Source: Lysobacterales bacterium
Lineage (GTDB): Bacteria; Pseudomonadota; Gammaproteobacteria; Xanthomonadales; SZUA-5
Assembly: GCA_022841325.1 (NCBI GenBank)
Contig: JALHRS010000001.1
Coordinates: 60,889 to 124,888 of the forward strand
Length of the DNA stretch: 64,000 nt
Reading direction: 5' to 3'
Shown: one piece after another, positions 1 to 64,000 of the stretch
Layout: each line of letters begins with the position of its first letter
How positions within the stretch are numbered: position 1 is the first letter of the stretch
Position numbers and translations under genes: made by a program
Notes under the pieces: generated by a model
What the model was told of the DNA's origin: nothing
What the model saw: the letters and a program-made list of their open reading frames with translations, nothing else
The model's database searches: none

Positions 1-46
1 CCCGTGCCCCGTGCCCCGACAACCGACAACCGACAACCACCCCCCC
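1..46. repeat. Heptanucleotide tandem repeats
   Basis: Two copies of CCCGTGC run directly into about three copies of a CCGACAA-type heptamer, all in a seven-base register. The same heptamers recur elsewhere in the window: CCCGTGC reversed at 31853-31908 and varied at 40271-40305, and CCGACAA reversed at 47081-47122. A poly-C tract follows. No gene is apparent before the riboswitch. Confidence 0.85.
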
Positions 47-83
47 CCCCGCTCTTGCATCCGCCCTCGTCCGCCCCCAGACT

Positions 84-208
84 TCACGGTGTAGAGGGGA
101 GTAGCTTTTCGCGTCACGCCCGTCATCACGTGCGCTACCTGCGCGCCGGGTGTGTCGGTGTATCCGGCCATGGATATGCAAGCGAGACCTCGACCGCACC
201 GCGTGCGC
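84..208 (+). promoter_or_regulatory. yybP-ykoY (manganese) riboswitch
   Basis: The leader of the TerC-family gene holds the hallmark blocks of this class in the right order: GGGGAGTAGC at 96-105, CGTCATCACG at 121-130 and GCAAGCGAGACC at 178-189. CACGGTG at 85-91 can pair with the CACCGCGTG region near 198-206 to close the element. The class binds Mn2+ and commonly precedes TerC/Alx, MntP and P-type ATPase genes, so gene context agrees. The call rests on motif recognition by eye; no covariance model was run. Boundaries are approximate. Confidence 0.8.
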
Positions 209-213
209 GCTTC

Positions 214-238
214 GGCTGAATCCTTGACGGATTCGGCC
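214..238 (+). promoter_or_regulatory. Hairpin, possible riboswitch expression platform
   Basis: GGCTGAATCC and GGATTCGGCC form a ten-pair stem (one G-U) around a five-base loop. It sits just after the aptamer and about 70 bases before the TerC start codon. No U-tract follows, so it is not a classical intrinsic terminator. It could act with the aptamer on transcription or on access to the ribosome binding site; which of these is inference. Confidence 0.5.
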
Positions 239-311
239 GGCGTGCCGTTGCTGGTCGAGGGGGGTCCTCGTCCTGGTGCGCAGCGGTACTTGGGCGGACG
301 GGGCTCTGCAT

Positions 312-1268
312 ATGGAATCGATAGGCACCTGGTGGATGTGGGCGGGCTTCACCGTGCTGGTGATCGTCGCGCTGATCGTGGACTTGCTGGTCATGCGCCA
401 GCAGGGCGCGCACCGGGTGTCCTTCCGTGAAGCTCTGCGATGGTCGATGGTCTGGATTGCGCTGGCGCTGGCCTTCAACGCCGCGCTCTGGTGGTATCTG
501 CGCGGCGCTGCGGGGCCGGAAATCGCCAACACCAAGGGGCTTGAATTCCTGACCGGCTACCTGGTCGAGAAGTCGTTGGCGGTGGACAACATCTTCGTCT
601 TCCTGATGATCTTCAACTTCTTTGCGGTGCCCATCGAATATCAGAAGCGGGCGCTGATCTGGGGAGTGATCGGCGCCATCGTGCTGCGTGCGCTGATGAT
701 CCTGCTGGGCGCTTTCCTGATCGCAAAATTCCACTGGATCTTCTACGTGTTCGGTGCCTTCCTGGTGATCACCGGCATCAAGATGGCCACCGCCGGCGAC
801 GACAAGCCTGACCTTGAGCAGAATCCGGTCATCCGCTGGGTGCGCATGCACATGAAGATCGCGACCGAGTTCGATGGCGAGAAGATGATCACCATTCGCA
901 ATGGCGTGCGCTATGCAACGCCCCTGCTGCTGGTGATCGTGATGATCGGCATCACCGATGTGATCTTCGCGGTGGATTCGATCCCGGCCATCTTTGCGAT
1001 CACCACCGACCCCTTCATCGTGTTGACCAGCAATGTCTTCGCCATCCTCGGCCTGCGGGCCATGTATTTCATGCTGGCGGACATGGCCGACCGCTTTCAT
1101 TTCCTCAACTACGGGCTGGCCGCGGTGCTGTGTTTCATCGGCGTCAAGATGCTGATCATGGATCTCTACAAGATTCCGATCATGGTGTCGCTGGGTACAG
1201 TGTTCGTGCTGGTCGCCGGATCCATGGTGGCCTCGCTGCTGATTCCGGCCAAACCGGAGCGGGTGTAG
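312..1268 (+). CDS. TerC/Alx-family integral membrane protein, probable manganese exporter
   Basis: A polytopic inner-membrane protein of about 318 residues with family signatures: acidic residues inside membrane helices in VEKSLAVDNIFVF and, later, GITDVIFAVDSIPAIFAIT. These acidic motifs are thought to bind or pass the metal. The start chosen is the ATG at 312, preceded by a purine-rich GGACGGGG stretch; an upstream in-frame start at 276 would add twelve non-conserved residues. The manganese riboswitch directly upstream strongly favours Mn2+ efflux, as for E. coli Alx, over tellurite resistance, the older family name. It appears to be a single-gene unit. Confidence 0.92.
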   Translation: MESIGTWWMWAGFTVLVIVALIVDLLVMRQQGAHRVSFREALRWSMVWIALALAFNAALWWYLRGAAGPEIANTKGLEFLTGYLVEKSLAVDNIFVFLMIFNFFAVPIEYQKRALIWGVIGAIVLRALMILLGAFLIAKFHWIFYVFGAFLVITGIKMATAGDDKPDLEQNPVIRWVRMHMKIATEFDGEKMITIRNGVRYATPLLLVIVMIGITDVIFAVDSIPAIFAITTDPFIVLTSNVFAILGLRAMYFMLADMADRFHFLNYGLAAVLCFIGVKMLIMDLYKIPIMVSLGTVFVLVAGSMVASLLIPAKPERV

Positions 1269-1312
1269 CCGCAGCGGTGGAGGGCGCCGCGCTGCGGCGC
1301 CGCTTCGCCTGG

Positions 1313-1358
1313 TGTGAAGATCAAGAGCGGCCGCGCAGGCGCGCGTCCCTCCTCAAAG
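1313..1358. repeat. Dispersed ~40-bp GC-rich repeat, copy 1
   Basis: This stretch, containing GATCAAGAGCGGCCGCGCAG, recurs almost exactly in the opposite orientation at 28232-28272, in both cases between genes. It lies between the TerC gene and the response regulator. No coding potential is evident. Confidence 0.75.
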
Positions 1359-1472
1359 CCGCTACCAGACCGCCCCACCTCGTCGGTAAACCGCCCCCCG
1401 ATTCATGGGTTTGCCTGATCCAAAGATTGGCGCAGCATTCGTGCTACCGGCGCAGCAACAGGCAAGGCCATC

Positions 1473-2123
1473 ATGGTGGACGTATTGGTAGTCGAGGACG
1501 AACCGCGCACGCGCGACCGACTGGCATCGATCATCGCCGCCCATCCGGACTGGCGGCTGCTGGCGCAGGCCGGCAGCCTGCAGGAAGCCCACATCGCCCT
1601 GGAATCGGGCCTGCCCGACGTCCTGCTGCTGGATCTGGGCCTGCCCGACGGCAGCGGACTGTCCTTGCTGGACAGCTTGCGGGCACGCGGCGCCGCCACC
1701 GGCACGCTGGTGATTTCGGTACTCGGCGACGAGTCCAGCGTGCTGCGCGCCATCGAGCGGGGCGCCGGCGGTTATCTGCTCAAGGACGCCGATGACCGCG
1801 CCGTGGTCGCTGCCATCGAACAACTGCTGGCAGGCGGGGCGCCGCTGAGTCCGAGCATCGCCGTGCATCTGATGCGCCGGCTGCAGACGCCGCCGCGTGC
1901 CAGCAAGGCGGAGATCGAGGGTATCGGCCTCAACGAGCGCGAACTGGAGCTGCTGAAGCTGATCGCCAAGGGCCTGTCCTACGAAGAGGTGGGTCAGCTG
2001 ATGGGGCTGAAATACAACACCATCACCTCCTATGCCAAGGAGCTCTATCGCAAGCTGCAGGTACATTCACGCGCTGAAGCGGTGTTCGAGGCACAGCAAC
2101 TGGGATTGGTGGGCACTGCGTGA
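1473..2123 (+). CDS. LuxR/NarL-type response regulator
   Basis: Receiver domain (residues 1-120) plus GerE-type helix-turn-helix (about 145-210). The phosphorylation pocket is complete: acidic pair E8/D9, phospho-acceptor D54 in LLLDLGLPDG, and K104 in GYLLKD. The C-terminal segment LNERELELLKLIAKGLSYEE is the usual start of the DNA-binding domain. The stop codon overlaps the start of the kinase gene by four bases (GTGA), so the two are translationally coupled and very probably a cognate pair. The genes controlled cannot be read from the sequence. Confidence 0.95.
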   Translation: MVDVLVVEDEPRTRDRLASIIAAHPDWRLLAQAGSLQEAHIALESGLPDVLLLDLGLPDGSGLSLLDSLRARGAATGTLVISVLGDESSVLRAIERGAGGYLLKDADDRAVVAAIEQLLAGGAPLSPSIAVHLMRRLQTPPRASKAEIEGIGLNERELELLKLIAKGLSYEEVGQLMGLKYNTITSYAKELYRKLQVHSRAEAVFEAQQLGLVGTA

Positions 2124-3955
2124 GCCGGCAAGCCCTGTGGCAGTTGCTGAAGCCGGGCGTGGCCAGCGCCTGGTGGCTGCTGACGATCGCTTTCGCCCTG
2201 CTGCTGCTGAGCACGCGGATGGGACCGGATCTATTGGCCTACCAGATCACCCAAGCCCGGGAGTTCCGCTGCGATGGCACCGATCTCGGCCCGGTCCGCC
2301 TGCCCCGATACGACTATGGAACAAGTTGCAAACGGCTGCTGGCCAGCCGTCACCTCGACGGCGAACAGACTTTCGAGCAGTCGTTGCTGGTCAGCGGCAT
2401 GGGTCGTGACGCACGCATCTGGATCAATGGCAATCTGTTGCGCGAGTTCGATCCACGCCCCAGCTTCGACAACACCAGCCAGCCGCTGCTGCTGGTGCTG
2501 CAGCCGGGAATCCTGCATGCCGGCGACAACGAGCTGATCTTTCAGGTGCGCAGCGGCAGCAGCCGCTTCGACCGCAACTATCTGGGCACCTTGCTGCTCG
2601 GTCCCAACGAATTGCTGATGCCCGCCTACCAGCGCATCCAGTTCGCTGGCGTCAATGGTGCGCAGCTGGCGGTGGTGGTCGGCCTGGCGATCCTGCTGAC
2701 GCTGTTGCCAATCGCGCTGATGCGCCCGCGGGAAGCCGGCTATCGCTGGTTTGCGCTGTCGGTGCTGTTCAGCCTGATCTACATCTGGAACATGGGCTGG
2801 CCGCTGCGCCCGCTACCCACGGTGCTCTGGCATCTGACCGCGCATGCGGCGCTGGCCGGCGCCTTGTGGGCCATGCTGCGTTATTCGATGTCCATGGCCG
2901 ATACGACCCCGCGATTCCGGCTCTGGGTCGATCGGCTGACGATGGCGGCCCTGGTCAGTCTGTGCTTGGCCTCCTTGTTCTGGGGCGGGCTGATCTCCAG
3001 TGTGGGCGACGCCATCTATCGCGCCGGCATGATCACGCTGCTGCTGATGCTCACCCAGTTCTGGTGGCAGCGTCGCGACGGCGGCTTTCCGCTGGCACGC
3101 TGGCTGGCCGCCGCAGCGGCACTCAACATCGTGCTCGGCGTGGCCGACAGCCTGCGCGTCTGGCAGACCCTGAACGGGTTCATCGCCCCCTATCTGGTGC
3201 ATTGGGGCATCCTCTATCTGCTGGTGCTGCTGCTGATCGGACAGATCAGGCACATCTTGCAGGCACTGCGCACCGCCGAGCACGTGCAGCGGGAACTGGC
3301 GCAGGCGCTGGACCAGCGCAGCCTGGAACTGCAGCAGGAATTCGCGCTCCGCCAGCAGGCCGAACAGGCACGCACGCTGGCCGAGGAGCGCCAGCGCATC
3401 ATGCGCGACATGCACGACGGCGTCGGCGGTCAGCTGGTGGCCCTGATCGGCCAGGCTGAGCATGGCAAGCTGGACGCTGCGCACCTCAAGCTGCACCTGC
3501 GCCGCAGCCTCGACGACCTGCGACTGATGATCGACTCGCTGGACGACGCCTGCGCCGATCTCGGTGTCGCCCTGGGCATGCTGCGTCAACGTTTGCAATC
3601 CAGCCTCAAGGATCTGCCCATCCAGGTGCGCTGGCAGACCGCGCAATTGCCGGATCTGGCCCCCAGAGCCCCGGACGAGGTGCTCCAGGTGCTGCGTATC
3701 GTGCAGGAATCGATCACCAATGCGCTCAAGCACGCACAGTGTCGGCAACTGCAGATCAGCGCCGCCTGGCATCAGGGCTGGCTGGAGATCTGCGTGCAGG
3801 ACGACGGTGTGGGCATGCCGCAGGGCGAGACCCATGGCCGCGGCCTGCCCAGCATGCGCCTGCGTGCCGCCGGCATCGGCGCCAGCATCGAGATTGCCTC
3901 GCAGGCACCGGGCACCCGAGTACGCCTGCGACTGCCGCAGGCGCTGGCCGGCTAA
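2120..3955 (+). CDS. Sensor histidine kinase, 7TM-type, HisKA_3 family
   Basis: 611 residues. A signal-anchor helix is followed by a roughly 150-residue periplasmic beta-rich domain resembling 7TMR-DISM sensor domains (GRDARIWINGNLLREF), then about seven membrane helices (residues 175-375). Next come a coiled coil, the dimerisation/phospho-acceptor helix MRDMHDGVGGQL with H432, and a HATPase domain with N box (QESITNALKHA), DDGVGM and GRGLPSMRLRA. HisKA_3 kinases pair with NarL-type regulators, matching the upstream gene. It starts at GTG 2120 inside the regulator's stop. Its stop overlaps the convergent Ser/Thr kinase stop. The signal sensed is unknown; the DISM-like fold suggests a small carbohydrate or similar ligand. 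Confidence 0.93.
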   Translation: MSRQALWQLLKPGVASAWWLLTIAFALLLLSTRMGPDLLAYQITQAREFRCDGTDLGPVRLPRYDYGTSCKRLLASRHLDGEQTFEQSLLVSGMGRDARIWINGNLLREFDPRPSFDNTSQPLLLVLQPGILHAGDNELIFQVRSGSSRFDRNYLGTLLLGPNELLMPAYQRIQFAGVNGAQLAVVVGLAILLTLLPIALMRPREAGYRWFALSVLFSLIYIWNMGWPLRPLPTVLWHLTAHAALAGALWAMLRYSMSMADTTPRFRLWVDRLTMAALVSLCLASLFWGGLISSVGDAIYRAGMITLLLMLTQFWWQRRDGGFPLARWLAAAAALNIVLGVADSLRVWQTLNGFIAPYLVHWGILYLLVLLLIGQIRHILQALRTAEHVQRELAQALDQRSLELQQEFALRQQAEQARTLAEERQRIMRDMHDGVGGQLVALIGQAEHGKLDAAHLKLHLRRSLDDLRLMIDSLDDACADLGVALGMLRQRLQSSLKDLPIQVRWQTAQLPDLAPRAPDEVLQVLRIVQESITNALKHAQCRQLQISAAWHQGWLEICVQDDGVGMPQGETHGRGLPSMRLRAAGIGASIEIASQAPGTRVRLRLPQALAG

Positions 3956-6591
3956 TCGAGCCGGGCACTGAAACGCTGCTGGAAGGCGGCTGCGGCCTGC
4001 GTATCCCCCATGGCACGCAGCAACTCCAACCAGACCGCCGCTATTTCGCCAAGGCTGGCATCGTCGATCTGATCCAGGTCAATCTGGTGGAACATGTGCT
4101 CAATCAGAGCCCGAGCTTCGCCGCGCGACCTCGGCAACTGGGCCAGTGCGCGCGCTTGTGCCAACTGGCGCATGTACACGGCCGGATGCGTGGGCGGATA
4201 CCGCTGTTCGGCCAGCCCTCGGGCCTGGGCCGACCAGCCGGCTGCTGTCTCGAAGCTGCCGCGCAGCATCTCTGTCGTGGCTAGCGCATCCATCAGCAGC
4301 GCATTCTGGTAGGCCTGCGCACCCAAGCTCTCGCGCAATTGATTCAGGGCCTCGGTCTGTGTGGCGAGCGCCTGCACGAGCTTGCCCTGGGCCGCGAGCG
4401 CACGGCCCCATTCGGCCTGCGTGTACAGCGTCAGCCCCAGATTCTCGCCCCCGTTCTGCCGCCGCAGCTCAAGCGCGATGCGCCAGTCGGACTCGCCGCC
4501 ATCAACATCTCCCATGTCCAGGCGCATGCGTCCGCGCGAGGCGTGCAGTTGCGCGCGATCGACCAGCGCATCGGGCGGCAGCGCCTGTTCAGCCAGTGCG
4601 TAGCGTTCGCTGGCCAGTCCATGCTGCCCCTGCTCATTGGCCAGATTCGCCAGCCGTATCTGCAGACGCGCTGTTTGTGCGTGCACTGGGCCGAAGGCGG
4701 CACTCGCCAGTTGCAGCGCCCGCTGATAGTCGGCATCGGCGGTCACGAAGTCCCGTCGCCGCAAGGCCGCAGTGGCATGCGCCAGCAGTGGCTGGATCAG
4801 CCAGGGGTGATCCGTGCCGAGCCGGGCTTCGATCAGCGCAATGGTGGCGTCGACAGCCGGAGGAATTTCCACGTCACGGCGCATCTGCTCCAGCGCCACG
4901 AGTTCCTCGGCATGGGCAGCGAGCAACTCGGCGGTATCAACGCCCTGCGCTTGCGAGAACACCGAGCGCGCGGATCGCGCCGCGACCAGGGCCTCATCGA
5001 AGCGACCGCGACGTGTCAGGATGCGCGCGCGGCGCACATCCAGCTGCGCCTTGTTCATCGTTGAAAGCTGTTGATGAAGTGCATCGAGTGAGGCCAGCGC
5101 CGCCTCGGCTGCGTCGATCTCGGCAGCCGCGATCTGCACATCGACAAGGGCCACATCGACGGCAAACCTGGCCTCCGTCGGCAGGCGCTCACGGGCCTGC
5201 GTCAGTGTTGCCCGAGCCTCGCTCAAGCTGCCCACCCGCAGCTGAGCCATACCGATCGCGCTCAGCAGCGGCGCAGCCATTGCCGGTTGATCCGGAAACT
5301 CGCGCAGTACATCAGCCGCACCCAGGCGCAGCAGCTCGGCGGCTGGGCGGGCGCTGGCCTGCTCACGCACAAAGGGATCCTGCTCGCGGAACATGTCCAC
5401 CAGAAAGGCATTGCTGCGCTCAGCCCGCAGCGCCGCTTGCTGAGCCAGCACGGTGGCCTGCTGCGCCCGCTGTGCCTGCAGCAGCGCCACGGCCAGCCCG
5501 ATCACCATCGCCATCAGCGCCAGCCCCGCCATCGCACTCGCCGCGCGGTGTCGTGCCAGAAAGCGACGCAGGATGTAGGCCCGCGTCGGCGCCCGTGCCT
5601 GCACCGGCTGCTGGGCCAGATAACGTTGCAGATCTTCGCGCAAGGCCTGCACACTGCCATAGCGTGCAGCCGGATCGTGGCGCAGTGCTTGCGAGGCAAT
5701 GGCCTGCAGGTCGCCGCGCAGGCTGCTGCTGGGGATCCTGGGTACCGGACGGGCGCTCGCCAACTCCGCCAGCTGGATGCTCTCCTCGACGTGCAGCGCA
5801 TCGAGCATGGCTGACAGTTCACCTTGCTGGCGCGCTGGTGGCAGCCTGCCAGTCAGCAGTCGCACCAGAATGAGTCCCAGTGCATAGACATCGGTCGCCG
5901 TGCCCACAGTGCCCTCGCGCAGCTGTTCGGGCGCCGCCCAGGCCGGTGTCAGCAGCCCCTGGGTGCTGCCGCTGGCTGGCGCATCCAGCAGCTTGGCAAT
6001 GCCGAAGTCCAGCAGCCGCAGGTGGCCATCAGCCCGCACCAGGATATTGCCCGGCTTCAGGTCCCGATGCACCACCAGGTGCCGGTGCGCGTGTTCGACC
6101 GCCTGGCAGATGTCGATCAGCAGCGCCAGCCGCTGCGCCAGGCCGAGCTGGGCACGGTCACACCAATCGATCAGATCCGTGCCTTCGACATACTCCATGA
6201 CCAGATATGGCTGACCCTCGGCATCGACACCAGCATCGATGAAACTGGCGATACCAGGATGATCCAGCCGCGCGAGAATGCGACGCTCTGCCAGCAACTG
6301 CTGTCTGAGCAAGGGCGATGCCATACGCAGGCGTTTGATCGCCACACGCTGTTCGACCTGGCCGTCTGCCCGCTCACCCAGCCAGACCTCGCCCATACCG
6401 CCAGCGCCCAGTTTGCGCACCAGACGGAATGGGCCCAGATATTGCGGTGGCTCATCCGCGCCCGGATGCTCGACATTGGACTGCAAGGCACTCAACACGC
6501 GCAGCAGTCGCCCGGCGGTTTCTCCGCCCTGCGCCAGGGTCTGCAGCTCGGGATCTGCCGGGCCGGCGGGCGCCTGATCAGGCTGGCTCAT
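3952..6591 (-). CDS. Membrane-anchored Ser/Thr protein kinase with TPR-like C-terminal domain
   Basis: 879 residues from ATG 6591. The kinase domain (about 54-335) is complete: glycine loop LGAGGMGEVW, catalytic-pocket K86, HRDLKPGN with D177 and DFG with D195. One transmembrane helix follows at about 351-371, then a roughly 500-residue helical region of TPR-like repeats. Its start overlaps the last 14 bases of the ECF sigma gene, so both are co-translated. Kinases beside ECF factors phosphorylate the sigma factor in known systems (PknT/EcfP in Vibrio, PknS/EcfP in Xanthomonas); the same is inferred here. An upstream in-frame ATG at 6642 would lie deep inside the sigma gene and is not preferred. 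Confidence 0.95.
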   Translation of the reverse strand: MSQPDQAPAGPADPELQTLAQGGETAGRLLRVLSALQSNVEHPGADEPPQYLGPFRLVRKLGAGGMGEVWLGERADGQVEQRVAIKRLRMASPLLRQQLLAERRILARLDHPGIASFIDAGVDAEGQPYLVMEYVEGTDLIDWCDRAQLGLAQRLALLIDICQAVEHAHRHLVVHRDLKPGNILVRADGHLRLLDFGIAKLLDAPASGSTQGLLTPAWAAPEQLREGTVGTATDVYALGLILVRLLTGRLPPARQQGELSAMLDALHVEESIQLAELASARPVPRIPSSSLRGDLQAIASQALRHDPAARYGSVQALREDLQRYLAQQPVQARAPTRAYILRRFLARHRAASAMAGLALMAMVIGLAVALLQAQRAQQATVLAQQAALRAERSNAFLVDMFREQDPFVREQASARPAAELLRLGAADVLREFPDQPAMAAPLLSAIGMAQLRVGSLSEARATLTQARERLPTEARFAVDVALVDVQIAAAEIDAAEAALASLDALHQQLSTMNKAQLDVRRARILTRRGRFDEALVAARSARSVFSQAQGVDTAELLAAHAEELVALEQMRRDVEIPPAVDATIALIEARLGTDHPWLIQPLLAHATAALRRRDFVTADADYQRALQLASAAFGPVHAQTARLQIRLANLANEQGQHGLASERYALAEQALPPDALVDRAQLHASRGRMRLDMGDVDGGESDWRIALELRRQNGGENLGLTLYTQAEWGRALAAQGKLVQALATQTEALNQLRESLGAQAYQNALLMDALATTEMLRGSFETAAGWSAQARGLAEQRYPPTHPAVYMRQLAQARALAQLPRSRGEARALIEHMFHQIDLDQIDDASLGEIAAVWLELLRAMGDTQAAAAFQQRFSARLD

Positions 6592-7141
6592 CCTGCCCCG
6601 CCATGCGTGCCAGGGCGCGATTGACCCGCACCCGTACCGCATCCGGCGACTGGCCCAGCTCCAGCCCGATCTCCGGATAACTCATGCCAAATTCGAAACG
6701 CATCAGCACCATCGCTCGCTGGGCCTCGTCCAGCCGGGCCAGCGACTGCTCGTAGGCCAGCCAATCTTCGGGCGCCACGCCTGCCGGCATCGACGCATCG
6801 AACTCGGCCTCCGGCGTGCGCTCGATGTCCTGCAGCGGTCGATGACGACGCATCGATTCGCGTAGCGCATTGAGCAGAATCTCGCGCAGGTAGGCGAAGA
6901 AGGCGCCCGGATGCCGCGACTGGAACTCCGGGATCCGATCCAGAGCCTTGAGCCAGGTGAGCTGCACCAGATCCGCCGTGTCCTGCTGGTGACGCAGCAA
7001 ACCGGGGACCCGTCCCCGGGCAAAGCGCTGCAGCAGGGGCTGCACCCGCGCCACCAGCAGATTGCGCGCCTGTCCATCGCCGTCACGACAGCGCGAAAGC
7101 AGGCGTTCAGTGGTCCAGTCGGCAGGCGCATTGGCAGTCAT
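6578..7141 (-). CDS. ECF-type sigma-70 factor linked to the Ser/Thr kinase
   Basis: 187 residues from ATG 7141. Sigma region 2 is at about 20-95 (HQQDTADLVQLTWLKALDRI) and region 4 at about 130-183 (MVLMRFEFGMSYPEIGLELG, then SPDAVRVRVNRALARM). No anti-sigma gene is adjacent; a Ser/Thr kinase overlaps instead. The region 2.2 DAED core-binding motif reads D54-T55-A56-D57, losing the Glu and gaining a Thr. In EcfP-type factors weakened acidity here is restored by kinase phosphorylation; whether T55 does this is inference. It resembles the sigma family found beside Ser/Thr kinases in planctomycetes. A longer frame reaches 7546 but that extension lacks sigma features. Confidence 0.92.
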   Translation of the reverse strand: MTANAPADWTTERLLSRCRDGDGQARNLLVARVQPLLQRFARGRVPGLLRHQQDTADLVQLTWLKALDRIPEFQSRHPGAFFAYLREILLNALRESMRRHRPLQDIERTPEAEFDASMPAGVAPEDWLAYEQSLARLDEAQRAMVLMRFEFGMSYPEIGLELGQSPDAVRVRVNRALARMAGQDEPA

Positions 7142-7306
7142 GACCAAAGCATAGCCGGGCGCCGGACCGGTTGTACCGGGTCCGCACCGCCTTGGGCATC
7201 GATTGTTTCGCCATCTGAACCATGGCCGGTGCACCCGCAAACCCAGTCGTGTTCGCTTTCGTCCCCGTGCTGCATTGATGGGTAAAGCCCTGTGCGGAGT
7301 TGCCTC

Positions 7307-9820
7307 GTGAATCGCTTCATCCTCTTGCTTGTCGCCATGGTCATCGGCCTGTCTGCGTTCAGCCCGGTCGCGGCACAAACCGAACGCTGCGTGCGCAACG
7401 TCGCCGAGTTCAACAGCGCCTGGATCGTTGCCGACGACGAACCGGTGCTGATCAAGATGGCGGTAGGGACCTACGATCTGACCGGAAGCGTGGTGGACGT
7501 GGACGGCGCCGCCTTCGAAAATGTCGATGACGACGTGACCATTCAAGGGGGCTACAACAGCAACTGCAGCGCGCGCTCTGGACTGCCGGGCGACACCGTA
7601 CTCACCTCCAGCTCGCGACTGCTGCTGCGCACCTACGCCGCGATCATCGAAGGCAGCGGATCACTGACCCTGGACCGACTGAAATTCAGCAACGTGCCGC
7701 GGGTGGAATTGCTGACAGAAGACGACACGACGCCCGATCAGCTGCTGACGCTGTCCAGGGTCTGGTTCGATGGCGTCGGTCAGACGGTGCTCAACGCGGC
7801 GGAGATGGAGCTGGACAATCTGCTCGTGGTGCGCGGCGGCAATTGTGCGCTGCAGATTGACAGGAACAGTTCCCCCGGACGCGTCTTGCTCGACCGCTTT
7901 GCGATGCGCCACAGCACCATCGCCAACAACAACGGTGCCGGGCTGTGCATCGGGCTTGCGAATCTTGCGGGCAATGACTGGAGCGCGACACTGACCAGCA
8001 ATGTGTTCTGGAACAACGCAGGCGACGATCTCGCCCTGCTCAATACCGGCGTCAACCAGATCCGCGCCACGCTGCTCAACAACACTTACCTCAACCTGCA
8101 GAGCAACCGCGGCCTGGCCAGCGCGCCGGTGGCCACCTCCAATGCCAACCCGCAGTTCGTCAACGCGCTGGCCGGCAACTGGCGCCTGTCGGGAGCCTCG
8201 CCGGCGATCAACAGCGGCCGCATTGCAGTTTCCTTGCTCAATGAGCTGGATTTCGATGGCGAGCCGCGCTGGTTTGGCGATGCCCCCGATCGCGGCGCTT
8301 TCGAGTCGGCAGTGGGCAGCACCGCCACGGTCTTGACCGTCACCAACACCAACGATGCTGGGTTAGGGTCCCTGCGCCAGGCGCTGCTCGACGCCAATGC
8401 CGCAGCCAACATCAACCGCATCCGTTTTGCGATTGGCAGCAGCTGCGGGCCGCGCATCATCAACCTGGCGAGCTTGCTGCCGGACATCGTGCATCCGGTG
8501 TCGATCGAGGGCTTCAGCCAACCCGGCGCGGTGCGCAATACCGCCGTGGCGGGCTACAACGGCACGCTGTGCATTGCCATCAACGGGCAGAACCAGATCA
8601 CCGGCGCTTTCGGTTTGAACGTCAACACCACCGCCTCGCCAGATGCCACGGTCAGCATCGAGGGCATCGCATTCGGCGGGCACTCCATCGCCGCGGTGCA
8701 GTTTGCCGGAGGCCGCAATCACCAGCTGCTGGGCGCGCAGATCGGCGGCACCATCGGCAGCACCAACCTGCTGCCCAGCAACATCGGCGTGCGCGTTGCC
8801 GGCAGCACCGAGGGCGTACGCATCGGCAGCAGCCAGGCCGGTGATCGCAATCGCATCGCCGACAGCTTGTCGACCGGCATCCTGGTGTCCGGGTCGGGCA
8901 GCACCCAGCCACGCCTGGCGATCATCGAAAACAACTACGTCGGCACCTTGAACGGCGGCGATGCGCGTGGCGGCAATGCCGGCGGCATCCTGCTGCGCGG
9001 GGTTGGCCACCTGGTTCGCGGCAACGTGGTGCACAGCAATGCCGGCAGCGGCATCGAAGTCGAAGGCAGCACCGCCAGCGCAGTGCGCATACTCAACAAC
9101 CGCATCGGCATTCCGGCGCTGTGTTTTGGCACCTGCCTCAATCGCGGCAACGGCGGTCACGGCGTGCTGCTGCGCAACGGCGCCGATCGCAACCCGGTGG
9201 AGGGCAACACCCTTGCCTACAACGCGCTCAATGCGGTGACGGTGATCAGCGCGCGCGAGAACAGCATCCGCCGCAACAGCAGTTTCGATCAAGGCGGCAT
9301 CGCCATCGATCTGGGTGGCGACGGCCGCAACTACACCAACAGCAACAACTCGCAACCGGCGCCCACGGGCGCGGGCAACGATGCACAGAACTACCCGAGC
9401 TTGAGCGATGCGCGTGGCAGCGTCGCGACGGGCATTGTCTCGGGCAGCCTGAGCAGCGCCAACGGCTGGTACCGCATCGACTTGTACGGCGCCCCCAGCT
9501 GCGTCAATGTGACGCTTGGCGGCATCCCGCTCGGACAGCACGGCGAAGCGCGCGACTGGCTGGGCTCGGGCGTGGTGCAGATCAGCAACGGCACTGCCAG
9601 CAGCGACGGCACGGCGAGCTTCAGCAACTTGCCCATCGCGAGGGAGGGCAATAGCAACTACTTCAGCAACAGCACGCGCATCATCGCCACTGCCACCCGC
9701 CTGTCAGGCAACCCGGCATCCGGCATTTCAATGAGCTTGGGTACCTCGGAGCTGTCGCGCTGCCGCACCTATTCGGTGGAAGTGATCGACGAGTTGTTTG
9801 CAAATGGTTTCGAGGGCTGA
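7307..9820 (+). CDS. Secreted parallel beta-helix protein with terminal NGFE motif
   Basis: About 837 residues. A signal peptide ends near VAAQ. The mature protein is rich in short beta-strand rungs of the pectin-lyase-like right-handed helix type, with many NNxxG turns. A second section starts with the CSLREA-like stretch TNDAGLGSLRQALLDANA around residue 350. The protein ends LFANGFEG, the terminal motif shared with six other exoproteins of this island. GTG 7307 is preferred because GGAG lies eight bases upstream; GTG 7292 is possible. No catalytic residues are recognisable. Likely a cell-surface or extracellular adhesin-like or polysaccharide-associated protein. Confidence 0.85.
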   Translation: MNRFILLLVAMVIGLSAFSPVAAQTERCVRNVAEFNSAWIVADDEPVLIKMAVGTYDLTGSVVDVDGAAFENVDDDVTIQGGYNSNCSARSGLPGDTVLTSSSRLLLRTYAAIIEGSGSLTLDRLKFSNVPRVELLTEDDTTPDQLLTLSRVWFDGVGQTVLNAAEMELDNLLVVRGGNCALQIDRNSSPGRVLLDRFAMRHSTIANNNGAGLCIGLANLAGNDWSATLTSNVFWNNAGDDLALLNTGVNQIRATLLNNTYLNLQSNRGLASAPVATSNANPQFVNALAGNWRLSGASPAINSGRIAVSLLNELDFDGEPRWFGDAPDRGAFESAVGSTATVLTVTNTNDAGLGSLRQALLDANAAANINRIRFAIGSSCGPRIINLASLLPDIVHPVSIEGFSQPGAVRNTAVAGYNGTLCIAINGQNQITGAFGLNVNTTASPDATVSIEGIAFGGHSIAAVQFAGGRNHQLLGAQIGGTIGSTNLLPSNIGVRVAGSTEGVRIGSSQAGDRNRIADSLSTGILVSGSGSTQPRLAIIENNYVGTLNGGDARGGNAGGILLRGVGHLVRGNVVHSNAGSGIEVEGSTASAVRILNNRIGIPALCFGTCLNRGNGGHGVLLRNGADRNPVEGNTLAYNALNAVTVISARENSIRRNSSFDQGGIAIDLGGDGRNYTNSNNSQPAPTGAGNDAQNYPSLSDARGSVATGIVSGSLSSANGWYRIDLYGAPSCVNVTLGGIPLGQHGEARDWLGSGVVQISNGTASSDGTASFSNLPIAREGNSNYFSNSTRIIATATRLSGNPASGISMSLGTSELSRCRTYSVEVIDELFANGFEG

Positions 9821-9871
9821 TCCGCCTTGCGATGCTCCGTCCGGGTGCCTTGCCAGCTGCCGCGCTGGCTG

Positions 9872-9948
9872 CAGGAGCGGACTCTGTCCGCGATCGCTGT
9901 TGATGAAATCCGCCGGATTTCCGGTCGCGGCTGAAGCCGCTCCCACAG
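9872..9948. repeat. Inverted pair of REP-like GGGAGCGG elements
   Basis: Two imperfect palindromes of the family CAGGAGCGG...CCGCGATCG are placed head-to-head at 9872-9896 and 9926-9948. They lie between convergent genes and can fold into a long hairpin. The same family recurs at 29010-29079, 45165-45189 and 61239-61312. Confidence 0.8.
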
Positions 9949-9951
9949 GGC

Positions 9952-11454
9952 CTACTCTGCCGACGGCTGCTCCGCGGCGCAGCCCCAGGCCTGCAGCATG
10001 GACGCCAGCGGTGTGCGCCGGGGGACTGGCTGCGGCTGTTGCCACTGCGCCAGGCAATCTTCGATGTCATCGATCAGCGGCAGACTGAGGCCACCCTGTC
10101 GCAGTCGCCTTAGCTCCTGCTGCAGATGCTCGCGATATTGTGCATCTGTGCGAGCCGCGCTGACCCAGGGCGCCAGACCGAGATCCATGCGCCACAGATC
10201 GAGCCCTATCGCCGGTATTGCCGCCTCGGTCGGCGCCGGCGGCGTGGTTTGCGTCCAGCGCGGCAGTGTCAGCCTGGCGTCAGCCGGGGCATCGGCCCTG
10301 GCGTCCAGCTGCCGGCAGGCCGGAATATCGGGACCCTCCAGGCCGCAGAGATCGACTCTAAGCTCGGTCACCCACTCATGATTGACGTCGGCGGGCACCC
10401 GATCCAGCAACTGGTGCGCCTGCTCGATGTCGCCGCGCTGCGCCCGAATCAGCGCGGCCATGAATCCGGCCATGGGACCGGAGCCGGGCTGTTCCAGGAA
10501 GGCCACACACCTGGCCTCCTTGCCGGCGAGACAGGCTGCCTCGCCCAGGCTGATCTGCGCCGAGACCAGACCGGGATCCAGTTGCAGCGCCCGTTCCAGC
10601 CAGGGTTGAGCCTCGCGCGGACTACCGTGATAGAGCAGCGCATTGCCCAGCCACAGCAGGATCACGCCCTCGCCCGGGTCCAGCGCCGCAGCCCGCGCCA
10701 GTTGCGGCACCGCCAGGTCGTAGCGTTCCTGGTTCATCCAGTACAGCCCACGTGCAGCGTGAGCCATGCCCAGGTCCGGCGATGCCTGCAGCGCGGCAGT
10801 GATCGCCAGGTCAGCCTGCTGCAGGCTTTGCGGCAGGCTCGACAAGCCATATTCGAAGGCCAGCAGATGAGCGGTCGCCAGATGCGCCTGAGCGAGCGCG
10901 AAATCCGGGCGGCGAGCGACCACGTCGAGCAGACTCGCTCGCGCTTCCCCTACGTCTTCTGCAGTCCTGCGCTTGATCCGGGCCAACGCCACCAGAAAAG
11001 CCTGCATGTCGGCCTCGTCCACAGCCGGCTCGGGCGCGGGACGCGGTCTCGGCACCTTAAGCTGACTGCCCACCCACCAGGCCGCCTGCGCGCTCCATTC
11101 GCGACGGGCCTGGCGCGGCTGCACCCATTGTTCCATGACCACCTCTACGCTGTCGCAACGCTGCAGCGCGACACTGGTGAGCGCGCTCACAGCGGTCAGC
11201 TGACGGGACACGGTCAGTGCGTGCGTGGGCTGCCCGTTCCCGGCGCAGCCGGCCGGATCGACACCCACCTGCACCTCCGGCAGCGCCCTCAGGCGCGCCA
11301 GCAGCAGGGCACTGAGGCCCTCGATGGCCAGTTCGGCATCACTCTCATCCGCCAGTGCCGCCGGCGGCACCAGCGCCAGCGACACGCGTTCAGGCGACGG
11401 TGGCGTACATGCCGACAGACACAGCGCCAGAACGGCATACAGGCGTCGACTCAC
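9952..11454 (-). CDS. TPR-repeat lipoprotein
   Basis: About 500 residues from GTG 11454. The N terminus SRRLYAVLALCLSACTPP is a lipoprotein signal with lipobox LSAC, so the mature protein should be lipid-anchored. After an N-terminal domain (about 20-130) come TPR units, for example FALAQAHLATAHLLAFEYGL and YDLAVPQLARAAALDPGEGV. The N-terminal part resembles regions preceding TPRs in CadC-like and FlgO/TolB-N-like proteins, but no DNA-binding domain is present. It interrupts the exoprotein island on the opposite strand and has no NGFE ending. Role unknown; TPR lipoproteins usually scaffold envelope complexes. Confidence 0.8.
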   Translation of the reverse strand: MSRRLYAVLALCLSACTPPSPERVSLALVPPAALADESDAELAIEGLSALLLARLRALPEVQVGVDPAGCAGNGQPTHALTVSRQLTAVSALTSVALQRCDSVEVVMEQWVQPRQARREWSAQAAWWVGSQLKVPRPRPAPEPAVDEADMQAFLVALARIKRRTAEDVGEARASLLDVVARRPDFALAQAHLATAHLLAFEYGLSSLPQSLQQADLAITAALQASPDLGMAHAARGLYWMNQERYDLAVPQLARAAALDPGEGVILLWLGNALLYHGSPREAQPWLERALQLDPGLVSAQISLGEAACLAGKEARCVAFLEQPGSGPMAGFMAALIRAQRGDIEQAHQLLDRVPADVNHEWVTELRVDLCGLEGPDIPACRQLDARADAPADARLTLPRWTQTTPPAPTEAAIPAIGLDLWRMDLGLAPWVSAARTDAQYREHLQQELRRLRQGGLSLPLIDDIEDCLAQWQQPQPVPRRTPLASMLQAWGCAAEQPSAE

Positions 11455-11567
11455 GGGCGCACAGTTCCGGATCAGGACGGGGTTGGGGCAATTCTGACCG
11501 CAGGCTACCGGCGTGTCGATCAGCGGGTGCCCGCATGGTCCGCCTGCCCCTCGATCGCCAAACCCCA

Positions 11568-11600
11568 ATTTTGGGGTACACAGTCCGGTACCACCGCACC
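11568..11600. promoter_or_regulatory. Shared upstream element, copy 1 (GGGGTACACAGTCCGGTACC)
   Basis: A CCCCAATTTTGGGG palindrome runs into GGGGTACACAGTCCGGTACC. A close match, TGGGTACACAGCCCGGCACC, lies at 16829-16848 upstream of another island gene. This copy lies between the divergent TPR lipoprotein and the CSLREA-protein gene, where a promoter or operator is expected. Function is inferred from position and conservation only. Confidence 0.35.
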
Positions 11601-11647
11601 CAGCATTCCCTCACCGCGCAGTTCGCGCGCGCTGACGGATTGCCACG

Positions 11648-14014
11648 ATGTCACGGTCCCAGTTCTCTCCCCGATGCAAGCTGCCTCACTTGCGCGGCTT
11701 GCAGCAAATGTTCCTGCTCGCGGGGCTGCTGTGCTCGGCACCTATGCTCGCAGCCACCTTCGTCGTCGACACCACGGCCGACAACGCTTCGCTCAGCGCC
11801 TGCACAGCCGCCGCAGGCGATTGCTCATTGCGCGGGGCGATCACGGCAGCCAACGCCACCATCGAAACCGACGACATCGCCTTCAACATTCCGACTACTG
11901 AGCCAGGCTGCAATGCCGGCAGCGGCATCTGTCGGATTGAGGTCGGCTCGCCGCTGGCTGTCAGCCGTGGGCTGACCATCGATGGCTATACCCAACCCGG
12001 TGCCCAGCCGAACACCATTCCTGCGCCCGGCGCCATCAACGCCCAGTTGAAAATCGAGATCACCAGCGCCGGTTTCATCAACTTCGGCACGGCACTGTTC
12101 GACCTCACCAGCAGCAACGCCAGCCCATTCAACCTGCGCGGCCTGGCGATGGCCTTGCCGACCTCGGCCATCGTTTCCGGCGGCCTGCGCCACGACTACC
12201 GTGGCAACTGGTTCTGCGTCGATGCCAGCGGCCAGTCGCCGAACTTCAACCTGGCCTGCAGCGCCCTGGGCTTGAGCTTCTTCAATCGCACGATTCAGGT
12301 GGGCGGGCCAAACCCGGCCGACCGCAACGTGATCGCCGGCGGCGGTCGCGATCTGAGCGGGCAGCCGGGCGGTGGCACCAGCCGCCTGCGCGTCAACAGC
12401 ATCGTCAGCGAGCGCGGTTCGATCCTGCTGCAGGGCAATCTGATCGGCCTGGCACCGGACGGCATCACACCCCTGCCGATGCGCGATCCCTTCATCGTCC
12501 TGAGCGGCGACGACGGCTTCGACACCCCGAACATCCGCATTCTCGACAACCGCTTTGCCCGCGCCACGGGCAACTTCAGTGGCGGTTTTGGCGGTGCGCT
12601 GCAGTTCTCGGTCAGCCGGACCATGAATGAGACAGCCTTGATCCAGGGCAATGTCTTTGGCCTCGGCGTCGATGGCTCGGTGGTCGGCGTGGAAAAGGAC
12701 CACATCGAGATCTTCCTCGCCAACAGTTCACGTGTGCCGCGCGTGTTGATCGGCGGGCTGGGTGCTGGCCAGGGCAACACCTTCGCCGGCGCCAAGCGTC
12801 AGTCACTCACCAGCACTTCGCTGGGCTCGGCGGTGATTCTCCCCAGCGGGAATGTCAACACCAACATCGAATTCGTTGGCAACCGCATGCTCGGCAACCA
12901 GGGCATCGGTCTGGATTTTCCGACCGCGACGGCAGGCGGCGGCGTGGCGGTCGGGCGCACGCCCAACGACGGCGGAGACCCGGATGTCGGCGCCAACCTG
13001 CAGCAGAACCATCCCAGGATCAGCGCCTACAGCGTCAATGGCACTCAGTTCAGCCTCACTTACCGGGTCGATTCCGCTCCGGCCAACAGCGTCTATCCGC
13101 TGCGCGTGGATTTCTACAAGGCACTCGGTGACGAGGGCGAAGTGCTGCTCGACAGCGATGTCTACAGCTCGGTGAACGCGCAGCAGGACAAGGCGGTCAC
13201 GCTGAGCATTCCGGCCGGCGTGAGCCTGAGCAATGACGATGTCATCGTCGCCATCGCCACCGATGCCGAAGGTCGCAGCAGCGAGTTCAGCTTCGACACG
13301 CTCTCCCTGAGCGCGATCGATACGCCCGATCCGCATCCGGCCGGGCTGCCGTTCTCGGTGAATGTCACCGCACTGGCCACCAGCGGGCCGTTCAAGCCCA
13401 ACGGCATCGTCGATGTCTCGTTGAACACCTCACCGGCCATCACCTGCAGTATCACGCTGAGCCCGAGCGCCACCGCCAACACCAGTAGCGGCAGCTGCCA
13501 GCTGACCCCGACCCAGACTGGCAATCGCACGCTGACCATCAGCTATCGCACCCTGCAGGGTGCCTTCGGCGATGCCGCCGGCCAGGACGTGGTGATCACC
13601 CAGCCCCACGAGGTCACCGTCGCCGGCCCCGAGCAGATCGGATTCGGTCGCTGCCGCCAGAACGTCGTCGAGGGTGAGACCGCTCAGATCCGCGTCGAAC
13701 GCCCCAGTGGCGGCGTCGCCAATGTCAGCGTCGATTTCACCCACACGCCGGGCACAGCCACGCCGGGCGATGACTACACGGTGCCGGCCAACCAGTTGCT
13801 GCAATGGGCGCCCGGCGACATCGCCGCGAAAGTCATCGACGTGCCGATTGCCGGCGACGGCCTGCCCGAACCCACCGAGAACTTCCGCGTGAACCTCGGC
13901 AATGTCATGGGCGCCGCCGTGCTGCCCTTCGGCCAGCTCGACGTCGAGATCGTCGACGGCCAAAGCGATCAACGCTTCCGCAACGGCTTTGAAGGACCGG
14001 AGTGCCTGCCATGA
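11648..14014 (+). CDS. Secreted CSLREA/beta-helix protein with Calx-beta domain and NGFE tail
   Basis: 788 residues. After a signal peptide ending near PMLAA the mature start TFVVDTTADN leads to CSLREA-type sequence (CTAAAGDCSLRGAITAANA, residues 55-75), then long beta-helix-like rungs. Around residues 675-775 a Calx-beta-like domain is visible (VVEGETAQIRVERPSGGVAN; TPGDDYTVPAN). The C terminus is RFRNGFEGPECLP, placing the NGFE motif seven residues from the end. It overlaps the next gene by four bases (ATGA), so the two are translationally coupled. ATG 11708 is an alternative start with a shorter signal peptide. Confidence 0.85.
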   Translation: MSRSQFSPRCKLPHLRGLQQMFLLAGLLCSAPMLAATFVVDTTADNASLSACTAAAGDCSLRGAITAANATIETDDIAFNIPTTEPGCNAGSGICRIEVGSPLAVSRGLTIDGYTQPGAQPNTIPAPGAINAQLKIEITSAGFINFGTALFDLTSSNASPFNLRGLAMALPTSAIVSGGLRHDYRGNWFCVDASGQSPNFNLACSALGLSFFNRTIQVGGPNPADRNVIAGGGRDLSGQPGGGTSRLRVNSIVSERGSILLQGNLIGLAPDGITPLPMRDPFIVLSGDDGFDTPNIRILDNRFARATGNFSGGFGGALQFSVSRTMNETALIQGNVFGLGVDGSVVGVEKDHIEIFLANSSRVPRVLIGGLGAGQGNTFAGAKRQSLTSTSLGSAVILPSGNVNTNIEFVGNRMLGNQGIGLDFPTATAGGGVAVGRTPNDGGDPDVGANLQQNHPRISAYSVNGTQFSLTYRVDSAPANSVYPLRVDFYKALGDEGEVLLDSDVYSSVNAQQDKAVTLSIPAGVSLSNDDVIVAIATDAEGRSSEFSFDTLSLSAIDTPDPHPAGLPFSVNVTALATSGPFKPNGIVDVSLNTSPAITCSITLSPSATANTSSGSCQLTPTQTGNRTLTISYRTLQGAFGDAAGQDVVITQPHEVTVAGPEQIGFGRCRQNVVEGETAQIRVERPSGGVANVSVDFTHTPGTATPGDDYTVPANQLLQWAPGDIAAKVIDVPIAGDGLPEPTENFRVNLGNVMGAAVLPFGQLDVEIVDGQSDQRFRNGFEGPECLP

Positions 14015-16647
14015 AGACCAGACTGACGTTTCTCGCCACGCTGCTGGCGGCCTCGCTGGGAATACCCTGCCAGTTCGCCCTGGCCCAGACCAGCCAGGTC
14101 GACAGCCTGACCTTTGCGGATCCCAGCCGCCTTGGCGCGCAGGCAGCCGGTGCCGACAACAGCGACAACTGTTGCCATCCGCGCATCAGCGACGACGGGC
14201 GCCATGTGCTGTTCCTGAGTTCTGCCAGGAATCTGGTGGCCGGTGATCACAACAACAATGTCGACGTGTTCCTGCGTGACCGCACCCTCGGCACCACGCG
14301 CCGCGTCAATGTGCGCTCGGACGGCGCCCAGGGTCGCAGCGGCGATGCCGCCTCGGCAGTGACCGCCGCTATCTCCGCCAATGGCGACCTGGTGGTGTTT
14401 TCCTCGCGCCAGTTTGACCTGGTCGCGGGCGACACCAATCTCGCCAGCGATGTGTTTCTGCATCAGGTCTCCACCGGCATGACCACGCGCATCGTGATGG
14501 GCATCGGCGGGGCCGAGCCCAACGATGCCGTCCTCAATCCCAGCCTGTCGGGCGACGGCCGCTTTGTGGTGTTCGAATCCGGCGCCAACAATCTGGCCCC
14601 CAATCAATCCAATTTCACCCAGCACGTGTACCTGCTGGACCGCAACAGCGGGGTCATCGAACGCATCAGCGTCACCCCGGGTGGCAACCCTGCAGGCGGC
14701 GGCAGTGGCAATGCCACGGTCTCGGATGACGGTCGCTTCGTGGCTTTTGAATCCTCAGCCAACGACCTGGTCGCCACGCCGGGCAATGGCAGCGCCCAGC
14801 TCTACCTGCGCGATCGCCAGCTCGGTGTCACCACACGCCTGAGCCAGGTCGCGGGCGTGCCCGCCAATCTGCCGGTGCAGGGCAGCGTGATTGCCGGCAA
14901 CGGCTCGCGCGTGGCCTTCGAGACCGCCGCCACCAATCTCGATGCGGGCGATACGAACGGCGTCGAGGACATCTACGCGGTCAATGTCGCCAGCGGCGTG
15001 CTGACCCGGGTCAGCGTCGGCGCGGGCGGCGCGCAGACTTCTGAACGCAGCCAGCGCCCGTCGATCTCGCGCAACGGCCAGCGCATCGCCTTCCAGTCGC
15101 GCGGCGTGCTCGCGGCGGGTGGCAGCAGCGCCTTCGAGCAGATCTACCTGCGTGATCTGGATCTGCAGACCACCACGCTGGTGAGCGTGAACAACGCCGG
15201 CAACAACGGCAATCAGGACGAGGTCGATGCCAGCCTTTCCGGAAACGGCCAGGTGGTGGCTTTCAACGCCGCCAGCAACGATCTGGTCGGCGGCGACAGC
15301 AACAATCTCCGCGACCGCTTCGTGCGCGATCTGCTGGGCAACAGCACCGAACGCATCAGCCTGGCCGATGCCGCTGGTCCGTTCCCGTCACAGGCCAATG
15401 GCGATTCGACCACCTCGATCCGCGGCCAGCGCCAGCTGTCGGCCGATGCCCGATTTCTGGTGACGGCCACCAGCGCCACCAACCTCGGCTCACTCGGCCT
15501 GCAGGCCCCGACCACACAGATCGTGCGCATCGACCGCCAGGGCAATGTGGCCCGCCTGATCAGCGTCGACATCAACGGCAATCAGGCGCTGAGCAGTGCC
15601 TTCGATCCCGCCATCAGCAGCGATGGGCGTTTCCTGGTGTTCCGTTCGAACACCACCAATCTGGTGCCGGGCGACAGCAACAACGCCTCCGACATCTTCT
15701 GGCTGGACGCCAACGGCGGTGGTCTGGAGCGGGTCAACCTGGGCCCCGGCGGTGTGCAGGGACTGGGTGGCGCCACCACCACGCTGCCCAGCGTCTCCGA
15801 CGATGGCAACGCCATCGCCTTTGTCTCCAACCAGAACAATCTGGTGACGGGCGACACCAATGCCGCGCAGGACATCTTCGTGCGCGATCGCGTCACCAGC
15901 ACCACCACCCGGGTCAGCGTCGATTCCTCCGGCGCCCAGGCCAACGGCCTCAGCGATTTCGCGGTGATCTCGGCCAATGGTCGCTTCGTGGTGTACACCT
16001 CTCTGGCCAGCAACCTGATCGCCGGCGATGTCGGCGGTTTCCAGGACATCTTCCGGCATGATCGTCAGACCGGCCAGACCGTGCTGATCAGCCAGTCCAG
16101 TGGCGGCGTTCAGGGCAACGGCAACAGCTTCGTCTCGGCGATCTCGGCCGATGGCAACCGCATCGCCTTTTCTTCGGCGGCCACCAATCTGGTCAGCGGT
16201 GACAGCAACGCCCGCACCGACATCTTTGTCCGTGATGTGAATCAGGGCACCACCACGCTGGTGTCGGTCAGCAGTTCCGGCGAACTCGGCAACGGCACCT
16301 GCAGCGTGCCCTCGATCAGCGCCGATGGCCAGATCGTGAGCTTCCTCTCCGGTTCCAGCAATCTGGTCGCTGGCGACAGCAACAACCTCAACGATCTGTT
16401 CCGCCACGATCTCGGCAGTGGCCAGACCACGCGCATGAGCGTTGATCCGGATGGCCGTCAGGCGCGCGCGGGGCAAGCCACCGTCACTGCGGGGCAAGTC
16501 AGCCCGGATGGCAGCGTGGTCGCCGTGGAAACCAACGCCCAGGACTGGCAGCTCGGCACCGGCCTCAGCGGCGCCCGCGGCATCCTGCTGGCCACGCCGG
16601 CCACCGTACAGCTGCCGGACAACCTCTTTGCCAATGGCTTCGAGTGA
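14011..16647 (+). CDS. Secreted PD40/WD40-like beta-propeller protein with NGFE tail
   Basis: 878 residues from ATG 14011, preceded by a GAAGGACCGGAG ribosome-binding region. The signal peptide ends at FALAQ. The protein consists of about a dozen repeats of the PD40 type, each with an ISxDGRFVVFxS strand followed by NLVxGDxN and DIFVRD. This repeat is shared with TolB-like propellers. The last residues are LFANGFE, directly followed by the stop. No enzyme motif is seen; propellers of this kind usually bind proteins or polysaccharides. It is coupled to the preceding CSLREA gene. Confidence 0.88.
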   Translation: MKTRLTFLATLLAASLGIPCQFALAQTSQVDSLTFADPSRLGAQAAGADNSDNCCHPRISDDGRHVLFLSSARNLVAGDHNNNVDVFLRDRTLGTTRRVNVRSDGAQGRSGDAASAVTAAISANGDLVVFSSRQFDLVAGDTNLASDVFLHQVSTGMTTRIVMGIGGAEPNDAVLNPSLSGDGRFVVFESGANNLAPNQSNFTQHVYLLDRNSGVIERISVTPGGNPAGGGSGNATVSDDGRFVAFESSANDLVATPGNGSAQLYLRDRQLGVTTRLSQVAGVPANLPVQGSVIAGNGSRVAFETAATNLDAGDTNGVEDIYAVNVASGVLTRVSVGAGGAQTSERSQRPSISRNGQRIAFQSRGVLAAGGSSAFEQIYLRDLDLQTTTLVSVNNAGNNGNQDEVDASLSGNGQVVAFNAASNDLVGGDSNNLRDRFVRDLLGNSTERISLADAAGPFPSQANGDSTTSIRGQRQLSADARFLVTATSATNLGSLGLQAPTTQIVRIDRQGNVARLISVDINGNQALSSAFDPAISSDGRFLVFRSNTTNLVPGDSNNASDIFWLDANGGGLERVNLGPGGVQGLGGATTTLPSVSDDGNAIAFVSNQNNLVTGDTNAAQDIFVRDRVTSTTTRVSVDSSGAQANGLSDFAVISANGRFVVYTSLASNLIAGDVGGFQDIFRHDRQTGQTVLISQSSGGVQGNGNSFVSAISADGNRIAFSSAATNLVSGDSNARTDIFVRDVNQGTTTLVSVSSSGELGNGTCSVPSISADGQIVSFLSGSSNLVAGDSNNLNDLFRHDLGSGQTTRMSVDPDGRQARAGQATVTAGQVSPDGSVVAVETNAQDWQLGTGLSGARGILLATPATVQLPDNLFANGFE

Positions 16648-16992
16648 GTAGGCCGTGGTGATCCCCTGCGCTCCGCCGGGCTGAGCGGAGACCGGGAAAC
16701 GTGCACCGTGCGCGCCGAAGGCTGATGACGCGGGCCCCGCGCCAACCCAGGTCACGCGGGCCCGCAGGGCCTGCGTGGCAGGGTGCAGCCTCAAATCCCT
16801 GCTCCACCCCGCCGCCCCTACCCCAGTTCATGGGTACACAGCCCGGCACCTCGCCCGCCAAGATTGCGCCATCGCCGGGTCGCAATCCTCGGCACCGAAC
16901 GAGGACTCCGCAGAGTCCTTCTTGCGGATCCGGATTGTCTGGCCCAAGCGGCGTTCGCATGCCGATCTGACCGATCGCAGAGGAGACAGAGG
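16648..16992. other. 345-bp intergenic region with candidate regulatory sites
   Basis: No gene is evident. It contains a GC-rich inverted repeat around 16730-16765 that could stop transcription from the propeller gene. It also holds the second copy of the GGGTACACAG element at 16829-16848 and a palindrome GGACTC-CGCA-GAGTCC at 16903-16918, which lies about 75 bases before the next start codon and could be an operator. Confidence 0.4.
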
Positions 16993-19749
16993 GTGAAACT
17001 GCGCAGTGTTTTCGTGGTCCTGTTCGTTGCCTGGTGTCCGCTGCTCAGCGCCGGCACCAATCCCGACGCTCCGCTCGGCGCCAATCTCAATGCGGTCAAT
17101 GATTTCAGCGACGAGTTCCCCTTCGTCAACCTGATGAAATCGGCGCGCGACTGGATTCCGGGCAATGCCAACGGCTGTTTTGACTGCCGCAGCCCGGGCG
17201 GCAACCCGGTGTGTCTGGCACCCAACGCCTGCCCGGTCACGATCAATGTCGACGCTGATGGTTATCCCACCAGCCTGCTGCCGAATCAGGTGCTGACCAG
17301 CATCGTCCATGCCGGTGGCACGCCCGGGCGACTGGCGCCCGGCAACTACACGATCCGCTTCGCCGGTCAGGGCACGCTGCAGCTGCTGGGCATGAGCCAG
17401 GTCAGTCAGGGCAGCGGCGAGATCGTCGCCAATCTGGCCAGCAGCACCGGCAACAACATCGGTTTGCGGCTCACCGCCACCACGCCGGGCAATCCGCTGC
17501 GCGATGTGCAGATCCTGCCGCCGGGCGGGGTCTGCAGCAATGACGACCGCCGCAGCTGCGATGCCGGCAATCCCTGCGCCGGCGGCGGCAGCTGTCTGCT
17601 ATTCACCAGTCCCGGTGTGGCCGAGGCGCAGCTGTTTCAGCCACGCTTCCTGCGCAACTACGAACCCTTCCGGCTGCTGCGCTACATGGACTGGATGGAA
17701 ACCAACAGTTCGCCGGTGGTGAACTTCTCCGACTATCCGACGCCCAGCAGCGCCTTCTGGCATCGGGTGCCGCCGCAGATCCTGGCGGCGCTGGGCAATC
17801 GCCTGCGCAGCGATATCTGGATCAATCTGCCGCATCGGGCCACAGACGCTTTCATCGACAGCTTTGCCACGGTGCTTAGGGACAACTTCGCCACGGATCG
17901 GAAGATCTATCTGGAGTACAGCAACGAGAACTGGAACGGCATCTTCTCGCAGAATGTCGAGATCCCGCGCGCCTTCTGTCCCGGCTTTCCCGATATCGCC
18001 GCCGGTTGCCAGAACGACGGCATTCCCGGCAACGGCATCGCCTGCGAGCGCGATCCCAACACCTTCTCGCTGGGCGCGGCGCAGGCGCCGTGCTTCGAGG
18101 CCCTGGTCCGCGCCTGGGGCGATCGCTCGGTACAGATCTTCGATCGCTTCGCGACCGTCTTTGGCGCATCGGCCAGTACTCGATTGCTGCGGGTCATCGC
18201 CGCGCAGGCGGCCAATCCGGATCTGGGACGCCAGGTCATGGCCCGCAACGTCACCGGCCAGAGCTTCACGGTGGCCAGCCGCACCGATGTCTACGCCAGC
18301 GCACCCTATATCGGCACTGAATACTGCACGCCCGACAATGGCATCAACCCGGACAGCAGCCCTGCGGTCTACGCCAATGTCGACGCCTTTCTCGATCATT
18401 TTTCGACCCAGGGCATGACCCGCGCCGTGGGCTTCATGAGCGGCAGCCGGGCGATGGTCAACAGCAATTTCCCGGGGATGCGGCATGTCGCCTACGAAGG
18501 CGGACAGCATCTGGCCGGCATCGCCGGATTCACCTTCAACAACACCTGCAACACGATCTTCGATGCCGCCAATCGCAGCCCGCGCATGCAATCGATCTAC
18601 CAGACCTACTGGTCCAACTGGCGTCAGAACGGCGACGAGTTCGCGCATTTCTACACCACCGGCCGCTACGGGCCCTTCGGCCGCTGGGGCCTGCTGGAGT
18701 TCCAGGATCAGGATCTGCTGACCGCGCCAAAGTATCAGGCGCTGCTCGCTCACAGCGCCGCCTTCCCCTGTCACTGGCCCGCCTGCACCCAGAGCAGCGG
18801 CGGCGGCAACAGCAATCCCACACTGAGCTACACGCCGACCGCCGGCAGCGTGGCTACGCCAGGCAGCGGACCGAGCTTTCCCGGCGGCGCCGCCGGTACT
18901 GCCAACGCCTCGATCAGCATCAGTGCGACGGGCGCCAGCGGCACCGGCAGCACCAGCATCGGCAACTGCCAGATCAGTGGCAGCGGCGCCAGCGCCTTCG
19001 GCGCGGTGCAAATCACGCCGGCCGGTGGCGTATTCAACGTGGGCACGAGCAGCGGCAGCCTGGCGCTCAGCTGCCAGCGTGGCGCCTCGGCCGCGCAGGC
19101 CGTGCTCAGCTGCAGTGAAGCGCCACTCGGGGGCGCAGCCCTGACCCGCGCCTGGTCGCTGACCTGCCCGGCGGCCACCGTGGCCCCCGATGCCATCTTT
19201 GCCAACGGTTTCGAGGGCACCGCGCCGCCCACCTGCACGCCTGCCGATGCGCTGGCCGACGGCGGGCTGGAAGCCAGCAACCCGAACACCGGCGCCAGCA
19301 CCATCTGGACCTCGACCTCGACCAATTTCGGTACCGCCATCTGCCACAGCAATTTCTGTCCCAACGACGGCAACACTGCGCTGCCGCGCAGCGGCGCCTT
19401 CTGGGCCTGGTTCGGCGGTGTCAGCAGCGCGGAAACCTCCACGCTGAGTCAGAGCATCGTGCTCCCCAGCGGCGCCCCGCGGCATCTGAACTTCTTCCTG
19501 CGCCGCGGCCGTGTCACCGCGCCCTTCGATGCCGAGCTGCGGGTCAAGGTCGACGGCAGCACCGTGCGCACCTTCAATGAACCCAGCAGCGCCGAGGCCG
19601 ACTACATCGCCCGCACCGTCGATCTCAGCAGCTTCGCCAACGGCCAGATCCACGTCATCGAGTTCGAATACATCAATCCCGCCGGCAGTGGCACTTCCAA
19701 TTTCGTGGTCGACGATCTGAGCGTGGTTTGCGCGCCCTCAGGGAGCTGA
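16993..19749 (+). CDS. Secreted glycoside-hydrolase-like protein with internal NGFE motif and C-terminal beta domain
   Basis: 918 residues from GTG 16993 with AGGAGA ten bases upstream. The signal peptide ends near LLSAG. The first 590 residues look like a TIM-barrel enzyme; IYLEYSNENWNGIF near residue 305 resembles the strand-4 Asn-Glu acid/base site of clan GH-A glycosidases, and cysteines are frequent. A low-complexity Gly/Ser/Thr domain follows (about 600-725), then IFANGFEG near residue 735. After the motif a further 180-residue beta domain is attached (DDLSV at the end), of the kind that binds carbohydrate. Substrate is unknown; the enzyme assignment rests on a single motif. Confidence 0.7.
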   Translation: MKLRSVFVVLFVAWCPLLSAGTNPDAPLGANLNAVNDFSDEFPFVNLMKSARDWIPGNANGCFDCRSPGGNPVCLAPNACPVTINVDADGYPTSLLPNQVLTSIVHAGGTPGRLAPGNYTIRFAGQGTLQLLGMSQVSQGSGEIVANLASSTGNNIGLRLTATTPGNPLRDVQILPPGGVCSNDDRRSCDAGNPCAGGGSCLLFTSPGVAEAQLFQPRFLRNYEPFRLLRYMDWMETNSSPVVNFSDYPTPSSAFWHRVPPQILAALGNRLRSDIWINLPHRATDAFIDSFATVLRDNFATDRKIYLEYSNENWNGIFSQNVEIPRAFCPGFPDIAAGCQNDGIPGNGIACERDPNTFSLGAAQAPCFEALVRAWGDRSVQIFDRFATVFGASASTRLLRVIAAQAANPDLGRQVMARNVTGQSFTVASRTDVYASAPYIGTEYCTPDNGINPDSSPAVYANVDAFLDHFSTQGMTRAVGFMSGSRAMVNSNFPGMRHVAYEGGQHLAGIAGFTFNNTCNTIFDAANRSPRMQSIYQTYWSNWRQNGDEFAHFYTTGRYGPFGRWGLLEFQDQDLLTAPKYQALLAHSAAFPCHWPACTQSSGGGNSNPTLSYTPTAGSVATPGSGPSFPGGAAGTANASISISATGASGTGSTSIGNCQISGSGASAFGAVQITPAGGVFNVGTSSGSLALSCQRGASAAQAVLSCSEAPLGGAALTRAWSLTCPAATVAPDAIFANGFEGTAPPTCTPADALADGGLEASNPNTGASTIWTSTSTNFGTAICHSNFCPNDGNTALPRSGAFWAWFGGVSSAETSTLSQSIVLPSGAPRHLNFFLRRGRVTAPFDAELRVKVDGSTVRTFNEPSSAEADYIARTVDLSSFANGQIHVIEFEYINPAGSGTSNFVVDDLSVVCAPSGS

Positions 19750-19797
19750 TGCGATGGCCGATCCGATCACCTTGTGCAGCACCAGCGGCGACACCCC

Positions 19798-22026
19798 ATG
19801 ACTCGCAGCTTCAGCCTGATTCGAACTCTGGCCTTGAGCGCGGCCTTGCTGGGCGGATCAACGTTGCTGGCGCAGACCAATATTCCGGCGCTCAGTGCAC
19901 CCAACATCGATCCGGTGCAGGACGGCAGGGTCAATGTGCTGAAGCGCATGAACGATGGGCGCATCCTGGTCGGCGGCAGTTTCCAGCGCCTCGGTGCAGT
20001 CGCCGCGAACGGCTGCGGGCGACTGCTGCCCGACGGCTCCGCTGATGCCGCTTTCCAGTGCGCCCATCCCAATGTGGACGGATTCGCCCAGGACAGCAGT
20101 GGCCGCGTCTATGCGCTGCGCAGCATCATCGGCGCCGCCGTGCTGGTGCGCCTGCTGGCAGACGGCAGCCTCGATCCCAGCTTTGCTGCGGGTGGCTCGG
20201 ACGGCACCATCAGCAGCATGGTCATCGTCGATGATCTGATCTACGTCGGCGGCACTTTTGCGACCTTCAATGGCCAGCCACGGTCCCGACTGGCCAGACT
20301 CGACCTCAGCGGCGCACTGGATCCGGGCTGGACGCCCACGGCCGACGGCACCGTTTCCAGTCTGCTGGCGCCAGGCGACGGCTTTCTGTACCTCGCTGGT
20401 GGCTTCACCACGATCAACGGCAGCGGCCGCGACGGGCTGGCCCGATTGCTGCCGGCGACGGCTGTGCTCGATGCCTGGCACCCGCTGATCACCGGCACTG
20501 GCGGTGTCTTTCCGATCACGGCGATGGATACTGACGGCAACCATCTGTACCTGTCCGGCGCGTTCACGGCGGTTCAAGGTCTGCCGCGCGCACGCCTGGC
20601 CAAGTTGGGTCTGGATGCCGCTGCAACGGTGGATGCGGACTGGACGCCGCAGATTCTGAGCGCGCCAACCTCCTCGGGGCCGCGACTGGTCAGGGTCATC
20701 GACAGTCATGTCTATCTCGGAATAACCACCAGTGGCACCGGCATCACCGTGGGCAGCAATGGCGATACCGCAGCGGGTCGTTTGCTCAGAGTAGGCAGTG
20801 GCGGTACGGCGGCGCTGGACCTCAGCTTCAATCCCTTTGCCGATGTCAGCGGCACCGGCAGCAACGGTCCGGTCAGCCTCATCAGCGGCGATGGCGGCGG
20901 TCGCTTGTTTGTCGGAGGACAGATTTCGCAACTGTCGCTGGGGGCCATTCGTCTGGGTCTGGCGGCGCTCAACGCCGATGGCAGTGTAGACGCCCTGAGC
21001 GCGCTGACGGAAGCTCTGGTGCCGGGAAACGTGGCCAATCTGGCTTTCGATCCGGCCACCGGCAGCGCCTATGTGCAGGGCGATTTCCTCAAGGTCAACG
21101 GCGTTCCGCGCCAGGGCCTGATCCGACTGCTGGCCAGCGGCGCCGTCGATGGCGGATTCCGGCCAACGCCCGCCCGCTACAGCGCCGTGGCCTACGCCAA
21201 CAACGCCGTTTATGCCGCCGATGACGACGCCCGCTTGCTGCGCAAGCTGGATCGACTGACCGGCGATCCGGTGCCCGGGTACACGCCTGTTGCCTACAGC
21301 AACAGCATCTCGCAGATCCGCATCGAGGGTGAGCATGCCTATCTGCTGGGCAATTTCGTGCTCACTGGGATTAGCCCGCAGCTGACTCGCATCGCCCGTC
21401 TGGCTCTGGCCAGCGACAGCATCGATCAGGCTTTCCGCTTCACCCCCAATGCGGGAGCAGCGATCCTGTTCATGGCCCGCGATGCCGCCAGCAACAGCCT
21501 GTTCCTGACCGGAAACTTCACGACGCTGAATGGCGTCACGGTGAACCGCGTCGTCCGCATCGACAGCAATACCCTGGCCATCGACAGCAACTTCGCCCCG
21601 ACCGTGCCGGTCATCCCCAGTGCCATGCTCAGCGACGATCTGGGTGGCCTGTGGCTGCATGGTGTGTTCAGCACCATCAACGGCCAGGCCTGTCGTGGTC
21701 CGGCGCGCCTGCTCATCGCCACCCAGGGCAGTCTCGATCCGGCCTTTTCCTGCAACCGCGGCTTTCTCGGCGGCGGCAGCATGGCGCTGGCGCGCGACTC
21801 GGTTTACGTCAAGGGCATCAACACCATCAGCCGCTTCGTGCGCAGCGCCGGCGGCAGCGCCGATCCGGACTGGGTGATTGCCAATCCGCCGTCGGCGCTG
21901 GGTCTGACCGTGTTCGGCGATCGGCTGTTTGCCCATGGCGATTTCAGCAGCATCGCCGGCGCCAGCCGACAATCGCTGGCCGCCTTCCCGGTGGTCGAGT
22001 ACTTCGGCCGCAGCGGTTTTGAATAG
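19798..22026 (+). CDS. Secreted delta-60 repeat beta-propeller protein with SGFE tail
   Basis: About 742 residues. The signal peptide ends at TLLAQ. The body is built of delta-60-type (DUF5122) repeats: RILVGGSFQRLG, YVGGTFATFNGQPRSRLARL, YLAGGFTTINGSG, LFLTGNFTTLNGV. These fold as propeller blades. It ends YFGRSGFE, a variant of the island's terminal motif. ATG 19798 gives a clean signal peptide; GTG 19774 is an alternative. No catalytic motif is seen. Confidence 0.85.
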   Translation: MTRSFSLIRTLALSAALLGGSTLLAQTNIPALSAPNIDPVQDGRVNVLKRMNDGRILVGGSFQRLGAVAANGCGRLLPDGSADAAFQCAHPNVDGFAQDSSGRVYALRSIIGAAVLVRLLADGSLDPSFAAGGSDGTISSMVIVDDLIYVGGTFATFNGQPRSRLARLDLSGALDPGWTPTADGTVSSLLAPGDGFLYLAGGFTTINGSGRDGLARLLPATAVLDAWHPLITGTGGVFPITAMDTDGNHLYLSGAFTAVQGLPRARLAKLGLDAAATVDADWTPQILSAPTSSGPRLVRVIDSHVYLGITTSGTGITVGSNGDTAAGRLLRVGSGGTAALDLSFNPFADVSGTGSNGPVSLISGDGGGRLFVGGQISQLSLGAIRLGLAALNADGSVDALSALTEALVPGNVANLAFDPATGSAYVQGDFLKVNGVPRQGLIRLLASGAVDGGFRPTPARYSAVAYANNAVYAADDDARLLRKLDRLTGDPVPGYTPVAYSNSISQIRIEGEHAYLLGNFVLTGISPQLTRIARLALASDSIDQAFRFTPNAGAAILFMARDAASNSLFLTGNFTTLNGVTVNRVVRIDSNTLAIDSNFAPTVPVIPSAMLSDDLGGLWLHGVFSTINGQACRGPARLLIATQGSLDPAFSCNRGFLGGGSMALARDSVYVKGINTISRFVRSAGGSADPDWVIANPPSALGLTVFGDRLFAHGDFSSIAGASRQSLAAFPVVEYFGRSGFE

Positions 22027-22046
22027 CAACCATCAGGAGCCTGCTC

Positions 22047-23855
22047 ATGCGCCCACACCCAGTTTTCGCCTTGCTCTGCTGCCTTCTGCTCGGCGCCATT
22101 CCTGCCCTTGCCGATGCCGAAACCAGCCTGAGCTATCGCGGTGAACTGCTCGACCGCGGGCAGCCGGCCCAGGGCCGCTTCGACCTGCGCTACACCCTGC
22201 TGCAGGACGACGGCACTGCTTTCGCCGCGCCAGTGACCCTGTACGACGTGGATATCCAGCAGGGCCGCATCGCGGTCGACGTCGACTTCGGCCTGGATCT
22301 GGACCAGGCGCCGCCGCTGAAGCTGAAAACCGAAGTCGCTGAACGCGGCGCTGCCTTCGTGGCCATCGGCAAACCCGAGCGCATCGAGGCGAAATCGACC
22401 CTGGTGGGCGTCTGCTGGGATACCCAAGGCAATGCCGGCACCAATGCAGCCACCGATTTCCTCGGCACGACTGATAGCCAGCCGCTGGTGCTGCGCACGG
22501 CCAACGAGCCTGTGCTCAGGCTTTCGGCCAGCAGCACCCTGGTCAACGGCCAGCCGATGGCGGTCAATGTCATCCACGGGAGCGCCAGCAACACCATCCT
22601 GGGGAGCATAGGAGCGACCGTCGGCGGCGGCACCGTTCCGCATCCCAGCAATCCCTTCATCACCTTCACCGGTCTGCCGGCGCTGGCCAATGCAGTCAGC
22701 AGCGACTTCGGCATCGTCGCCGGCGGCTATTCCAATCAGGCTGGCGACGGCAGTTTCACCGGCCGCTTCGCGACGGTCTCGGGGGGAGCGGTCAATACCG
22801 CCGGCAGTGTGGGCACCACAGTGTCCGGCGGCATCCGGAACACCGCCATGGCCAGTGCCGCCACGGTGATGGGAGGCTCCAACAACACGGCTGCTGGTAT
22901 CTCCAGTACGGTTGTCGGCGGCGGTGCCAACTGCGCCGGTGGCAGCGTCAGCCTGGCCGCAGGCGCCCGCGCCAAGGTGCGCCCGGGCAATGCGGCCGGG
23001 GCATCCACCTGCGCAGCCAATTCCGGTGACGCCGACGGCGATGAGGGTACTTTCCTCTGGTCCGATGTGAGCGGCGCCGTCGATTTCGTGTCCAACGGTC
23101 CCAACCGCTTCCTGGTCCGTGCCGACGGCGGTGCCACCTTCCAGCGCCTGATCGGCACTGAAGCCAATGCGCGGCCTCAACGTGGCTACTTCAATGTCGT
23201 ACAGGGTGATTCCGGGCTGGCGCCACCAACCGCACCTTCTGCCAATGTGGTCGGCAGTTTCGAAAGCGATGGCGATGCCTTTCTGGTGCTGACTACGCCC
23301 GCTGGCAGCAGTCGCGGACTGATCTTTCGCAGCACCGTGAGCAACAACGAGGCCGGTCTGGTTTACGCCAGTTCCGCCAGCGGCTTGCAGTTCCTGTCCG
23401 GCAACTCGGTGCGCATGACCCTCGCCGGCACCGGTCAGCTGACCCTGAACACGCTCGGCAGCGCCGGCACCACCAGCCTGTGCCGCAACACCAGCAACCA
23501 GATCGCCAGCTGCTCCTCCAGCGCCCGCTACAAGAGCGACATCGAAGATCTGCATCTGGGGCTGGATGCCGTGGCCCGGCTGCGACCGGTGTCCTACACC
23601 TGGAAAGACGGCGGCATGGCCGACATCGGCTTCGTCGCCGAGGAAGTCGCGGCGCTGGATGAGCGCCTGGTCACCCGCAACGAACAGGGCCAGGTCGAAG
23701 GCGTCAAGTACGAGCGCTTGAGCGCGGTGCTCGCCGGCGCGGTGCAGGAACTGGCGGCGCGCGACAGCCTGCAGCAGGGCGAGATCGAAGAGATGCGCAG
23801 GGAACTGGCCGAGTTGCGGGCCCTGGTTCAGAGCCAGATCAAGGGAGTGCGCTGA
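22047..23855 (+). CDS. Secreted YadA-head-like protein with C-terminal S74 intramolecular chaperone
   Basis: 602 residues; the signal peptide ends at ALADA, with AGGAG upstream of the ATG. A beta domain (30-170) is followed by left-handed-helix rungs of the YadA-head kind (FATVSGGAVNTAGS, SAATVMGGSNNTAAG, about 215-305) and a connecting domain. The Peptidase_S74 chaperone domain occupies about 488-590 (SARYKSDIEDLHLGLDAV; ADIGFVAEEVAALDERLV), then a coiled coil. In phage tail spikes this domain trimerises the fibre and cuts itself off using a Ser/Lys pair; S491 and K496 have the matching spacing. It has no NGFE tail, consistent with a C terminus meant to be released. A tandem paralogue follows at 24157. 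Confidence 0.85.
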   Translation: MRPHPVFALLCCLLLGAIPALADAETSLSYRGELLDRGQPAQGRFDLRYTLLQDDGTAFAAPVTLYDVDIQQGRIAVDVDFGLDLDQAPPLKLKTEVAERGAAFVAIGKPERIEAKSTLVGVCWDTQGNAGTNAATDFLGTTDSQPLVLRTANEPVLRLSASSTLVNGQPMAVNVIHGSASNTILGSIGATVGGGTVPHPSNPFITFTGLPALANAVSSDFGIVAGGYSNQAGDGSFTGRFATVSGGAVNTAGSVGTTVSGGIRNTAMASAATVMGGSNNTAAGISSTVVGGGANCAGGSVSLAAGARAKVRPGNAAGASTCAANSGDADGDEGTFLWSDVSGAVDFVSNGPNRFLVRADGGATFQRLIGTEANARPQRGYFNVVQGDSGLAPPTAPSANVVGSFESDGDAFLVLTTPAGSSRGLIFRSTVSNNEAGLVYASSASGLQFLSGNSVRMTLAGTGQLTLNTLGSAGTTSLCRNTSNQIASCSSSARYKSDIEDLHLGLDAVARLRPVSYTWKDGGMADIGFVAEEVAALDERLVTRNEQGQVEGVKYERLSAVLAGAVQELAARDSLQQGEIEEMRRELAELRALVQSQIKGVR

Positions 23856-23856
23856 G

Positions 23857-24132
23857 ATGACACGCGCCTTGCTGATCGCCGCAGCCGCTCTGTTGCCGCT
23901 ACCAACAGCAGCACTCGCTGATGACAACGGTGCCCGTTTTCAAATGCGCGAGGCAAAGGTCGAGACCACAGCGCCGGCCACCAGCAGTGATGGTCGCTAC
24001 GCCCTGCACGGCCGGGCCCAATGGTCATCGACCGAAGCCCCGATGGATGCTGCGCGTTTCAGCCTGAAATCCAGCAACGGCACCAGTTGCACAGCCACGG
24101 GTGACGCCGTGTTCGCCAACGGCTTTGAATGA
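23857..24132 (+). CDS. Small secreted protein ending in NGFE
   Basis: 91 residues. The signal peptide ends at AALAD. About 60 mature residues follow, then TATGDAVFANGFE at the extreme C terminus. It begins one base after the stop of the first S74 protein and 24 bases before the start of the second, so it is surely part of the same transcript. No family is recognised. It is the smallest protein here carrying the terminal motif and shows that the motif does not depend on a large repeat domain. The position suggests an accessory subunit for the fibre proteins. Confidence 0.8.
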   Translation: MTRALLIAAAALLPLPTAALADDNGARFQMREAKVETTAPATSSDGRYALHGRAQWSSTEAPMDAARFSLKSSNGTSCTATGDAVFANGFE

Positions 24133-24156
24133 GCCCGTCATCCGGAGTTTCTGACC

Positions 24157-26127
24157 ATGGGCAGACCTGCCCGATTGCTCGCGTGCGTCCTGTGCACGAC
24201 GTCACTGATGTTCGCGGCCCCGCCCGTCGCCGCTACCAGCCTGATCGTCAGCGGCCAGCTGGACGAATACGGCCGCCCGGCCAACGGTCGCTTCGATCTG
24301 CAGCTGATCCCGCATGGCGACGCTGTGGTGAATGCCCCGCTCGCGGGCGCACTGGTGCTGGAAGACGTCGACATTCGTGACGGTCGGTTCAGGGTGGAAA
24401 CCGAGTTCGGATTGAAGACCTTGTCCGGGCAAGCGATCTGGATCGCAGTCGCCGTGCGCGGCGGCCAGGAGAGCGCTGCCTTCACCCCGATTCCATCGCG
24501 ACTGCAGGCCCTCACCCCCAGCGTGATCGGCCAATGCTGGAGCACTGCGGGCGACAGCGGCAGCAATCCCGCGGTCAATTTCCTCGGCACCACCGATGCG
24601 CAGCCCTTTGAGATCCGCACACAGAACAGCCGTCATCTGCGCATCGAGCCCAGCGCCCAGCAGTTCAACGGATCACCGATCACAGCCAATGTCATCGCCG
24701 GCAGCAGCGAAAACCAGACGGATCCGGGCGTACGCGGCGCCACCATCGCCGGCGGCGGTGTGCCTTTCGGCGCCAGCGAGCCGGATTTTGACGGCGAGAC
24801 GCCGAATCTGGTTTTCGACCACTACGGCTCGATCGGTGGCGGCTACGGCAATCAGGCCGGCGACGGCGATGCCGACTTTACCAACGGTGCATTTGCCACG
24901 ATTGGCGGGGGCAAGAACAACCAGGCCTCTGCCCAGATCAGCACCATCGCGGGTGGTTTCCTCAACATCGCCGGCGGCGACGCTTCGGTAGTCGCTGGCG
25001 GCGTCGGCAATCGCGCCCTGGGCAACTCTGCGGCAGTGCTCGGCGGCGACTCCAATCGTGCCGTCGGCGAAAAGAGCAGTGTGGTCGGTGGCCTCAGCAA
25101 CACTGCGCTGGGTGGCTTTTCCACGGTCAGTTCGGGCGCCAGCAATTGCACCGGTGCACCGCAGTCCTGGGCCGGTGGCCTGCGAGTCAAGGTGCGCCCC
25201 GGCGCAAGCTCAGCCGAGGGCAGCTGTGCATCTGCGCCTGTCAGTGGTACTGCTGGCGGAGACGAAGGCACCTTCGCATGGGCTGACAGCAGCGGCACCG
25301 GTCGCTTCATATCGAATGGCCCGCAACGATTCCTGGTGCGCGCAAGCGGCGGCACGGTGGTCCAGGCGCAGATCGGAACCGAGGAGCAGGCGCGCAGCCC
25401 ACGGGGCTTCTTCAATCTTGTCCGCGGCAGTTCGGGCATCGCCCAACCGGCCAACCCGAGCGCCACCATTCTGGCCAGCCTGGAGAACGACAGCGACGGT
25501 TTCATCAGCGTGCTTGGTCCGGCCAACGTCAACCGCGGCCTGATTTTCGGCAGCCCCTCCAGCGCCACTCAGGGCGGCATGATCTATATCGGCGCGAGCG
25601 AGGTGTTGCAGTTCTTCGCCGGGGGTAGCGCCCGCATGACCCTGAATGGCACCGGGCAACTGGTGCTGCCGACACTGGGCAGCGCCGGCAGTACCGCCCT
25701 GTGCCGCAACGCCAGCAATCAGATCGCCAGCTGCTCTTCCAGTGGCCGCTACAAGCGTGACATCGAGGATCTGCATCTCGGTCTCGACGCGGTCTCCCAG
25801 CTCAGGCCCGTGGGCTATCGCTGGAAAGACGATGGCCATGCCGATATCGGCTTCGTCGCCGAAGAAGTCGCTGCGCTCGACGAGCGTCTGGTCACCCGCA
25901 ACGCGCAGGGCGAGGTGGAGGGCGTCAAGTACGACCGCCTCAGCGCCGTGCTGGCGGGTGCCGTGCAGGAACTGAGCGCTCGCGAGGCCTTGCTGCAGGC
26001 CGATCTGCAGACCATGCGCGCAGAGCTCGCCCGTCAGCGCGAGGACACTGCGGCACTACGCCGCGAGTTTTCCGAACTGACGCGGAAGTTCGGGGGCCGC
26101 ACGCACCGCCAGTCCGCGCCCGATTGA
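24157..26127 (+). CDS. Secreted YadA-head-like protein with S74 intramolecular chaperone (paralogue)
   Basis: 656 residues; the signal peptide ends near PPVAA. Same architecture as the protein at 22047: N-terminal beta domain, a longer YadA-head section (FATIGGGKNNQASAQ, ASVVAGGVGNRALGNS, SSVVGGLSNTALGG, about 245-330), a connecting domain, an S74 domain from about 525 (SGRYKRDIEDLHLGLDAV) with candidate S528/K533, and a C-terminal coiled coil. The two are clearly tandem duplicates that have diverged in the head and kept the chaperone nearly identical. Probably a trimeric extracellular fibre. It may continue the operon that starts upstream. Confidence 0.85.
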   Translation: MGRPARLLACVLCTTSLMFAAPPVAATSLIVSGQLDEYGRPANGRFDLQLIPHGDAVVNAPLAGALVLEDVDIRDGRFRVETEFGLKTLSGQAIWIAVAVRGGQESAAFTPIPSRLQALTPSVIGQCWSTAGDSGSNPAVNFLGTTDAQPFEIRTQNSRHLRIEPSAQQFNGSPITANVIAGSSENQTDPGVRGATIAGGGVPFGASEPDFDGETPNLVFDHYGSIGGGYGNQAGDGDADFTNGAFATIGGGKNNQASAQISTIAGGFLNIAGGDASVVAGGVGNRALGNSAAVLGGDSNRAVGEKSSVVGGLSNTALGGFSTVSSGASNCTGAPQSWAGGLRVKVRPGASSAEGSCASAPVSGTAGGDEGTFAWADSSGTGRFISNGPQRFLVRASGGTVVQAQIGTEEQARSPRGFFNLVRGSSGIAQPANPSATILASLENDSDGFISVLGPANVNRGLIFGSPSSATQGGMIYIGASEVLQFFAGGSARMTLNGTGQLVLPTLGSAGSTALCRNASNQIASCSSSGRYKRDIEDLHLGLDAVSQLRPVGYRWKDDGHADIGFVAEEVAALDERLVTRNAQGEVEGVKYDRLSAVLAGAVQELSAREALLQADLQTMRAELARQREDTAALRREFSELTRKFGGRTHRQSAPD

Positions 26128-26247
26128 AGCTCGCACGAGATTGCGTCGCATGCCGCTGATCGCATGCGGCCCTGTCAATCGCCATCACAGACTGCCCGCA
26201 TGGGCAGACAACGCGGGCTCCACGCCGCGGTTACCCGGAGAAAGCCG

Positions 26248-28053
26248 ATGCAGCCCCAGTGCTCACAGCAAGCCGAATTCTCGTCGATCCTCGCACCGAA
26301 AAGGTCGCGGTCAGCAACCGGACTCAGAGGCCCTGCGTCGCGCATGCACCGCCACCGTCTGATGGGCGCATGCCTGTTTGCCCTGGTGGCAGCGCAGGCC
26401 TCCGCCCAGACCACCACCACCTCCGGCCCGATCCCCTACACCTCGCCAGCCTCGCGTCCCGCCAGTTTCATCAACAGGCCGGTGGTGATCGAGGACTTCG
26501 AGGACAGCGTCATCGACCCACGCATCAATATCTTCCTCGGCGGCACCATCCTCGGACCGCTAGGCCAAAGCGATTCGGTGGATGGCGATGATGGCTTCAT
26601 TGATGGCTCGGGCAACCAGGGCCACTGCCTGCTGCGCAATTCGGCCGCCATCGATGTCGTATTCACGACCAACCCCAGGGTCGCCGGCCTGGTCTGGACC
26701 GACGGCGGCCAGAACAGTCTGGTGACGGTGACGGCCTTCGCGCCCGACGGCACCCAACTCGCCAGCACCGGCCCGCATGCGCTGGGTGACGGCAACAGTA
26801 CCGGCAACACCGCCGAGGATCGCTATTTCGGCTTTCGCAACGACGGCGGCATTGGCCGTATCCGCATGCAAACCGACAGCGCCAGCTTCGAGATCGACCA
26901 CATCCAGTTCAGCAATACGGTGGAGCCGCTGATCATGGGCACCATGGACGACGGCAATCGGGCGATGTTCCTGGCGGCGCCCGATGCCGAACTGCCCGGG
27001 ACCCGGCAGCAGGTCTTCACCCTGCCCTCGAACAATCGCCCCCATGGCGTGGCCTTTCTGGGCACGCGGGCGCTGTATCAGGACTTCATCACGCCGCGCA
27101 TCTTCGTGGTCGATCCCGGCTTCCCCACGCAGGTTCCACTGATCTCGCTGACCGGACGCAGCCGCGGCAACGGCAGCCTGGCGGTCGATCCGACCCAGCG
27201 CTATGCACTGAGCATCGGCGAGAGCGCCGATCTGAATCCGGTCGGTGAGGCCGTGGTCGTTGATTTCGGCCAGCAGCCGCCTCAGGTCAGTCCCATTGCC
27301 GGCGGCCTTCGGGTGCTGAGCTTTGTGTCTGAAGCCATCGATTTCGCGCCGGACGGCCGCGCCTTCGTCTGCCACACCGAGGGCGTCAGCGTGCTTCGCC
27401 CACCCTATCAGTCCGTCGATTTCACCATGCCCTTTCCGAGCGTGGTGCAATCGCCGTCCATGTGCAGGCTGAGCCGCGATGGCAGCCGGCTGTTCGTCAC
27501 CCGTGTGCTCAGCGAAACCGTCGCCCTGCCCAATGGCGTGCGCACCACCACGGCGCCCTACTCGGCGGCCAGCAGCTTCACGCTGATGCCGGCGCCGCCG
27601 ACGGTGCAGGGACTGGGGCCGATGGCAGTCTCGCCCGATGGCCAGGCGCTGATCGTCGGTCAGCAATTCCTGTTTCCACCCGACAACGGTACCCGAGCCC
27701 GCGCCTTCCTGCTGCGCGCGCCCTTTGACGGTCAAACCAGCTATCAGGAACTGACTCTGCCGGCGAGCTCTACCGGGTTGCAATGCACCGACGACGGGGT
27801 GCCGATCGACTGCCCCGGCTTCGAGGCCATCGAAGTCAGTCGCGACGGCACGCTGGCGGTGCTCAGCGGCAACAGCGGCGCCGCGGTGAGCAGCAGGGCA
27901 GACCGCGTGCCCGCAGTGTTCATCCGCCACCCCTTCAACGATCAGGCGCGTTCCTCGGTGGCCGTGCCCATCGGACCCGCCGGCTTCGAGGGGCGCGGCG
28001 CCGGCGGCATCGATTTTCAGCCGGACCGGATGTACACCAGCGGCTTTGAATGA
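26248..28053 (+). CDS. Secreted beta-propeller-like protein with SGFE tail
   Basis: About 601 residues. The hydrophobic signal segment (MGACLFALVAAQASAQ) lies well inside the frame. ATG 26248 has the best ribosome binding site (GGAGA seven bases upstream) but gives a long basic leader; ATG 26344 gives a conventional signal peptide. The mature protein starts with a roughly 200-residue beta domain, then segments with DGRAFVCHTEGVSVL and MAVSPDGQALIVGQQ patterns typical of propeller blades. It ends RMYTSGFE. No catalytic motif is recognised. It is the last member of the exoprotein island. Confidence 0.8.
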   Translation: MQPQCSQQAEFSSILAPKRSRSATGLRGPASRMHRHRLMGACLFALVAAQASAQTTTTSGPIPYTSPASRPASFINRPVVIEDFEDSVIDPRINIFLGGTILGPLGQSDSVDGDDGFIDGSGNQGHCLLRNSAAIDVVFTTNPRVAGLVWTDGGQNSLVTVTAFAPDGTQLASTGPHALGDGNSTGNTAEDRYFGFRNDGGIGRIRMQTDSASFEIDHIQFSNTVEPLIMGTMDDGNRAMFLAAPDAELPGTRQQVFTLPSNNRPHGVAFLGTRALYQDFITPRIFVVDPGFPTQVPLISLTGRSRGNGSLAVDPTQRYALSIGESADLNPVGEAVVVDFGQQPPQVSPIAGGLRVLSFVSEAIDFAPDGRAFVCHTEGVSVLRPPYQSVDFTMPFPSVVQSPSMCRLSRDGSRLFVTRVLSETVALPNGVRTTTAPYSAASSFTLMPAPPTVQGLGPMAVSPDGQALIVGQQFLFPPDNGTRARAFLLRAPFDGQTSYQELTLPASSTGLQCTDDGVPIDCPGFEAIEVSRDGTLAVLSGNSGAAVSSRADRVPAVFIRHPFNDQARSSVAVPIGPAGFEGRGAGGIDFQPDRMYTSGFE

Positions 28054-28231
28054 GTCGCCGGGCGCCGCGGCATGAACGCTCGACCACGGGAGCGCCCTCG
28101 CGGCGCGAGCAGTGACCTGACGGTGCTGTCCCCTGGCAGGTCAAGGCCTGGATTGCTTCGTCACTGCGTTCCTCGCAATGACGCATCGGTGGATAGGTTC
28201 ATGAAGAATGATGCGGAGCCTCCACGGCAGC

Positions 28232-28272
28232 CTTGAGGTGGGACGCGCGCCTGCGCGGCCGCTCTTGATCAC
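28232..28272. repeat. Dispersed ~40-bp GC-rich repeat, copy 2 (inverted)
   Basis: Near-exact reverse complement of 1317-1357, including the GCGCGCCTGCGCGGCCGCTC core. Both copies lie in intergenic DNA about 27 kb apart. Confidence 0.75.
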
Positions 28273-28320
28273 CCAGCCTGGAAAAGCTACGGCGCAGTGG
28301 TAGTTCACTTGTGGAGTCAA

Positions 28321-28356
28321 ATAACACTGTTATATTATGAAGCATAACAGTGTTAT
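28321..28356 (+). promoter_or_regulatory. Symmetric double operator/promoter of the TetR gene
   Basis: ATAACACTGTTAT (28321-28333) and its reverse complement ATAACAGTGTTAT (28344-28356) frame a ten-base AT-rich centre with TATATTAT-like sequence. Each half is itself nearly palindromic, as expected for TetR dimers binding twice. It starts 48 bases before the regulator's start codon, so it probably mediates autoregulation and control of the downstream redox gene. Binding by this regulator is inferred. Confidence 0.75.
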
Positions 28357-28368
28357 CAGCCCGATGCC

Positions 28369-28983
28369 GTGCAGACCAGATCAGAACTTGCCGACCAGAC
28401 CCGCCGCAGCATCCTCGACCAGGCCAGCCAGCTGCTGGCCGAGTCCGGGCCCGATGCGCTGTCGATGCGCAAGCTGTCGCAGCGCATCGGCGCGTCGACG
28501 ATCGTGCTGTACACGCATTTCCGCGACAAGCAGGCCATTCTTGACGAGCTCTACGTTGAAGGATTCGAGCGTCTGCGCGCCGATCTGGCCAGTGTGCCCG
28601 TGCACGCCGATCCGATGCAGCAGGTGATGGCGCTGGGCCGCGCCTACCACCGTTCGGCGGTGGCCAATCCCACCTATTACCAGCTGATGTTCACCCGCTG
28701 CGTGCCCGGATTCGATCCCGCGCCGCGCAGTCGCGAAATCAGCAAGCAGGCATTCGCGATCCTGGTCGCCGGGGTCAGACGCTGCATGGACGAGGGCGCG
28801 ATTCCGGACGGCGATGCCGCCCAGGTGGCGCATGTGCTGTGGGGCACGCTGCACGGACTGATCAGCCTGGAGCTGTTCGGCTATGCGCCCGGCGCCGCCT
28901 CGGCCGAGACCCGTCTGGAACACGCCATGCAGGTGATCCGCGACGGCATGCGCCATCCGCAACCGGCGGGATCGGGGCGGTGA
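28369..28983 (+). CDS. TetR-family transcriptional regulator
   Basis: 204 residues from GTG 28369. The N-terminal helix-turn-helix (about 10-55) reads SILDQASQLLAESGPDALSM and GASTIVLYTHFRDKQAIL, a clear TetR_N domain. The C-terminal ligand domain (about 80-195) contains VAHVLWGTLHGLISLELFGY, typical of the TetR_C_33/13 group. A symmetric operator lies directly upstream. The next gene on the same strand, 170 bases on, is the three-domain redox fusion, its most likely target. The inducer is unknown; a lipophilic or isoprenoid-like molecule would fit the target. Confidence 0.93.
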   Translation: MQTRSELADQTRRSILDQASQLLAESGPDALSMRKLSQRIGASTIVLYTHFRDKQAILDELYVEGFERLRADLASVPVHADPMQQVMALGRAYHRSAVANPTYYQLMFTRCVPGFDPAPRSREISKQAFAILVAGVRRCMDEGAIPDGDAAQVAHVLWGTLHGLISLELFGYAPGAASAETRLEHAMQVIRDGMRHPQPAGSGR

Positions 28984-29009
28984 GCCAGTACACCGCCGCG
29001 AGCCGCCAC

Positions 29010-29079
29010 TGTGGAAGCGGCTTCAGCCGCGATCGCTCTTGGCAAGCACACCCATCGCGGGCAGAGCCCGCTCCCACAG
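29010..29079. repeat. Inverted pair of REP-like GGGAGCGG elements
   Basis: TGTGGAAGCGGCTTCAGCCG at 29010-29029 (element to 29036) faces an inverted partner at 29054-29079. The pair lies in the TetR-redox gene gap and could form a hairpin in the transcript. Same family as 9872, 45165 and 61239. Confidence 0.8.
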
Positions 29080-29153
29080 AAAGCCGCGAGCCTTGATGCG
29101 CTGCCCAGTGCCTGCGCGAACAATCACCACAGACACCCGAACCGGACCCCACC

Positions 29154-31838
29154 ATGATCAACGGCACCCGCTACCACCCTGACATTGCCGCCCAGCCCTT
29201 TGATGCCGTCGTCATCGGCTCGGGTCTGGGCGGATTGACCTGCGCCGCGCTGCTGGCCAAGACCGGCAAGCGCGTGCTGGTGCTGGAGCGCCATTACACC
29301 GCCGGCGGCTTCACTCATTCCTTCAAGCGTCGCGGCTATGAGTGGGATGTGGGCGTGCACTACATCGGCGATGTGCACAAGCCGCACTCACCGATGCGCC
29401 GGGTCTTCGACACCATCACCGATGGCCGATTGCAGTGGGCCAAGATGGACCCGGTCTACGATCGCATGGTGTTTCCGGACGCCACCTACGACTTCCACTC
29501 GGGCGTGCGCAACTTCAGGATCGGGCTGCTGCAGCACTTCCCGGATGCCGGCGCGGACATCGACAGCTATCTGGCCCATGTGCGTCGCGCCAGTGGCACG
29601 GTGGCCGGACACTTCGGTCAGCGCCTGCTGCCGGGCATGCTGCAGGGCGCTGCCGGCGCGGCGGTCAGGCGCTTGAGCGGCGACTACTTTGGACGCACCA
29701 CGCACGAGGTGCTGAGCAGCTGCACCGGCGATCCCAAGCTCGCTGCCGTGCTGGCGGGTCAGTGGGGCGACTACGGCGCGCCGCCGAAGCAATCGAGTTT
29801 TGCCATGCACGCACTGGTGGCCCAGCACTATCTGGACGGCGCCAACTTCCCGGTCGGCGGCGCCTCGCAGATCGCCGCGCAGGTGATCCCCACCATCGAA
29901 GCCAGCGGTGGCGCCGTGCTGGTGAGCGCCGAAGTCGATCAGATCCTGGTGCAGCGCGACCGTGCCGTCGGCGTGCGCATGCTGAATGGCGACGAGATCC
30001 TGTGTCCACAGGTAATCAGTGCTGCCGGCGTGCACACCACCTGGTCGCGCCTGTTGCCGCCAGAGGCGGCCGCCCAGAACGGCATGCTGGAGAAGGTGCA
30101 GGCGCTGCCGCGCTCGGTCGGACATCTGGGTCTGTACGTCGGACTCAAGGGCACGCGGCAGCAACTGGGACTGGAACAGGCCAATCTCTGGGTCTATCGC
30201 GACTACGATCACGATGCCTCGATCGCGCGTTTTCTGGCCAAGCCCAGCCGCGATTTCCCGCTGATGTACATCTCCTTTCCCAGCGCCAAGGATCCGGCCT
30301 GGGATAGCCACTATCCAGAGCGTTCCACCATCGATGTGATCGCCCCGGCGCCGTGGACCTGGTTCTCGCACTGGCAGGATCAGCCGTGGAAGAAACGCGG
30401 GGCCGACTACGAGGATTTCAAGGCGCAGCTGTCCGAGCGCCTGCTGGACGAGATCTACCGCCACGCCCCCGGTGCGCGCGGGCAGGTCGATTGCTTCGAG
30501 CTGTCCACACCGCTGTCGACCGCGCATTTCAGCAACTACGCTGCCGGCGAGCTGTACGGACTGGAACACAGTCCGCACCGTTTCGCGCAGCGCTGGCTGA
30601 CGCCGAAGACGCCGATCAAGGGTCTGCATCTGACCGGTCAGGACATCCTGTTCTGCGGCGTCGGATCGGCGCTGATGTCGGGCGTGTTCACCGCCGCGAC
30701 GCTGCTCGGCCCCAAACTGCTGCGGGTGGTGCCCGATCTGCTGGCCGGGCGCTCGGCCGGTCTGGCCAGCGCGCTCAAGCGTCTGGTGCCGAAGACACCG
30801 GCCACGCCAACTCGCCCTCCCATCGTGCCCGAGGCCCAGCCGCTGTGGTTCGACGCCCGCTGTGTAGCAATCGAGGACCTCACCGACGATTGCAAGGCCT
30901 TCCGCTTCAGCTGCGATCGTGCCGATATGCGCCGTTATCGCCCCGGCCAATTCGTGACCATCGAAGCCGAGATCGATGGCCAGCGCCTGTGCCGCTCGTA
31001 CACCCTGTCCTCCAGTCCCACCCGCCCTGACACCTTCGAAGTCACGGTCAAGCGTGTGGCCGCCGGTCCGTTTTCCAACTGGATCTGCGATCGGCTGCAG
31101 GTCGGCGACGATGTGCGCATGAGCGGGCCCTTCGGCGAATTCAGCTGCGCGCCGCGGCCGCGGCCCAAGCTGCTGTTGCTCTCGGCCGGCAGCGGCATCA
31201 CGCCGATGCTGTCGATGGCGCGCTGGATCGCCGACAAGCAGGCGGAGGTGGACGTGGTCTTCCTGCATGTGGCCCGCCGTCAGTCCGAACTGATCTTTGC
31301 CCGCGAACTCAGGCAGCTGGGCAAGCGGCATCCGGGAACTCGGGTGCGTATCTCGCTGAGCCAGGAAGCCGAGGACAGCACCTGGCGCGGCGCCCGCGGG
31401 CGCCTGAGCGCGACCCTGCTCAAGCGCGCGGCGCCCGATCTGACCGAGCGCGAGGTCTACCTCTGCGGCCCCGAAGGCTTCATGGCCAGCGCCCGCACCC
31501 TGCTGGGCGATGCCGGTCTGCCGCCAGGTCAGCTGCACGAAGAGAGCTTCGATGTCAGTTCCGGGGTCTCGGGCAGCGGCGGCAGCGTCGAGTTCAGCGC
31601 CTCCGGCAAGACCATCCAGGCCAGCGGCAGCGAATCCCTGCTGGAACTGGCCGAAGCCAGCGGCATCGCCCTGCCCTCAGCCTGCCGCACCGGCCATTGC
31701 GGCGAATGCAAGGTGCGCTGCGAATCGGGTCAGATCAGCATGGCCGTCAGCGACGGCCTGTCCGCCGAGGAACTGGACCAGGGCTATGTGCTGACCTGTG
31801 TCGGAGCGGTCAACGGGGATATCAGGCTGGCGGCCTGA
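29154..31838 (+). CDS. Fusion: CrtI/RetSat-like flavoprotein + ferredoxin reductase + [2Fe-2S] ferredoxin
   Basis: 894 residues. Residues 1-525 form a phytoene-desaturase/retinol-saturase-like oxidoreductase with FAD motif VIGSGLGGLTCAALLAKTGK and a C-terminal FAD segment (GLHLTGQDILFCGVGSALMS). After a proline-rich linker an FNR-type module follows: FAD binding (RSYTLSSSP, about 620) and NAD(P)H binding (LLSAGSGITPMLSM, about 680; YLCGPEGF). The C-terminal 90 residues are a plant-type ferredoxin with C844, C849, C852 and C882. Normally these are separate proteins; here electrons could pass NAD(P)H to FAD to Fe-S to the substrate flavin in one chain. The substrate, perhaps a polyene or other hydrophobic molecule, is not determinable. 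Probably controlled by the TetR upstream. Confidence 0.9.
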   Translation: MINGTRYHPDIAAQPFDAVVIGSGLGGLTCAALLAKTGKRVLVLERHYTAGGFTHSFKRRGYEWDVGVHYIGDVHKPHSPMRRVFDTITDGRLQWAKMDPVYDRMVFPDATYDFHSGVRNFRIGLLQHFPDAGADIDSYLAHVRRASGTVAGHFGQRLLPGMLQGAAGAAVRRLSGDYFGRTTHEVLSSCTGDPKLAAVLAGQWGDYGAPPKQSSFAMHALVAQHYLDGANFPVGGASQIAAQVIPTIEASGGAVLVSAEVDQILVQRDRAVGVRMLNGDEILCPQVISAAGVHTTWSRLLPPEAAAQNGMLEKVQALPRSVGHLGLYVGLKGTRQQLGLEQANLWVYRDYDHDASIARFLAKPSRDFPLMYISFPSAKDPAWDSHYPERSTIDVIAPAPWTWFSHWQDQPWKKRGADYEDFKAQLSERLLDEIYRHAPGARGQVDCFELSTPLSTAHFSNYAAGELYGLEHSPHRFAQRWLTPKTPIKGLHLTGQDILFCGVGSALMSGVFTAATLLGPKLLRVVPDLLAGRSAGLASALKRLVPKTPATPTRPPIVPEAQPLWFDARCVAIEDLTDDCKAFRFSCDRADMRRYRPGQFVTIEAEIDGQRLCRSYTLSSSPTRPDTFEVTVKRVAAGPFSNWICDRLQVGDDVRMSGPFGEFSCAPRPRPKLLLLSAGSGITPMLSMARWIADKQAEVDVVFLHVARRQSELIFARELRQLGKRHPGTRVRISLSQEAEDSTWRGARGRLSATLLKRAAPDLTEREVYLCGPEGFMASARTLLGDAGLPPGQLHEESFDVSSGVSGSGGSVEFSASGKTIQASGSESLLELAEASGIALPSACRTGHCGECKVRCESGQISMAVSDGLSAEELDQGYVLTCVGAVNGDIRLAA

Positions 31839-31852
31839 TGAACGCGCCAGAA

Positions 31853-31908
31853 GCACGGGGCACGGGGCACGGGGCACGGGGCACGGGGCACGGGGCACGG
31901 GGCACGGG
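31853..31908. repeat. (GCACGGG)x8 heptanucleotide repeat
   Basis: Eight uninterrupted copies of GCACGGG start 15 bases after the stop codon of the redox fusion gene. It is the longest perfect heptamer array in the window. Related, less perfect arrays are at 1-46 and 40271-40305. Confidence 0.95.
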
Positions 31909-31934
31909 GAAAAGGCTACAGGCCTTCGGCTTCT

Positions 31935-32013
31935 GTAGGTCCAGACTTGTCTGGACGCTTTTCAGCAAGCTTTTCTCAGGATGGCGCCAGAAGCGTCCAG
32001 ACAAGTCTGGACC
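31935..32013. repeat. Facing pair of GTCCAGACttGTCTGGAC palindromes
   Basis: GTCCAGACTTGTCTGGAC lies at 31939-31956 and its inverse, GTCCAGACAAGTCTGGAC, at 31995-32012, each flanked by GTAGG or GCG. Further copies are at 47158-47291 and diverged copies at 56003-56107. REP-like by size and placement. Confidence 0.85.
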
Positions 32014-32177
32014 CACAACAGCCTTGGGCCCGGCGTCATCGCGACCCCGGACTTGACCCCGAGGAAGCAGTCCAGAACGTAGCCCGGGTAAGCGCAGCGC
32101 ACCCGGGGTGCCTCGCAAACAGCACCTCGGAAAAAGCCCCGGGTGCGCCCTTGGCTTACCCGGGCTACTGGCTGGAC

Positions 32178-32618
32178 TCACAATCCGCCGAGATCCACCC
32201 TGGTCAGCGCCCAGCAGCCCTGCACGCGCTCGAATTGATAGCGATGCCCGTAGACATCGGTATCGCAGGACGACTGAAAGAAATCGCGGCTGTCCATGCG
32301 TGCCGTTGTCGATTCACACAACTCGCCCTCGCTGCCTGCCAGTTCGGCCTCACGCTCGGGCGTGACCAGCGGAAAGGACTCCAGGTCGAGATAGGCGGAT
32401 CGGGTCACCATCTCCGGTTTGCCGAAGGCCGAGCCGTTTCCTACCGCCAGCGGAAACACGATGCGGGATTGACGGAATTCAGCATCCTGCTTGAACCGCA
32501 CAACAAAAGCCGGGAAGGACTCGCGCGGCTCGCACTGTGCCGAAGGTGCCTCTTCGGCAAGGCCCGCTGCAGGCGCAAGGAGCGCGGCCAGAAACCACCA
32601 TCGACATGCACCATTCAT
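32178..32618 (-). CDS. Small periplasmic protein of unknown function
   Basis: 146 residues with a signal peptide ending near AGLAEE. The mature part has four cysteines (in QCEPRE, GELCEST, SSCDTD and QGCWAL), which could form two disulfides. The last 30 residues, YGHRYQFERVQGCWALTRVD, look like a compact beta sheet. No family is recognised. It stands alone, with repeats on one side and a divergent gap on the other. Confidence 0.75.
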   Translation of the reverse strand: MNGACRWWFLAALLAPAAGLAEEAPSAQCEPRESFPAFVVRFKQDAEFRQSRIVFPLAVGNGSAFGKPEMVTRSAYLDLESFPLVTPEREAELAGSEGELCESTTARMDSRDFFQSSCDTDVYGHRYQFERVQGCWALTRVDLGGL

Positions 32619-32926
32619 GATTCACCCTCGATTCCGAAGCCGTTGTATCCGCCCGCGGCCCACGTTGACGCGTCGCCTCGGCGCGACCTGGTCCGCGCCC
32701 CGGCACCTTAGCACTGCACCGGAAAGCGTAGCTGAAAGGGCGGCGGCTGTACGCTTCGCCGCATCGGCCAGGCTTCTCGGAAATGAAGCAAGGGTCGGAT
32801 TTGCCGATCCAGGTCATTTGTACGCTGAGCGGACTACCTGACATTGGGCATCGTCACGTAGGCCCTGCGGGCCAACGTGACCTACGTTTTCCGCGTGGGC
32901 GTGCAATCCCGCCCTCGTGCCCTCGT
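32619..32926. other. 308-bp intergenic region
   Basis: No gene is seen. The only clear structure is a long interrupted palindrome at 32853-32886 (GTCACGTAGG...CGTGACCTACG) just downstream of the autotransporter gene, where it may serve as a terminator. Confidence 0.5.
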
Positions 32927-34624
32927 CTACAGCTCCCAGCGGAAGCCCAGGCTCCAGTAGTCCTGCTCGGTGTCGGCGAATCCGAACAGGCGCCGGTAGC
33001 TGAGGAATCCGCTCTGGCCGCCGGCGAACTGCATGGCCAGCGACAGCGAGGCTTCACCGTAGCGGGCGTCGACACCGGCGGTGGGCAGCAGGAATTCCTG
33101 GCTCTGCGGGTCGTTGACGAAACTGCCGCGTATCACGCCGGCCTCGTTCTCGAACTGGGCCACCCAGTAAGCGTCAAACTGCGGCAACAGCACGCCGTGA
33201 CGCGTGGAAATGGCCCACTGCGAACCGAAACCCAGCCGCGCCAGCCTGGATTGCACTCGCTGCTCCTGCAGAGCCACGGCAAAAGCATCGCTGCCCTCGA
33301 CCGCGGTTTCGGCAAAGGCGTCGACATCGAAGCGAGAGTATTCGAATGCCGCCCGCGGCCCGAAACTCCAGTTGCCACGCTGCCAGTCGAAACCGGCGGA
33401 AAGCGTGGCCATCAGCAGCGTCGTGTCCGGTGATCCGCGCAGGACGTCGACGCTGCTGAAGCTCTCCTCGTCGGTCTGGCCGGAGAAGGTCGCGATGCGC
33501 GTTTGCTTCAGCCTGCCTTTGCCGTAACCCAGGCTACCGTCGATCCAGCCGCTTGCCAGCGCGCGGCTGAAATACAGATTCAGGGCATTGCTGCGCAGCC
33601 CGAGATCGCCGCTGTCGCCGCTGAGATCGGCATCGAAGCGGTTGCGCGTATAGGCCAGCCCGAACACCCAATCGAGGCCAACGCGCTTGTCGATCCCCAG
33701 CAGGTAGGCCGCCGAATCGTTGCTGTAGCCACTCTCGAGTGCGCTCGACTGGCGCTTGCCATCGCCCAGTGTCACCGAGGCAAACAGGCCGATACCGCGT
33801 CCCAGCAATTCATTGTCCTCAGCCAGATTGGCTGACAGCGACAGCGCGCCGTTGCCACCCAGCAATTGCGAGTCGACCAGGGCCACGCCAGCGCCGCCGC
33901 CATGGCGCACAGCTTCAAGGCGCCGGCCGAGTGCACCCATCTGGGTACCGGCCAGCATGCGAAAACCGCGGCGCTGGCTCGAGAACTCCTCTCCGAGGAC
34001 TCCGCGCAAGCTCCGGATGAGCTGCTGCGCAGCGCCGGGATCGCGCAGGGCCAGGCGCAGCAACTGGCAGCGCCGATCCAGCTCGCTGCCGGGCGGCGGC
34101 CGATTGGTGGCACACAGCTGTCCCAGATTGCTCAGCTGCGAGGCTACCAGCGGGTCCGGCACGGTGGCGACGATCTGCTGCAAACGATTCCCCAGCGAAA
34201 CTGGGTCGTCATCATCATCCCGAATCAGCAGGGAAAACTGCCGCGAGGGCCCGACCTGATAACAGTCACTTGGACGCAGCACAATCAGCACGGTCTCGTC
34301 CGGCTCGGAAATCTGGTCGTCGATGATCATGATCGGTACGCTGGCCATCATCCCGCCTTCAGGGATGCGCGGCACCGACATGGCCAGACGGAAATCCTGA
34401 TCTGGCCGGGCAGTGCCGCCCGCCAGATCCAGATCGATGCAGACACCGCCAGCCGGAGCCGGCTCATTCAGCCGCAGTTCCACGCGCACCGGCTGCAACG
34501 TGCCCTCGGTGGCGATGGCCCGGTCGACGCTGATGCTGAGCACCGGCATGGCACTGGCGACGCTGGTGCCCAGCAGCATGGCCAGTCCTGCGGCGCCACT
34601 TGCCATGCGGAGTGGATTCATCAT
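32927..34624 (-). CDS. Autotransporter-barrel protein with N-terminal Calx-beta-like domain
   Basis: 565 residues. The signal peptide ends near VASA. A Calx-beta-like domain follows (about 25-135: FRLAMSVPRIPEGGMMASVP, SEPDETVLIVLRPS, then acidic RDDDDDPV that may bind Ca2+), then a helical linker (140-235) and an autotransporter-type beta-barrel (about 240-565). The barrel has alternating strands and an aromatic end, YWSLGFRWEL. The passenger is very short for a type V protein, so it may simply display the Calx-beta domain at the cell surface. GCGAGG lies five bases before the start. No neighbouring partner is evident. Confidence 0.85.
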   Translation of the reverse strand: MMNPLRMASGAAGLAMLLGTSVASAMPVLSISVDRAIATEGTLQPVRVELRLNEPAPAGGVCIDLDLAGGTARPDQDFRLAMSVPRIPEGGMMASVPIMIIDDQISEPDETVLIVLRPSDCYQVGPSRQFSLLIRDDDDDPVSLGNRLQQIVATVPDPLVASQLSNLGQLCATNRPPPGSELDRRCQLLRLALRDPGAAQQLIRSLRGVLGEEFSSQRRGFRMLAGTQMGALGRRLEAVRHGGGAGVALVDSQLLGGNGALSLSANLAEDNELLGRGIGLFASVTLGDGKRQSSALESGYSNDSAAYLLGIDKRVGLDWVFGLAYTRNRFDADLSGDSGDLGLRSNALNLYFSRALASGWIDGSLGYGKGRLKQTRIATFSGQTDEESFSSVDVLRGSPDTTLLMATLSAGFDWQRGNWSFGPRAAFEYSRFDVDAFAETAVEGSDAFAVALQEQRVQSRLARLGFGSQWAISTRHGVLLPQFDAYWVAQFENEAGVIRGSFVNDPQSQEFLLPTAGVDARYGEASLSLAMQFAGGQSGFLSYRRLFGFADTEQDYWSLGFRWEL

Positions 34625-34864
34625 CGCAGCCTCGCTCTCGGGTTGTCAGTTCCGTACCGATCCTACCCAAGAGCTTGCGTCGGCGCACGGCTGCAGCCGC
34701 TGGCCAGCGCGGCACCGGACCCAGGCCCCAGCGCCAGCCTCGCATCGGCTTCAAGTTTGATCGGCTAGCATCGGCGTCGATTTTGCGTTGGGGACAACCG
34801 CGACTGTCGGAAGTCCAGGCCTCGCACTACTTGAAATCTCACCGCGAACGCATCGGAACACCCC

Positions 34865-35320
34865 ATGAAAATCCACCTGCTTGCCATGGCCCTGGGCTTT
34901 ACCCTGGCCACTACCTTCACTGCCGTCGCCCATGCCAGCGACACCACGCCCGCGGCGGCTGCCGCTGCAAAACAGGAGAACAAAGCCATGATCACCACCG
35001 CCAGTGGCCTCAAATATGAAGTACTGACCGAAGGCAGCGGCCCCAAGCCGTCGGCCACCGATACGGTCACCGTGCATTACAAGGGCACGCTCACCGACGG
35101 CAAGGTCTTTGACAGCTCCTATGCTCGCGGTGAGCCGATCAGTTTCGGGCTCAATCAGGTGATCAAGGGCTGGACCGAAGGCCTGCAGCTGATGTCGGTG
35201 GGCTCCAAGTACCGACTGACCATTCCTTCTGAGCTGGGCTACGGCGCCGCCGGCGCTGGCGGCGTGATTCCGCCGAACGCGACGCTGATCTTCGAGGTCG
35301 AGCTGCTGAAGATCAACTGA
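34865..35320 (+). CDS. Periplasmic FKBP-type peptidyl-prolyl isomerase
   Basis: 151 residues. The signal peptide ends near VAHAS, followed by a short Ala-rich linker and one complete FKBP domain (about 45-150): [60 protein letters not shown]. Active-site aromatic and acidic residues (Y, F, D, W) are present. It lacks the N-terminal dimerisation domain of FkpA, so it is a short secreted single-domain form. Likely helps fold exported proteins. Confidence 0.95.
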
Positions 35321-35340
35321 GCCTGCATGGCTCAGGGCAA

Positions 35341-35377
35341 GGATGGGTCCGGTCCAGACTCGGACTCGAACCCATCC
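35341..35377 (+). terminator. Possible terminator after FKBP gene
   Basis: GGATGGGT (35341-35348) pairs with ACCCATCC (35370-35377), with additional pairing possible inside. It starts 20 bases after the FKBP stop. There is no T-tract, so strength is uncertain. Confidence 0.4.
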
Positions 35378-35509
35378 CGCCCTCTTCCGCGATCCGGCTG
35401 CGGCGCAAGGCCGGACCTGCCCTCGCGCATCGGTACGGCACGCTAGAGTGCCTCGCCGCGGCTGCCGGGCTATTCTCCCTGGCTCACTTTTGCGCGCAGC
35501 CCCTAGCCC

Positions 35510-38500
35510 ATGGACAAGAGTTTCGAACCCAAGCCGATTGAGTCCCGCTGGTATCCGCAGTGGGAACAGTCCGGCTATTTCAGTCCCAGCGGGGCCGGTG
35601 AGCCCTATTGCATCCAGCTGCCGCCGCCCAATGTCACCGGCACGCTGCACATGGGCCATGCCTTCCAGCAGACGGTGATGGATCTGCTGATCCGCTACCA
35701 GCGCATGAGCGGCAAGAACACGCTGTGGCAGTGCGGCACCGATCACGCCGGCATCGCCACGCAGAAGATCGTCGAAAACCAGCTGGCCGTGCAGGGCCAG
35801 AGCAAGCATGACCTCGGTCGCGAAGCCTTCATCGCCAAGGTCTGGGAATGGAAGGAGGAATCCGGCTCGACCATCACCCGGCAGATGCGGCGCCTGGGCG
35901 CTTCCTGCGACTGGACACGCGAGCGCTTCACCATGGACGCAGGCCTGTCGGCCGCGGTCAAACGCGTGTTCATCGAGTGGTATCGCGCCGGCCTGCTCTA
36001 TCGCGGCAAGCGCCTGGTGCACTGGGATCCGGTGCTCGGCACCGCGGTCTCGGATCTGGAAGTCGAGAACATCGAAAAGGACGGTCATCTGTGGTCGATC
36101 CGCTATCCCGCGGCCGAGGGCAGCGACAGCGTGGTGGTGGCCACCACGCGTCCGGAAACCATGCTCGGTGACGTCGCCGTGGCGGTGCACCCCGAAGATG
36201 AGCGCTACCAGCATCTGATCGGCAAGATGCTGAAGCTGCCGCTGACCGACCGGGAAATTCCGGTGATCGCCGACGAATATGTCGACCGCGAATTCGGCAC
36301 CGGCTGCGTCAAGATCACGCCAGCCCATGACTTCAACGATTACGCGCTTTGGCTGCGCCAAGAGCGCGAAATTAGGGAGGGCATTCTTAAGGGCAACCCA
36401 AGCTGGCCAAAGAACTGGGCCCTGTTTTCCACCATTGCACTGGATGGCCGAATGGCGTCGGCAACGAACAATGTTGCAGACGCAGATATCTATCGCATGT
36501 CGGCAACTGGTGGGACGTCGGATTGGCCTGGTGGATTCGTCGATGAGCTCGTACCAGCCCAATACCAAGGTCTCGATCGATTTGTGGCGCGAAAACAAAT
36601 TCTGGCCGATTTGGAACAAATCGGCCTGCTGGTCGAGACCAAGCCGCACAAGCTGTCGCTGCCAATCAGCCAGCGTTCCGACGCCGTGATCGAGCCGATG
36701 CTGACCGATCAGTGGTTCCTCGACCTGACCCGCGACGAGCTCCCCGACGGCCGCCCCGGCGGCAAACGCGCCATCACTGATCCGGCGCTGGCCGCCGTCA
36801 CCGAGGGCCATATCCGCTTCGTGCCGGAAAACTGGAAGACCACCTATGTGCAGTGGCTGACCAACATCCAGGACTGGTGCGTCAGCCGCCAGCTGTGGTG
36901 GGGTCACCGCATACCGGCGTGGTTCGATGAAGCCGGCAACATCTTCGTCGGCGAAGACGAAGCCGACGCCCGCGCCTTCGGCGACACCGCTCCCGTCGGC
37001 GCCCTGCGCCAGGACGAGGACGTGCTCGATACCTGGTTCTCGTCGGCCTTGTGGCCGTTTTCTACGTTGGGGTGGCCTGGAGAAGCAACGGGACCCGGGA
37101 CCCGGGACCCGGGACCCGGGCGGAGCGGTTCGGGGCAAGCCTCGAACGACGCGGCCAGCACGGACACGAGTAGCGCCGCTGCAAGCGAGCCTTTGACTCC
37201 CCCGGGTCCCGGGTCCCGGGTCCCCGGTCCCGGCTCTACTGGGTCCCGGGTCCCCGGTCCCGGCTCTTCAGGGTCCCGGGTTCCCGACCCTCAGGCGAAC
37301 TGGAGCACCGACCAAATCTTCCTCCCCTCCGATGTCCTCGTCACCGGCTTCGACATCATCTTCTTCTGGGTGGCGCGCATGGTCATGGCCACGACCTATT
37401 TCGTCGGGCGGCAGGCGGACGGCAGTTACGAGGCGCGTTATGCGCAGCTCAAGGATCGGGTGCCGTTCAAGACCGTCTACATCAACGCCATCGTGCGTGA
37501 TGCCGAAGGCCAGAAGATGAGCAAGTCCAAGGGCAACACCATCGATCCGCTGGACCTGATCGATGGCATCAGCCTCGAGGATCTGGTGCAGAAATCCACC
37601 TCCAGCCTGCTGATTCCGCAGGTGCGCGAGAAGGTCGAGAAGCGCCTGCGCAAGGAATATCCGGACGGCATCAACGCCGTCGGCGCCGACGCCCTGCGCT
37701 TCACCTTTGCCGCGCTGGCCACCCACGGCCGCACCATCAATTTTGACCTGAAGCGCTGCGAGGGCTACAAGAACTTCTGCAACAAGCTGTGGAATGCGGC
37801 GCGTTTTGTGTTGATGAATGTAGGTGAGGCAGCGGGACCGGGGACCCGGGACCGGGGACCCGGTTTAGAGCAGTCTGTCGTCAATTCGATCGACAGCGCC
37901 CTGGATCGAATGGAAGCCGGAATTGCCGCCATTGAGCAACGAGCCGTCGAAGCCGGCCTTTCCCCGGGTCCCGGGTCCCGGGTCCCCGGTCCCGGCTCTT
38001 CTGGGTCCCGGGTCCCCGGTCCCGGCTCTGCTGGGGCCCTGAGCATCCCCGAACGCTGGATCCTCACCGAACTCTCCAAGGCCACCGAGGAATTCCACGC
38101 CCAGATCTCGGCCTATCGCTTCGATCTGGCGGCGCAGGCGCTCTATGACTTTGTCTGGAACGAGTACTGCGACTGGTTCCTGGAATTGTGCAAACCGGCG
38201 CTGGCCGGCGATGACGCGGCCTTGCGGGCGGGTACCCAGGGCACGTTGCTGCGGGTGCTCGATGCGGTGCTGCGCCTGCTGCACCCGATCATTCCCTTCA
38301 TCACCGAAGAGATCTGGCAGCAGCTGGCGCCGCGTCTGGGTATGACTGGCGCCACCATCGCCACGCAAGCGCTGCCACAGGCGGCTGATTTCCCGCGCGA
38401 TTCCGCGGCAGTCGCCGACATTGAATGGCTCAAGGCGGTGCTGACCGGCGTGCGCAAGATCCGCGGCGAGATGAACATCGCGCCCGGCAAGTTGCTGCCG

Positions 38501-38890
38501 CTGATCTTCAGCGACGGCGGCGCCAGTGATCGCGAGCGTTACACGCGCTTTGCCGCCGCCATCGCCTTCATCGCCCGAGTGGACAGCGCCGCCATGCGCT
38601 GGCTGGTTGCCGATGAAGTGGCGCCGGCCTCCGCCTCAGCGGTCGTCGGCGAGCTCAAGTTGCTGATTCCGCTACTGGGACTGATCGACGTCGACGCCGA
38701 ACAGAAGCGCCTGGCCAAGGAAATCGCCCGTCTGGAGGGCGAGATCAAGAAATGCGAAGGCAAGCTCGGCAACGCCAGTTTCGTCGCCAATGCCCCTGCC
38801 GCGGTGGTCGAGCAGGAGAAGCAGCGCATCGCCGATTTCACCACCGCCATCACCGGGCTGCGCGAGCAAGCGCAGAAACTCGGGAGCTGA
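35510..38890 (+). CDS. valS: Valyl-tRNA synthetase carrying in-frame repeat insertions
   Basis: 1126 residues against about 920-950 in relatives. Class I signatures are intact: [15 protein letters not shown] (HIGH) near 45, an editing domain with [13 protein letters not shown] near 265, and [12 protein letters not shown] (KMSKS) near 667. The anticodon-binding domain follows, and a C-terminal coiled coil begins at [15 protein letters not shown]. The extra length lies in three places: an AT-richer stretch near residues 280-370 within or beside the editing domain, and two Pro/Gly/Ser/Arg-rich insertions (about 525-605 and 773-843) encoded by palindromic GGGACCC/GGGTCCC repeats. The first of these interrupts the catalytic fold between LGWP and SDVLVTG; the second sits before the anticodon domain. 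The frame is open throughout, so the enzyme is probably functional. Confidence 0.96.
36370..36640 (+). other. Compositionally atypical patch inside valS
   Basis: Within valS this stretch is visibly richer in A and T and uses codons rare elsewhere in the window (TTA, AGG, AAT, ACA). The encoded sequence, after [10 protein letters not shown] and up to [13 protein letters not shown], replaces the conserved segment that usually follows HDFNDY in bacterial ValRS. Boundaries are estimated by eye. Confidence 0.55.
37090..37293. repeat. Palindromic heptamer/30-mer repeat insertion 1 in valS
   Basis: The left arm has four GGGACCC copies (37090-37117). The right arm carries the reverse complement, GGGTCCC heptamers from 37204, grading into about three copies of a 30-bp unit (GGGTCCCGGGTCCCCGGTCC plus CGGCTCT and three variable bases). 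About 80 bp of Ala/Ser/Thr-coding sequence separates the arms. Thirty-base units keep the frame; a change of one heptamer would break it. Confidence 0.9.
37834..38033. repeat. Palindromic heptamer/30-mer repeat insertion 2 in valS
   Basis: The left arm at 37834-37863 has GGGACC/GGGGACCC units. The right arm at 37965-38033 carries the same GGGTCCC 30-bp unit as insertion 1, about twice. The arms are separated by about 100 bp coding for a helical segment ([20 protein letters not shown]). Same architecture and orientation as insertion 1, so one probably derives from the other or both from a common element. Confidence 0.9.
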
Positions 38891-38892
38891 GC

Positions 38893-39034
38893 GCTGGGAT
38901 CGCCGAGTTGTACTCGGCGGCTTCTGGCTCCGGAACAACGCAAAGCAACAGCGCCGACTGCAAGTCGGCGATCCCAGCTCGCCGCCGGGTTTTGGCTGGG
39001 ATCGCCGAGTTGTACTCGGCGGCTTCTGGCTCCG
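38893..39034. repeat. Duplicated 40-bp palindromic element after valS
   Basis: A 40-bp sequence beginning GCTGGGATCGCCGAGTTGTA is present identically at 38893-38932 and 38995-39034. An inverted partial copy (CGCCGACTGCAAGTCGGCGA, then TCCCAGC) lies at 38953-38978. The array begins three bases after the valS stop and ends before the fasciclin gene stop. The hairpins may end transcription of both convergent genes. Confidence 0.9.
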
Positions 39035-39098
39035 CAAACGCAAACCGGCGGCAGGGAGACTCCTCCCGGCCGCCGGCATTTACTACAGCCTGCGCTTG

Positions 39099-39602
39099 TT
39101 ACTTGGGCATGATCACGCTGTCGATGACGTGGATGACGCCGTTGCTGCCGGCAATGTCGGTGGCAGTCACGTTGGCGCCGTCGACCATGACCTTGCCGCC
39201 GTCGACCTTGATCGTGACTTCACCGCCCTGCACGGTCTTGGCGCTGCTCAGCTTGACCACATCCGCCGCCAGCACCTTGCCCGACACCACGTGGTAGGTG
39301 AGGATGGCGGTCAGCTGGTCCTTGTTCTCCGGCTTCAGCAGGGTTTCGACCGTACCGGCGGGCAGCTTCTCGAAGGCTGCGTTGGTCGGCGCAAAGACCG
39401 TGAACGGACCGGCACCGCTCAGCGTGTCGACCAGGCCCGCGGCCTTGAGTGCAGCCACCAGCGTGGAGAAATCCGGATTGCCGACGGCGATGTCGACCAC
39501 CGTCTGCTGCTTCATGGCACCGCCCTCCTCGTGATGGCCGGCAATGGCCAGCGGAGCAAAGACGAGAGCGGCGCAGGTACCAAGGATCGGAAACAGTTTC
39601 AT
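39099..39602 (-). CDS. Secreted fasciclin (FAS1) domain protein
   Basis: 167 residues from ATG 39602. The signal peptide ends near LAIAGHH. One FAS1 domain (about 33-165) shows both conserved boxes: [20 protein letters not shown] (H1) and [14 protein letters not shown] (H2), plus [14 protein letters not shown]. Such proteins mediate adhesion or are general stress-linked exoproteins. The frame extends upstream but that part has no signal sequence or similarity. Single-gene unit, convergent with valS. Confidence 0.95.
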
Positions 39603-39993
39603 GGGATCAGCCTTGTAGGAAAGAGGAAGCGCATCGATTGCGGCGCAGGGACAGAGTGACGGGTCGGACATGCGCGGCGCGTCTGTTCCATGTGCAATCG
39701 GTCTTGATCTTGGTGAGGCGCGCATTGACATTGATGAGACTGCCGTGAGGGCCAGGCGACCGACAGTTTGGCTCTCGCCGACATCAGAGCTGCAGGAAGC
39801 CGATCCCGGCCCGTTCGCGCACTCGCCTTTCCCAGCATGCCATTGTCGACTCTCACGAAACATACCGCAGGTCATTGAATCAAAACATTTTTCCGCAAAG
39901 TACGCGAAGGACGCAAAGTAGAGCGAATCGAACGGTCCAGCCGGCGATGTCGCCGGCGATCGCCGCCTGGGGATACTCTGAACAAGTCTTGAC

Positions 39994-40132
39994 CGTCATT
40001 CCCGCGCAAGCGGGAATCCAGTGCTTTGATGAACTGGCGCAGGCGTGGATTCCCGCTTTCGCGGGAATGACGTATTCATGGCGCAGATCACGGGCACGGC
40101 CACCCTGGATTCCCGCTTTCGCGGGAATGACG
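39994..40132. repeat. Three copies of the ATTCCCGC..GCGGGAAT palindrome
   Basis: CGTCATTCCCGCGCAAGCGG (39994-40020) is followed by two inverted copies of TGGATTCCCGCTTTCGCGGG (40046-40072, 40106-40132). This is a very widespread proteobacterial intergenic repeat, similar to the neisserial dRS3 element. Confidence 0.9.
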
Positions 40133-40270
40133 GACTGTTCAGAGGATCGCTGGCTAGCCGGGTTTTCAGACCTTTGCGTCCTTTGCGGACAAAAAACGCG
40201 GGGACCGAGATCGACTACCGTTGGATGCGCGAACAAGCGCATCGCCAGGGGCGAACGGGACTATCACCTG

Positions 40271-40305
40271 CCCCATGCCCCATGCCCCGTGCCCCGTGTC
40301 CCGTG
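40271..40305. repeat. CCCCATG/CCCCGTG heptamer array
   Basis: Five seven-base units: two CCCCATG, two CCCCGTG, one TCCCGTG. The register and composition link it to the arrays at 1-46 and 31853-31908. Confidence 0.85.
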
Positions 40306-40335
40306 TCCGATTTCGCCCCTATTATTGCGTATCCG

Positions 40336-40360
40336 CCACTCCCGACCGATCGGTCAGTGG
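40336..40360 (+). promoter_or_regulatory. Candidate operator GACCGATCGGTC
   Basis: A perfect 12-bp palindrome GACCGATCGGTC (40344-40355) is nested within CCACT...AGTGG arms. It lies about 60 bases before the start of the small secreted gene, just after an AT-rich TATTATTGCG stretch. Form and place fit a repressor site, often seen for TetR-type proteins; the cognate protein is not identified. Confidence 0.45.
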
Positions 40361-40415
40361 CGCAAGCTGTACTCACCCCGGGCAACCGCCCGGACGTACA
40401 GCAAGGAGCACTCCC

Positions 40416-40835
40416 ATGAACGCACTTCCTTTCATCGCCGCCACATTGATCGCATTGGCGGGTTCCGCGCGGGCCGACGACGGCATCGAGGATGCAGGCC
40501 CGGTCTTCGTCGCCGGTGGCCAGTACACCGCGGCACTGGAACAGCACAGCGGTCACTGGCGGCTGTTGCCGGTAGACGCGCAGGATCGTGAAGTGGTCAG
40601 CAGCTGCGCCCAGCAGGTCTATCTGCCGCGCGGACTGTGGCTGATCAATAGGGACAGTCGCGGGCGAGCCCAGCTGGTCGCCACCTCCGGCACGGCACTG
40701 CCGCCCGGTCACCGTGAGCGCATTGCGCTGGTGTCTTGCGAGGCGGCCGGCGCTCATCCCAGTGCCCTGCGTGCGCCGGCCAGTCTGATCGACTGGCTCA
40801 GTGACAATGCCGGCGCCGTCCTGGTCGACGAGTGA
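40416..40835 (+). CDS. Small secreted protein of unknown function
   Basis: 139 residues from ATG 40416 with AAGGAG eight bases upstream. The signal peptide ends at SARAD. Two cysteines (VSSCAQQ, LVSCEAA) could form a disulfide. No family is recognised. The stop codon overlaps the next start (TGATG), so it is translationally coupled to the GlxA-type regulator, which may act on or sense something linked to this protein. Confidence 0.8.
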   Translation: MNALPFIAATLIALAGSARADDGIEDAGPVFVAGGQYTAALEQHSGHWRLLPVDAQDREVVSSCAQQVYLPRGLWLINRDSRGRAQLVATSGTALPPGHRERIALVSCEAAGAHPSALRAPASLIDWLSDNAGAVLVDE

Positions 40836-41854
40836 TGTGGATGGAAGCAGCCCAAGCCCCGCTGCTGCGCCTCGGCATCCTGGCGCTCGATGGCTGTCTG
40901 CTGTCGAGCGTCGCCGGACCCATTGATGCGCTGCAGATTGCCGAGCGGATTGCCAATCTGCGCCAGCCCTCGGCATCGCCACGATTCGTCAGCCATGTGC
41001 TCAGCGCCCGCGATCAGACCCGCGTGCGCACCAGCCATGGCCTGGTGCTGGAGGGCCTGGAGACCGCCGAGGTTCCGCTGGACGTGCTGCTGGTGCCGGG
41101 GATCATGGCCGACCAGCCCCATGCCTTCTGCGCCCGCGCCGACGATTTCGATCCGGAAATCGACTATCTGCAGCGACGTCGGGCCAGCGGCGTGCGGGTG
41201 GCGGCGTCCTGCAGCGGCACCTTGCTGCTGGCCAAGAGTGGCTTGCTCGACGGTCGCCGGGCGACCACCAGCTGGTGGCTGGGAGCCACCTTCCGCAAGT
41301 TCTTTCCGGCCGTGAATCTGGATATCGAGCAGATGCTGGTCGAGGATGAGGGCGTGCTGACCACCGGCGCCGCCACTGCCATCCTGAATCTGGTGCTGCG
41401 TCTGATCGGGGAGGTGGCCGGAGACGATCTGGCGCAGCAGGTGGGGCGCATGCTGGCCATCGATACTGAACGCCAGAGCCAGGCTCCCTACGTCAGCATG
41501 GCCATGCTCGAACGTCCGCGCACCTCTCTGGCCGAGAAGGCCGAGCGCTATCTGCGACATTCGGTGGACGCCGACATCAGCGTCAGCGCCCTGGCCGACC
41601 ATTGCGGCACCAGCGAACGCAGCCTGCTGCGCCACTTCAAGTCGCACTACGGGGTGACGCCGCTGGAGCACATCCAGCGCCTGCGCGTGGAACGCGCCAA
41701 AGCCCTGCTGGAGACCACCCACCTCAGCTTCGATGAAGTCGTCGAGCGCTGCGGCTACAGCGATGTGTCGAGCTTCCGCAAGCTGTTCAAGCGCGCCACC
41801 ACCCTGACCCCGGCCGACTACCGCGAGCGCTTCCGCCTCCGCGCCCGGGCCTGA
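40835..41854 (+). CDS. GlxA/FtrA-family AraC-type transcriptional activator
   Basis: About 339 residues. The N-terminal DJ-1/PfpI-like domain (about 10-185) includes LLVPGIMADQ and the nucleophile-elbow-like VAASCSGTLLLAKSGLLDGR. The C-terminal AraC domain (about 230-330) holds two helix-turn-helix motifs, ISVSALADHCGTSERSLLRH and FDEVVERCGYSDVSSFRKLF. Family members respond to small metabolites such as betaines. GTG 40832, ATG 40835 and ATG 40841 are all possible starts. It is coupled to the upstream secreted protein. Confidence 0.93.
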   Translation: MWMEAAQAPLLRLGILALDGCLLSSVAGPIDALQIAERIANLRQPSASPRFVSHVLSARDQTRVRTSHGLVLEGLETAEVPLDVLLVPGIMADQPHAFCARADDFDPEIDYLQRRRASGVRVAASCSGTLLLAKSGLLDGRRATTSWWLGATFRKFFPAVNLDIEQMLVEDEGVLTTGAATAILNLVLRLIGEVAGDDLAQQVGRMLAIDTERQSQAPYVSMAMLERPRTSLAEKAERYLRHSVDADISVSALADHCGTSERSLLRHFKSHYGVTPLEHIQRLRVERAKALLETTHLSFDEVVERCGYSDVSSFRKLFKRATTLTPADYRERFRLRARA

Positions 41855-41912
41855 GGGGATGCGTCATCCCGTTTCGAGGGCCTGCCGGCGGGCCATGAAC
41901 TTGCCTGCTGTG

Positions 41913-41995
41913 TGTAGCCCGTTGTGCCGCGCAGCGGCTCAGCGGGGCTCTTCTGCATCACCGCCCGCAGAGCGCTGCGCGCACTTCGGGCTACA
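41913..41995. repeat. Interrupted inverted repeat TGTAGCCCG...CGGGCTACA
   Basis: An intergenic palindrome after the GlxA-type gene with inner GC-rich arms. The related GTAGCCCGGG element at 32079-32168 has the same outer sequence. Confidence 0.6.
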
Positions 41996-42021
41996 AGAGC
42001 CGGCACCTTCCCTGATTTGAA

Positions 42022-42048
42022 AATTCAACAACTTACGATATGGTTCAT
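42022..42048 (-). repeat. 27-bp dispersed repeat, copy 1 (minus orientation)
   Basis: Reads ATGAACCATATCGTAAGTTG followed by TTGAATT on the minus strand. It matches two plus-strand copies at 45318-45344 and 45488-45514 with few changes. The surrounding DNA is AT-rich compared with the window. Confidence 0.65.
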
Positions 42049-42117
42049 AGACAGCGTAGAGGCGCAATCTGAGGCCCCGACAGGCTCGACCAGAAGGCTC
42101 GGTGACTGGGCAGACGG

Positions 42118-42927
42118 CTATAGTCTGTGAATCTGCACACCCTCGGGCAGCTCGATGTCCACCGCGACCGGCAGGTGGTCGGAGAGCTGGAAGCTTGGCG
42201 CCTCGTATCGCAGCGGATGGATATCGTGCGAAATCAGGATGTGGTCAATTGCGCGATCGGGTTGCCAGGCCGGGTAGGTGTTGAGCGGCAACGGCCCGGG
42301 CATCGTCAGGCCGCTGCGTTCCATGAACCGCCGAAAGCTCGGGCTGTTGGGCTGACAGTTGAAATCCCCCATGACCACACTGTGGCGATAGGGCGACAGC
42401 AGTTCATGCAGGAAATCGAACTGTCGTGATCGCGCCTGCGAGCCCAGTGACAGATGCGAGATCGCCACGGCCAGCGACTCGCGGCCCTCGCCGTACACCG
42501 CCAGCAGCACACCCCGTCCGGGGATACGACCGGGAAGCGGATGATCCTCAACCAGGGTGGGCTGGGCCCGACTGAACAGGCAGTTGCTGGATTCGGCGAT
42601 ACGGCCTATGCGGCGGTTGCGTTGCTGCCACCAGTAGGGGAAGGCCGAGAGCTCAGCCAGATAGGAGGCCTGATTCATGAATCCCGAACGCAGGCTGCCA
42701 CCATCCACTTCCTGCAGCGCCGCGATATCCACGTGGCCCAGCAGCTTGGCCAGTTCCGACAGATTCTTGTGCTTGCCGGTGTCCGGCAGGATATGCCGCC
42801 AGCCACGGGTCAGGTACTCGTGAAACTTGCCCTGAGAATTGCCGGCATGAATGTTGAAGCAGAAAAGACGAAGGCGCGCCCGGTCAGGGTGCGCCTCCTT
42901 CTTGTCATGTTCCCGAACAACAGTCAC
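42118..42927 (-). CDS. Endonuclease/exonuclease/phosphatase-family protein
   Basis: 269 residues, apparently from GTG 42927. EEP-fold signatures are present: FCFNIHAGN near the start, DIAALQEVDGG (metal-binding Glu), VVMGDFNCQPNSPSF, and the C-terminal RAIDHILISHD and QLSDHLPVAVDI (catalytic His). It has no signal peptide and starts 16 bases after dsbA, so it is the last gene of the cytochrome c4-dsbA-EEP unit. The same order is conserved in pseudomonads beside engB. Substrate (nucleic acid, phospholipid or other phosphodiester) is unknown. Confidence 0.92.
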   Translation of the reverse strand: MTVVREHDKKEAHPDRARLRLFCFNIHAGNSQGKFHEYLTRGWRHILPDTGKHKNLSELAKLLGHVDIAALQEVDGGSLRSGFMNQASYLAELSAFPYWWQQRNRRIGRIAESSNCLFSRAQPTLVEDHPLPGRIPGRGVLLAVYGEGRESLAVAISHLSLGSQARSRQFDFLHELLSPYRHSVVMGDFNCQPNSPSFRRFMERSGLTMPGPLPLNTYPAWQPDRAIDHILISHDIHPLRYEAPSFQLSDHLPVAVDIELPEGVQIHRL

Positions 42928-42943
42928 CGGCTGGAGGTCGGTG

Positions 42944-43591
42944 TCAACTGCCGGCCTTCTTGGCCACTCGTTGCTTGGCCACCAGGAAATCGATCAATTC
43001 GCCCACGTTCTGATGTCCACCAGCACTGGTGACATCGAAACGATACTTGCCATCGACGATCACGCTCGGCGTACCGGCCACACCCCAGCGCGGCACCATG
43101 GCCTTGGCGCGATTGATCTTGGTGTTCACCGCGAAGGAGTTGGCGGCACTCAGGAACTGCTCCTTGGTCACACCGAACTGCGTGTACCACTCGGCCACGT
43201 CCTCGATCGCGCGGAAGGGCTTTTGCTCCTTGTGGATCGCAGCGAAGAACTTCTCGTGCGATGCCTCAAGAATGCCCAGGGTCTCGGCGGCGTAAAAGGC
43301 GCGGGCGAATGCCTCCACCGGCTCATTCCAGGCTGCCGGGAATGCGGAATAGGCTACATCTTCGGCCTTGGTGGCTTTCCACTTTTCCAGATAGGGCTCA
43401 AGGTCATAGCAGTGTGGGCAGGTGTACATGAACACCTCCAGCACCTCGATCTTGTTGCCCGAACTGGTCGGCTGCGCTGGATCGATAACGAAGTAGTGCT
43501 TGCCCTCCTGGAACTTGTCCAGTGGCTGAGCGCAGGCCGGCAGGGCCAGCAGCATGGCGAACGCAAACAGGGAGCCAATGGCTAGACGCAT
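42944..43591 (-). CDS. dsbA: Thiol:disulfide interchange protein DsbA
   Basis: 215 residues from ATG 43591, preceded by GAGGAAG. The signal peptide ends near LPACAQ; a cysteine there could make it a lipoprotein, but the signal-peptidase I reading is equally good. The thioredoxin-fold active site YTCPHC has C58 and C61, the cis-Pro loop is GVAGTPSVIVDG, and the helical insert between them is complete. It oxidises cysteines in exported proteins; many exoproteins encoded in this window contain cysteine pairs. It follows cytochrome c4 by 83 bases. Confidence 0.95.
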   Translation of the reverse strand: MRLAIGSLFAFAMLLALPACAQPLDKFQEGKHYFVIDPAQPTSSGNKIEVLEVFMYTCPHCYDLEPYLEKWKATKAEDVAYSAFPAAWNEPVEAFARAFYAAETLGILEASHEKFFAAIHKEQKPFRAIEDVAEWYTQFGVTKEQFLSAANSFAVNTKINRAKAMVPRWGVAGTPSVIVDGKYRFDVTSAGGHQNVGELIDFLVAKQRVAKKAGS

Positions 43592-43674
43592 CGAGTTCTT
43601 CCTCAATCAGCTTACAGGTGCACGCAGACTCTCAGATCATGGATGAAGAAAGCCTTAGCGTTCGACAAAAGGAC

Positions 43675-44304
43675 TCAGGGAGTCGCTGAATGGAGTCCCT
43701 GGATGTAGGACGCCAGAGCCTCGATCTCCTTGTCGCTGAGCTTGGCAGCCACCTGTGACATGATCAGGGCATGGGCATTGTCAGGCTCGCCGTAGACGGC
43801 ACCATCGCGATAGCGCCGCAACATGTCGGCACTGTACTGGGCGTGCTGCGCCGCGATCGAGGGATAACGTGATAGCGGATTGCCACGCCCGTCCGGACCG
43901 TGACAGGCCATGCACGCCGGGATTCCACGCTTGACGTCACCACCGCGATAGATCGGTTGGGCGATGGCGACAAAGGCCTCGTCGGCGATGTCCGGCTTGG
44001 CCTGTTGTGCCGAGAAATAGGCACCTAGATCGGCCATGTCCTGCTCGGACAGCAATGCGGAAAAACCCAGCATGATCGCGTTGTCACGCTTGCCGCTCTT
44101 GAACAGCGCCAACTGCTCGGCAATGTACTGCTCGTGCTGCCCGGCGATCTTGGGATACTGCGGATCGACGCTGTTGCCGTCGACGCCATGGCAGGCGGCA
44201 CAGACAGCGGCCTTGGCCTCGCCCGCGGTGGCATCACCGCTGACGGCCCAGCCGGGTGTCGCGGCCAGCAGCGCCGCAAAAGCAACAACAGTTGTGAACT
44301 TCAT
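43675..44304 (-). CDS. Dihaem cytochrome c4
   Basis: 209 residues from ATG 44304 with GAGG repeats upstream. The signal peptide ends at GWAVS. Two tandem class I cytochrome domains each bind haem: C35AAC38H39 and C131MAC134H135, with Met ligands probably in NAIMLGF and HALIMSQ. This is the c4 pattern; c4 is a periplasmic electron donor to haem-copper oxidases. First gene of the c4-dsbA-EEP unit and divergent from engB, an arrangement conserved in related gammaproteobacteria. Confidence 0.94.
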   Translation of the reverse strand: MKFTTVVAFAALLAATPGWAVSGDATAGEAKAAVCAACHGVDGNSVDPQYPKIAGQHEQYIAEQLALFKSGKRDNAIMLGFSALLSEQDMADLGAYFSAQQAKPDIADEAFVAIAQPIYRGGDVKRGIPACMACHGPDGRGNPLSRYPSIAAQHAQYSADMLRRYRDGAVYGEPDNAHALIMSQVAAKLSDKEIEALASYIQGLHSATP

Positions 44305-44516
44305 CGTCCTCGACCTCGAACGGCAATTTCGGGAAATGATGTGCAATGCCGGCACCGATGGTGCGCGGCAGCGCCAAAGCCGCAGGATTCTACACGGGAG
44401 TGAGGGCTTAGGCTGCCTTTGGACGGCGATGAATCGTAGCCTTGATCCGGGATTCAGGCTCGCAGCGCGCTCGGGATGACGTAGATTCCAGCTTCCAACC
44501 TCCTGATCACGCGCCG

Positions 44517-45155
44517 ATGTCTGCTTCCCAACCCCTGGATGTCGAACTGGAACGCCGTTTTCGCCGCGCCCAGTTCCTGATGAGTACCCCCGACCATCAC
44601 AAGCTGCCGGAGGATCTGGGCCGTGAAGTGGCTTTCGCCGGGCGCTCCAACGCGGGCAAGTCCAGCGCCATCAATGCCATCACCGACCAGAATGGTCTGG
44701 CCCGCACCAGCAAGACCCCCGGCCGCACGCAGCAACTGGTGGTGTTCACGCTGGGCGAAACCGAGCGCCTGATCGACCTGCCCGGCTATGGCTATGCCAA
44801 GGTGCCGCAGGATCTGAAACGCGACTGGCACGCGCTGATCGACAACTATGTGCGCGAGCGGCAGTCGCTGTCGGGCATGGTCGTGGTGTCCGACATTCGC
44901 CACGCGCTGACCGAGTTCGACCAGCAGATGCTGGCTTATTGCCGCGCCCGGCATCTGCGCTGCGTTCTGCTGCTGAGCAAATCCGACAAGCTCAATCGCG
45001 GACCGGCCATGGAAACCCGGCGCAAGGTGCTGCGCGAAATCGAGGAAATGGGCGTGCTCACCGAGGCCGTGCTGTTTTCGGCGCATTCCAAGGCCGGACT
45101 GGCCGAAGCCCGGCGGGCACTGGCGGCGCTGCTGGATCAGCCCGCCGAGCAATAG
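44517..45155 (+). CDS. engB: Ribosome-biogenesis GTP-binding protein EngB/YihA/YsxC
   Basis: 212 residues from ATG 44517. GTPase motifs in order: P-loop GRSNAGKSS (42-50), the G2-region Thr in RTSKTPGRTQ, G3 DLPGYGYAKVP, G4 LLLSKSDKL, G5 FSAHSK. The PGYGYAKV sequence is diagnostic of EngB, which assists 50S ribosomal subunit assembly. Divergent from cytochrome c4. Full length for the family. Confidence 0.97.
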   Translation: MSASQPLDVELERRFRRAQFLMSTPDHHKLPEDLGREVAFAGRSNAGKSSAINAITDQNGLARTSKTPGRTQQLVVFTLGETERLIDLPGYGYAKVPQDLKRDWHALIDNYVRERQSLSGMVVVSDIRHALTEFDQQMLAYCRARHLRCVLLLSKSDKLNRGPAMETRRKVLREIEEMGVLTEAVLFSAHSKAGLAEARRALAALLDQPAEQ

Positions 45156-45164
45156 CCTCATCCC

Positions 45165-45189
45165 GGTGGGAGCGGATTCATCCGCGACC
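45165..45189. repeat. Single REP-like GGGAGCGG element
   Basis: GGTGGGAGCGGATTCATCCG, then CGACC, starts ten bases after the engB stop. It belongs to the same palindrome family as 9872, 29010 and 61239, here unpaired. Confidence 0.75.
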
Positions 45190-45317
45190 GGTCCCGCCGC
45201 GGATTCCAGGAAAGAGCAGGACACGAAGGACGCAAAGGAAAAGCAGCAAGAAAAGCAGTGACGATCTTTGATCGGCGTTCGTTCGCGTGGGCCGTGAGGC
45301 GGTTCCTGTGAACCCCC

Positions 45318-45344
45318 ATGAACCCATGTCGTAAGTTATTGATT
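45318..45344 (+). repeat. 27-bp dispersed repeat, copy 2
   Basis: ATGAACCCATGTCGTAAGTT followed by ATTGATT. It directly precedes the TCATTGCGAGGAGCGCAGCG palindrome. Confidence 0.65.
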
Positions 45345-45345
45345 C

Positions 45346-45441
45346 GTCATTGCGAGGAGCGCAGCGACGAAGTAATCCAGTGCGTTTGAAACTGCGCTTC
45401 TGGATTGCTTCCCCCGGATCAAGTCCGGGGTCGCAATGACG
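45346..45441. repeat. Inverted pair of TCATTGCGA...AATCCAG elements
   Basis: The left arm (45346-45381) reads GTCATTGCGAGGAGCGCAGC and ends in AATCCAG. The right arm (45410-45441) is CTGGATTGCTTCCCCCGGAT and ends in CAATGACG. Related singles are at 28152-28184, 32036-32075 and 47310-47349. The pair is framed by two copies of the 27-bp repeat. Confidence 0.75.
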
Positions 45442-45487
45442 CCAGTTAAAGGTCACCGCGCAGTTTTTGTGGAACTGAACACTCCCC

Positions 45488-45514
45488 ATGAACCTATGTC
45501 ATAACGTGTTGATT
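45488..45514 (+). repeat. 27-bp dispersed repeat, copy 3
   Basis: ATGAACCTATGTCATAACGT followed by GTTGATT. It is in direct orientation with the copy at 45318, 170 bases away. Confidence 0.65.
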
Positions 45515-45621
45515 TGTGGTGGATGATGTAGGTTGGGCTACAGGCTCATTCGCGCCTCAAACAAGCTGGCTGGACCCCAACCTCGCTGCATGCCCAGATC
45601 CTGCGGCAGGGTCGGTCCCTC

Positions 45622-45663
45622 GCCCCCTGCCCCCTGCCCCTTGCCCCTTGCCCCTTACCCCCT
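45622..45663. repeat. GCCCCCT/GCCCCTT heptamer array
   Basis: Two GCCCCCT, three GCCCCTT and one ACCCCCT-like unit in unbroken seven-base register, ending about 60 bases before the permease start. Confidence 0.85.
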
Positions 45664-45723
45664 TTTCCTCCTGCGCTGGTTTCTTGCTAGCCTGCAGACA
45701 TTCCGCGCACCGGGAGCATGCTG

Positions 45724-46530
45724 ATGGCGAAATCATGGCCCAATCTGGAGTTGCGCAAGAGTCCGGCGCCGGCAACAGGCAAGTTGCTGGCCGCAACCTG
45801 CCTGGTGCTGGTGGGATTCTTCTGGTTCGTGATGACCCTGGGTATCGCCGAGGAGAGGTTCATCTCACCGGCAATCCTGCCGAGCCCGGGTGAAGTCATC
45901 GGCGCAATTCCCAATCTGCTGTTCGAGCGCAATCTCGGTCAGAGCATTGCGGCAACGCTGGGGCGGGTGCTGGCCGGATTCTCGCTGGCGCTGATCGTCG
46001 GCGTTCCCTTCGGCGTGCTGGCGGCATCCTGGCGCACGCTGGAAGCCTTTCTGAAGCCCATCGTCATTCCAATGAGCAATGTGCCGGTGGCCGCGCTGAT
46101 ACCGCTGACCATTCTCTGGTTCGGGATCGGCGAGTCGCAGAAGATCATGTTCATCTTCGTGGCGGCCGTTCCCTTCGTATTCGCCACTGCGGCAGCGTCC
46201 ATCCTGGCGGTGCCCGATCGCTATGTCGACACGGCGCGCACGCTCGGCGCCAGCGACCGCCAGATCGTGCTCAAGGTGCTGGTGCCCACCGCCCTGCCGG
46301 AGATGTTCCGCGGCCTGCGCGGGCTGTTCGGACTGTCCTTCGGCTACATCATGCTGGCCGAACTGATCAACGCGCCCCATGGCCTTGGCGCCATGCTCAA
46401 CATCAGCCAGCGCCGCGGCCTGACCGAACACATCTTCCTGATCCTCGCGATCATCGGCCTGATCGCCTGGGCCATCGATCACGGCCTGGAGTTTCTGGAG
46501 CGCAAGCTGTTTCCGTACAAGGTGAGATAG
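45724..46530 (+). CDS. ABC transporter permease, SsuC/TauC/NrtB type
   Basis: 268 residues from ATG 45724 (GGGAG seven bases upstream; ATG 45718 is too close to that site). Six membrane helices and the cytoplasmic EAA loop (VDTARTLGASDRQIVLKVLV, then PTALPEMFRGLRG), followed by FGLSFGYIMLAELI, place it with nitrate/sulfonate/taurine/thiamine-precursor permeases. No ATPase or binding protein is adjacent: engB lies on one side and a small membrane protein on the other. It must work with partners encoded elsewhere, or be a remnant of a split operon. Confidence 0.9.
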   Translation: MAKSWPNLELRKSPAPATGKLLAATCLVLVGFFWFVMTLGIAEERFISPAILPSPGEVIGAIPNLLFERNLGQSIAATLGRVLAGFSLALIVGVPFGVLAASWRTLEAFLKPIVIPMSNVPVAALIPLTILWFGIGESQKIMFIFVAAVPFVFATAAASILAVPDRYVDTARTLGASDRQIVLKVLVPTALPEMFRGLRGLFGLSFGYIMLAELINAPHGLGAMLNISQRRGLTEHIFLILAIIGLIAWAIDHGLEFLERKLFPYKVR

Positions 46531-46790
46531 GGGGAGCAGTGAACGTGGCCGGCGAGCACGCGGGTCAACGTGGTCACGGCAAACCGACCATGCCCCCGAT
46601 GCTGGGGTAACGCGGCTCCGGCGCGCGACGACGCTGTAGATTCACAAGGGTAGTTCGCGCCGGCGGCCGCGGCAGTGCTTGCCGGGCGCCGCGCGCTTGC
46701 CGTCGTCGCGCTTGATCCCGGAGTCCGGGCGCGCGGACCCGGCCTACTCAAGGCTCGCTCCTGGCGATGACGCCTCAGCCACTCGGTCGC

Positions 46791-47018
46791 TCAACGCCCC
46801 CGCTCGCGCATCGAGGCGATGAACCAGCGGACCATCAAGGGTCCGCAGATCACCATCAACACGGCGCCGACGACCATCATCGGGACTGCCAGATTCCGCT
46901 CGGCCAGCGGCCGCAGGAAGGCGATCTCCGGACTGAAATAGGTCAGCAGCCCCAGGGCCAGCAGCAGCGCCGCCAGTGAATCCAGCACTATCAGCGGAAT
47001 AATCAGATTTCGGTTCAT
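46791..47018 (-). CDS. Small two-helix membrane protein
   Basis: 75 residues from ATG 47018 with AGGTG seven bases upstream. Two hydrophobic helices (about 5-27 and 45-68; LIVLDSLAALLLALGLLTYF and VPMMVVGAVLMVICGPLMVR) are joined by a short loop. No family is recognised and no partner gene is nearby. The frame extends upstream into repeats, which is not coding. Confidence 0.7.
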   Translation of the reverse strand: MNRNLIIPLIVLDSLAALLLALGLLTYFSPEIAFLRPLAERNLAVPMMVVGAVLMVICGPLMVRWFIASMRERGR

Positions 47019-47080
47019 GGCCGGCACCTGTGCGGAATTGTGCCGCATGATTGCGCCATCCGGCGGCCGTCGCCAAGGGC

Positions 47081-47122
47081 TTGTCGGTTGTCGGTTGTCG
47101 GTTGTCGGTTGTCGGTTGTCGG
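47081..47122. repeat. (TTGTCGG)x6 heptanucleotide repeat
   Basis: Six perfect tandem copies, the reverse complement of the CCGACAA units at 1-46. Confidence 0.95.
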
Positions 47123-47157
47123 GACTCGGGAGAAGGCTACGGACTTGAGCGCTTCTG

Positions 47158-47291
47158 TAGGTCCAGACTTGTCTGGACGCTTCTGGATTGGCGTGAGGGG
47201 AAGAGCGTCCAGACAAGTCTGGACCTACAACAGCCGGCTGGACGCTTCTGGATTGATGCGGGGAGGAGCGTCCAGACAAGTCTGGACCTAC
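47158..47291. repeat. Three GTCCAGAC..GTCTGGAC palindromes
   Basis: Copies at 47158-47180 (forward) and at 47204-47228 and 47268-47291 (both inverted) are separated by short GCTTCTGGATTG-like spacers. Same family as 31935-32013. Confidence 0.9.
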
Positions 47292-47518
47292 AAGAGCCCG
47301 GGCCAGGGGTCATTGCGACCCCGGACTTGTTCCGGGGCAAGCAATCCAGAGGCACAGCTTCAGGAGCCCTCGATTGCCTCGTCACCCTCCCCGAACCTCA
47401 GCCCTTCATCGCAATTGCCCCTTGAAGCTGGCCTCTTGCGCCATCCTGGTGCAGTCTTGCGCCCCTTCAGGTTTCGTTGCGGCCGCGCCCGAGGTGCGGG
47501 TCCGCGCAGGAGAGGGTC

Positions 47519-48886
47519 ATGGCGATCTACAACAATGTACTCGAACTGATCGGCAACACGCCGATCGTGCGCTGCCAGCACATGGATACCGGTCCGTGCG
47601 AGCTCTATTTCAAGATGGAGTCGATGAATCCGGGCGGTTCGATCAAGGATCGCATCGGTCTGTCGATGATCGAGGACGCCGAGCGCAAGGGACTGTTGCA
47701 GCCCGGCGCGACCATCGTCGAGGGCACCGCCGGCAACACCGGGCTGGCGCTGGCGCTGGTTGCCCAGCAGAAGGGCTATCGCTTGCTGCTGGTGGTACCG
47801 GACAAGATGAGCCGCGAGAAGATCTTCAACCTCAAGGCCATGGGCGCCGAGGTGGTGCTGACGCGCTCGGACGTGACCAAGGGGCATCCCGAGTATTACC
47901 AGGACATGGCGCGCCGCATTGCCGAGGAAACGCCGGGCGCCTTCTACATCAACCAGTTCGGCAATCCGTCCAACCCCTACGCCCACGAATTCGGCACTGG
48001 CCCGGAAATCTGGCAGCAGATGGGCCACGACATGGACGCCATGGTCTTCGGTGTGGGCTCGGGCGGCACCGTGACCGGATTGTCCAATTTCTTCACCCGG
48101 GCGGCGCCGCATGTGGACCTGATCCTGGCCGATCCGGTCGGATCGGTGTTGACCAAATACGTCAATGAAGGCGTGCTCGAGGCCAGCGGCGGCAGCTGGA
48201 CGGTCGAAGGCATCGGCGGAGACTATCTGACCGCCATCGCCGACTTCGAGCACGTCAAGAAGAGCTACGCCATCAGCGACCGCGAGAGCTTCGAGGTGGC
48301 GCGCGAACTGCTGCGCTCGGAGGGCATTCTCGGCGGCAGCTCCACCGGCACCGTGATCGCCGCCGCACTGCGCTACTGCCGCGAGCAGAGTACGCCGAAG
48401 AAGGTGGTGGCCTTCGTCTGCGATACCGGCAACAAGTACCTGTCGAAGATGTACAACGACTACTGGATGCGCGACAACGGCTACATCACCCGCGAATCCA
48501 CCGGCGATCTGCGCGACCTGATCAATCGCCCCTATTCCGATCGCGACACCATCGTCGTGCGCCCGAACGAATCGCTCACGGTCGCCTACCAGCGCATGAA
48601 GCTCTATGACGTGTCGCAGCTGCCGGTCATGGACGGCGATCGCATCGTCGGCATCGTCGACGAATCCGATGTGCTGATGAAGGTCTACAACAATCCCTGC
48701 CAGTTCCAGTGCGCGGTGTCCGAGGCCATGATCACCAGTCTGGACATGGTCGATGTGCGCACCGACATCGAAAGCCTGATGCCGCTGTTCGAGAAGGGCC
48801 ACGTCGCCATCGTCATGGACGGCGAGCACTTCATCGGCCTGATCACGCGCATGGATGTGCTGAACTATCTGCGGCGGCGGACTTGA
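47519..48886 (+). CDS. Cystathionine beta-synthase
   Basis: 455 residues from ATG 47519 with AGGAGAGG upstream. A PLP fold-type II catalytic domain (1-330) has the Schiff-base lysine K43 in SMNPGGSIKDRIG, TAGNTGLALA binding the substrate carboxylate, and GSGGTVTGLS holding the cofactor phosphate. Two C-terminal CBS domains (about 340-455; VSQLPVMDGDRIVGIVDESD, VAIVMDGEHFIGLITRMDVL) mark it as cystathionine beta-synthase rather than cysteine synthase. It condenses serine and homocysteine in reverse transsulfuration. It ends one base before the convergent dioxygenase gene. Confidence 0.93.
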   Translation: MAIYNNVLELIGNTPIVRCQHMDTGPCELYFKMESMNPGGSIKDRIGLSMIEDAERKGLLQPGATIVEGTAGNTGLALALVAQQKGYRLLLVVPDKMSREKIFNLKAMGAEVVLTRSDVTKGHPEYYQDMARRIAEETPGAFYINQFGNPSNPYAHEFGTGPEIWQQMGHDMDAMVFGVGSGGTVTGLSNFFTRAAPHVDLILADPVGSVLTKYVNEGVLEASGGSWTVEGIGGDYLTAIADFEHVKKSYAISDRESFEVARELLRSEGILGGSSTGTVIAAALRYCREQSTPKKVVAFVCDTGNKYLSKMYNDYWMRDNGYITRESTGDLRDLINRPYSDRDTIVVRPNESLTVAYQRMKLYDVSQLPVMDGDRIVGIVDESDVLMKVYNNPCQFQCAVSEAMITSLDMVDVRTDIESLMPLFEKGHVAIVMDGEHFIGLITRMDVLNYLRRRT

Positions 48887-48887
48887 G

Positions 48888-49631
48888 TCACAGCACCCGC
48901 AGCCGCTTCAGCAAACGCCCGGAACTGGCGGCAAAGGCGGTGCGCCCGTGCAGCACGCGCCAGTTGTCGATGATCAGCAGGTCTCCGGCCTCCAGTCGCA
49001 GGCGCCTGGCCTGTCTGGCGAACAACTGCTCGAAGCGCACCAGCCAGCCGCGCTGCGGCAATGACAGCGGAATGCCGCGGCGCAACGCGGCAGATTCGAC
49101 TTCCTCGGCATTGAAGCGCAGCTCGCCGCTGGCTTCGATCGTGACCCGATCGCCGCAGGGATAGGGCAGCCGCAACTGCTCCAGCGCAATCCGTACTTCC
49201 CTCGGTACCTGAGCGAGGATTTCGTCGGCTGTCAGCAGCAGCGTGTCGCCGCCAGACTCGGCTGGTTGCCAGCAATGCAGCAGCACCCAGCGTGCCGGCT
49301 GCACGCAGAAGCTCTCGTCGCTGTGCAGGGCGAAGGCCTCACTGCTCGCCGACCGCAGGCTCTTGGCGTACTGATCGAGCACCGGACCCGGCAGCGCTTC
49401 GACCCGCTGCACCGCACCGCTTTCGACCAGCCCGGCACGCTGCGCCAGGCCACGAGTCGAAACAGGCCCCAATTCGGCCGCGATCGCCCGCAACGCCTGG
49501 TTGTCGGGGTCCAGGGGTACGCTGCGAAGGCGCAGGACCCCGGCCGTCTGCAACGGCTGCTGCCAATCCGGTGGCGGTGGCCAATTGAGGGCTGCAATCG
49601 GCGCTGTCTGGGCGGGCCGCTTCGGATTCAT
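48888..49631 (-). CDS. TauD/TfdA-family Fe(II)/2-oxoglutarate dioxygenase
   Basis: 247 residues. The iron facial triad is visible as H103-x-D105 (ALHSDESF) and distal H227 (NWRVLHGRTAF), with a basic C-terminal segment (SGRLLKRLR) to hold 2-oxoglutarate. This matches clavaminate-synthase/TauD-like hydroxylases. Its start overlaps the LysR gene's stop by four bases (ATGA), so the pair is coupled. Substrate is unknown; members act on taurine, gamma-butyrobetaine or amino-acid derivatives. The sulfonate-type permease at 45724 is too far for a firm link. Confidence 0.88.
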   Translation of the reverse strand: MNPKRPAQTAPIAALNWPPPPDWQQPLQTAGVLRLRSVPLDPDNQALRAIAAELGPVSTRGLAQRAGLVESGAVQRVEALPGPVLDQYAKSLRSASSEAFALHSDESFCVQPARWVLLHCWQPAESGGDTLLLTADEILAQVPREVRIALEQLRLPYPCGDRVTIEASGELRFNAEEVESAALRRGIPLSLPQRGWLVRFEQLFARQARRLRLEAGDLLIIDNWRVLHGRTAFAASSGRLLKRLRVL

Positions 49632-50536
49632 CGCGAGCTATCGAAGTTGACGCCGGCAAAAGCCTGGACGAACCAGGCCAGCGCCTTGCCGCGGATGGGT
49701 TCGCGCCAGGCCAGGTGCACCGGTGCGACCAGCTCGGTCTGTGCCGTTGACCGCTGCACCAGTCTGCCGCTGCGCAGCGCCGTCGCTGCCACATGTCGCG
49801 GCAGATAGCCACAGCCGAGGCCGGCACAAAGCGCCGCCACCTTATAGTTGAAATCGGGGACGGTCATGACCGGCTGGCCCGGCAGCAGCCCGGCCGTGCG
49901 CCGCGGCATCGAACGCGCCGAATCGGCCACGGCAATGGAGCGGTGGCGGGCGATCAGCGCCGGGAGCAGCGGCTCGGCGACAGCAGCCAGCGGATGCTGC
50001 GGCGCCACACAGAATACGAACTCGATGCGGCCCAGCGGCTGCATCCGGATTTCGCCACTGGCCGGCGCTTCGCCGGGCGCACCGACCACCAGATCGGCAC
50101 GCCCACTGAGCAGCGCCTCCCAACTGCCGGACAGAACCTCATGCCAGAAGCGCAGTTGGGTGGGCGCCTTGAGCTGGTCGAAGCCGTGCAGCAACGGCCA
50201 GAGCACATCGATGGGCACCACGGCATCAACGGCGATGACCAGTTCCGACTCGAAACCCAGCGCCGCCCTTCGTGCTCGCGTCAGGGCGCCGTCCAGCGCC
50301 GCGCGCAGATCACGACCTTCGCGCACCAGCAACTGGGCCGATTCGGTCAGCAAGGCCCGCCCGCTGCGGCGATCGACCAGCAGCAGGTCCAGAGACTCCT
50401 CCAGGCGCCGGACCTGGTAGCTGAGCGCCGAGGGCACCTTGCCGAGGCGACGCGCCGCAGCCGCCATCGAGCCCTCGACTTCGATGGCGGTCAGCAGTTC
50501 AATCGCCTGCAGGTCCAGTGTGGGTTCGTCATGCAT
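49628..50536 (-). CDS. LysR-family transcriptional regulator
   Basis: 302 residues. The winged helix-turn-helix occupies residues 10-68 (IELLTAIEVEGSMAAAARRL, VPSALSYQVRRLEESLDLLL) and the two-lobed substrate-binding domain about 95-300. It lies upstream of, and is translationally coupled to, the TauD/TfdA gene, and is divergent from YceI with 146 bp between starts, so it may regulate either side. The inducer is unknown. Confidence 0.94.
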   Translation of the reverse strand: MHDEPTLDLQAIELLTAIEVEGSMAAAARRLGKVPSALSYQVRRLEESLDLLLVDRRSGRALLTESAQLLVREGRDLRAALDGALTRARRAALGFESELVIAVDAVVPIDVLWPLLHGFDQLKAPTQLRFWHEVLSGSWEALLSGRADLVVGAPGEAPASGEIRMQPLGRIEFVFCVAPQHPLAAVAEPLLPALIARHRSIAVADSARSMPRRTAGLLPGQPVMTVPDFNYKVAALCAGLGCGYLPRHVAATALRSGRLVQRSTAQTELVAPVHLAWREPIRGKALAWFVQAFAGVNFDSSR

Positions 50537-50682
50537 TCAACAAATTTGAACGCTGTCACGCAGTGGCGGAGATTGGACGCCTTCGGGCCGTCGCGCAAGC
50601 TGTCTTCACACTGGCGCCGACCGTCTCCGCGTAGCTTCAGGCGGTCACAGCCGCTCACCCAAACGAATACAGGAATCACTCC

Positions 50683-51249
50683 ATGCGCACCTTGATCGTC
50701 CTTGCCAGCCTCGCCCTTGCCGCCGGCGCCCACGCCGAAACCCTGAACTACAGCTTCGACAAGGTGCACTCGCAGGTGCATGCCAGCGTCAATCATCTGG
50801 GATTCTCCAACAGCACCGCCCGCTTTCACATCAAGGACGGCAGCCTGTCGCTGGATGTGGCAGACTGGAGCAGTGCCAAGGTGGACGTGAGCCTGGACGT
50901 CGCTGGCATCGACCTGGGTGATGCCACCTGGCGTGAGCATCTGTCAGCCGAGAAGTGGTTCAACACGGCCGCCTATCCGGAAGCGCGTTTCGTCTCCACC
51001 CAGGTGACCAAGACCGGCGAGCAGACGCTGACCATCACCGGCGATCTCACGCTCAAGGGCAAGACCCTGCCAGTCACGCTGCAGGCCACGCTGAATCAGG
51101 CCGGCCCGCACCCATTCTGCGAGACGCCGGCCGTCGGCTTCTCCGCCACGACCCGCTTCAAGCGCTCCGAGTTTGGCCTGGCCGAGTACGTCCCGGCGGT
51201 CAGTGACGAGGTCAGCGTGCGCATCGAGATCGAGGCGTCGGCGGGCTGA
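50683..51249 (+). CDS. Periplasmic YceI-family lipocalin-like protein (1)
   Basis: 188 residues. The signal peptide ends at GAHAE. One YceI domain: NYSFDKVHSQVHASVNHLGF, STAKVD-type strands (WSSAKVDVSLDVAGIDLGDA) and TLTITGDLTLKGKTLPVTLQ. YceI proteins form a lipocalin-like barrel that binds isoprenoid chains such as polyprenyl phosphates or quinones. It is the first of a YceI-cytochrome b561-YceI set, but a strong hairpin separates it from the next gene. Confidence 0.93.
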   Translation: MRTLIVLASLALAAGAHAETLNYSFDKVHSQVHASVNHLGFSNSTARFHIKDGSLSLDVADWSSAKVDVSLDVAGIDLGDATWREHLSAEKWFNTAAYPEARFVSTQVTKTGEQTLTITGDLTLKGKTLPVTLQATLNQAGPHPFCETPAVGFSATTRFKRSEFGLAEYVPAVSDEVSVRIEIEASAG

Positions 51250-51262
51250 TCATCGGTACGGA

Positions 51263-51303
51263 CCTGCCAGCGGCACCCGGGAGTTCCCGGGTGCCGCGGC
51301 AGG
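51263..51303 (+). terminator. Strong hairpin between YceI and cytochrome b561
   Basis: CCTGCC plus GCGGCACCCGGGA pairs almost perfectly with TCCCGGGTGCCGC plus GGCAGG around a two-base loop, about 20 pairs. It starts 14 bases after the YceI stop. There is no poly-T, but stability alone suggests termination or transcript-end protection. Confidence 0.7.
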
Positions 51304-51330
51304 ATTCACTTGACGAGCGAGGGCAGGTCC

Positions 51331-51927
51331 ATGCCGGAAGCGATAGCTGGCACTTCCCGGGAAACGCAGCGTTACGGTCTGGTGGCCATCGCCCTGCACT
51401 GGATCATCGCGCTGGCGATCCTGGGCATGCTCGGCGTTGGCTTGTGGATGACCGGACTGAAGAATTCGCCGACCAAGATCGAGGTCTACACCTGGCACAA
51501 ATGGGTGGGATTGACGGTGCTGGCGCTGGCTGCTTTCCGCCTGCTCTGGCGCCTGTACCGCAGGCCACCGGCACCCCTGCCCGCGCCAAAATGGCAGTTG
51601 CGCGCCGCAGCCGTCACCCACGGACTGATGTACCTGCTGATGCTGGCCATGCCGCTGAGCGGCTGGTTGCAGAACTCCGCCTCCGGATTTCCGTTGAGCT
51701 GGTTCGGCCTGTTCAAGGTGCCGGCGCTGATTGCCCGCGATCGCGAGGCCTTTGCTTTCTGGCAACAGGTGCACGAATGGCTGGCGTGGACGCTGATGGC
51801 GGTGATCGCGCTGCATCTGGCGGCGACCATCAAGCACCACTTCATTGACCGCGACAGCACCTTGACGCGGATGCTTCCACGCTTGCGCTCGGGCTCGCGC
51901 CCCCAGGACCACAAGGATCAACCATGA
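51331..51927 (+). CDS. Cytochrome b561-family membrane protein
   Basis: 198 residues from ATG 51331 (GAGGGCAGG upstream). Four membrane helices with haem-ligand histidines in IALHWIIAL, YTWHKWVGL, VHEWLAWTL and IALHLAATIKHHF. This is the Ni/Fe-hydrogenase-cytochrome-b/b561 type that exchanges electrons with the quinone pool. It overlaps the second YceI gene by four bases (ATGA). The recurrent b561-YceI pairing in proteobacteria suggests a quinone-linked envelope redox function; details are inference. Confidence 0.93.
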   Translation: MPEAIAGTSRETQRYGLVAIALHWIIALAILGMLGVGLWMTGLKNSPTKIEVYTWHKWVGLTVLALAAFRLLWRLYRRPPAPLPAPKWQLRAAAVTHGLMYLLMLAMPLSGWLQNSASGFPLSWFGLFKVPALIARDREAFAFWQQVHEWLAWTLMAVIALHLAATIKHHFIDRDSTLTRMLPRLRSGSRPQDHKDQP

Positions 51928-52463
51928 AACTGTCCATGCTCGCCCTGATCGTGCTGGCCAGCATCAGGCTGGCCGATGCCGCCGAATTCAGCTTCGATGC
52001 CGGCAACAGCCAGTTGGGATTCACCGGCGACTACGGCGGCGAGGCCGTGCCCGGCATCTTCAGGCAGTTTTCCGGCAAGGCCAGCTTCGATCTGACCCAG
52101 CCGCTGGCCACGCGCTTTGTCACCGACATCGAGGTCGGCAGTCTGGACACCGACTACCCCGACCGTGATGACACGCTGCGCGGCCCGGAATTCTTCGACA
52201 GCGAGCAGTTTCCCAACGCACGCTGGGCCTCCACGGGCGATTGCAGCGCTGCCGGCACCCGACTCAGCTGTCCGGGCACATTGACGCTGAAGGGCCAGAG
52301 CCATCCCGTAGCCCTCGACATTGGGTTCAGTGCCGACGGCCGCATCGTCGACGGCAAGGCCGCATTCCCGCGTAGCCAGTTTTCCATCGGCAGCGGCGAC
52401 TGGGCAGATCCGGAGACCATCGCCGACCACGTTGAAGTGCACTTCAAGCTGCAATTGCGCTGA
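51924..52463 (+). CDS. Periplasmic YceI-family protein (2)
   Basis: 179 residues. The signal peptide ends near RLADA. The YceI domain (AEFSFDAGNSQLGFTGDYGG; GTLTLKGQSHPVALDIGFSA) is shorter and clearly diverged from the first copy at 50683. Two cysteines (GDCSAAGTRLSC) may form a disulfide. Translationally coupled to cytochrome b561. Confidence 0.93.
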   Translation: MKLSMLALIVLASIRLADAAEFSFDAGNSQLGFTGDYGGEAVPGIFRQFSGKASFDLTQPLATRFVTDIEVGSLDTDYPDRDDTLRGPEFFDSEQFPNARWASTGDCSAAGTRLSCPGTLTLKGQSHPVALDIGFSADGRIVDGKAAFPRSQFSIGSGDWADPETIADHVEVHFKLQLR

Positions 52464-52572
52464 CGCGCCAATCCCGAGCGCGCTGAAGCTGGCACCGCCC
52501 GCAGTTCCGATCAGTGCACGGCTCTGGCCGGCTGATCGGGGTGCGATGATCCGGCCCCACCCTGTAGTTGCA

Positions 52573-52597
52573 GATGCGAATTACTCGTATTAGCATC
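52573..52597 (+). promoter_or_regulatory. Probable Fur box
   Basis: GATGCGAATTACTCGTATTA followed by GCATC is an imperfect 25-bp palindrome of the TGCGAAT-type Fur sites used in xanthomonads and pseudomonads. It ends 32 bases before the TonB receptor start. Iron-dependent repression is inferred. Confidence 0.65.
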
Positions 52598-52629
52598 CGA
52601 AGGAGACAAACCTCGCCTTCGGAGTTTTC

Positions 52630-54777
52630 ATGCACTGTAGTACTCACCGCTTGCAAGCACTCACCGGCGCCATCGCCATCAGCGCCGCAGTTGCCGGCAC
52701 CAGCGCCGTCGCCGCGCCCATGCCCGAGGCCGAAGCGGGGACATCCCGCTACAGTGCCACGGCGCTGGATGCCATCGAAGTCAGCGCGGCCCCCCTGCCG
52801 CAGTACCAGAGCAAGCGTTCCCGCACGGCCACACGCACCGACACCCCCGTGCGCGATGTGCCGCAATCGATCTCGGTGATCACTGCCGATGCGCTGCGCG
52901 ACCAGAACATGCTCAGCGTGGCCGATGTGCTGCGCTATGTGCCAGGCGTAGGCATTGCCCAGGGTGAGGGCAATCGCGACACGCCAGTCTTTCGCGGCAA
53001 CAGTTCCACCTCTGACCTGTACATCGACGGCATCCGCGATGATGTGCAGTACTTCCGCGACTTCTACAACATCGCGCAGGTCGAGGTGCTGCGCGGCCCC
53101 AATGCCATGATCTTCGGTCGCGGCGGTTCTGGCGGCGTGCTCAACCGGGTCAGCAAGATGGCCGATGGTGACCGGCACCGCGAACTGAGCCTGAGTCTGG
53201 GTTCGTGGTCGCGAGCACGCGGAACGCTCGATATCGGCGAGCCGCTCTCCGATCAAGGCGCCTTCCGGGTAACGGCGATGTATGAGAATTCCAGCAGCTA
53301 TCGCGACGATGTGGGTGTTGAACGCCATGGCATCAACCCTGGCCTGAGCTGGCAACTGGGAGACAGCACCACCGTCGTGATCGGATATGAGCACTTCCGC
53401 GATGAGCGAATCGCAGATCGCGGCATTCCGTCGTTTCGGGGTCGTCCTCTGGCCACCGACAACTCCACCTTCTTCGGCGACCCAGAGCGCAGCCCCACCT
53501 GGGCCGAGGTCGCTGCCTTCGGAGCCACGCTCGATCACGAGTTCGCCAGTGGTCTGAGCCTGCGCAACCGCTTGCGTGCTGCCGACTACGACAAGTTCTA
53601 TCAGAACGTGTATCCGGGTGCCGTCAGTGCCGATGGCAGCACGGTCAGCATCAGCGCGTACAGCAATGCCACCGAGCGCCGCAATCTCTTCAACCAGACC
53701 GATCTGATCTGGACTGCCCGGACCGGGGCAATCTCCCACCAGTTTCTGGCTGGCCTGGAACTGGGGCGACAGAGCAGCGACAACTTCCGCCAGACCGGCT
53801 ACTTCAGTTCGCTGGGGGCCAATGTGAGCAGCGTCCAGGTGCCGGTGCTGGCGCCACGTGCGACGCTGCCCATCGAATTCAGACAGAGTGCCAGTGACGC
53901 TGACAATCACGGTGTGGCCACGATGGCCGCCCTGTACCTGCAGGATCAGATCGAATTGAGCCCCAACTGGCTGGCCGTCGTGGGGTTGCGTCTTGATCAC
54001 TTCGAGATGGACTTCGACAATCAACGCAGCAACATCAACATCCGCACTACGGACAAGCTGTGGTCACCGCGTGCCGGCCTGATCTACAAGCCGAAGGAGT
54101 CGGTCTCGATCTACGGAAACTACAGCCTGGCCCATGTACCCCGGGCTGGCGAACAGTTGAGCTCGCTGACACCGAGCAACCAGTCGCTGCAACCCGAGAA
54201 GTTCGTCAACTACGAACTGGGCGCGAAATGGGATGTCAGCGATCGCCTGTCGGCCACGGCTGCGCTGTTCCGGCTGGACCGCAGCCGCGTCAGCGCACCC
54301 GACCCCAGCGACCCGGCGCGTTCCATCCTCGTCGACGGCCAATACAGCGAGGGTCTGGAGCTGGAGCTGGTCGGACGGCTCTCGGATGACTGGAGTCTGC
54401 AGGCCGCCTATGCCTGGCAGCGCGGCGAGATCACCGCAGATCTCTCTGCCACGGTTCTGGACGGCGCCGAGCTGGCGCAGCTGCCGAAACACAGCGGCGC
54501 GATCTGGAACCGCTACGACTTGAGCGAACGCTGGAGCCTGGCCGTGGGCATGATTCACCGTGGCAGCATCTACGCCACGCTCGACAACAGGGTCGAGCTG
54601 CCGGCGTTCACGCGCTTCGATGCTGCTCTTTACTTTGCCGCCAGCGATCAGCTGCAATTGCAGCTCAACATCGAGAACATCACCGACAAGACCTACTTCG
54701 CCTCGGCGCATAACAACAACAACATCACGCCGGGCTCACCCCTGGCGGCCTTTGTCAGTGCCCACTGGATGTTCTGA
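52630..54777 (+). CDS. TonB-dependent siderophore receptor, catecholate type
   Basis: 715 residues. A signal peptide ends near AVAAP, followed by a short extension with a possible TonB box (DAIEVSA). The plug domain (about 70-180) reads DVPQSISVITADALRDQN, PVFRGNSSTSDLYIDGIRDD and VEVLRGPNAMIFGRGGSGGV, the diagnostic siderophore-receptor pattern. The 22-strand barrel runs to a terminal FVSAHWMF. The plug is most like Fiu/CirA catecholate receptors. The upstream Fur box fits. No siderophore synthesis genes are nearby, so it probably takes up foreign siderophores. Confidence 0.94.
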   Translation: MHCSTHRLQALTGAIAISAAVAGTSAVAAPMPEAEAGTSRYSATALDAIEVSAAPLPQYQSKRSRTATRTDTPVRDVPQSISVITADALRDQNMLSVADVLRYVPGVGIAQGEGNRDTPVFRGNSSTSDLYIDGIRDDVQYFRDFYNIAQVEVLRGPNAMIFGRGGSGGVLNRVSKMADGDRHRELSLSLGSWSRARGTLDIGEPLSDQGAFRVTAMYENSSSYRDDVGVERHGINPGLSWQLGDSTTVVIGYEHFRDERIADRGIPSFRGRPLATDNSTFFGDPERSPTWAEVAAFGATLDHEFASGLSLRNRLRAADYDKFYQNVYPGAVSADGSTVSISAYSNATERRNLFNQTDLIWTARTGAISHQFLAGLELGRQSSDNFRQTGYFSSLGANVSSVQVPVLAPRATLPIEFRQSASDADNHGVATMAALYLQDQIELSPNWLAVVGLRLDHFEMDFDNQRSNINIRTTDKLWSPRAGLIYKPKESVSIYGNYSLAHVPRAGEQLSSLTPSNQSLQPEKFVNYELGAKWDVSDRLSATAALFRLDRSRVSAPDPSDPARSILVDGQYSEGLELELVGRLSDDWSLQAAYAWQRGEITADLSATVLDGAELAQLPKHSGAIWNRYDLSERWSLAVGMIHRGSIYATLDNRVELPAFTRFDAALYFAASDQLQLQLNIENITDKTYFASAHNNNNITPGSPLAAFVSAHWMF

Positions 54778-54797
54778 GCTGCCAGCGTCCAGAACCG

Positions 54798-54832
54798 CGC
54801 CCATGCCCGCCCGGCTCAGGCGCTCATGGGCG
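54798..54832. terminator. Bidirectional terminator between TonB receptor and OYE genes
   Basis: CGCCCATG (54798-54805) pairs with CATGGGCG (54825-54832); the right arm overlaps the stop codon of the convergent ene-reductase gene. No T-tract is present on either side. Confidence 0.45.
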
Positions 54833-55900
54833 TGCGGCCATCGCCGGGTAATCGGTATATCCGGCCGGTCCCGGGGTGTACAGCTTGCTGAAGTCCACCG
54901 GGGTCAGCTCAGCACCGGCGCGGAAGCGCTCCACCAGATCGGGGTTGGACAGATAGGCCTTGCCGTAAACCACGGCATCGACGGCGCCCGAGGCCACCGC
55001 GGCCTGACCGCTTTCGTAGTCGTAGCCGCCGTTGGCCAGCAGCGTGCCCTTGAAGTGCTCGCGCGCGATCACCGCCAGACGCTGCTCGGCGGCTTCGCGG
55101 AAATCGGCATGGCGCAGCTCCAGAGCCCCGATCTGCCGTGCGTTGAGCTCGCGGGCAAGATAAGCCACCAGCGCCTCCGGATCGGAATCGCGGATGTCGT
55201 TGAAGGGCACCAGCGGCGAGATCCGTACCGAGACCCGACCGGCGCCGCACTCTGAAATCGCCGCATCCACCGCTTCCAGCAGCAAGCGGGCGCGATTGGC
55301 GATGCTGCCGCCGTAGGCATCATCGCGGTCGTTGACGCTGTCGCGCAGGAACTGATCGAGCAGATAGCCATGGGCGCCGTGCAGCTGCACACCATCGAAG
55401 CCGGCCGCCATGGCGCGCTCGGCCGCGGCACGGAACAGCTCGACGATGCCGGGCAGCTCGGCCAGCGCCAGGCGCCTTGGCGCTTCGTAGGCCTGCTCGC
55501 CTTCGGGCGTCTGGATACTGCTGCCGCTGATGGCCCGGTCGGTGCTCGACAGCGGTTGCACGCCGCCGTTGAGCAGCGAGTGCGCAGCGCGGCCCGGATG
55601 CCACAGCTGCACGGCGATGCGTCCGCCCCGGGCATGCACCGCGTCCGTCACCAGGCGCCAGCCGGCCACGCACTCGTCGTCATACAACCCACCTTCGCCG
55701 GTGAAGGCGCAGCCATCGGCCGCAACCATGGTCGCTTCGGTGAAGATCAGCCCGGCCGAGGCCCGCTGCGCGTAGTACTCGGCCATCAGGGCGTTGGGTA
55801 AATGACTGCGACCAGCGCGGGCGCGCGTCAGCGCCGCCATCAGGATGCGGTTCGGCAGTTGCAGATCACCCGCTTTGAGCGGGCTGAACAGATCGACCAT
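54824..55900 (-). CDS. nemA: Old Yellow Enzyme-family ene-reductase (NemA-like)
   Basis: 358 residues. The FMN-binding TIM barrel is complete: LFSPLKAGDLQLPNRILMAA at the N terminus, VQLWHPGRAAH, GFDGVQLHGAHGYLLDQFLR with the catalytic-pocket HxxH, and the C-terminal phosphate loop ALVAN-like segment LLANGGYDYES then DAVVYGKAYLSNPDL. It reduces activated alkenes, nitro compounds or maleimides using NAD(P)H. No repressor (NemR) lies beside it. GGAGGA-type ribosome binding site upstream. Confidence 0.95.
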   Translation of the reverse strand: MVDLFSPLKAGDLQLPNRILMAALTRARAGRSHLPNALMAEYYAQRASAGLIFTEATMVAADGCAFTGEGGLYDDECVAGWRLVTDAVHARGGRIAVQLWHPGRAAHSLLNGGVQPLSSTDRAISGSSIQTPEGEQAYEAPRRLALAELPGIVELFRAAAERAMAAGFDGVQLHGAHGYLLDQFLRDSVNDRDDAYGGSIANRARLLLEAVDAAISECGAGRVSVRISPLVPFNDIRDSDPEALVAYLARELNARQIGALELRHADFREAAEQRLAVIAREHFKGTLLANGGYDYESGQAAVASGAVDAVVYGKAYLSNPDLVERFRAGAELTPVDFSKLYTPGPAGYTDYPAMAARP

Positions 55901-56279
55901 GGAGGAACTCCGTCACGAAGAGCCAAATCAGCCGCGCAGCATGCCTGAGTGCTGCGAGTGCGGAAGGTGAACGCGAGGATGCTGGCGGGCACCGTGCCTT
56001 GGCAGGTTCAGACCTGTCAGGACGCTCTCGCCGCGGAAAAGCCAGAGCGTCCGGACAAGTCCGGACCTACAAGAGCCGGAGCACCAGCGTCCGGACAAGT
56101 CCGGACCTGCAGCAGCCAGGGCACCAGCGTCCGACGCGTTGCAATCATCGGCTTTCGCCTGATCCAACTCCCGCCTCCCTGAAGCGCGGCTGGCCGGAAT
56201 GCTGCGCCGCGGGTAGAGCCTGAGCGCGGCGAGCGCTATCTTTACGCTTCCTTCGCATTTGCGCGACCCACACCCCATC
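55901..56279. other. 379-bp intergenic region with diverged palindromes
   Basis: No gene is seen. It holds three GTCCGGACaaGTCCGGAC-type palindromes (see next entry) in the middle and an otherwise featureless leader to the glutamate dehydrogenase start. Confidence 0.6.
56003..56107. repeat. Three GTCCGGAC-type palindromes, diverged from the GTCCAGAC family
   Basis: CAGGTTCAGACCTGTCAGGA (56003-56022) is followed by two near-identical GCGTCCGGACAAGTCCGGAC copies (56047-56066, 56087-56106). Relative to 31935 and 47158, the base changes keep the palindrome, indicating that structure is maintained. Confidence 0.85.
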
Positions 56280-59200
56280 ATGAGCGCCGTTCGCACTGCT
56301 GACGCCGGCCAAACGCTGGCGCATGTTCTCGAAGCCCTGAAGTCGCTGGTCAGTGGCCCCAAGCTGAAGGAGGCCACGGCCTTTGCCACTCGATTGTTCG
56401 AGCACCTTCCGCAGGATGAATTCGACGAGCGCAAGGCCAGCGAGTGGGCTGGGTTGACGCTGGATCTGCTGCGTTACTTCAGGCACCGTCCGGCGCATTC
56501 GGCCAAGGTCCGCGTCTACAACCCGACCCAGGACGAAAACGGTTGGGAGAGCACTCATACCGCAATCCAGATCGTCAATGACGACATGCCATTCCTGGTC
56601 GACACGGTCAGCATGGCCATTGCCCAGGACCACACGCTCACCCATCTGATCATGCATCCGGTGTTCAAGGTGCAGCGCGATCCGGGTGGGCACATTCTCG
56701 GTTTCGGAGCCGAGGATGGCGAGCAGTCGGAATCGATCATGCACGTGGAGGTCGATCGTCAGACCGAGCCCGGGCGTATCGAAGCACTGTGTGAGCGCAT
56801 CGAACGTGCGCTGGCCGATGTGCGCGCCTGCGTGCGGGATTTCGATGCCATGCACCATCGCGCCCTGGCCCTCGCCGAGGGCCTGAGTGGGCGCGAACTG
56901 CTGCACGACCCGGACTACGTGTCCGAATGCGCCGACTATCTGCGCTGGGTCGCCGACAACCACTTCACGCTGCTCGGTTACCGTGCCTACGAGACCGCCC
57001 AGGTCGATGGCACCAATGTGCTGCGCGCCGTGCCCGGCAGTGGCCTCGGCCTGCTGCGTGGCGATGAAACCCAGCTGCCGCTGCGTCCGCTGGCCACACT
57101 GGCAGCACGCGATCTGCCGCCGGATACGCTGCCCGATCTGATCATCCTGTCCAAGACCAATGCGCGCTCGACCGTGCACCATCCGGGATACATGGACTAC
57201 ATCGGCGTGCTGCGCTTTGACGCCAATGGCAATGCCGTGGGCGAAGACCGTTTCCTCGGCCTGTACACCTCCACCGCCTACACCACCCGGCCCAAGGACA
57301 TCCCACTGATCCGCACTAAGGTCGACGGGGTCTTCGCGCGCAGCAATCTGCATCGCACCGGTCACGGCGCCAAGCGCCTGCAGCACATCCTGGAAACGCT
57401 GCCGCGCGACGAACTGTTCCAGTCCAGCATCGAGGAGCTGTTCGAGACCTCGGTCGGCATCCTCAATCTGCAGGAGCGCCAGCGCACCCGGCTGTTCGTG
57501 CGCCGCGATCGCTACGGGCGCTATTTCTCGTGCCTGGTCTACATCCCGCGCGAGCGCTTCACCAGCGAGATCCGCGAACGCATCGAACAATCGCTGAAGC
57601 GCGCCTTCAATGGCGAGCGCTACGACTCCTCGGTCGCCGTGTCCGAATCGGTGCTGGCGCGCCTGCACGTGGTGGTTCGTCCCAAGCCCGGCGAGAAGCC
57701 CGAATACGATGTCCGCGAGATCGAAGCCAAGCTGGCCCAGATCGTGCGCAACTGGCAGGACGAGTTGCGCGACATCCTGATCCAGAAACATGGCGAAGAG
57801 CGCGGCATCAAGCTCAGCAATCGCTTCGGCAAGGCCCTGCCGATGGGATACATCGAGGCCGTGACGCCCTGGCTGGCCGCTGCCGATGTCGAGTCCGCCG
57901 CGCAGCTCAAGGACAGTCACGACGTCCGCCTGCTGTTGTACCGCCCACGCAAGAAAACCGACGGCGCGCTGCGCTTCAAGGTCTTCAAGATGGGTTCGCC
58001 CATCGCCTTGTCGGATGCGCTGCCGATGCTCGAGAACATGGGCCTGCGGGTGCTGTCCGAACACCCCTATGAAATGGAAACACCGGGCATGTCGATCCAC
58101 ATGCAGGATTTCCATGTCGAGCCGCTGGTGGCGCTGGGCGAAAACCTGGATCAAGCCCGCGAGCGCTTTCAGCAGGGCTTCGAGCAGGTCTGGCGTGGTC
58201 GCGTGGAGAATGACGGCTTCAACCGCCTGGTCCTGGCGGCAGAGCTGGAAATGCGTGAAGTCGCCATGCTCCGCGGCTATTGCAAGTATCTGCTGCAGAC
58301 CGGCGTGACCTTCTCGCAGGCCTACATGGAACGCACGCTGGCGGCGCATCCGCTGGTCACGCGCATGCTGGTGGAACAGTTTGCCACCCGCTTTGACCCC
58401 GAGCGCGAAACCCGCGCCGTGGCCGATGCCGCGCGGCGACGGATGGAGCGCGAATTCGGCGTCCTGCTCGACGACGAAACCCGCGCCAAGCTGCCGCATC
58501 TGGCCGGTGATCTGCTGGACGCCTACATCAAACCGCGCGCCGAGCAACTGGCCGCCATCCACCACGCCCTGGGTGCGCTGCTGGAACAGGTGTCCAGCCT
58601 GGATGACGATCGCATGTTGCGCGCCTTCCGCGACTGCATGCGCGCCACCCTGCGCACCAATTTCTTCCAGCGGGTGGATGGCAAGTCCAAGGACTACATC
58701 AGCTTCAAGCTCGATTCGAGCAAGGTACCGGGCTTGCCCAAGCCGGTGCCCTTCCGCGAGATCTTCGTCTATTCGCCGCGGGTGGAAGGCGTGCATCTGC
58801 GCATGGGCATGGTCGCCCGCGGTGGCTTGCGCTGGTCCGACCGGCGCGAGGATTTCCGCACCGAGGTGCTGGGCCTGATGAAGGCGCAGCAGGTCAAGAA
58901 CACCGTGATCGTGCCGGTGGGCGCCAAGGGCGGCTTCTACGTCAAGCAGCCGCCGGCTGGCAATGATCGCGACGCCATCCTGGCCGAGGGTATCGCCTGC
59001 TACCGCACCTTCATCCGCGGTCTGCTGGACGTCACCGACAACATCGTCGATGGCGCCATCGTGCCGCCGGAACGGGTGGTACGCCATGATCCGGATGATC
59101 CATACCTGGTGGTGGCAGCCGACAAGGGCACGGCCACCTTCTCGGATATCGCCAATGCGCTCAGCCAGGAATACGGGTTCTGGCTGGACGACGGCTTCGC

Positions 59201-61220
59201 CTCCGGCGGTTCCAAGGGCTATGACCACAAGAAGATGGGCATCACCGCCAAGGGCGCCTGGGAGAGCGTCAAGCGCCACTTCCGCGCCATCGGCAAGGAC
59301 TGCCAGAGTGAGGATTTCACCTGCGTCGGCATCGGTGACATGTCCGGCGATGTGTTCGGCAACGGCATGCTGCTGTCACGCAAGATCCGGCTGCTGGCCG
59401 CCTTCGACCACCGCCATATCTTCATCGACCCGAATCCCGATGCCGAAACCAGTTTTGTCGAACGCGAGCGCATGTTTGCGCTGCCGCGCTCGTCCTGGGC
59501 CGATTACGACACCAGCCTGATCAGCGCCGGTGGCGGCGTGTTTCCGCGCAGCGCCAAGACCATCACCATCACCCCGGAAATGCGCCTGGCCCTGGGCATG
59601 GACGAGGAGGTGGAGCAGTTGACGCCCAATGAACTGATGCGCGCCATCCTCAAGGCGCCAGCGGAGTTGCTCTGGAACGGCGGCATCGGCGTCTACGTCA
59701 AGGCCACCAGCGAAAGCCACAGCGATTGCGGCGATCGCAGCAACAACCAGCTGCGCGTCAATGGTCGGGAGCTGCGCTGCCGCATTGTTGGTGAAGGCGG
59801 CAATCTCGGCCTTACCCAGCGTGGGCGCATCGAATTTGCCCAGGCTGGCGGCTTGCTCAACACCGACTTCATCGACAACTCGGCCGGCGTCGACACCTCG
59901 GATCACGAGGTCAACATCAAGATCCTGCTGAACGCCGCCATCGAGCAGGGACAGCTGACCCTGGAGCAGCGCGACCAGTTGCTGGTGGACATGACCGACG
60001 AGGTTGAACGTCTGGTGCTGTTCGACAACTATCGTCAGAACCTGGCGATCAGCTTGATGCAGGCCCTGTCGATTCCGCGCCTGGGCTCCAAGCAGCACTT
60101 CGTGCGCACGCTGGAGCAGCAGGGCCTGCTCGACCGCGGGCTGGAGTTCCTGCCCACCGATGCCGAATTCGAGGATCGCAAGCTCAAGGGCCAGGGCTTG
60201 ACCCGCCCGGAGCTGTCGATCCTGCTGTCCTATTCCAAGATCGTGCTCTATCAGCAGCTGCTGGATTCCGATGTACCGGAAGATCCCTATCTGTCCAAGG
60301 AGCTGCAGATCTATTTCCCGACGCCGCTGCGGGATCGTTTTTCCGAGACCATGGAAAAGCACCGCCTGCGTCGCGAGATCATCGCCACCCAGGTCACCAA
60401 CTCCATCGTCAACCGCATGGGTGCCACCTTCATCCTGCGCATGACCGAGGACACCGGCAAGAGCTCCGGCGAGATCGCCAAGGCCTTCACCATCGCCCGC
60501 GAAGTGGTCCGCGCCCGGGAGTGGTGGGCGGAGATGGACCTCGCTGCCGATGCCCCGGAGAGGGTCAACATCGACGTCACCCAGGGTATCTGGAATCTGT
60601 TGCGCAACCTGACCCGATGGCTGTTGCAGCTGCCGGTGAGCAAACTGGAGATCGCCGCCAGTGTCGATCGCTTCGCCCCAGGTTTCGAACAGCTGATTGC
60701 GGCGCTCGACGAGGTGCTGCCGGAGAGCTACAAGCTGCGCTACAGCGAGCAGGAGAACGAACTGGTCGGACATGGTTACCCCAAGGCCATGGCTCAGCGC
60801 ATCAGCGCGCTAGGCGCGCTGAATGCCGCTTTCGATGTGATCGACCTGGCCCATGAGCAGAAGGTCAAGGTCGCGGAAGCGGCCCGCGTGTACTACGACA
60901 TCGGCGAAGCCCTGCACCTGAAGTGGTTCCAGGATTCGATCGAGTCGCTGCCGGTGCAGGGCCGCTGGCATGCGCACGCGCGTGGCGTGCTGCGCGACGA
61001 GCTCTATGCCCAGCGCCGTGCCCTCGCCGCGCAGTTGCTGCATGGCCCGGCACCGAAGAAGGGCGGCCGCGTGCAGAACTGGATCGACGCCGCCGATGGT
61101 TCGCTGGCCTACACGCTGGGCATGTTCCAGGAGATCCGCAACCAGGTCTCGCTCGACTACCCGACCATCTCGGTGGCGGTACGGCGTCTGGCGCAACTGG
61201 TGGCGGCGGGCAAGAGCTGA
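56280..61220 (+). CDS. gdhB: NAD-specific glutamate dehydrogenase, 180-kDa type
   Basis: 1646 residues from ATG 56280, the normal size of the L-GDH2 class. The N-terminal half carries the family's ACT-like regulatory regions (VNDDMPFLVDTVSMAIAQDH). The catalytic core is in the second half: MGMVARGGLRWSDRREDFRT, the glutamate-binding lysine motif VIVPVGAKGGFYVKQP (about residue 875), and AKGAWESVKRHFR with the NAD fold beyond (FTCVGIGDMSGDVFGNGMLL). The C-terminal helical domain is complete. It converts glutamate to 2-oxoglutarate and ammonia, feeding amino-acid carbon into the TCA cycle. It stands alone, with a hairpin-forming REP pair downstream. Confidence 0.97.
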   Translation: MSAVRTADAGQTLAHVLEALKSLVSGPKLKEATAFATRLFEHLPQDEFDERKASEWAGLTLDLLRYFRHRPAHSAKVRVYNPTQDENGWESTHTAIQIVNDDMPFLVDTVSMAIAQDHTLTHLIMHPVFKVQRDPGGHILGFGAEDGEQSESIMHVEVDRQTEPGRIEALCERIERALADVRACVRDFDAMHHRALALAEGLSGRELLHDPDYVSECADYLRWVADNHFTLLGYRAYETAQVDGTNVLRAVPGSGLGLLRGDETQLPLRPLATLAARDLPPDTLPDLIILSKTNARSTVHHPGYMDYIGVLRFDANGNAVGEDRFLGLYTSTAYTTRPKDIPLIRTKVDGVFARSNLHRTGHGAKRLQHILETLPRDELFQSSIEELFETSVGILNLQERQRTRLFVRRDRYGRYFSCLVYIPRERFTSEIRERIEQSLKRAFNGERYDSSVAVSESVLARLHVVVRPKPGEKPEYDVREIEAKLAQIVRNWQDELRDILIQKHGEERGIKLSNRFGKALPMGYIEAVTPWLAAADVESAAQLKDSHDVRLLLYRPRKKTDGALRFKVFKMGSPIALSDALPMLENMGLRVLSEHPYEMETPGMSIHMQDFHVEPLVALGENLDQARERFQQGFEQVWRGRVENDGFNRLVLAAELEMREVAMLRGYCKYLLQTGVTFSQAYMERTLAAHPLVTRMLVEQFATRFDPERETRAVADAARRRMEREFGVLLDDETRAKLPHLAGDLLDAYIKPRAEQLAAIHHALGALLEQVSSLDDDRMLRAFRDCMRATLRTNFFQRVDGKSKDYISFKLDSSKVPGLPKPVPFREIFVYSPRVEGVHLRMGMVARGGLRWSDRREDFRTEVLGLMKAQQVKNTVIVPVGAKGGFYVKQPPAGNDRDAILAEGIACYRTFIRGLLDVTDNIVDGAIVPPERVVRHDPDDPYLVVAADKGTATFSDIANALSQEYGFWLDDGFASGGSKGYDHKKMGITAKGAWESVKRHFRAIGKDCQSEDFTCVGIGDMSGDVFGNGMLLSRKIRLLAAFDHRHIFIDPNPDAETSFVERERMFALPRSSWADYDTSLISAGGGVFPRSAKTITITPEMRLALGMDEEVEQLTPNELMRAILKAPAELLWNGGIGVYVKATSESHSDCGDRSNNQLRVNGRELRCRIVGEGGNLGLTQRGRIEFAQAGGLLNTDFIDNSAGVDTSDHEVNIKILLNAAIEQGQLTLEQRDQLLVDMTDEVERLVLFDNYRQNLAISLMQALSIPRLGSKQHFVRTLEQQGLLDRGLEFLPTDAEFEDRKLKGQGLTRPELSILLSYSKIVLYQQLLDSDVPEDPYLSKELQIYFPTPLRDRFSETMEKHRLRREIIATQVTNSIVNRMGATFILRMTEDTGKSSGEIAKAFTIAREVVRAREWWAEMDLAADAPERVNIDVTQGIWNLLRNLTRWLLQLPVSKLEIAASVDRFAPGFEQLIAALDEVLPESYKLRYSEQENELVGHGYPKAMAQRISALGALNAAFDVIDLAHEQKVKVAEAARVYYDIGEALHLKWFQDSIESLPVQGRWHAHARGVLRDELYAQRRALAAQLLHGPAPKKGGRVQNWIDAADGSLAYTLGMFQEIRNQVSLDYPTISVAVRRLAQLVAAGKS

Positions 61221-61238
61221 GCTGAAGCGAACCCGACC

Positions 61239-61312
61239 TGTGGGAGCGGGCTCTGCCCGCGATCGCCGGTGGGTCGTGGAACGGTCTGTCGCGGATGAAT
61301 CCGCTCCCACAG
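61239..61312. repeat. Inverted pair of REP-like GGGAGCGG elements
   Basis: TGTGGGAGCGGGCTCTGCCC (61239-61258, element to 61266) faces CGCGGATGAATCCGCTCCCA (61290-61309, element to 61312). It begins 18 bases after the dehydrogenase stop and probably protects or ends that transcript. Confidence 0.85.
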
Positions 61313-61396
61313 TCGGGGCGATGCTGAGCCAGCGCAGTTGGACTGCGCTGCAGTCCGCCTGCAGCTAGACTGAGCACCCGGCAAAGGGATTCCGTG

Positions 61397-64000
61397 ATGC
61401 CCGGCCCGAACGATCCAGCCTATACGGCGGCCTTCCTGCGCACCGAAGGCGCTACCGAAGCACGGGAGGGCTTGCCGCCGCAGCCTGGAGGCAACGCCGA
61501 GCCTGACATCGGCTGGCGTGCCGGCCCCTGGCAGCTGCTGCGACTGCTCGGTCGCGGCGGCATGGGCGCGGTTTATCTGGCCGAACGGGTGGAGCACGAT
61601 TTCCAGCAGCGGGCAGCGCTCAAGCTGATCAAGCTGGGCATGGATTCCGAAGAAATCCAGCGCCGCTTCGTCAGCGAACGGCGGATCCTCGCCCGCCTGG
61701 AGCATCCCAATATTGCGCGGCTGATCGACGGTGGCGTCGACGCCCGCGGGCGGCCGTATTTCGTCATGGAATGGGTCGACGGCCCGCCCCTGATCGAGTA
61801 CGCCGACAGCCGCCAACTGGACGTGCGCGCCCGCCTGCGGCTGTTTCTAAAGCTCTGCGACGCAGTCAGCCACGCCCATCGGCAGCTGGTGGTTCATCGC
61901 GATCTGAAACCCGGCAACATCCTGGTCAACTCGCGCGGCGAGCCCAAGTTGCTCGATTTCGGCATCGCCAAGCTGCTGCAGAGCGATCAGGACAAGGACA
62001 CCTCGGCCACCGGAGCACGATTCTTCACTCGCGCCTATGCCGCGCCCGAGCAGATGCGTGGCGAGCCGGTCAGCACCGCCACCGATGTCTACGCCCTCGG
62101 TGCCGTGCTGTTCGAGTTGCTCACCGGCATGGCCCTGCACCGGGCCCGCGCCATGGTGCAGGAGACCCGTGAACTGCTGGTGCGGGCGCGCCGGCAGGCC
62201 GGCGACGATGGCCCGGCAGCGATCACCCCGCGGATGCTGGCCGGCGATCTGGCGCTGGTGCTGACCAAGGCCGTGCGCGATGAGCCGAATCGACGCTACG
62301 CCAGCGTCGAGGCCTTCGCCGACGATATCCGCGCCTTTCTGGACGGACGTCCGGTACGGGCGCGACCGGATTCACTGGGCTACCGCAGCCGTCGCTTCCT
62401 GCGCCGCCACTGGATCGGCGTAATCGCCTCCACGGCGGTGCTCACGGCCATTCTGATTGGCAGCGGGCTGGCGCTGTGGCAGGCCCGGATCGCCCGCGAG
62501 GAGGCCCTGCGCGCGGAAGCGGTCAGCGCCTTTCTCTCCAGCGTGTTCCAGAGTGCCACGCCTGAGGGCGCGGGCGGCAGTGAGATCACCGCGCGCTCGC
62601 TGCTGGAACGTGGCGGGCAACGCATCGAGCTGGAACTGGCCGGACAGCCGGCAGTGCAGGCACGCCTCTACGCCACTCTCGGGCGGGCCTGGTTCTACAT
62701 CGGTGATTCCGCCCGTGCTGCCGCTTTGCTGGAGGCTGGTCGAGCGCGGGTGGATGCCGACGACTGGCGCACCCAGGCCGCCCTGCTGCGCGATCTGGCC
62801 CAGGCCGAACTGGCCGCCGGCAAGATCGACCTCGCCCGTACTCACGTCGATCAGGCGCTCGGCGTGATCGACCGTGGCGCCGCCGACAGCGAACTGCAGC
62901 GAGCCCGCGTGTTGTCGGTATCGAAGAGTGTCTACGGCACCGAGGGCCGCTACGATCAGGCGCTGGCTTTGGCCCGCCAGGTACACGGCACGCTGCAAAA
63001 CTTGCTGGGCGCCGACGCCGAAGAGACCTTGCAGGCGCTGAATGATCTGGGCACCTGGACATTGGAGTCTGGCAATGCGAGCGAGGCACTGTCGATCTTC
63101 GATCGGGTCATTGCCGGCCGGCGGGCGGCGTCCACGCCAGACCATCCGGAGATGGCGACGGCCATGCACAACCGTCAGCTGGCGCTGTTCCGGCTCGGTC
63201 GCGTCGCTGAAGCCCTGGCCGAAGCGCGCGCCGTGGTCGAGCTGCGACGACGCATCCTGCCGCCCAACCATCGCGATCTGGCGCGCAGCCTGGGTTCGCT
63301 GGCGACCATCGAATCCAGCCTCGGCGAACTGCGGGAAGCCCGCCGTCTGCGCCGCGAGGGCATCGACATGCTGCGGGCGCAGAAATCGCCGGATCAGCTG
63401 CTGCTGGGGCAGGAACTGACCAACCAGGGCGTGGACGATTACCGTCAGGCTGACCTCGACAGCGCCGCCCGTGATCTGCGCGAGGCCGTCGAGCGGCTGC
63501 AGCCGCAACTGGGCGCCGAACATGCCCGCGTGCTCGCCGCGCGCAGCTATCGGGCGCTGGTGCAGATCTATCGTGGTGAACTCACCGAAGCCGAGCGTGA
63601 GCTGCGCCTGATCAGCGCCATCGAGGACAACCAGCAACGCGGCGGCATCAGCCAGCGACTGGCGACCCGTCGCTACCTGGCACGGGCCCTGCGCTGGCAG
63701 GGCCGTGCCGCTGACGCCAATCAGTTGCTGGAGGCCAGTGCCGGCTGGCTGGATGATCCCGGGCTCAAGGCCTCACCGACCGCGCGCGCCCGCACCCACC
63801 TGGAGTGGGCGCTGGGTCTGATCGACACCGGCCAGTTGTCCGCTGCCCGCGAACAGATCGAACAGGCCCGCGCCACCGGCGCCGGCGCCGAGGATGGCTC
63901 AGTCGCAGACCGGGCACAGCTGTTGCAGACTGAAGCCCGACTGGCCCTGGCGCGCTCGGAATGGGCTGCGGCCCGGAAGGCGGCAGATGCCGCTCTGGCA
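61397..64000 (+). CDS. Membrane-anchored Ser/Thr protein kinase with TPR-like domain (3'-truncated by window)
   Basis: 868 codons are visible with no stop; the gene runs past the window edge. ATG 61397 has AAAGGGA eight bases upstream. The kinase domain (about 45-320) is complete: LGRGGMGAVY, ALK with K76, HRDLKPGN with D169, DFG with D187. A single membrane helix spans about 339-361. The rest is TPR-like (ATAMHNRQLALFRLGRVAEA, ARVLAARSYRALVQIYRGEL). It has the same architecture as the kinase at 3952 but no sigma-factor gene next to it. Targets unknown. Confidence 0.94.
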   Translation, partial: MPGPNDPAYTAAFLRTEGATEAREGLPPQPGGNAEPDIGWRAGPWQLLRLLGRGGMGAVYLAERVEHDFQQRAALKLIKLGMDSEEIQRRFVSERRILARLEHPNIARLIDGGVDARGRPYFVMEWVDGPPLIEYADSRQLDVRARLRLFLKLCDAVSHAHRQLVVHRDLKPGNILVNSRGEPKLLDFGIAKLLQSDQDKDTSATGARFFTRAYAAPEQMRGEPVSTATDVYALGAVLFELLTGMALHRARAMVQETRELLVRARRQAGDDGPAAITPRMLAGDLALVLTKAVRDEPNRRYASVEAFADDIRAFLDGRPVRARPDSLGYRSRRFLRRHWIGVIASTAVLTAILIGSGLALWQARIAREEALRAEAVSAFLSSVFQSATPEGAGGSEITARSLLERGGQRIELELAGQPAVQARLYATLGRAWFYIGDSARAAALLEAGRARVDADDWRTQAALLRDLAQAELAAGKIDLARTHVDQALGVIDRGAADSELQRARVLSVSKSVYGTEGRYDQALALARQVHGTLQNLLGADAEETLQALNDLGTWTLESGNASEALSIFDRVIAGRRAASTPDHPEMATAMHNRQLALFRLGRVAEALAEARAVVELRRRILPPNHRDLARSLGSLATIESSLGELREARRLRREGIDMLRAQKSPDQLLLGQELTNQGVDDYRQADLDSAARDLREAVERLQPQLGAEHARVLAARSYRALVQIYRGELTEAERELRLISAIEDNQQRGGISQRLATRRYLARALRWQGRAADANQLLEASAGWLDDPGLKASPTARARTHLEWALGLIDTGQLSAAREQIEQARATGAGAEDGSVADRAQLLQTEARLALARSEWAAARKAADAALA

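Follow-up and report, generated by a model that had tools for sequence, protein, structure and literature searches.

A short C-terminal tail on unrelated exported proteins of Lysobacterales that tracks a second type II secretion system

In the Lysobacterales bacterium studied here and in its relatives, dozens of unrelated exported proteins carry the same short tail, most of them at the very C terminus. The tail is nearly confined to lineages that have kept a second type II secretion system (T2SS), and it is therefore probably an address label for that system, here named T2SS-B, which has a distinct GspD and GspG and a GspC with a C-terminal PDZ domain. The tail appears to be so far undescribed; literature searches for the motif returned no description, and neither an NCBIfam model nor a paper was found for it.

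The tail in the window and in related genomes

The nine reading frames between positions 7292 and 28053 of the window (the whole 64,000-nucleotide stretch that was analysed) were translated for the motif check, using internal starts (about 16993, 19798 and 26344) for three proteins in place of the first start in frame; given these starts, all nine proteins have signal-peptide-like N termini, as the initial annotation had noted for the tagged ones. The motif [FY]-x-(x)-[NS]-G-F-E was present as that annotation had described it in seven of the nine exoproteins, in six at or no more than six residues from the C terminus and in one internally (Table 1). Based on Pfam and NCBIfam, the tagged proteins belong to different families (beta-helix/choice-of-anchor Q, CSLREA with Calx-beta, PD40 propeller, delta-60/DUF5122 propeller) and three have no family assignment, which bears out the proposed diversity of folds. 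The two motif-free proteins do end in a Peptidase_S74 domain.

Table 1. Exported proteins of the window and their tags (positions in the window; asterisk, stop codon)
Feature	Position	Strand	Remarks
Beta-helix / choice-of-anchor Q protein	7292-9820	+	Tail LFANGFEG*
Its tag, FANGFE (+G)	9797..9814	+	C terminus
CSLREA / Calx-beta protein	11648-14014	+	Tail FRNGFEGPECLP*
Its tag, FRNGFE (+GPECLP)	13976..13993	+	C terminus
PD40 beta-propeller protein	14002-16647	+	Tail LFANGFE*
Its tag, FANGFE	16627..16644	+	Strictly terminal
Glycosidase-like protein	about 16993-19749	+	IFANGFEG internal, 177 residues after motif
Its tag, FANGFE	19198..19215	+	Internal, boundary before C-terminal domain
Delta-60 / DUF5122 propeller	about 19798-22026	+	Tail YFGRSGFE*
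Its variant tag, YFGRSGFE	22000..22023	+	Strictly terminal
Untagged exported protein, C-terminal Peptidase_S74 chaperone domain	22047-23855	+	Operon with 91-residue tagged protein
91-residue exported protein	23857-24132	+	Tail VFANGFE*; between two S74 genes
Its tag, FANGFE	24112..24129	+	Strictly terminal
Second untagged S74 protein, same operon as 91-residue tagged protein	24157-26127	+	
Propeller-like protein	about 26344-28053	+	Tail MYTSGFE*
Its variant tag, YTSGFE	28033..28050	+	Strictly terminal

Tag anatomy was assessed on genes called in 80 fetched loci plus the window, from six genomes in total. An exact GFE end was found in 94 of 116 tagged proteins, and 1-6 further residues follow GFE in the other 22. 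Conservation extends to positions left free in the search, with L, I, V or M at position -4 in 98% and D or E at position -6 in 53% of the 116, giving the fuller consensus [DE]-x-[ILV]-F-x-[ND]-G-F-E; the end variants NSFE, DSFE, DGFD, GGYE and DGFG also occur. By a crude rule, 74/108 tagged proteins have a signal-peptide-like start vs 284/885 untagged proteins, and both Sec and Tat signals are represented (Tat-type starts in loci L119 and L080). About ten copies of the tag are internal, mostly between domains, and in two proteins the tag or a variant directly follows the signal peptide. The initial annotation needs correction on one point only: the motif need not be strictly terminal, with 0-6 extra residues in the window's genome, 1-9 residues beyond GFE in families f189 and f191, and the internal copies at domain boundaries. 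An extended form of the tag, GFESGDxSAW, was not seen; these two families just carry the extra residues. In one orthologous pair with an internal tag (L141/L095), the tag is identical at 5/7 positions and the linker at 5/8, so the linker is about as similar as the tag and the pair alone is no proof of selection.

Because the proteins end 0-9 residues past GFE, no transmembrane helix or basic cluster follows the tail, as the initial annotation had noted; the arrangement that defines PEP-CTERM, GlyGly-CTERM and MYXO-CTERM is thus absent. Whole window proteins matched no CTERM model and no T9SS sorting domain. Ten isolated tails searched against NCBIfam gave no match at E<=10, although the HMMER filters make such a search less sensitive when sequences are this short.

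Frequency, descent and spread across the order

Motif counts were compared with those of the reversed pattern. In the whole 6.12-Mb genome from which the window derives, NGFE-stop occurs 17 times vs 0 for the reversed control, F-x-[ND]-G-F-E-stop 37 times vs 0, and [FY]xxGFE at any position 113 times vs 12. Chance had been named at the outset as an explanation that would defeat the proposal; with this genome-wide excess over the control, and with the conservation of flanking positions outside the search pattern, the probability of chance or a compositional artefact is negligible. Recent descent from one gene, the other such explanation, is ruled out: after removal of the tails, BLAST links the 116 tagged proteins of the six genomes into 48 groups and those of the window's genome, 25 in number, into 24, and synonymous codons within the tag are freely mixed. 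The same tail on many unrelated exported proteins within one genome is one hallmark of a homology-independent C-terminal sorting signal.

Across the class (369 genomes), the stop pattern does not rise above background, mostly 0 and occasionally 1 per genome, except in the window's own genome and one other genome of the order. The search of Lysobacterales that the initial annotation had proposed, performed on 250 genomes, revealed enrichment order-wide: many families have genomes with up to 56 copies of the stop pattern, other families have next to none, and the motif without the stop codon occurs 10-113 times in 80 genomes and 0-9 times in the rest (control 0-9). The tag is therefore either abundant or nearly absent over the order. 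Examples of tag matches vs control are Dokdonella sp. BIN16 (54 vs 0), D. fugitiva (32 vs 2), Tahibacter soli (81 vs 2), a Rudaea MAG (41 vs 0), a Chiayiivirga MAG (52 vs 0) and Lysobacter sp. CAU 1642 (21 vs 1).

T2SS-B and its co-occurrence with the tail

The T2SS is the known route of folded Sec and Tat exoproteins, and since both Sec and Tat proteins are tagged, this system was tested. Two GspD secretins above the TIGR02517 cut-off are encoded in 16/16 of the tag-positive genomes first tested, which represent nine families. The tag-negative genomes first tested mostly encode one GspD; two encode none and four encode two, the second being Xcs-like in one (G425) and of the tag-associated type in three (G376, G393 and G408). 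The tag-associated type, GspD-B, forms one clade (100/100 support) fully separate from the other GspD type, and held-out members score 698-907 bits vs <=249 for the other type.

The GspD-B locus is flanked by rho/trx/rhlB on one side and ftsE/ftsX on the other and contains gspC-gspD-gspE-gspF; the full set of four was called in roughly half of the sixteen loci that were read. Gene names beyond gspC, gspD and gspE are based on recognition of the sequences by eye. In the window's genome the locus is on contig C35 (gspD 45155-47122). Pfam models PF11356, PF21305, PF00263 and PF00437 are above threshold, identifying the T2SSC region of GspC, the N0 and secretin domains of GspD, and GspE; PDZ models narrowly miss their gathering scores in the window's genome and exceed them in relatives. 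GspC-B has a T2SSC region and a C-terminal PDZ domain in 15/15 aligned sequences, and its predicted structure (mean pLDDT 72.5; PDZ part about 82-95) has as best matches the solved EpsC and PulC PDZ domains and the GspC HR domain. A second GspG is encoded at a separate locus in 16/16 GspD-B genomes vs 0/9 others.

The same 250 genomes were scanned with the GspD-B profile, with tag-positive defined as at least 10 tag matches. Before correction, both features are present in 72 genomes, tags alone in 8, GspD-B alone in 33 and neither in 137. The eight tags-only genomes comprise three with GspD-B fragments at contig edges, three that are 81-90% complete, and two real exceptions. With the edge fragments added, GspD-B is present in 75 and missing from 5 tag-positive genomes, and present in 34 and missing from 136 tag-negative genomes (Fisher p=1e-30). 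Tag and GspD-B agree in 74/81 genera, a value that 0 of 100,000 within-family permutations equalled. In families f2 and f3, the tagged genera (2/18 and 4/22, respectively) are those keeping GspD-B, and nearly all other genera lack both. The ordinary T2SS, which served as the control, is found in tagged and untagged genomes alike, and the different, Xcs-like GspD of some f2 genomes (430-552 bits on the GspD-B profile) has no link to tags.

The tail thus co-occurs with one dedicated machine, as traced by the GspD-B and GspG-B profiles, with exceptions that can be named. Two near-complete genomes (G427 and G458) have 15 and 11 tag matches, respectively, and no GspD-B. T2SS-B is kept with almost no tags in one genus of family f191 (g283), which accounts for 23 of the GspD-B-only genomes, and in G607 and G579. 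Beyond the order, systems that resemble GspD-B (Thiodiazotropha, Woeseiaceae, Ectothiorhodospira, Granulosicoccus) are also mostly untagged, which indicates that the machine has no need of the tag; the tag would then be either a Lysobacterales invention on a wider system or a mark for a later step.

Co-occurrence with an unknown protease, acyltransferase or secretion gene had been proposed as a check. Secretion genes were found, namely those of T2SS-B; however, a shared enzyme was not. The neighbours of about 80 tagged loci (1132 genes, clustered) share only Ser/Thr kinases and ECF sigma factors, with no recurrent enzyme gene beside tagged genes. The survey therefore favours a T2SS with a PDZ-type GspC over a protease or acyltransferase.

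Proposed role and alternatives

The genome- and order-wide enrichment, signal peptides, unrelated folds and co-occurrence with one secretion system support the initial reading of the tail as a sorting tag. We consider it somewhat probable that exported proteins ending in [DE]-x-[ILV]-F-x-[ND]-G-F-E are recruited to T2SS-B by this short linear signal. After passage through the inner membrane via Sec or Tat, a tagged protein would fold in the periplasm with its tail displayed on a linker. T2SS-B would recognise the tail, most plausibly by means of the PDZ domain of GspC-B, a type of domain that binds peptides, and the protein would exit through GspD-B. A tight turn is the probable shape of the Asn/Asp-Gly pair, in which case internal copies at domain boundaries could work too. 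The usual ligands of PDZ domains are C-terminal peptides, with internal turns bound less frequently. In its classical form this recognition requires a free carboxylate, and the extra residues and internal copies count against a PDZ reader in this respect; for the same reason, a strict reader of the free C terminus (a carboxylate clamp) is a weakened candidate. The tagless T2SS-B lineages, the tagged G427 and G458, and the two untagged S74 proteins of the window count against such a recruitment signal for T2SS-B.

A role after export by T2SS-B, in surface anchoring or in cutting or modification by some enzyme or receptor, is a doubtful but not far-fetched alternative. It would explain why T2SS-B can be tagless while tags are nearly always accompanied by T2SS-B, and several tagged families are of choice-of-anchor or CSLREA types, NCBIfam families that elsewhere have anchoring signals. 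The missing enzyme gene beside tagged genes speaks against it, and the internal and N-terminal copies and the variable extra residues are ill-suited to C-terminal cleavage or transfer and argue against a strict sortase-type cleavage signal; an Asn-specific endopeptidase or ligase is ruled out in particular, as D and S replace N before Gly.

The agreement with T2SS-B would be indirect if the tag were read by something unrelated to the T2SS (an outer-membrane translocon, a periplasmic chaperone or a docking receptor) whose gene was lost together with T2SS-B. Gene profiling across genomes covered T2SS genes only, which leaves room for some other gene that shares this history, and G427 and G458 carry tags without GspD-B. 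We regard such a reader as improbable, given that the agreement holds within families and at two separate loci (gspD and gspG), and that the T2SS already serves folded proteins of both export routes. It is very unlikely that the tail is a structural or inherited element, such as a remnant strand of the FxDGFE kind with which extracellular beta-sandwich domains begin, spread by gene-end fusion: similar strings do occur at domain starts and boundaries, but unrelated families end strictly in the tag with mixed codons, and the tag is kept or lost with T2SS-B across lineages.

Recruitment by T2SS-B through the PDZ domain of GspC has partial precedents. The PDZ dependence of some T2SS substrates has been published, with the EpsC PDZ domain needed for VesB secretion in Vibrio (PMC12369372), and the OutC PDZ domain of Dickeya is involved in specificity, as cited in PMC7949064. 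As proposed for T2SS-B, the C-terminal PDZ domain of GspC in these systems selects some substrates, which likewise use Sec or Tat and fold before export; however, the signal there is described as structural (Ig-like domain, loops), unlike the short linear tail on dozens of proteins found here, and a linear universal T2SS signal is stated to be lacking (PMC7949064, PMC12369372). GlyGly-CTERM is likewise a C-terminal tag with a many-to-one distribution on unrelated exoproteins of T2SS-bearing bacteria, and in Vibrio the proteins are exported by the T2SS and then processed by rhombosortase (PMC3237569); however, it comprises a transmembrane helix with a basic end and is the substrate of a rhomboid protease, which cuts it, whereas the tag described here has neither feature and can be internal. 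The T9SS C-terminal domains also direct outer-membrane translocation of folded proteins. They are whole domains of 70-100 residues in Bacteroidota, in contrast to 7-9 residues in Gammaproteobacteria beside a T2SS, so the tag is, as first noted, far shorter. DegS offers an analogy only: its PDZ domain, also periplasmic, recognises a short aromatic peptide at the C terminus of outer-membrane proteins (YxF), but it senses unfolded porins and starts a stress response, and the peptide is no secretion signal.

The choice of substrates by the T2SS is a long-standing open question, and a tail that tracks one PDZ-type T2SS makes it testable. The chances seem to us evenly balanced that a tail of 7-9 residues, read by the PDZ domain of GspC, acts throughout Lysobacterales as a portable T2SS signal, on as many as about 100 proteins in a genome. 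If so, the exoproteomes of many Lysobacterales would be predictable from sequence alone, the tail may serve as a portable secretion tag, and the view that T2SS signals are only structural would be overturned.

Tag position and variant endings

At two loci (L080:11021-12658 and L128:7681-9669), the tag or a variant of it (PVFADGFE, DDVFSNSFE) lies directly behind the signal peptide and is not C-terminal. The variant endings GGGYE, ADGFGDAISIVY, SDSFED, and TNSFE were identified on genes adjoining tagged genes (L098, L105, L112, and L121); because these neighboring proteins end in variants, tags are undercounted by the motif definition used.

Distribution of tags and GspD types

Throughout genus g283 of family f191 (G376, G393, G401, G408, G422, and others), the second type II secretion system (T2SS-B) is retained and canonical tags are nearly absent (0–6 matches); variant tags may take their place in these genomes, or the system may export only a small number of proteins there. 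The secretin GspD-B was not found in two f189 genomes that are 97–98% complete, G427 (15 tag matches) and G458 (11), which may reflect recent loss or a different exporter. A third, Xcs-like GspD type (430–552 bits against the B profile) occurs without tags in f2 genomes (G425, G442, G516, G536, G570, G578, G580, G592, G596, G598, G602, and G612).

Genes adjoining tagged genes

Near tagged genes (loci L069–L148 and window 61394), Ser/Thr kinases (16 by raw count) and ECF-type sigma factors (11 by raw count) recur, each class in four genomes; these perhaps regulate the exoprotein genes. One pairing of genes recurs at four loci: an exported protein of 64–101 residues that bears the tag is encoded beside a larger untagged protein of YQGEL/S74 type, which the small protein might bring to the secretion machine.

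Two-gene units of a small tagged and a YQGEL/S74-type protein
Locus	Coordinates
Window	22047-26127
L145	9635-11711
L078	1095-3390
L113	8345-10212
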